Below are positions 1-27,937 of a DNA stretch of 27,937 bases, piece by piece. The position numbers and the translations under genes are program-made. The stretch's first letter is position 1. Every line of letters begins with the position of its first letter. The notes under the pieces were generated by a model, which was given only the letters and a program-made list of their open reading frames with translations, was not told the origin of the DNA and did not search any database. Source of the stretch: Spirogloea muscicola (taxonomy: Eukaryota > Streptophyta > Zygnematophyceae > Spirogloeales > Spirogloeaceae); the NCBI GenBank assembly GCA_009602725.1, contig WELB01000186.1, positions 199,216-227,152 of the forward strand. The letters run 5' to 3'.

Positions 1-595
1 CGTCTGCTTCTGGATGTGGTGACTACCGACGCATTTGACCGCTCCCACCCAGCCCACTGCCACCAAGGCTGGGTATGCGGTCGCCTGCGCCGCTCGGGCA
101 AAAGAGATCAAGTACGCCGACCATCCGCCGGAAGACGAGTTCTTCCCGTTGGCAACCATGACATCCATGGGGCACTGGGCGCTCGGTGGCTTGAGCTACT
201 TAACCAGCTCGCCCGCCACGCAATCGCCCGTCGCTTCCATTGTGAACCGGTAGACTTTCCTGCAGCCGGGTCGCTGGCGCAAGTGTATCGCATGCGCTTG
301 GCCGTCTCGCTGCAGAGGTCCATGGCCCGTGCGCTGCACCTTCGTGCCGGAAGAGCCCTCGCTGCTGCCTCTGGCTCTGTCCAGGGGACCCACTTCCAGG
401 ACCCTAGCCTCTCTGATTTGCGGCTGCTTAGCAGGGGTTACTGAGTGATTTGTAGCTGCTTTCCTTCTTTGTGTGCTTTGGTTTCTTAGCGCTTACTCTG
501 GCTTCCTCTGGCCCCCTTCTCGTTCTTTGTTCATTCTTTTTTAGGGCTGGCTTGTCAAGCCCCTATCCTCAATGGGCGAGCCCTTTCTTCGCAGG
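1..595 (+). mobile_element. LINE (non-LTR retrotransposon) C-terminal fragment with 3' UTR, frameshifted
   Basis: This is a decayed 3' end of a LINE-like element that enters from outside the window. One frame reads LLLDVVTTDAFDRSHP. A second frame continues with AGYAVACAARAKEIKYAD and DEFFPLA, and a third with GARWLELLNQLARHA, AGSLAQVYRMRLAVSLQRS, LRAGRALAAASGS and SLSDLRLLSRGY before TGA at 442-444, so at least two frameshifts are present. The same motif order occurs at 6463-7448 and 18313-18651, which supports a shared protein domain. The 3' UTR ends in the stem-loop GGGCTGGCTTGTCAAGCCC, then GGGCGAGCCC and CTTTCTTC at about 595. LINE assignment rests on the Cys/His motif in the 6463 copy and on target-site duplications elsewhere. 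The reverse transcriptase itself is not in the window. Confidence 0.68.
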
Positions 596-703
596 CCCAC
601 CGGACGACGCAATTCCTCCACCTACCTACCCCCGGCCCCGGGGGCCTAGACGCGAAGGGCTGGCTTGTCGGGGGCTTACGCTCAGATCGCCAATTGAGGT
701 GTA

Positions 704-1200
704 TTGAGTGGCGAGGGCTGTAGAAGCCAGGCCGAAAAGCATAAGGAAAAGGAAGCTCATCCAAGAAAGAAACAAAACCAAAACTTTTCAATAGAAGGCA
801 GGTGCTGTGAAAAGGTAGCCCGTAAGAAATTGAAAAGGTCCGAACGGGGTGGGAAGGAAGGACATTTCCAATTCAAGGCAATGGCTGTGGAGAGGCTAGC
901 CCAAAGAAGTGAGCCCAAAGAGATGTGCAAGATAGTTGCTCTGCCAAAGGGCGCAAGGGCTGTGAACAGCCAGCCTGAAGTGTACAAAGGGAGAAGGGCT
1001 CGCCCATAGAGGATAGAAGAGAGAAGGCGCGCGGGGCGCATGAAATGAAATGGAGGCCTATTCAAGCCGATACATTGATCAGGCAGAGTCTAGGGCAAAC
1101 TAAACAGGGCTACATAATACGGAGACCTAAACTAAGGTGCATGAGGTAAGAAGAGAGGATAGGGGCTGAAAAAAGCCAGCATAAAAACGACTGACGTAAG
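704..1200 (-). repeat. Minus-strand array of hairpin modules (LINE-tail type), interrupted by a SINE-like element
   Basis: Read on the minus strand, this stretch repeats a unit built as GGGCTGGCTNTTCACAGCCC, then a GCCC-rich stem and a pyrimidine tail. Clear copies lie near 705-735, 795-830, 870-910, 950-985 and 985-1016. The last is split: its second half (GGGGCTG..AGCC) resumes at 1163 after the inserted element at 1017-1153. No open reading frame in either strand looks coding. Confidence 0.6.
1017..1153 (-). mobile_element. SINE-like element with GC-rich tail, 137 bp, flanked by 9-bp target duplication
   Basis: The segment is flanked by the direct repeat AGAGGATAG (1008-1016 and 1154-1162) and splits a hairpin module whose two halves match uninterrupted modules elsewhere. 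In its own (minus) orientation it ends ATGCGCCCCGCGCGCC followed by TTCTCTCTT. Related copies are at 3523-3630, 11996-12095, 12967-13090 and 14990-15080. They share internal blocks such as CAATGTATYGGCTTGAAT. I see no protein-coding potential and no convincing tRNA-like promoter boxes, so its parent RNA is unknown. Confidence 0.72.
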
Positions 1201-2145
1201 AGAGAAGGTCTGGAAGGGCCGACAGGCACAAGAAGCATGAAACTATTCTTCTATGACTCCTAATACACTATTAGCGCTAATACACACAATCAAGTAAGTA
1301 CCACAAGGGATGGTCAGCTTTATCTGACTGGCCTTTCACAGCCCTCGCCCCTTTTGGATGAGCGTGGTTTTTTCACAGCCCTCAACCCTTGTTCACCCTC
1401 CATCTGGGCTGGCTTACTACAGCCATGTGGCCTGGTTGAGTGATGCCATGGTGCGTTAATGACATAGGCAGGGTTGCAGGCGATTGAGCGACGATCAAAA
1501 CAACCCATGGAGCGACGGTTTAGGATCTGTGGCACGCAGAGCATATACGATTCTGCCTGCCAAAAAAGCCCAGTTACCTATACCGGTCAATGTAGACCTG
1601 CCGGATCTTGGTCTCACGGCTTTCCGACTCCATTGGACCGTGTCCACCACTTTGTAGACTGGCTTGTCCCAGCAATTCCCCCATTTGAAGAGGCCCTTTT
1701 CTACCATTGGAAGAGCTGCTTCTCTTTCATGTGCTCATTCAGGTACTAGAGTCCCCTTCATTTTTTCTTAACTTTCTTATCTTAGTTCTTGTTAATTTTC
1801 TCCACACTTCATTTTACACACAAAGTGCTGGCTTGCTTGGCTTCCCTTTCAAACTTATGTGGACACCGCACCTTCTCTTCTGGCGCCCGGTCTATCTGGT
1901 GTCCGCGCCAGTGCCTTCTTGGCAAGGCGGGCAATGCCCAAATGAAGCCTGCTGGTGCAGCGGCCGCAGCTGCAGCACTGGTAAGTCTAGGTTGGATGTG
2001 TGAGAAATAGACTGGGCCGACTGGACTGCTCGGTCTGGCCTCCTCGCTCCTGGATGCTCGGTCACTGTTGAGGAAACACGGCTATTAGGTAAGCTGTATG
2101 TATACGCCACTATCTATACACTCCTGCATTTTCAGGCAGTTTTTG
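1200..2145. other. No gene seen; degraded repeat debris
   Basis: This stretch holds only weak copies of the hairpin module (near 1335-1440 and 1660-1740, plus orientation). A diverged relative of the SINE-like element lies near 1820-1895, sharing GGCTTGCTTGGC and CCCTTTCAAA blocks. Short ORFs on both strands have no recognisable domains and run through the repeats. Confidence 0.4.
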
Positions 2146-2241
2146 CAGGCAGACTGCGCTCTGGTTGCTGCTTCTGGGTTTCGCTGTGCTGATCCTTATT
2201 AAGCTGCAAGCTACTCTGACTTGCGGCTGCTGACTAGGAAT
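2146..2241 (+). mobile_element. LINE C-terminal remnant
   Basis: Translation in one frame gives ALVAASGF, a stop, then AASYSDLRLLTR. This corresponds to the conserved RALAAASG...SYSDLxLLTRGY end of the LINE family seen intact at 18520-18651. The terminal GY and stop are lost and an internal stop is present, so this is a dead fragment. Confidence 0.55.
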
Positions 2242-2324
2242 AATGGAGGACACACTTGTCGTGGCCACTTGCGTGTGGTGTGTGGTCTGTGTGGTCTAGC
2301 TGTGTGGTCTAGCCTTTCCAGCGA

Positions 2325-2640
2325 CTTCGGAGCATGTCCCCTTCATTCGGGCTGGCCTTTCACATCATTCGCCCCCTGAAAAATATATAAGAACTCCTGA
2401 AAGCCACCGCCTCATTCGGAGAACTTCCCTCTTTGGGCTGCGGCCTTTCCTAGCCATCCCCCTTTCGGGAAGAACCTGCTATCAGTTATCATATGTGGGC
2501 TGGCTTTGCACAGCCCTCGCTACGTTTGGAAGAGCTACTCCTTGGACCTTTGTCCATCTCTGGGCTAGCTTTTTCTTCTTCTTTATCACAGCCCTCGCCC
2601 TTTTGGGAGAGCCACTTTCTTTCTATGGCGGGCGTGGGAG
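2325..2640 (+). repeat. Plus-strand array of hairpin modules
   Basis: At least four diverged copies of the GGGCTGGCTTT...CACAGCCCTCGCC unit follow each other (about 2335-2380, 2420-2475, 2485-2545 and 2555-2632). Each is followed by a GGGAGAGCC-like stem and a pyrimidine run such as CACTTTCTTTCT. The spacing is irregular (60-90 bp), unlike a true tandem repeat. This fits repeated insertion of truncated tails. Confidence 0.55.
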
Positions 2641-2990
2641 GTAACTATTCCAGTAGAAGATGAGTGTGGATCGACAGATCGAGGGCCAGTAGGGGGCGAT
2701 GGCTTTCTTCGATGGCGCGGGAGGCCGAGCAGTGTGCGCTCGCCGACCTAAAGGTCGAGAGAAGGTGCCATGTCATGAGAAGAAAAGACGCTGAGAGGGA
2801 GACAAAGCAAGCCAGTACACAATTTGGTAGAAGAACAATGAACATCCAAGCAGCGCGGAGGTGATAATAGCTGAACACAGCGAGAGACCACCTCCTCGGC
2901 AGTGGTGGGCCACGTCGCCGCGGGGCTCGCTGTGGCGTGCGCCGCAAGGCCACATCCAACGGGGAAGTGGGGGACTTTCCGGCCCCTGCG
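2641..2990. other. No gene or repeat recognised
   Basis: Overlapping ORFs of 60-122 codons occur on both strands, but none has a recognisable motif, start context or splice-consistent extension. No copy of the hairpin module is seen here. Confidence 0.35.
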
Positions 2991-3160
2991 GACGTTGTCC
3001 TGATGTTGCTCACTCGCGGGTACTGAGCTTCCCTAGTGTGTTGTCTTGTTTGGTAGTGCGGTCCTTTTCCAGCACCTTTGTCTTAGGCTTCAGACATTGT
3101 CCATTGTTTTTGGGCTGGCTTTGCCAGCCCCTCTTCTCTATGGGCGAGCACTTTCTAGTT
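2991..3160 (+). mobile_element. LINE 3' end remnant with hairpin tail
   Basis: DVVLMLLTRGY and a stop (3024-3026) mark the very end of the LINE protein. The UTR carries GACATTGTCCATTGTTTTT, then GGGCTGGCTTTGCCAGCCC and GGGCGAGCACTTTCT, matching the tail of the copy at 17607-17835. Confidence 0.6.
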
Positions 3161-3183
3161 CTGACAGCTGGCCTCTCCGTAGT

Positions 3184-3375
3184 GCGGGGACCCGCTTCCA
3201 GGAACCCAGTCTCACTGACCTGAGGCTCTGCTTAGCAGGGGTTACTGAGTGCTTCGTAGCTGCTTAGTTTCTTTTTGTGCTTGTCTTTCTTAGTGCTTCC
3301 CCTTCTCGTCCCTTGTTCATCCTTTTTGGGCTGGCTTTTCCAGCCCCTATCCTCAATGGGCGAGCCCTTCTGCAT
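3184..3375 (+). mobile_element. LINE (type A) C-terminal fragment and tail, frameshifted
   Basis: GTRFQEPSLTDLRL aligns with GTHFQDPSLSDLRLLSRGY of other copies. An indel shifts the last codons out of frame, so the normal stop is missed. The UTR (CTTCTCGTCCCTTGTTCAT..GGGCTGGC..CCAGCCCC..GGGCGAGCCCTTCT) is closely similar to those at 480-595 and 18955-19035. Confidence 0.6.
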
Positions 3376-3439
3376 AGCATCTTCAGGCCCCTTCGTAGCT
3401 GCTAGCGTTTTAGGCCCCTCCGTCATTGGCCCCTTCGAG

Positions 3440-3515
3440 CCCTTGTCAATTCTTTCCGGGCTGGCTTTTCACAGCCCTTGCCCCATTAGGAGCGCCACTT
3501 CTCTTCTCCGTAGCC
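3440..3515 (+). repeat. Hairpin module
   Basis: One module reads CAATTCTTTCCGGGCTGGCT, TTTCACAGCCC, a CCATTAGGAG stem remnant and CCACTTCTCTTCTC. It lies directly upstream of the SINE-like insertion at 3523-3630. Confidence 0.55.
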
Positions 3516-3522
3516 CTATTTC

Positions 3523-3630
3523 AGGTCTCCATAATTTGTAGCCTTGTTTACTTTGCACTAGACTGCCTGAACAATGTATTGGCTTGAATTGGCCTCCCTT
3601 TCAATTTCATGCGCCCCGCGCGCCTTCTAT
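3523..3630 (+). mobile_element. SINE-like element, 108 bp, flanked by 7-bp target duplication
   Basis: The direct repeat CTATTTC flanks it (3516-3522 and 3631-3637). It is a plus-oriented relative of the 1017-1153 element: it begins AGGTCTCCATAAT, contains CAATGTATTGGCTTGAATTG and ends CATGCGCCCCGCGCGCCTTC. Its start agrees with the start of homology in the minus-strand copies, so it may be near full length. Confidence 0.72.
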
Positions 3631-3698
3631 CTATTTCCGAAGGAAATTTCGTGTCTTCTATTTCAGTAAGCGCTCAGTTCTTCAATTGTCGGCCTCTA

Positions 3699-3732
3699 GT
3701 TGGGCAAGCTCTCTTGCCCAACTTTCTTCTTG
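3699..3732 (+). repeat. Perfect 10-bp stem-loop followed by pyrimidine tail
   Basis: GTTGGGCAAG (3699-3708), loop CTCT, then CTTGCCCAAC (3713-3722) is followed immediately by TTTCTTCTT. The layout, a stem-loop abutting a CTT-rich run, matches the ends of the LINE and SINE-like units although the stem sequence differs. It may be the tail of a third element type. A rho-independent terminator is not expected in a nuclear genome. Confidence 0.45.
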
Positions 3733-4129
3733 ACGAAGGGCGCGAGTATTAAGAAAGACTCTACCGGTGAAGTGCGATGGCGGTGATTGGTCAGTCCAGA
3801 AAAAAGAAATGAGCTGCAGCGCGTCCACCGGGGGCGAGTGCTGTGGAAAAGCCAGCCCACAAAAGTGTAAACAAGGCCGGAGAATCGGGAAGGCTTATCC
3901 TACAGGGAGCAAAAGCAGAAAGACGAGAGGCTTCCAACGTCGGCAGGGGACGTGGGTGCACGCCGCCGCAGATCCGGCCCCGCGCCACATTCGCCTGGAA
4001 CCTACCGACGCGCGTGGGCACAGACAAGCTGCAGCCCGCCTGGAGGCTTTGCTACTCGCTTCATCTTGCTTCTTGGCTTCTCCAGTGCAGTCGCACCCGT
4101 CTCCACGGCACCCAAAAGCGACGGGCTGG

Positions 4130-4215
4130 TTCTGGAATGCGCCGCTGCCCCCGCCGCTACGTCACCTAATCCGCCCCCCTCAGTCCCGTCCCCGCCCCCG
4201 CCCCCCCTACATAAG
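4130..4215 (+). promoter_or_regulatory. Candidate heat-shock promoter of the small HSP gene
   Basis: TTCTGGAA at 4130-4137 matches the minimal heat shock element core (TTCnnGAA). A weak TATA-like TACATAAG lies at 4208-4215, about 105 bp before the start codon. The zone between is CCGCCCC-rich. Only one HSE core is seen and functional elements normally need three units, so this remains a candidate. Confidence 0.35.
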
Positions 4216-4318
4216 CAGCTCCCCTCGGCCTGCAGTCCTTACTCTGCGCCCGCCCCGCCCCCACTCCCCCGCGTCTACTCTGCCCCCACCCGCTGCCGTC
4301 GCCCTCGCCGCCTCCGCC

Positions 4319-5807
4319 ATGGCTGCCGCCACCGCCCTCATGTCCGCCTCCAGCGCCCTCGCTTCAGCACCGCTGCTGCGGCGGAGCCCTGCTGCCGGCT
4401 CGCCTGCCCCTCAGCACACATCCTCGCTGAGCCCTGCGCTTCAGCCCAGGAAGTCTGGCATCCTGGGCACTCGCCTCGATGGGCACACTCACGCAGCGCC
4501 TGCTGCCACCAGCAGCAAGGAGTGCATGCTGGTGAGCTTCTGAAGACCCTCACCTTGCTGTTGCATGCCTCTCGACACTGCTTTAGCTTGGCATGGTTTG
4601 GCCTCTGCACTGATACTTGATGCAACATACAGTAGATCGTCACATGGGCGAGCTTAAATACCTGTAAAAGCTGTGGTGAACTGAAGGGGATGCATGCCTT
4701 GACTTGTGCTACAGGTCGCCAGGGCTGGCTGCGGTGAATTTGATTCTCGTGGAGGTCGCACAACAGGCGGTGCCCGGTGGCAGCGCAGGCAAGATGGTGG
4801 CCCCAGCGATGCAGCTGGCCAGCCTCAGAGCGCGCGAAGGGGAATGCCCTCAAGATCCACATTCATGACCCCTTTTGGCCCGCTCAGTAAGTGCTTACTC
4901 TCATAAGTATGGTACATGCCTAAGTATCTGGGTCTTACCCAGGGGTGTTCACCAAAACGTACTGAGACGAAGGCAAGATTGCCTGCTCTATAAGGCGTTG
5001 ACGGACTTATGCTTGAATGCGCTGGATGCTGCGTCCTGCAGATGTGATGGCTGGGACTTGCAATCAGCCTGTAGGCTTCCGCGGATGGGGCATGCAGCCA
5101 CTTGGTCTGAACCAGCTCTTCAACGAGCTTTTCAACGACTTCTCTACGGTTGCGCCTCTTCGGCGGCCAGTCTGGAACGTTCAAGAGACCAGCAATGCTT
5201 ACCAAGTGCGCATGGAGCTGCCCGGCTTCTCCAAGGAGGAGGTGAAGGTCCAGCTTGAGGAAGGCAACATCCTTGTCATCCGAGCCCAGCGTCTTGATGG
5301 AGACAAGGATCCGAAGGGAGAACCTCAGGGCATGCGTCGAAGGGAAGGCTTTCAGGTTTGTACTGTCGGCCTGAGATCAGCAAGTCTAGTGGCAAGCAAG
5401 CTCCCAATGATAATTTAGCAGAAATTCTCTCCTTTGTATGCTCATTGAATTTATGCACTGCCATAGTTATCATGACCCGCTTGACCGAAGGAGCACACGG
5501 CTTGTAGGAAAACTCATCATTTGTTATTCTGTTTTGCCCCGCCTACCGACAGGCTCGCTTCCGTCTTGCGGACAATGTCACTGCTGAGAAGATTGGAGCA
5601 GAGATGAAGAATGGCGTACTGAACTTGACGTTCCCCAAGGTTGTGCAAGAGAAGGCATCAGCGGTGGACATCCAGGTCACAGAGCCAGAGTCCGAGGCTC
5701 AAGCCATTGACCTCCCTTCAGAAAGGGTGGACGAAGCCAACCACTCTGAGCAGAATAAGCCTGACCATGATAAGAGCCAAGACTCTGGCGAGGGTATCCC
5801 ATTGTAG
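4319..5807 (+). CDS. Small heat shock protein (HSP20/alpha-crystallin), probably plastid-targeted, 4 exons
   Basis: Model: exons 4319-4531, 4715-4886, 5042-5355 and 5553-5807, all with GT-AG introns and consistent phases (317 aa). Residues 1-128 are Ala/Ser/Arg-rich with few acids and begin MAAATALMSASSALASA, like a chloroplast transit peptide. The alpha-crystallin domain spans about 171-262, with VWNVQETSNAYQVRMELPGF, KEEVKVQLEEGNILVI and MKNGVLNLTFPKV. VDIQV (271-275) is the likely I/V-x-I/V tail motif that docks between subunits. In the family these are ATP-independent holdases that bind unfolding proteins; plant HSP21 protects thylakoids. FRLAD replaces the common FRLP. About 40 acidic, polar residues after VDIQV are longer than the usual tail. 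A cytosolic location is possible if the N-terminus is not a transit peptide. Confidence 0.92.
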
Positions 5808-6273
5808 ATGAGCTTGATTCATGAAATTATATTCATATAGATACGTTTTGACCTTTGCCAGTATGACACATTATTAGATATTAATTTTTCTGGCCTATCA
5901 CTCAATACCAGCAACAGAGTTCTGCTTGTTGACAGACCCTCTAATATAGGCCGAAACCTGGCTGTGTACTACCCTTTGACATGATATTAGCATTTTGACC
6001 AACCTGTCTGATTGCTGCCTTCGCAAAAGCAGCTGTGCCTATAGCCATTGCTAGGTGTTTGAAGTATGTCAGTCATTGTTTACCAACTAATGCTTGCTGT
6101 AAAAGTATATTGATGAGAAAGTGTTGAGAAGCGGATTTGCGTGGTTACATAACCTTTGGAATAGTGGCAAGAGACTTTTCTTTGAGAATTTGCAGACAGG
6201 ACGAATCCTCCATGAGCACAACGTGTATTGGTGCCTCACATTAAGAAAGTGTCTGGGAAATCTGCCTTTCCAT
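5808..6273 (+). terminator. 3' UTR and downstream region of the small HSP gene; TGTAA at 6098-6102
   Basis: No coding signal is seen. The stretch is more AT-rich than the gene. TGTAA, the usual chlorophyte polyadenylation signal, occurs at 6098-6102, about 290 nt after the stop, and may mark the transcript end. Confidence 0.35.
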
Positions 6274-6275
6274 GN

Positions 6276-6335
<60 letters not shown>

Positions 6336-6340
6336 GAGAG
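6276..6340. repeat. (GA)n microsatellite beside an ambiguous base
   Basis: A pure GA run extends from 6276 to 6332, then an imperfect run to about 6340. An N at 6275 sits at its left edge, so the true length is uncertain. Confidence 0.95.
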
Positions 6341-6462
6341 TGTAGCTTGCCTAGAGGACTTCTTTGCCTCTTCCCCGCCTCTGGTAAATAGCCTGTTCAT
6401 TTTGCTGCCTGGGCTTACGTTTCCGATTGAAAGGCTCAATCACGGAATTTCCATGCTGACAG

Positions 6463-7448
6463 ATGAGCAACCACTGGAGCATCTCCGGATTCTCCTTCAA
6501 GTGGGATGCTCGAGGCCAGGGTCGGCTCCTATCAATTTCGTCGACGGGAGCGTCTGAGAGGCTCCGCGGATTGCCATTGTATGCGGGCTTGCGGATGGGA
6601 AATGCTTTGTTATGCAATGCTCTGCACCGCCGTCTGGGCTTACCATCCCTGTGCTTGGCAGAAGTGACCTAGTGCGAGTGTGGGCTTATTGACAAGGATG
6701 CATTCCTCATGGGTGATCACATGCTCAGGTGTGCCAAAGGCAGCGAGCGCACGGGCTCCCACAACCTCCTATGTGACGAAAAATATGGCATCGAAAAGGA
6801 GGCGGGATATCAAGTGGCTCTATTGAGCACCGGGGTGATACTTGTTCAACTTCGCAAAGGGGTCCCTCAAACGAGGCGTGTCGATCTGGTGGGCGTCCCC
6901 TGGGAGGCGGCAGCGCCCCTCGTGGACGTAGTCCTCACTGACAGCTTGCCCAAGAAAGGGCCCCATTGCCTCTGAGGCCGGCTATGCTGTGAAGGTGGCC
7001 GAGCATGAGAAGTTACATAAATACAAGGACCAAACTGCTGGCGATACCTTATACCCGCTGGCCATAGACAAACACGGGTGATACGGTGGTCGGTGGTCCT
7101 CAGTACTTTGGCTGCTGGCCTCTCAAGCGCTTTCTCTGGCCCTTCTAACTTACTTCTTTCTTTTTCCTGGGCTGGCCATTCACAGCCGTCGCCCTCCACT
7201 GGAAGCGTCTTTCTTCTCAAGCTGACCAGCGGCGCCGCGAACGGGGTGCAGCACTTCCTGGAGGCTCGGTGCCTTTAGGTCTTTTGTCCTGCTACTGTAT
7301 GTGTGTATCTATATCCCTCCAGCGGTTCCAAGGGCTTTCTTTGCACCGCCGAGCCGGTCACGCCCTTGCAGCAGCCTCTGGCTTGTGCAGCGGGGTTGCT
7401 CTTCCTCCCTTCCAGCTCATCTGACTTCCTCCGCTTACACGTGGCACT
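6463..7448 (+). pseudogene. Decayed LINE ORF, C-terminal part with Cys/His motif (type C)
   Basis: This is the longest stretch of the LINE protein here. In order it shows RLGLPSLCLAEVT, an in-frame stop, then CEC...GDHMLRC and SHN (Cys-x-Cys, GDH, Cys, His). This motif pattern is found after the reverse transcriptase in several LINE-like polyproteins. Next come LVDVVLTDSLPKKGP, a frameshift, SEAGYAVKVAEHEKLHKYKD, TLYPLAIDKHG, another stop and YGGRWSSVLWLLAS. A foreign 86-bp insert follows at 7129-7214. The domain ends with ISLQRFQGLSLHRRAGHALA, SGV, PPFQLI, a stop and LPPLTRGT. At least three stops and one frameshift show it is dead. No catalytic YxDD box is visible upstream. Confidence 0.65.
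7129..7214 (+). mobile_element. Hairpin-module insertion inside the LINE coding region, 8-bp target duplication
   Basis: TCTCAAGC occurs at 7121-7128 and again at 7215-7222. The insert carries GGGCTGGCCATTCACAGCC, a CCACTGG stem remnant and the tail GCGTCTTTCT. Removing one repeat copy plus the insert rejoins the LINE coding homology on both sides. Confidence 0.7.
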
Positions 7449-7580
7449 AAGAGTGCCCTCTCTGCCTAGCTTGTGGCTCCGCTAATAGTCATGAACACCC
7501 TCTGTATGCACTTGGCTGGCTTTTTTGCAGCCACTCTTTTGATATCAGCAGCCGCATTCTTCTCTTTCACGGGAAGATGT
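7449..7580 (+). repeat. LINE type C 3' UTR, also present at 21384-21515 (-)
   Basis: The stretch shares GCCCTCTCTGCCTAGC, ATGAACACCC, TATGCA..TGGCTGGC, ATCAGCAGCCGCATTC and a terminal CACGGGAA with the minus-strand copy. In both, it follows directly after the LTRG/LTGGY end of the LINE protein, so it is best read as a UTR. Confidence 0.55.
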
Positions 7581-8481
7581 AAACAGATTAGAGGGGAATG
7601 TAGGCCTGGCTGCTAGCTTACAGACTGCGACTGCGATTGCATACCCTGCTTTTCTAGTGGTCATGACCTGAGGTTGCTGCAACAGGCATTGTATTATGCA
7701 GAGGCAAATAGATGCTGGCGCCATTGCAACGTGTGATGAAGAGGAAAGGGTTGGGGTCATCTTGACAAATAGCAGTGTAAAGGCACTGCAATAGTAAGTT
7801 GATCAACGCATGAAAGCAAGCCAACACAGAATGCTATGCATGTGCAAGAATTGTTTGGGAATAGGTAACTCTGGAGGAGCTATGTAATATGACAGTAAAT
7901 TACTACAACGTTGTGCATCCGTGAAAGGGATTGCCAACAGTGACTCTGAACAATCTTAACACCTTGCTTTCATCTTCGAAGCACACAATACGTGCAACAC
8001 TCACATTGACCATCAGGCATGGCCTGACGAAAAGTCACGTAAGGCACAATTAGGCCTCCGGCTGCATGCACTTCGTGCATTTGTAAATGAAGGCGGTAAA
8101 TCGCTGAAGTGTGGCATCCAACATGGAGGTCCACAGGCTGCCCCACAAAATCTGACAAATGCCAGGTCCCAGGTTTGCGAAGAAAGCAATACCAAAGGGA
8201 TGTGTTGCAGTCACGCACAGCAATAAAAGAGTAGCTTGGTGGAGGAGTGCAAGAGAGCCCGGAGGGCTAGTGACACATAAGGAAGCAATAGAACGTCGAT
8301 GAAGTTGGCAATGGATGACCAGATATGTAGTAGTGCTTGTTGTCCACCATTGAAGACAAAATCCATTTGAAGAGGTAGCCATGGTTTGCTTTGCATGCTT
8401 GCCATCACTTGGGAGAAGCAGAGGAGTAGCAGGAGACCGAGCATGGGGCAGCATGCTGCTGGAAGCAGTAGGTTCACAGCT
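7581..8481. other. Probable 3' UTR/intergenic region of the bHLH gene; no other gene recognised
   Basis: Overlapping minus-strand ORFs (for example 8050-8454) are in conflicting frames and carry no known motif. TTACA at 7618-7622, which is TGTAA on the minus strand, could be a distant polyadenylation signal for the bHLH gene, but at about 860 nt from the stop this is weak. Confidence 0.35.
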
Positions 8482-10667
8482 TCAGGTAGAGATAGCGCGG
8501 AGATGGCCGGAGAACTGAGAGACTGGTAGCAGGCAAAGGCCACGACTTTGGAGGTTCTTCTGAAGCCTGCCCTCTGTGAAGATGGTCATGGCCGTCTCTG
8601 ACAGCGGCGATTTGCAGTAGGGCGACGAAGTGGCGGCAGCGGCTGCAGCTTTTGCGGCCAGCCTGTTTGCCTCCTTGATGCGTTTTCTGAGCTTGTATTT
8701 GGCAGCATGGTATCCACGTGCATTCTCTGGAGGGAGGCACGACTCAATCTGAGCCAGGTTGGCATCGATAAGATGTCCCCACTGATTGTCACCGGTCGAC
8801 TCTTTCCTCTTGTGGCTGATCGTATAGATGGGCTCCAGATCCACCAATCTCTGATCTGGGCGTGGTGTAGCAGGACTGCTGCGGATACTTGAGTCCTGCA
8901 AAAGGCGTGATCCGGAGGTTGGTCATGTTGTCCCGTTGATGACCATCGCAAGAAGGAAACTCGTGCCCTTATCAGGTAAAACTACACATTGCATCACAGG
9001 CGGTGCTGAGGCTAAACAGCTAGTGAGGTGGACATACGCGCACACAGTTGCCCATGCAATTGCTTCATGATAGGCTCCTTACCTGAGAAGAGGCGGATGA
9101 CGCAGCGCATCCCTCGGCCTCCGCAATCAGTCCACTCAAGGTCTGCATGTAGTTTCACGTGCTTGATGACATGAGGACCAAAGAGGTTATGTGACAGGTG
9201 GCATCTCAATTGAGTCAAACGTACCAGCATGCTAAATCCAAACAAAGCTCTACATCAAGGTTCTAAGATTATTGAATGACCATGCATTAATTAGTGACGA
9301 TCACCTGTATCTGGCCCTGCAAGTCTCTCACGTACTCAATAACCTCGCCCAGCATGTTGGCAGTATCACCCTGAGTAGCCACGTGAGAGAACACACGTAA
9401 GAAGGGGTGACAAGGACTCGTCAATGTGCACAGCTATCAAGCAAGCAAAGACAACAGTGTCAATATCCGAAGTGTACGTGTGACGGCCACTGAGGTATTA
9501 CCTTATTCGTGTGCGGGACAAGGTCCTGCAGATCTCGCATCCTTGTATTCATTTCCCGCCTGCGCTCACGTGCCGTGCTAGCGGCGATGCTCATGACATA
9601 GTCTCGCTTGCGGCCAGAAGGGGACACCTTGCTGGCTGCAGGCCTTGGCCTCTGCTTGCCCTGCAAGCACAACAACCTCGTGACTGAGTGAGTTGCAGAT
9701 ACAAGCTTGGAACTGCATCTTGTCAATTTTTGAGCACAGCAGGATTGTGGGTCATGGCGAGAGTGCCTACCTCAGTGGCACTGCCTGGTTCACTGCAACA
9801 GCCCCCCAAATTACGTGGTGCCAAGTCGTTGCCAGTGGTGTCGATGGAGGACGCAATGCTCTCGGAGCGTCGCATCGCAGCGTCGTCAAGGTCGTCCACG
9901 ATGGCGACTGTGTAGGGGCCTGTCTCTGTAAGCAGGCTGGAGCTCATCATGGTGCCGCAAATGCCGCCCATGTGGTCATCTTCAGGGATGCCAATGTCTG
10001 ACGCACCCCCGTTGTCAGCGAGAAGGTCGTGTGGAGCCAGTACGCGCTGCACGGGCCAAGCGGCTGAGACTACTGAGCTGCAGAGGCTCATGTCATCCTC
10101 CTCGGCCAAGCCCAGCCGAGCAGGCCAGGAGGCTGCAAACGCCGAGGCCGGCACTTGATTGCCAAAGTAGGGCTGGCCTTGCAGCGCCTGCTGTGGGCTC
10201 GGCGTCTCTGTGGAGGCCGATGATGCGGCGAGGTCGACGCAGGAGAGCCCTGGGAGGACAGCCCGCAGGTCGTGGCCGTGCAGTGCTGGCAGAGCTGCGC
10301 AGACGGGGCTCAGGGTCGCCGCTCGAGAGCACCCGAGGGCGTCGAGGAGAAGGTGCTGTGGGGGGTGGTAGTGCTGCAGGAGGAGTTGCTCCTGCTGGGC
10401 GTGCCACGGCAGCATGGTGGGTGCGGAAGGCCCGCAGCCCTCGCCGGGTTGCATGTGCAGGAGCTCCATGGTGAAGCCGCCACCTGCCAAGACGGCAGCA
10501 GAGCGCCGGCTGCGGGAGCGCCGCCATGGTGGGCTCAGTGTGCCGCCGGAGAGAGCGCAGGCAGCGAGATCGGGCAGCAGGTGCAGGCTTGCGGGAGGCG
10601 GGGGCCCAGGAGCGGGCAATGCAGGTCCTGCGAGGCCACAGGATGCAAGGAGGCCCGTGGCCGTCAC
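8482..10667 (-). CDS. bHLH transcription factor, 5 exons
   Basis: Minus-strand exons 10667-9771, 9660-9502, 9370-9305, 9142-9083 and 8895-8482 join in phase 0 at every GT-AG junction (531 aa). The basic region and helix 1 are in exon 2 (SIAASTARERRREMNTRMRD, LQDLVPHTNK). Helix 2 is in exon 3 (GDTANMLGEVIEYVRDLQ), giving a domain at about residues 316-374. The ARERRRE basic stretch and LVPxTNK loop resemble plant bHLH group XI (LRL/UNE12-like); that subgroup is an inference. The family dimerises and binds E-box DNA in the nucleus. The rest is low-complexity: exon 1 is Ala/Pro/Leu/Gln-rich with an acidic AEEDD stretch, and exon 5 has a basic KYKLRKRIKEANRLAAKAAA segment. The start could instead be a downstream Met such as MELLHMQ. 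Exon 4 was chosen over a longer ORF nearby because only it keeps phase. Confidence 0.85.
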
Positions 10668-11595
10668 GGAGGCGGCCCAGCTGGGGGGCGAGAGGCGCCC
10701 ATGGAGGGCTTGCGCGCACCGAGCGAGTGCTGGGGCAGACGTCGGGGCGGGCAGTCAGCGTCGAGGAGGCGGGGCGGACGCCACGCCGGGCCAGCGAGCC
10801 ACGGCGGCGCGGCGCCGGGGGAAGAGGGAGGGGCGCGGCCTCCAGGTGGCGCGGGGGGGGGCTAAGTTCGGGCCGCCGGCGCGGTGCCGGCGGAGGGGGG
10901 GGCGCGCACGGAAGGGGGGGGGTCCTTNAGGGCGGCGGGGCCTTTTCCTCAGCAGGCGGTTTGGGTAAAAGGGAGGGGGAAGGCCAGCGGCGGCGGGGGG
11001 ACGATCTTTGCGGAGGCCAAGGGGCGTCACGGCGGGCGTGGCAGCCCCGCACCGCGCTGCCGGCCCCCGCAGCAGCAGGAGACCCCGCAGTTTGTTGGCG
11101 CTGCCCGACACCCCCCCCGCCCCGGCCACCGGCCACCCGCCGCCGCGCGACTGGCCGGCCATCGGCGGCGGGGCGACGTGGGCCGCTCCCTGGGTGGGCG
11201 TACCACCAATCTCCGCACGGGCAACGCGGTGCCCGGCAGACCCCCCCCGGGGGGCCATTGCGCAGCCCCGGGGAAGGGCCCCCGGGAGGAGTTTTGCCAG
11301 CCCTCTCCCCCACTGGGCTGCGGCCCCGCCGCCCGCCCAATCATGCGGCGGTCGGGCGGCCCGCCGCCGGGCCCACACGGGGGGCCCCGCCAAGGGCCTG
11401 GCCCGCGCATCTCCGGCCCCCGAAGCTCCGCGCATCTGGGGGGCGCCCTGGCTCCGGCCCCGGCGCCGGGCGGCGGACAGATGCCGCCGCCGCCCCGCCC
11501 CGCGCCGGTACGCCTACCGGGTGTGCCCTTCGGGGGGACCCTCGCCCCTCCCGCTCCGGGGCCAGCCTCTGCGCGGCCGAGCCGCCACGGCACAC
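10668..11595. promoter_or_regulatory. Extremely GC-rich upstream zone of the bHLH gene, G-tract rich, with an N
   Basis: The plus strand carries many runs of four to nine G (for example near 10852-10861, 10895-10901 and 10914-10922) and the opposite strand likewise has long runs near 11110 and 11242. It lies just upstream of the bHLH start, so it probably includes its 5' UTR and promoter. Long ORFs in several frames are a by-product of few stop codons. A single N at 10927 falls within the G-tracts. Confidence 0.45.
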
Positions 11596-11599
11596 GAGA

Positions 11600-11663
11600 A
11601 GATGTGATGAGCTCCCTTCGGGAGAGCCACTTTCTCTTCTAGAGGGGGCGAGCGCTGTGAAAG
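11600..11663 (-). repeat. Hairpin module, left part, split by insertion
   Basis: GGGGGCGAGCGCTGTGAAAG ends at 11663 and its continuation CTAGCCCGAAGAGTTGACAA starts at 11829. Together they form one normal minus-oriented module. The upstream CTTCGGGAGAGCCACTTTCT is the tail of another, plus-oriented module. Confidence 0.6.
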
Positions 11664-11818
11664 AAGAAAGTGCTCGCCCATTGAGAATAGGGGCTGGAAC
11701 AACCAGCCCGAAAAAGAATGAACAGAGTACGAGAAGGGGGCCAGGGGAAGCGCTAAGTAACAGAAACAAAGCTGCTACGAGACACTCAGTAACTCCTGCT
11801 AAGCAGCCACAGATCAGA
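11664..11818 (-). mobile_element. 5'-truncated LINE (type A) tail, 155 bp, flanked by 10-bp target duplication
   Basis: GCTGTGAAAG flanks the insert exactly (11654-11663 and 11819-11828). In minus orientation it contains the end of the LINE protein region (CTGCTTAGCAGGAGTTACTG), the UTR, GGGCTGGTTGTTCCAGCCCC, GGGCGAGCAC and the tail TTTCTT. It sits inside a hairpin module, so an older tail was hit by a younger one. Confidence 0.8.
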
Positions 11819-11828
11819 GCTGTGAAAG

Positions 11829-12750
11829 CTAGCCCGAAGAGTTGACAAGGTCTGAAGCGGGCCGACAAGCGCTGAAAGGTCGGGACACGAGAGGCTCGAC
11901 AGCAGCGACTGGCTCCATCTCGGGGAAAGAAGTCCTTTGGTGCCCAGCCGAGTAGTGAGCTCTTCCTCTCACAGCCACTGCTGTCAAATGGAGGAAGGCG
12001 CGCGGTGCGCATGAAATTGAAAGGGAGGCTTATTCAAGCCAATACATTGTTCAAAGCAGAGGCTAGTGCAAACTAAACAAGGCTACATGATGTGGAGAAA
12101 ATTGGAAGAGCTATTTCTACAGAGGGCAAGGGCTCTGAGAGGCCTACCCGAAGAGAATTGAAAAGGTTTTAAGGGGGCGGGGGCGTTCAAGTCAAGTAGA
12201 CTCATCCAAAGGGGGCGAGGGCTGTGAAAACCCAGCCCAGAAACAATGGACAAGGTTTGAAGGGCCGAAAGTTGCTATACTCCGAAAGTCTTTTTTCAAT
12301 AGAAGAAAAACTAGCTCTTCCAGTGGACGGCAATGGCTGTGAGAGGCCAGCCCCGAGGATATAAGATGGCTGTGAAATAGAAAGAAGGAAAACGGAAAGG
12401 CCAGCCCATTCTCGCTGTCCTGGGGCTTCTCCCCTGCTCCGCCGCTGCGTCGATGCTGCTACTTGATGCTTGCCTCTCGCTGGGCTAGTCACAGGCACAA
12501 CCTTTATGGAGGAGCTTACTGCCTTTCTGGCGGGCCGACGAGCAAGATCAGACCTGGCTCAGTTACCCTCATTGATACCACCTTGATGCTGGAGTCAGCC
12601 AAGACACAAGAATTAAGCTCTTCCAAAAAGCTCTTCCAAAGGGGGCGAGGGCTGTGGAAAGCCACCCAGAAGAAATGGAAAGGGAGTAAGCTTGCCTGCT
12701 TGGATGCACTCAATAGCTGCCGTCAGCTTCCTGAATGCACAGATAGCGCC
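11829..12750 (-). repeat. Minus-strand hairpin-module array with one SINE-like copy
   Basis: Modules of the GGGCGAGGGCTGTGAAAANCC type recur near 12125-12150, 12205-12240, 12325-12355 and 12637-12672. A copy of the SINE-like element lies at about 11996-12095 (GCGCGCGGTGCGCATGAAAT, then AATACATTGTTC). No gene is supported. The 150-codon plus-strand ORF at 12463-12915 runs across repeats. Confidence 0.55.
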
Positions 12751-12755
12751 GTAGA

Positions 12756-12959
12756 AGAAAGGGCTCGCCCATTGAGGATAGGGGATGGACAAGCCAGCCC
12801 AAAAAAGAATGAACAAAGAACGAGAAGGGGGCCAGAGGAAGCCAGAGGAAGCGCTAAGAAACCTAAGCACACAAAGAAAGAAAGCAGCTACAAATCACTC
12901 AGTAACCCCTGCTAAGCAGCCGCAAATCAGAGAGGCTAGGGTCCTGGAAGTGGGTCCCA
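12756..12959 (-). mobile_element. 5'-truncated LINE (type A) tail, 204 bp, flanked by 7-bp target duplication
   Basis: CCGTAGA occurs at 12749-12755 and 12960-12966. In minus orientation the insert starts GGGACCCACTTCCAGGACCC, reads SLSDLRLLSRGY and a stop, then the standard UTR, GGGCTGGCTTGTCCATCCCC, GGGCGAGCCC and TTTCT. It abuts the SINE-like element at 12967. Confidence 0.78.
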
Positions 12960-12966
12960 CCGTAGA

Positions 12967-13095
12967 GAGAAGGCGCGCGGGGCGCATGAATTGAAAGGGA
13001 GGCCAATTCAAGCCAATACATTGTTCAGGCAGAGTCGAGTGCAGACTAAACAATGCTACATAATACGGAGACCTAATCTAAGGTACCTAAGATGA
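12967..13095 (-). mobile_element. SINE-like element copy
   Basis: In minus orientation it runs from about TCTTAGGTACCTTAG through GTCTCCGTATTATGTAGC, CAATGTATTGGCTTGAATTG and GCGCCCCGCGCGCCTTCTC. It is very similar to 1017-1153 and 3523-3630. Its tail directly borders the LINE tail insertion above. Confidence 0.65.
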
Positions 13096-13099
13096 CATT

Positions 13100-13235
13100 A
13101 GTACCCACGGGTGAGCACAAACAAATCTGACAAGCTAACTTGGGGAGCTGGAGCGCCGCCACGAAAGCCGGAGGCCTGACTTAGAGCACGCCCTGCACGT
13201 TGATGAAGAGCCAATGCTTGCGAGCGCACCGTAGA
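13100..13235 (-). mobile_element. LINE C-terminal fragment
   Basis: The minus strand reads VRSQALALHQRAGRALSQAS, then VSLSDLFVLTRGY and a stop, matching the LRAGRAL...SDLxLLTRGY end of the family. It is interrupted on its 5' side by the small insertion at 13236-13308. Confidence 0.6.
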
Positions 13236-13308
13236 AGAAAGAAGAAGAAGGGCTCGCCCATTGAGGATAGGGGCTGGACAAGCCAGCCCAGAAAAGAATG
13301 AACAAACC
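13236..13308 (-). mobile_element. Solo hairpin tail, 73 bp, flanked by 9-bp target duplication
   Basis: CACCGTAGA lies at 13227-13235 and 13309-13317. The insert is only the LINE tail: TTCATTCTTTTCTGGGCTGG, CCAGCCCC, GGGCGAGCCC and an expanded tail CTTCTTCTTCTTTCT. It interrupts LINE-derived coding sequence. Confidence 0.78.
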
Positions 13309-13317
13309 CACCGTAGA

Positions 13318-14297
13318 CGACTCCGGGATACTTCGCGCGTTCGTTCAGCAAACATGACGGCCGGCGGGCGAAACCCCGGGGGAGTATCACTTGCCTCATT
13401 AGGGAACTTTTCCAGGAGAAAAGAGCTGGTACCTCATTGACCGGCCCACAAACCCTCCCCTCTCCCGCGTATAAAAGTAAGGCTCTTCCTTATATGGCGA
13501 GGGCTGTGAAAGCGAGCCCGAAAAAGTATGACAAGGTTCGCGGGAGCCGGCCGGCGGTCTCCGCGCAGCAAAAATGATAAGAAAGCAGCTCCTGTAAGTT
13601 GACAGTTATGGCCCCTTGACGTCTGAAGCAGGATAGACTTTCCTCCAAGGCAGGTGGCTGCAGAGGGGCCACAAGATCAGACGACAGGAGCAACTCGCAA
13701 CTCTACTCAAGGCAAGTCTCTGATAAAGCCAGGCTCTGACAAAAAAGAAATGCTCTGACAAGTAGCAAGAAGTGTCATGGCCATTAGGGAGCAATCGGGT
13801 ATGAGTCGTATAAGGGCCGTTAATCAGCAAGGTTGCCCGCCCATGAAAAATTTCGTGTATTTGGGCCCATGGGGGGTTCGAGAAGCTGCCCTGTAGAAGT
13901 TACGAAAGAAGGAAAGAAGCTCTTCAAAAAAGAAGAAGGCTCGCCCATAGAGAAAGAGGGGCTGGCAAAGCCAGCCCAAAAAGAATGGACAATGTCCAAA
14001 GCCGAAGAATGAGATGCCGAGGATGGACTCCTCTACTCCTCTACTCCTCAAAAGGGCGTTGCCTGCATTCGCGAGCCCAAGCAAATGGAGTAGGGGTAGT
14101 GGACATCCCACAACCACTAGCTGGCAAGCGCACTCCGAACACGTAAAAATCGCAATGGGTCAAATAACGACGTAACAGTTTGCAAAGTTGCATCTCGACC
14201 ACTGACGGGACTGGGTAGGACACCTGCGCCCCCCCAAAGTGGGGGTTGCGTAGAAGCCCCCAGGCCTGCTTGGCTGGCGGGCGGCGGCTGGGCGGCA
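13318..14297. repeat. Scattered minus-oriented hairpin modules; no gene
   Basis: Modules lie near 13490-13530 (GGCGAGGGCTGTGAAAGCGA) and 13935-13990 (GGGGCTGGCAAAGCCAGCCC). Between them lies unrecognised sequence with several short overlapping ORFs and no motif. Nothing supports an RNA gene. Confidence 0.45.
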
Positions 14298-14303
14298 AGC
14301 GGA

Positions 14304-14490
14304 AGAAAGGGCTCGCCCATTGAGAATAGGGGCTGGAATAACCAGCCCGAAAAAGAATGAACAGAGTACGAGAAGGGGGCCAGGGGAAGCGCTAAGTAAC
14401 AGAAACAAAGCTGCTACGAGACACTCAGTAACCCCTGCTAAGCAGCCGCAGATCAGAGATGCTGGGCTCCTGGAAGTGGGTCCCCTGGCC
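14304..14490 (-). mobile_element. 5'-truncated LINE (type A) tail, 187 bp, flanked by 6-bp target duplication
   Basis: AGCGGA occurs at 14298-14303 and 14491-14496. The insert is nearly identical over its 3' part to that at 11664-11818, including GAATAGGGGCTGG and GCGCTAAGTAACAGAAAC read on the plus strand. This suggests a shared recent source copy. Confidence 0.65.
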
Positions 14491-14639
14491 AGCGGAGCGC
14501 CGCGGGCCCGTACGAGTGGTTCACGTCGCCGCGGGCGGCACGCAAACGCGGGTTATGGGCGCCCACATAACTCCATCAAGCAAGACCCATGTATATGGGT
14601 CTTCCTTGGTTGAGCGCCTTGGGATGTAGGTTTCACCAA

Positions 14640-14885
14640 AAGAAAGAAAGAAAGGGCTCGCCCATTGAGGATAGGGGCTGGACAAGCCAGCCCAAAAAAG
14701 AATGAACAAAGAACGAGAAGGGGGCCAGAGGAAGCCAGAGGAAGCGCTAAGAAACCAAAGCACACAAAGAAAGAAAGCAGCTACAAATTACTCAGTAACC
14801 CCTGCTAAGCAGCCGCAAATCAGAGAGGCTAGGGTCCTGGAAGTGGGTCCCCTGGACAGAGCCAGAGGCAGCAGCGAGGGCTGCT
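14640..14885 (-). mobile_element. 5'-truncated LINE (type A) tail, about 240 bp
   Basis: In minus orientation it begins GAGGGCT's complement in the LRAGRALAAASGS region. It continues with SGSVQGTHFQDPSLSDLRLLSRGY-type sequence (split here by the length limit of what is quoted), the UTR, the stem-loop and an extended (CTTT)n tail. It is very similar to 12756-12959, including the duplicated GCCAGAGGAA block. No clear target duplication was found. Confidence 0.65.
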
Positions 14886-14989
14886 TAGTGAAGACGACGA
14901 AAAACGGGCTCTCTCGGAACCAACAATGTGCTCTACACGAAGATTATGGTGGCTGAAGAGAAGGCCGCCCCAAAGGTGGGAGAGAAGGC

Positions 14990-15080
14990 GCGCGGTGCGC
15001 ACGAAAAGAAGATTGGCCCATGCAAGCCGAAACAATGTACAGCCAAAAGCTAGTGCCAGAAGTGGGGCTACATGAGAAGA
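14990..15080 (-). mobile_element. Diverged SINE-like element copy
   Basis: GAGAAGGCGCGCGGTGCGCA marks its tail read on the plus strand, followed by diverged internal blocks (CATGCAAGCCGAAACAATGT, GGGGCTACATGAGAAG). It is less conserved than the other copies. Confidence 0.5.
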
Positions 15081-15248
15081 AAATCTCGTGTATTTGAAAC
15101 AAATGAAGGCCAAATGGCCAAGTACAACGGCAAGCACATCTGAAGACCTATATGAGAGTGATGTGGTGAGTAGAGAGAGCAACCGGAGATTAATAGAAGA
15201 GCATAGAGCGCATCGGTTTCGAGGTTCCGTACCGTGTTGTCAGCACGA

Positions 15249-16322
15249 ATGACGGACAGACTGGCAAGCAGGGGAAAGAGCTGCCAGTCGGCAGGTGAGG
15301 ACGAGGGGCTTCACGAAAGCGCACCGAGAAGAGCGCCCCCAATCGCGCTGCCGCGGGCCTGTCAGGCGCGCGAGGGGGGCGGGCCCGCCCGCGCCCGCCC
15401 CCCTGCTGGGGGCAGGTGGCCCTCAGCCGCGTCCCGCCTCGACCGCCGTACCGCAGCGAACCTCGCTCCGGTACAGCGCTCGGCCTCGCCGCCCACAGGC
15501 GTGCGCACGTATGTGCCAGCCCCACACTCGCTGCCCCGCCCGTGCCCTTGCCAGCTGCCCTCGGGCTTCCCCCCGCACTACTGTAGCGCGTCTACTGCGG
15601 ATGCTGGCGACTCCTTGGCCCTGCTCATCCGCTCAACCACCTCTCACCGCCGAGCGCCGGGCCACTCGTTGGCCACCCAGCAAGTCTTGGTTGCCTCCAA
15701 TCATCTCACCCCTTCACGGTAGGCGCGCAACCTTCCGTTGGACTGGTCGTGCCAGGCATGTCGTCACGGCACAGGCCCAGCAGGCCACGTTCCTCCAACC
15801 AAAGCAGCCATGATTGTCTCCCTGTGTGGCTGCCTCTGTACTCCAGGCGCGAAAGATATATAACCGCACAAATTTCACCTAAGACAGATACGTTGTCCTT
15901 TAGAGGTAGCGTGTTGTGTACCAGAAGAGGGGCACTGAGACGGGCATTGCAGTGTACTTGTAGCCCGCCCCCAAAATCTGCACACATGTTTTCAGTGTCA
16001 ATGGAGGAGCATCAATGAAGGGTAAGGCAGGTAGAGTGCCCAGTGGCTTTGTTTACTACCTGAGCTCCTCCAAGTTGAAGAGATGCCGAATCAAGTGACA
16101 GCAACTCCCAACCCTTTACCTTCACGTGGCTCAGATTCAGGAGTGAAGAAGCTTGCATTCAGTCTCTTTGAGCACGACTTGTTGGGAAAATTTCGGCGAC
16201 AACGTGCTCAGCAGCGGGAGGTGGCACAGCGGCATACAAATCTCTGGGTAGAGCGTGAGCTTGCTCATGCCGTCATATCCTGCCCTTTCCTGGTAATCGA
16301 GTTGACTCTGGAGGATTTCTAA
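15249..16322 (+). CDS. Candidate three-exon gene of unknown function (weak model)
   Basis: The model joins 15249-15718, 15847-15905 and 16102-16322 (249 aa); all junctions are GT-AG and the phases fit. Exon 1 is Arg/Ala/Ser-rich (MTDRLASRGKSCQSAGEDEG at its start, ALLIRSTTSHRRAPGH near its end) and could hold a transit peptide. Exon 3 encodes a charged, helix-prone segment including GVKKLAFSLFEHDLLGKFRR and QREVAQRHTNLWVERELAHA. I do not recognise the family. TGTAA at 16481-16485, about 160 nt after the stop, fits a chlorophyte transcript end. The GC-rich first exon could be random open frame. A simpler alternative is a 79-codon ORF starting at 16083. The segmental duplication begins 41 bp after the stop. 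Confidence 0.3.
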
Positions 16323-17083
16323 GACTTGATTGAATTTTGCTTAGCATGTGGGGCGTGCCATCTTTAGACGAGGCGTTTACATTCATGTTGATACGCTTTC
16401 ATTCACATTGATTTGACTCTATGCCGTGAGAAGTGGTCGATAGTGGCAAAGCATGCATCAGGTAGCCTAGCTTTTCTGCATGTAATCATCTGTCACTGCA
16501 GAATTGCCTGAGCATTGAGACATGTGTAGAGCTGTCCACTTTAACACGTCAGTGCACCCTCTGACGGATGCAGAAGACCAACCATCCTCCACGTTGTGGT
16601 TAATGACCTGTCAACATGACTTACACGTGCACTTTGTTGGTCGTCATGTTGGTTTACTCCTAGAGCAGCTCAGCAGGCTCCACACGTTTCTGCACAGCTA
16701 TGAGCATACACAACAGCAGATGAGTACTGCGAGTCCATAGCACCAACTGCAAGTTGACCACTGCTGCGAGATTGCTGCAGTGCCGTGCTAGAGGTGAAAA
16801 CACTGAGAAAACCACCACATTGGTTGAGCCCCTGCGCCGACGGAAGGCGGGAGCTGCAAGCACCTCACAGCACGCTGCGCTCATTGGAAGCGCAGCCGTC
16901 AAGCTAGTTTGTGGTGGCCGCCGTGAGCAAGGCATTTGAGGAGCAACTTCTGTCGAGGTCAAGCCGCACTTGCAGCATGAGTGAGATTCGCTGAGGCTCA
17001 GCCGCGGGACTGCCGGCCCCCGCCGCGGCGTCGGCAGTGGCAGCAGCTGCGGGGAGGCTTGCGGTCCATACCCGCCCTAAACC

Positions 17084-17178
17084 CGCCCTGTTCATTCTTG
17101 ATGTTCATTCTTGTTGTTCATTCTTTTTTGGGCTGGTTTATCCAGCCCCTATCCTCAATTAGCGAGCCCTTCTCTTCT
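17084..17178 (+). mobile_element. Solo hairpin tail in copy A, 95 bp, flanked by 8-bp target duplication
   Basis: CCTAAACC lies at 17076-17083 and 17179-17186. Copy B has an empty site here (CCCTAATGTTGAGCCC near 20132). The insert has three TTCATTCTT-like units, then GGGCTGGTTTATCCAGCCCC and AGCGAGCCCTTCTCTTCT. Confidence 0.78.
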
Positions 17179-17313
17179 CCTAAACCTTGAGCCCTGACTG
17201 ACCCCCGCGGGCTTCAGAATGAGCAGCCTTTCCAGCTGTAGTCTCTTGCATAGCTGTGTGCTCTTGGCGCCTTTCGACCCTTCGAACCCATGTTTTCTGG
17301 GCTGCCTTTTCAA

Positions 17314-17425
17314 GTGGTAGATTTCTTTTCTTGGCACCGTTTTGTGGCCTTTGGATATTGTCCAGTCTTTTCTGGGCTGGCTTTGCTAGCCCCTCTTTTA
17401 ATATGGGCGAGCAATTTCATTTTAA
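17314..17425 (+). mobile_element. Hairpin tail present in copy A, absent from copy B
   Basis: Copy B reads straight through TGCCTTTTCAAGGCCC at about 20261-20276. Copy A carries 112 bp between CAA and GGCCC, containing GGGCTGGCTTTGCTAGCCCC and GGGCGAGCAATTTCATTTT. The flanking repeat is short (AA), so the exact ends are uncertain. Confidence 0.6.
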
Positions 17426-17566
17426 GGCCCTCTCGCTCTCTTTCGGGAAGGAGAAGTGAGCTCTTCCCCTGGACCCCTACTCGTACTTTGTTCATTCTCT
17501 TTAGGGCTGGCTTGTCCAGATCCTCTCCTCAATGGGCGAGCCCTTTCTTCCAAACAAAAAATTTGA

Positions 17567-17835
17567 TTTCCTACTCTCCCTCGCCTATGCCGTCCACTCG
17601 CGTGCGGGCCGCGCTATCGCGGCTGCTTCTGGATCGCGTCTGGATGCTTCTTTTCCTGCGTCGAGCTACTCCGACCTGATGTTGCTCACCCGGGGGTATT
17701 GAGCTTCCTGTGATGTCGTCGTGTCTTATTCTCTAGCTGCCTAGCTGTGTGTTTTTTGTTTTTTTCGGCTTTTGACATTGTCCATTCTTTCTGGGCTGGC
17801 TTTGCTGGCCCCCTTTCTCTATGGGCGCGCACTTT
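17567..17835 (+). mobile_element. LINE (type B) 3' fragment in copy A, absent from copy B
   Basis: RAGRAIAAASGS, SYSDLMLLTRGY and a stop at 17700-17702 identify the LINE protein end. The UTR leads to GACATTGTCCATTCTTTCT, GGGCTGGCTTTGCTGGCCCC and GGGCGCGCACTTTCT. Copy B lacks it between GATTTGACTTCC and GGGTAGGGG (near 20320-20346). Confidence 0.65.
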
Positions 17836-18312
17836 CTGCAGAGGGTAGGGGCGGACGGAGGCCAGCTAAAACAGAGTGGACAAGGTCCAACGAGCCAGGA
17901 AGGTGCCGAAAAGAAAAATCACACAGCTAGACACTACACGACCTCGAAGGGAAGCTCAGTACCCACGAGTGAGCAGCAACAAGGCCGAGTGACTCGCAGC
18001 TGGGAAAGAGGCACTCTGGCGACACCCAGAGGCAGCAGCCATAGCGCGGCCTGCTCGCGAGTGGAGTGCGTAGCAAGAGAGTGCGGGAGAGAGACGAGAG
18101 CCGCATGCGGAAGAGGTCGAGGCTGTGGAAGAAGTGGCTCTCCCAAAGGAAGAGAGAACGACGCATTCAGGCGAGGGCTGGTGGCTGGCAGAGGCCAGCC
18201 CAGATTAACGAATGAACAAAGAAAAGAAGGAAGACACTTCCAGGCGAGGGCGGTGGCTGGGAGACGCCAGCCCAGAAAAATGGACAAAGTTCGAAGGGGC
18301 CGGAAAAGGTTG

Positions 18313-18713
18313 CTTCCAAGGAAATACTCGGATAACCCGGTGGGAGACGAGTTTGTCCTACTCGCCGTCGACGGAGCCTTTGGCACAAAATGGCTTGACC
18401 TGCTTCACCGCCTTGCGCGGCAAGCAGCGGCCCGCCGCCACGGGCAGCAAGGCGAGCAGCCTGGCTTCAATGTCGCCGGGTCCCTCGCTCAAGTCTTCCA
18501 GATGCGCTTGGCCATCTCTTTGCAGCGGTCCCCTGCCTTCGCATTTCACTTGCGCGCAGGCCGCGCTTTGGCGGCCTCCTGCTTCCGTCAGGGCGACGTC
18601 TTTCCGCCTGCTAGCTATTCAGACTTGCATCTACTGACTAGAGGTTACTGAGAGTCCTCTTGCTGCTGTCTCAGTCCTTAGCACTCCGGCTCCTTCAGAC
18701 CTTGTCCATTCCT
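18313..18713 (+). pseudogene. LINE (type B) C-terminal domain, best-preserved copy
   Basis: About 112 codons stay open: RKYSDNPVGDEFVLLAVDGA, GTKWLDLLHRLARQAAARR, NVAGSLAQVFQMRLAISLQR, FHLRAGRALAAS, PPASYSDLHLLTRGY and a stop at 18649-18651. The domain is Arg/Leu/Ala-rich with alternating hydrophobic positions, suggesting helices. It is a 5'-truncated copy joined to a hairpin module at its left, so it cannot encode a whole LINE protein. Its function in the element is unknown to me. Confidence 0.65.
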
Positions 18714-19035
18714 TCAGACTTCCCTGCAGCAGGGTCGCTGGCGCAATTGTACCGCATGCGCCTGGCCGTCTCGCTGCAGCGGTCGATGGCCCGTGCGCTG
18801 CACCTTCGTGCCGGCCGGGCTCTTGCTGCTGCCTCTGGCTCTGGCCAAGGGACCCACTTTCAGGACCCTAGCCTCTCTGATTTGCGGCTGCTTAGCAGGG
18901 GTTACTGAGTGATTTGCAGCTGCTTTCTTTCTTTGTGTGCTTTGTTTTCTTAGCGCTTCCTCTGGCCCCCCTTCTCGTACTTTGTTTCATTCTTTTTTGG
19001 GCTGGCTTTTCCAGCCCCTATCCAAAATGGGCGAG
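18714..19035 (+). mobile_element. LINE (type A) C-terminal fragment with full 3' UTR and tail
   Basis: FPAAGSLAQLYRMRLAVSLQ, LHLRAGRALAAASGSGQ, PSLSDLRLLSRGY and a stop at 18906-18908 are uninterrupted. The UTR ends GGGCTGGCTTTTCCAGCCCC and GGGCGAGCCC. It splits the type B tail: CCATTCCTT before it resumes as CCCTTGGGCTGGCC after it. The duplicated target is at best CCTT/CCCTT. Confidence 0.68.
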
Positions 19036-19290
19036 CCCCCTCCCTTGGGCTGGCCTCTCCCAGCCACCAGTTAGGAAAAGAAGTGGCACTCCCAATGGGG
19101 GCAAGGGCTGTGAAAAGCGAGCCCGAAGAGAATTGACAAAGGTTCGAAGGGGCCAAATGACGGAGGGGCCTAATGCGCTAAGCAGCTACGAAGAAAGAAG
19201 GGGCCTGAAGATGCTATGTCAGAACGGTGGGAGGATGGACGACTCGTTAGTCACGAGTGAGGAGCCTCAAATCCGACAGACTAGCTGCCG
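19036..19290. repeat. Hairpin modules and a small minus LINE fragment
   Basis: A plus module (GGGCTGGCCTCTCCCAGCC) is followed by a minus module (GGGCAAGGGCTGTGAAAAGC) near 19095-19125. AASLSDLRLLTRD with a stop can be read on the minus strand at about 19247-19290. Confidence 0.5.
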
Positions 19291-19416
19291 GACTTTCCTG
19301 CAGCAGGGTCGCTGGCGCAATTGTATCGCATGCGCCTGGCCGTCTCGCTGCAGCGGTCGATGGCCCGTGCGCTGCACCTTCGTGCCGGCCGGGCTCTTGC
19401 TGCTGCCTCTGGCTCT
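19291..19416 (+). mobile_element. LINE (type A) fragment broken at an N
   Basis: FLQQGR/FPAAGSLAQLYRMRLAV-type sequence and LRAGRALAAASGS match 18718-18845 almost base for base. It stops at the N at 19417, where copy B of the duplication begins. A true 3' end is missing, so this junction may be an assembly artefact. Confidence 0.6.
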
Positions 19417-19417
19417 N

Positions 19418-20663
19418 GTTAGACGGAGGCATTTGCGTCCATGGTGATACGCTTTCATGCACATTGACTTGACTTTATGCCGTGAGAAGTGGTCAATAGT
19501 GGCAAAGCATGCATCAGGTAGCCAAGCTTTTCTGCATGTAATCATCTGTCACTGCAGAATTGCCTGAGCATTGGGGCATGTGAAGAGCTGTCCACTTTTC
19601 TTCGTCAATGCATCTTCCGACGGATGCACAAGACCAACCATGCTCTACGTCGTGGTTAATGACCTCTCAACATGACTTACACTTTTCAATTTTGTTGGTC
19701 GTCATGTTGGTTTACTCCTAGAGCAGCTCAGCAGGCTCCACACGTTTCTGCACAGGTATGAGCATACACAACAGCAGATGAATACTGCGAGTCCATAGCA
19801 CCAACTGCAAGTGGACCACTGCTGCAAAGTTGCTGCAATGCCGTGCTAGAGGTAAAAACACTGAGAAAACCCCACATTGGTTGAGCCCCTGCGCCGACGG
19901 AAGGCGGGAGCTGCAAGCACAGCACGCCGCGCTCATTGGAAGCGCAGCCGTCAAGCTGGTGTGGTGGTGGCCGCCGTGAGCAAGGCATTGAGGAGCAACG
20001 TCTGTCGAGGTCAAGTCGCACTTGCAGCATGAGTGAGTTTCGCTGCGGCTCAGCCGCGGGACTGCCGGCCCCCGCCGCAGGCGTCGGCAATGGCGGCAGC
20101 TGCGGGGAGGCTGCGGCTGTCCTTACCCGCCCTAATGTTGAGCCCTGACTGACCCCCGCGGGCTTTCCAGAATGAGCAGCCTTCCCAGCTGTAGTCTCTT
20201 GCATAGCTGTGTGCTCTTGGCGCCTTTTGGCCCTGTGGACCTTGTCCAAAGTGACTGGGCTGCCTTTTCAAGGCCCACGCTCTCGTTTGGGAAGGAGAAG
20301 TGAGCTCTTACACAGAAGAGATTTGACTTCCCACAGCGGGTAGGGGCTGCGGGAGGCCAGCCCAGAAAGAATGGACAAGGTCCAAAGAGCCAAGAAGGTG
20401 CCGAAAAGAAAACCACACAGCTAGACACTACACGACCGCAGAGGGAAGCTCAGTAACCACGAGTGAGCAGCAACAAGTCCGAGTAAGCCGCAGCTGGGAG
20501 AAAGCCACTCCGGCGACACCAGAGGCAGCAGCCATAGCGCGGCCTTCTCGCGAGTGGACTGCGTGAGCCAGGGAGTGCGGGAGAGAGACGGAGAGCCGCA
20601 TGCGGAAGAGGTCGAGGCTGTGGAAGAAGTGGCTCTCCCAAAGAAAGAGAAAATGACGCCTTC
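19418..20663. repeat. Segmental duplication, copy B
   Basis: It matches copy A (16363-18180) from TTAGACGGAGGC to the minus LINE type B remnant near 20446-20640 (LLTRGY stop codon complement at about 20449). It lacks the four insertions carried by A, so it shows the empty-site state. Small indels shift all ORFs relative to A. Confidence 0.7.
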
Positions 20664-21383
20664 AGGAGAAGAAAGAAAGTGCTCGCCCATAGAGAGAGAA
20701 GGCGCGCGGGGCGCATGAATAGAGAAGAGGGGCTGGCAAAGCCAGCCCAAAAAGAATGAACACTGTCCAAAACCAAAGAAAGGTGCCGAAAGAGGACTAC
20801 ACTACCAACCACGACAAAACACAAGACGATGCAGAGGGAAGCTCAGTACCGGCGCGGAGAAGTGGCACTCCCAATGGGGGCAAGTGCTGCGAAAAGCCAG
20901 CCCGAAAAGAATTGACAAAGGTTCGGAGGGGCCTACAAGTGTTTAGCAGCTACAAAGGGGCTTAAAGATGCTATGTCAGAACAGAGATAAAGAAACAAAG
21001 AACTGAAGAAAGACACTTCCAGGTGAGGGCGGTGGCTGGGAGAGCCCAGAGAAAAAGTGCGAAGGGGCCGGAAAAGAAGGGAGGAAAGGACGCTTCCAGG
21101 AGAGGAAGAAAGCGCGGCCAGATTGACTGGTGGCTGGGAAAGGCCAGCCCAAGGAGAGGGCAGTGGCTGTGAGAGGCCAGCCCGCGGAAAAGAAGGATTC
21201 CAAGTCTGAAGAAAGTGGCCCTCCCGACGGGGGCAAGGGCTGTGAAAAGCCAGCCCGAGAAGGATTGACAAAGGTTCTGACAGGGGGCCAGAGAAAGCGG
21301 TAAAGCACAGGGGGGCCAGGGGCAGCCCGCGAAGAGTTGACAAGGTCCGAAGGGGCCAAAAGCGCTGTGAAAAAGCCAGCGCA
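20664..21383 (-). repeat. Dense minus-strand hairpin-module array
   Basis: At least seven modules in one orientation occur near 20675-20755, 20865-20910, 21015-21065, 21110-21150, 21155-21190, 21210-21260 and 21355-21390. They share GGGCAAGTGCTGCGAAAAGC-like stems and GAATTGACAAAGGTTC spacers. Phase and spacing vary, unlike a simple tandem array. Confidence 0.6.
20696..20718 (-). mobile_element. 23-bp remnant of the SINE-like element, flanked by 7-bp target duplication
   Basis: ATAGAGA occurs at 20689-20695 and 20719-20725. The insert (GAGAAGGCGCGCGGGGCGCA and three more bases) is only the last part of the SINE-like 3' end. It splits a hairpin module that is otherwise continuous (CGCCCATAGAGAAGAGGGGC). 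Confidence 0.75.
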
Positions 21384-21530
21384 GATAGAATGGACAAGGT
21401 TTCCCGACGTGATGAATGCGGCTGCTGATGTTAAAGAATCGCCTGTGAAATGCCAGCCAGATGCATACAGGGTGTTCATGACGGAGCCAAAGGCTAGGCA
21501 GACAGGGCGCCGTCAGTACCCCCGTTAGGG
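21384..21530 (-). mobile_element. LINE (type C) 3' end
   Basis: The minus strand ends the protein with LTGGY and a stop (21513-21528). It then matches the UTR at 7449-7580: GCCCTGTCTGCCTAGCC, ATGAACACCC, TATGCA, ATCAGCAGCCGCATTC. It lies against the GC-rich 5' region of the SARAF gene. Confidence 0.55.
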
Positions 21531-21704
21531 GGGACCGCCGGAAGCCGTGGCGCGCTCCGTCCACGCGGCGCAGTCTCTGCGGCCCTGCCGCGCTGGCCGG
21601 AGACCTCGCCGGCCGCCGCCACGTGGCCGCCAGTCCCGGCTTCTACCCTTCTTGCCGTCGGACCTGGCTCTGTCCGCCCCCAGCGCCGCCCCACTCCCGC
21701 CACC

Positions 21705-21706
<2 letters not shown>

Positions 21707-21740
<34 letters not shown>
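21707..21740. repeat. (CGC)n trinucleotide repeat in the probable SARAF 5' UTR
   Basis: A pure 34-bp CGC run lies about 155 bp upstream of the SARAF start codon, within a GC-rich stretch (21535-21893) that has no clear TATA box. Confidence 0.85.
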
Positions 21741-21742
<2 letters not shown>

Positions 21743-21893
21743 TTGCGGCCGTCGTCGCAAGAAGGGCGGGCGCTCGTACCCTCCCGCCCTCCCGGGCTGC
21801 CGCCGAGCCCTGCCGCCGCCGTCTGACGGGGCAGCTAGGACCGCGGGCGCTCCACTCGGCTCTCAGCGCCAGCGCCGGCGCGAGGCGGCGGCA

Positions 21894-24141
21894 ATGGCGG
21901 CGGCGGGCCTGCTGTGCGCCTGCCTGCTGCTCGCCGGCGCCGCGGCCCAGGGCGTGGGCGGCCACGCCTACGGCCGCTCCGTGGACCTCGCGCGCGTCCA
22001 GGCGCTCACCTTCCGCAATGGCAAGTGGACCGAGGCGCGGCGCACGCGCAGCATCCCGCAGCTCAAGTGCGTCGGCGGCTGCGAGTACCGGCCCGGTGAG
22101 CAGCAGTGACCTCGACAACTGCAGCCCTGGACCGCAGCTTGCACCTGGGGATTGGCAGGGGAGGCTGCCGGCGGCCTCTGGCTTCCCCACTCTGGCTGGC
22201 CCTGCCTGCCGTCTGCAGTGCCCTCCATGGCTGCTGCTACCTGCTTGAGCCTTGCAAGTGAAGCAGAGTCATTTAATCTGGTCATTCAATCTGGCCATCA
22301 AGTATCCTCAAAGGATTCCTGAGGCATCCACTCAGTAGCTGAACAGTTGGTTACTTAGCCTCCGACACTCATGGTGCTTGGCTTGGCTCCTCAGATCGGG
22401 CTGAAGCACTGCCACTGCAGAGTACTGCCCAATTCTGCCATCTTTGACACTGACGATACCCATATCGCTTCCGTGTGCAGATGTTGTTCAGTGTGTCAAT
22501 GTGGGCTCTGACGGTTTTGACGTCCAGTGGCGCTGCGAAGCGGACTTACCCACTGGCTTGCGCTTTGGGGCAACGGAGGTTGTCTGTGAGGTAATGTGTC
22601 GCAGATTTTGGAAGACTCATTTGCACGCACAGTAGCTATGGTGCAAATCCGCATTCATGCCCTTCGCTTAGCTTCTTGGACCCTTAATATTTCAGAGGTC
22701 GTTGACTTGCAAACGGTGGAGCAGTGAGCATCATCTGCTCATGTGTCTAGGTTTGAAGTCAGAGTTTCAGCTGAGCCTTATATGCATAAACCTCGTCTAC
22801 TCATTAAGCAGGAGCTTGTCTTTTGGCACACTTGTTATTTACATGCAGGGCTATGACTCCTCAGCTGACAGGATGGTGTTGGAGGGCAGCTGTGGCTTGG
22901 AGTACTCTCTGAAACGAGTCTCAGGTGGATATTAATCTGCTCGGATTTTGCCTGGCTTGTGGTAGTAGGTCGTACTTTTCTTGTCAAGTAGGGCCGAAAG
23001 TCGAAGCGATGTTGCACAGCTTGCTAGATCAGCCACACGCTGAGGTGTAAAAGTACTGCATCTGCTGTGCCCTGCAGGGGCAACGCCTGGTGGATATGTG
23101 CCACCTCGTGGGCAGGTACTTCGCAATGCCAGCATGGCTACCAACGAGCCCGGACAATGTGTGTGGCATGCAAACAAGCCTGCTTGAAATAGTGGTCGTA
23201 ACAAGCTGTGCCTCTGATTATGGTGACTTGCTCCATCTGCTCCTTGGGTAGGGAACAAAGAAATTGAAGAGGTGGGACCTTGGCCAATGGGCGATGCTGG
23301 CCTTCCTTTGCTACATCTTGTACTCCATACTGAGGTCATATGTACCATATTACCTCAGATGTAAGTTACTACCAGAGCCAATTTTTCGAACCTCCTATAC
23401 TACTGGTTATCAGCATCAGGTACTTCTGAAGGGAGCCAATTGCCTAGACACAGGATGACACAGATTTTGACATTGAAGTTGCTGCCCTCTGCACAAATTT
23501 GCAGCTAACCGAGGCAGGCCCGGCGGCAGACCAACATTTGGAAGTTGGGGTGGTACTCGGAATTGGGGCACCAACTGGGGTAGCAGTGATTATCCTCCGC
23601 CTGACTCCCGGCCACCACCCTCTGGCTCTCATGGACCTGAAGGCAGCACTGGATCCTTTGGAGGTGGCTACCCTGGCGTTTATGGGTGAGTTGAGCTGAC
23701 CAACAGTGCATAGTCATTTCCGGGAGCAAGGAAGCCCCCTCTGTGCTTTTGCGAACTGATAGCTGAGGTGCTGCTGCTATATCTTGCCTTTTGCTATGCA
23801 GGGCGGGTCCATCACAGAAGATGGGCGCTAACACGACCACCAACACCGGAGGCGGTCTATTTGGAGGATGGGGTCGCACGGCAGCTGGCTTTGGCTTAGG
23901 TTACTTTTTGGGGAACCTTGGCGGGGGTGGGAGGACAGCGCAAACCCAAGCTGGACCACGGGAGGCCAGGAATGCAGGAAGCTTCTGGGGGGCAGGGCGT
24001 ACAAATTCGTGGGCACGGGGAAGAGATCCTCGACAGTGGAGTGCAGGCCCTAGCACTACTTCCACAGAAGAAAGGCCAAAGAGTGAAGCTTTTGGAGAGA
24101 CGCGCACAGCTACTGCCTATGCAAGCACAAGGAGGCGGTAG
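21894..24141 (+). CDS. SARAF: SARAF/TMEM66-like ER membrane protein, 7 exons
   Basis: Exons 21894-22095, 22481-22590, 22849-22924, 23078-23115, 23252-23360, 23505-23685 and 23802-24141 join with GT-AG introns and consistent phases (351 aa; human SARAF is of similar size). An N-terminal signal peptide (MAAAGLLCACLLLAGAAAQG) is followed by a Cys-containing lumenal part: LTFRNGKWTEARR, IPQLKCVGGC, VVQCVNVGSDGFDVQWRCEA, VVCEGYDS, VLEGSCGLEYSL. One membrane segment lies at about 154-170 (QWAMLAFLCYILYSIL). The cytosolic tail is Gly/Pro/Ser-rich (RPGGRPTFGSWGG) with a second Gly-rich hydrophobic patch, FGLGYFLGNLGGGG. In animals SARAF sits in the ER membrane and limits store-operated calcium entry. 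The algal role is inferred only. The 38-nt exon 4 is needed to keep phase into the membrane segment. Confidence 0.92.
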
Positions 24142-24710
24142 TTTGCAGCAGTCAAATTGCCATGTTGAGGTCTGGGAAGGCAGGCACACTGGCACTCATA
24201 CTGTAGTTAGTTTCTTCTGTGAAGGTTGAATCCTGCAACCCGTATTGCACGGCACAGTTACTTTTTGATGTATATATATGTGGAATAGAGATACAACTTT
24301 TAATGTCACTACTGTATCTTGCTTAACCTTGGACAACTACTGTGTCCTGCAATGGCAGAACTTATACTGCAGGTAGTCCACTATATTTCGCGTTTGTTTG
24401 TCTGCAGCTGTGAGCTAAACCGCACCTGGAGAGAGCAAGAGACTAAGGCTGTACACAGAGCAAGGGTCGCAACAATGTGCTGGCCTACATGTTATCTGAC
24501 AAGTTTAGCAGTGCTAGCTTCTAAGTGGATGTCCAGAGACGCCCAATTTTGGTACTAATGGTTCAGTCATTCCCTTGGCGTCCTCTGCAAGTGTTCTATC
24601 CTTGCTCAGTAAATCTTTCCTGGAAGCACACCAAAGCATTTCACCAGAGTGAGGACAGTTCCGTGGTTTCTTCTCTCCTCTGCAACACAACCTCCAGACC
24701 ATGAAGTTTC
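24142..24710. other. Convergent 3' ends of SARAF and NRAMP genes; no other gene seen
   Basis: The two genes end tail to tail about 570 bp apart. No exact TGTAA was found in either direction. Short ORFs here have no motif. Confidence 0.4.
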
Positions 24711-27813
<3,103 letters not shown>

Positions 27814-27937
27814 GTCGCTCGGAGCAGAGGCTCCGAGCTCGCGTGCCGGCGACCCAGCCGCTAAAGCGGTCGCCGCCGCTGCCGCCGCACGAGCGCGTCG
27901 TCGGCGCGGCCGCCGCGTCGGCCGCCGGTCCCGGCGC

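What the first reader, a model, noticed from the sequence alone, without database searches (positions are those of the whole stretch)
1008..20725. Nine short retroelement insertions with visible target-site duplications, many nested
Direct repeats of 6-10 bp flank inserts at 1017-1153 (AGAGGATAG), 3523-3630 (CTATTTC), 7129-7214 (TCTCAAGC), 11664-11818 (GCTGTGAAAG), 12756-12959 (CCGTAGA), 13236-13308 (CACCGTAGA), 14304-14490 (AGCGGA), 17084-17178 (CCTAAACC) and 20696-20718 (ATAGAGA). Each insert ends in one of two recognisable 3' ends, and several sit inside older copies of the same units. This points to repeated target-primed insertion with strong 5' truncation, so the apparent module arrays are layered tails and not tandem repeats.
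Basis: partly seen in the sequence, partly recalled or inferred. Interest (0 to 1): 0.78.

Follow-up and report, generated by a model that had tools for sequence, protein, structure and literature searches.

The report
Serial, severely truncated LINE tail insertions
A genome that looks algal is peppered with very short copies of the tail ends of self-copying DNA elements, and related stretches of the same genome still show six of the nine reported sites without the inserts, three inserts having used the same spot.

Summary
The finding holds. All nine direct repeats are exact. The inserts are 3' ends of LINEs; family B has an open frame of 1350 codons whose reverse transcriptase matches, among solved proteins, R2 proteins only. 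The two main 3' ends occur 1735 and 1304 times exactly, 0 times reversed. In 80 sampled copies the 3' end is common and the 5' end varies: medians 133.5 (B) and 136.5 nt (A), 13 of 80 at most 40 nt. Repeats of 7 nt or more flank 21 of 74 usable copies, versus a permuted mean of 1.97, maximum 8; 53 show none. Contigs C6 and C24 hold unoccupied counterparts of six of the nine sites (3-8), with one, sometimes diverged, target copy. Corrections: site 3 has a third 3' end; by eye there are at least five. Nested, 5'-truncated LINE arrays are known from algal Zepp; the R2-like protein, dispersed sites, brevity and nick reuse differ.

The parts
1..590 (+). Family B LINE copy running off the left end of the window; holds the C-terminal coding part and the 3' UTR
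   Evidence: 85% identity to L002 element positions 3610-4176
1008..1162 (-). Site 1: family A insert 1017-1153 with TSD AGAGGATAG, inside an older B 3' end
   Evidence: the host B unit continues on both sides, read by eye
3516..3637 (+). Site 2: family A insert 3523-3630 with TSD CTATTTC
7121..7222 (+). Site 3: insert 7129-7214 with a third (C-type) 3' end, TSD TCTCAAGC; unoccupied at C6:819790, where the target has diverged
11654..11828 (-). Site 4: family B insert 11664-11818, TSD GCTGTGAAAG, inside an older C-type unit; unoccupied in C6 near 824380-824391
11983..12110 (-). Family A fragment absent from C6 at the colinear place; no clean TSD
12749..12966 (-). Site 5: family B insert 12756-12959 with TSD CCGTAGA; read as the first of three insertions at one nick
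12958..13235 (-). Missed insertion: family A copy 12967-13226, TSD CACCGTAGA on both sides
   Evidence: 99.6% identity to the L047 element over 12964-13227; repeat positions
13227..13317 (-). Site 6: family B insert 13236-13308 with TSD CACCGTAGA; same nick again
   Evidence: the whole chain 12749-13310 is one 562-bp indel against C6:825680
13928..14049 (-). D-type insertion absent from C6 (122 bp, imperfect 5-6 nt repeat)
14298..14496 (-). Site 7: family B insert 14304-14490 with TSD AGCGGA; unoccupied at C6:826747
14643..14947 (-). Family B insertion (about 235 nt match the element) absent from C6; no clean TSD
17076..17186 (+). Site 8: family B insert 17084-17178 with TSD CCTAAACC; unoccupied at C24:1055809 and in the window's own second copy near 20131, with a diverged target
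20689..20725 (-). Site 9: 23-nt family A 3' end (20696-20718) with TSD ATAGAGA, inside a D-type 3' end
   Evidence: the host D unit continues on both sides, read by eye
6497..7120 (+). Older, decayed LINE C-terminal region next to site 3
   Evidence: 62% identity to a family A copy over 6497-6812; the rest read by eye

Best explanation
The inserts are 5'-truncated copies of related autonomous LINE families. Family B encodes one long protein with an R2-like reverse transcriptase and a C-terminal Cys/His-plus-acidic region that looks like a restriction-like endonuclease; long family A copies encode a related C-terminus; the proteins of the C, D and E types were not examined. Shown: common 3' end, variable 5' end, TSDs in a minority, unoccupied counterparts, nesting, protein-coding copies. 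Inferred: the protein nicks one strand, the pyrimidine-rich RNA tail (CTTTCTTC- or CTTCTCTC-like) is primed at the nick, reverse transcription usually stops within about 150 nt and sometimes within 40, and the second cut some 6-13 nt away gives the TSD. Because many targets lie in older LINE ends, tails pile up. At 12749-13317 a B copy entered first. Its 5' junction reads CA before CCGTAGA; both later TSDs contain that CA while the empty allele has CG (GCGCCGTAGA) there, so an A copy and a second B copy came later at the same nick.
For: Exact TSDs. 1735 and 1304 exact 3' ends, 0 in reversed controls. Shared 3' and variable 5' ends in 80 sampled copies. TSD of 7 nt or more in 21 of 74 versus permuted mean 1.97, maximum 8. 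Uninterrupted 1350-codon frame in L002 with RVT_1 at E 8.4e-16; R2 proteins are the only RT matches in the PDB, best E 7.2e-7. Long family A copies encode a related C-terminus. Unoccupied counterparts in C6, C24 and the window itself. Of 21 indels of 40 nt or more between window and paralogues, not chosen by 3' end, 14 are mostly A/B-related LINE sequence, and 10 of these 14 hold a known 3'-end motif. Insertions occur on both sides: C6 has its own 119-bp insert with TSD GAGCAGAA.
Against: 53 of 74 usable copies have no flanking repeat of 7 nt or more and 46 of 74 none of 6; permuted flanks alone give 7.0 at 6 nt. Several paralogue-defined inserts (11983, 14643, C6:825027) have no clean TSD. 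The endonuclease region has no sequence match to R2 in the PDB, and its Cys/His spacing differs from the published RLE-LINE knuckle. NCBIfam gives a weak group II intron RT match far below its cut-off (20.9 of 300 bits), so RT similarity alone does not fix the clade.
Confidence: 0.93

Rival explanations
1. Part of the shortest copies are filler DNA: LINE RNA or cDNA captured at chromosome breaks during repair, not target-primed insertion.
For: 53 of 74 sampled copies lack a TSD of 7 nt or more; several paralogue-defined inserts have no clean TSD.
Against: Among 14 LINE-derived indels found by paralogue comparison, not by 3' end, 10 hold a known 3'-end motif; filler should be cut at random on both sides. 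The 80-copy sample cannot speak to this, since it was chosen by an intact 3' end.
Confidence: 0.2
2. The short units are SINEs, non-autonomous elements that borrow the LINE 3' end.
For: Median lengths near 135 nt.
Against: No tRNA and no Rfam match at E up to 1 in the window; 5' ends vary instead of stopping at a common head; longer copies run on into the coding region.
Confidence: 0.04
3. The module arrays are tandem or segmental duplications of the same units.
For: The region does hold a duplicated block, 16370-17314 and 19414-20270.
Against: TRF finds no array of these units; units are absent from the paralogue one by one; different families alternate.
Confidence: 0.02

Closest known systems
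Zepp / Zepp-like LINEs of green algae (Coccomyxa, Chlamydomonas)
   Same: Nested insertions into older copies and arrays made mostly of 3' ends through frequent 5' truncation (PMC8226300 passages; nesting also in PMC3446292 passages)
   Different: Zepp is an L1-type LINE and forms one cluster per chromosome in Coccomyxa; here the RT resembles R2, no endonuclease family is matched in Pfam, and matches are listed on many contigs
R2 and other restriction-like-endonuclease LINEs (R2, NeSL/Utopia)
   Same: Single long frame, N-terminal finger-like Cys/His motifs, R2-like RT, C-terminal Cys/His motif followed by conserved acidic residues
   Different: That group is described as mostly or generally site-specific (PMC4640811 and PMC5678591 passages); here flanks and TSDs are diverse. 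The knuckle spacing is CX1CX12HX3C, not CX2-3CX7-8HX4C
Dualen LINEs of Chlamydomonas and relatives
   Same: LINEs of green algae (PMC8226300 passage)
   Different: Dualen encodes two endonucleases (the passage in PMC4640811 is cut after 'both'; the rest is recalled); no APE-type family is matched in Pfam in the L002 frame

Membership tests
LINE / non-LTR retrotransposon (TPRT) | Encodes a reverse transcriptase, no LTR | tested here: met
   RVT_1 E 8.4e-16 in L002; copies share a 3' end only; LTRs were not searched for separately
LINE / non-LTR retrotransposon (TPRT) | Common 3' end, variable 5' truncation, TSD | tested here: met
   TSD in a minority of copies; unoccupied sites
Restriction-like-endonuclease LINE (R2 group) | R2-like RT in a single ORF | tested here: met
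   R2 proteins are the only RT matches in the PDB, E 7.2e-7 to 1.1e-6; one 1350-codon frame
Restriction-like-endonuclease LINE (R2 group) | N-terminal zinc finger / Myb | tested here: inconclusive
   C2H2 matches only below Pfam's cut-offs; Myb not tested apart from that scan
Restriction-like-endonuclease LINE (R2 group) | CCHC knuckle with spacing CX2-3CX7-8HX4C | tested here: not met
   Conserved C, C, H, C at spacing CX1CX12HX3C in four sequences, one of them a decayed remnant read by eye, against the spacing in PMC5678591
Restriction-like-endonuclease LINE (R2 group) | PD-(D/E)XK-type endonuclease fold | tested here: inconclusive
   Invariant R-x-D and D-V-V residues in four sequences, but no R2 match in the PDB for the region alone or as a profile; no fold was made
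Restriction-like-endonuclease LINE (R2 group) | Insertion at one specific repeat target | tested here: not met
   Flanks and TSDs of sampled copies are diverse
Zepp-like LINE | L1-type (APE) element | tested here: not met
   No APE-type match in the Pfam scan of the L002 frame; L1 phylogeny not tested
SINE | Small-RNA-derived head at a common 5' end | tested here: not met
   No tRNA or Rfam match in the window; no common 5' end in the sample

The most novel reading that the evidence does not exclude
An R2-like LINE lineage has lost its fixed target and inserts where a pyrimidine-rich RNA tail can prime; the duplicated target keeps the nick usable, so families insert one after another at the same base (three times at 12749-13317). 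With reverse transcription that mostly stops within about 150 nt, the lineage builds self-targeted arrays of its own ends.
Probability: 0.3. Interest if true: 0.6.

Novelty: new variant of a known kind. Interest (0 to 1): 0.45.

Why it matters
RLE-type LINEs are described as mostly site-specific, and how a LINE trades a fixed target for dispersed insertion is open. Here one genome offers occupied and unoccupied versions of many insertions in paralogous blocks, copies down to the 20-odd nt that the search pattern can see, and one nick used three times with at least the first insertion in order. That makes the stopping point of reverse transcription, the second cut and target reuse measurable from sequence alone.

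Tried and rejected
A tRNA- or Rfam-derived SINE head: none found in the window. Tandem-repeat origin: rejected (unoccupied sites). The long 'open frames' (up to 5873 aa): the one I read in L001 runs through assembly gaps of N, while L002 has no N. Endonuclease identity by sequence: the C-terminal region alone and a four-row profile found no R2 match in the PDB, only one weak unrelated chain each. A pyrimidine-start preference of the target: 16 of 21 sampled TSDs start with two pyrimidines, but so do 44 of 69 chance matches, so the sample shows no preference beyond the matching method; the 10 of 10 in the window (8 of 8 loci) are not free of that bias. Tail-to-start adjacency: 7 of 76 sampled copies begin within 30 nt of another 3' end, versus 0.6% of random control points and 1.5% in the same neighbourhoods, but some of the seven are loose motif matches, so I do not rely on it. 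Junction-spanning paralogues in the sample: 8 of 76 found; I drop L076 (it overlaps its neighbour L038 in the genome) and L015 and L081 (positive gaps), leaving five with an overlap of 6-8 nt. The match to random control loci (16 of 21 indels) is no negative control, since those loci hold LINE pieces themselves. Indels containing N were left out of the list of 41 indels of 15 nt or more. Some 5' limits rest on a single other copy and may be off.
Full report
Observation. The nine repeat pairs are at the stated coordinates, letter for letter. The window is G000:C186:199216-227152 in a 153,112,186-base assembly of 471 contigs. My impression that it is a green alga is recalled, not tested.

What the inserts are. 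In the sense direction most end in CCAGCCCCTATCCTCAATGGGCGAGCCC-like sequence plus a TTTCTTC-like tail (family B) or ATGCGCCCCGCGCGCCTTCT plus CTCT (family A). These exact ends occur 1735 and 1304 times, and 0 times for the reversed patterns. An exact D-type end occurs 98 times, 0 reversed. Family B runs into a coding region whose L002 copy has an uninterrupted frame of 1350 codons without N. It holds RVT_1 (E 8.4e-16). Of eight PDB sequences listed at E up to 10, three are R2 retrotransposon proteins matched at the RT (E 7.2e-7, 1.1e-6, 1.1e-6); the other five are weak (best E 0.83) and unrelated to an RT. NCBIfam lists one family, group II intron RT, far below cut-off. Family A copies L047 and L059 encode a related C-terminus ending ...LTRGY followed by the 3' UTR. 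Four C-termini share C, C, H, C, then E-R, H, R-x-D and D-V-V residues.

Genome-wide test. From the 100 listed places of each 3' end (the list is cut there and lies on contigs C1-C6) I took 40 each, in steps of two and three. Measured from the 5' limit of homology to the end of the 3' core, family A has median 136.5 and family B 133.5 nt; 13 of 80 are 40 nt or shorter, 60 of 80 are 200 nt or shorter, and 4 of 80 reach the 1000-nt limit of the fetched piece. Sampling by an exact 20- or 28-mer cannot see copies that lack it. Six of 80 were unusable for the TSD test. Of 74, 28 have a repeat of at least 6 nt, 21 of at least 7, 14 of at least 8, 10 of at least 9; permuting the downstream flanks within family gives means of 7.0, 1.97, 0.87 and 0.32, with maxima 17, 8, 6 and 4 in 2000 runs. 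So TSDs are real, but most copies show none.

Nesting. Flanks of 150 nt upstream (74 copies) and 138 nt downstream (80 copies) are covered 38.7% and 37.4% by the window's LINE-rich segments plus the L002 element; random pieces of the same contigs are covered 5.0% (35,075 non-N bases; 5 of 20 random pieces were all N). Upstream values may be inflated by 5' limits called too short, and regional clustering is not separated from targeting. In five copies (L008, L016, L033, L066, L082) both flanks align next to each other on another sequence with an overlap of 6-8 nt, as a TSD predicts.

Occupied and unoccupied sites. A joined-flank search found the empty chain site at C6:825621-825764. C6:815-838 kb proved colinear with window 3918-17083 and 21529-27249, with gaps; between them the matches are not simply colinear. 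Over the three aligned C6 segments identity is 89.2, 88.0 and 89.4%. Against C6, site 3 (94 bp including one TSD copy, TCTCAAGC), the chain (562 bp, CCGTAGA) and site 7 (193 bp, AGCGGA) come out of the alignment as exact insert-plus-TSD differences; at site 3 the C6 target itself has diverged (TCTCAGATT). Site 4 is absent too, and C6 reads GGGCTGTGAAAAGCC once. Site 8 is unoccupied in C24 and in the window's second copy of the block, both reading CCCTAATGTTGAG where the occupied copy has the CCTAAACC target. C6 has insertions of its own, for example 119 bp with TSD GAGCAGAA and 65 bp with TACT. Of 21 indels of at least 40 nt in the five aligned segments (three with C6, two with C24; indels with N left out), 14 are covered at least 40% by A/B element sequence and 17 by the sampled loci with flanks. 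Of the 14, 10 hold one of the 3'-end motifs.

One nick, three insertions. CCGTAGA stands at 12749 and CACCGTAGA at 12958, 13227 and 13309. Between them lie B 12756-12959, A 12967-13226 (99.6% identical to the L047 element over 12964-13227) and B 13236-13308. C6 has GCGCCGTAGACGACTCC once. The CA in the later TSDs is not in the empty allele; it stands at the 5' junction of the first B copy, so that copy came first. Whether A or the second B came next cannot be told. All three are in the same orientation. Template jumping on RNA would not place target copies between the units.

Mechanism. Shown: fixed 3' end, variable 5' end, TSD in a significant minority, unoccupied alleles, nesting, coding copies. 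Inferred: target-primed reverse transcription that usually stops early. Not shown: the endonuclease type, since the C-terminal region had no R2 match in the PDB alone or as a profile; and any target motif, since the pyrimidine start is matched by the chance control.

Known relatives. Passages of PMC8226300 and PMC3446292 describe Zepp as nested and, in the former, as arrays mostly of 3' ends through 5' truncation; so nested truncated LINE arrays in algae are already in print. Passages of PMC4640811 and PMC5678591 describe RLE LINEs as mostly or generally site-specific. My searches for short or nested LINE insertions and algal LINEs listed no paper that I recognised as reporting this lineage; I saw only listings, and passages of four papers, so absence from print is not established.

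Noticed in passing
window 3918-27249 and C6:815885-838000; C24:1053618-1058500: Paralogous blocks (88-98% identity) that align along most of the window, suggesting a duplicated, hybrid or very heterozygous genome.
   Followed up: partly
window 19417: A single N joins a block (19414-20270) that repeats 16370-17314; the right part is 97.6% identical to C24 and 15188-17314 is 91.4%, so this may be an assembly join of two homologous copies rather than a true tandem duplication.
   Followed up: partly
window 13733-13751: GCTCTGACAA stands on both sides of only 9 nt (AAAAGAAAT), absent from C6; it could be a tail-only insertion or a slippage event.
   Followed up: no
window 17089-17125: The 5' part of the site 8 insert is a 13-nt unit (TGTTCATTCTTGA) repeated 2.8 times, perhaps made while the cDNA was copied.
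   Followed up: no
C6:825521-825565 and window 15067-15147: A further short repeat type (TTTGAAACAAA...GGCCAAAT) differs between paralogues, with a 7-nt repeat CAAAAGG in C6; not an A or B element.
   Followed up: no
L001 (C33:182600-188500): This LINE locus holds 3791 N, so its reported open frame of 1356 aa runs through a gap.
   Followed up: no
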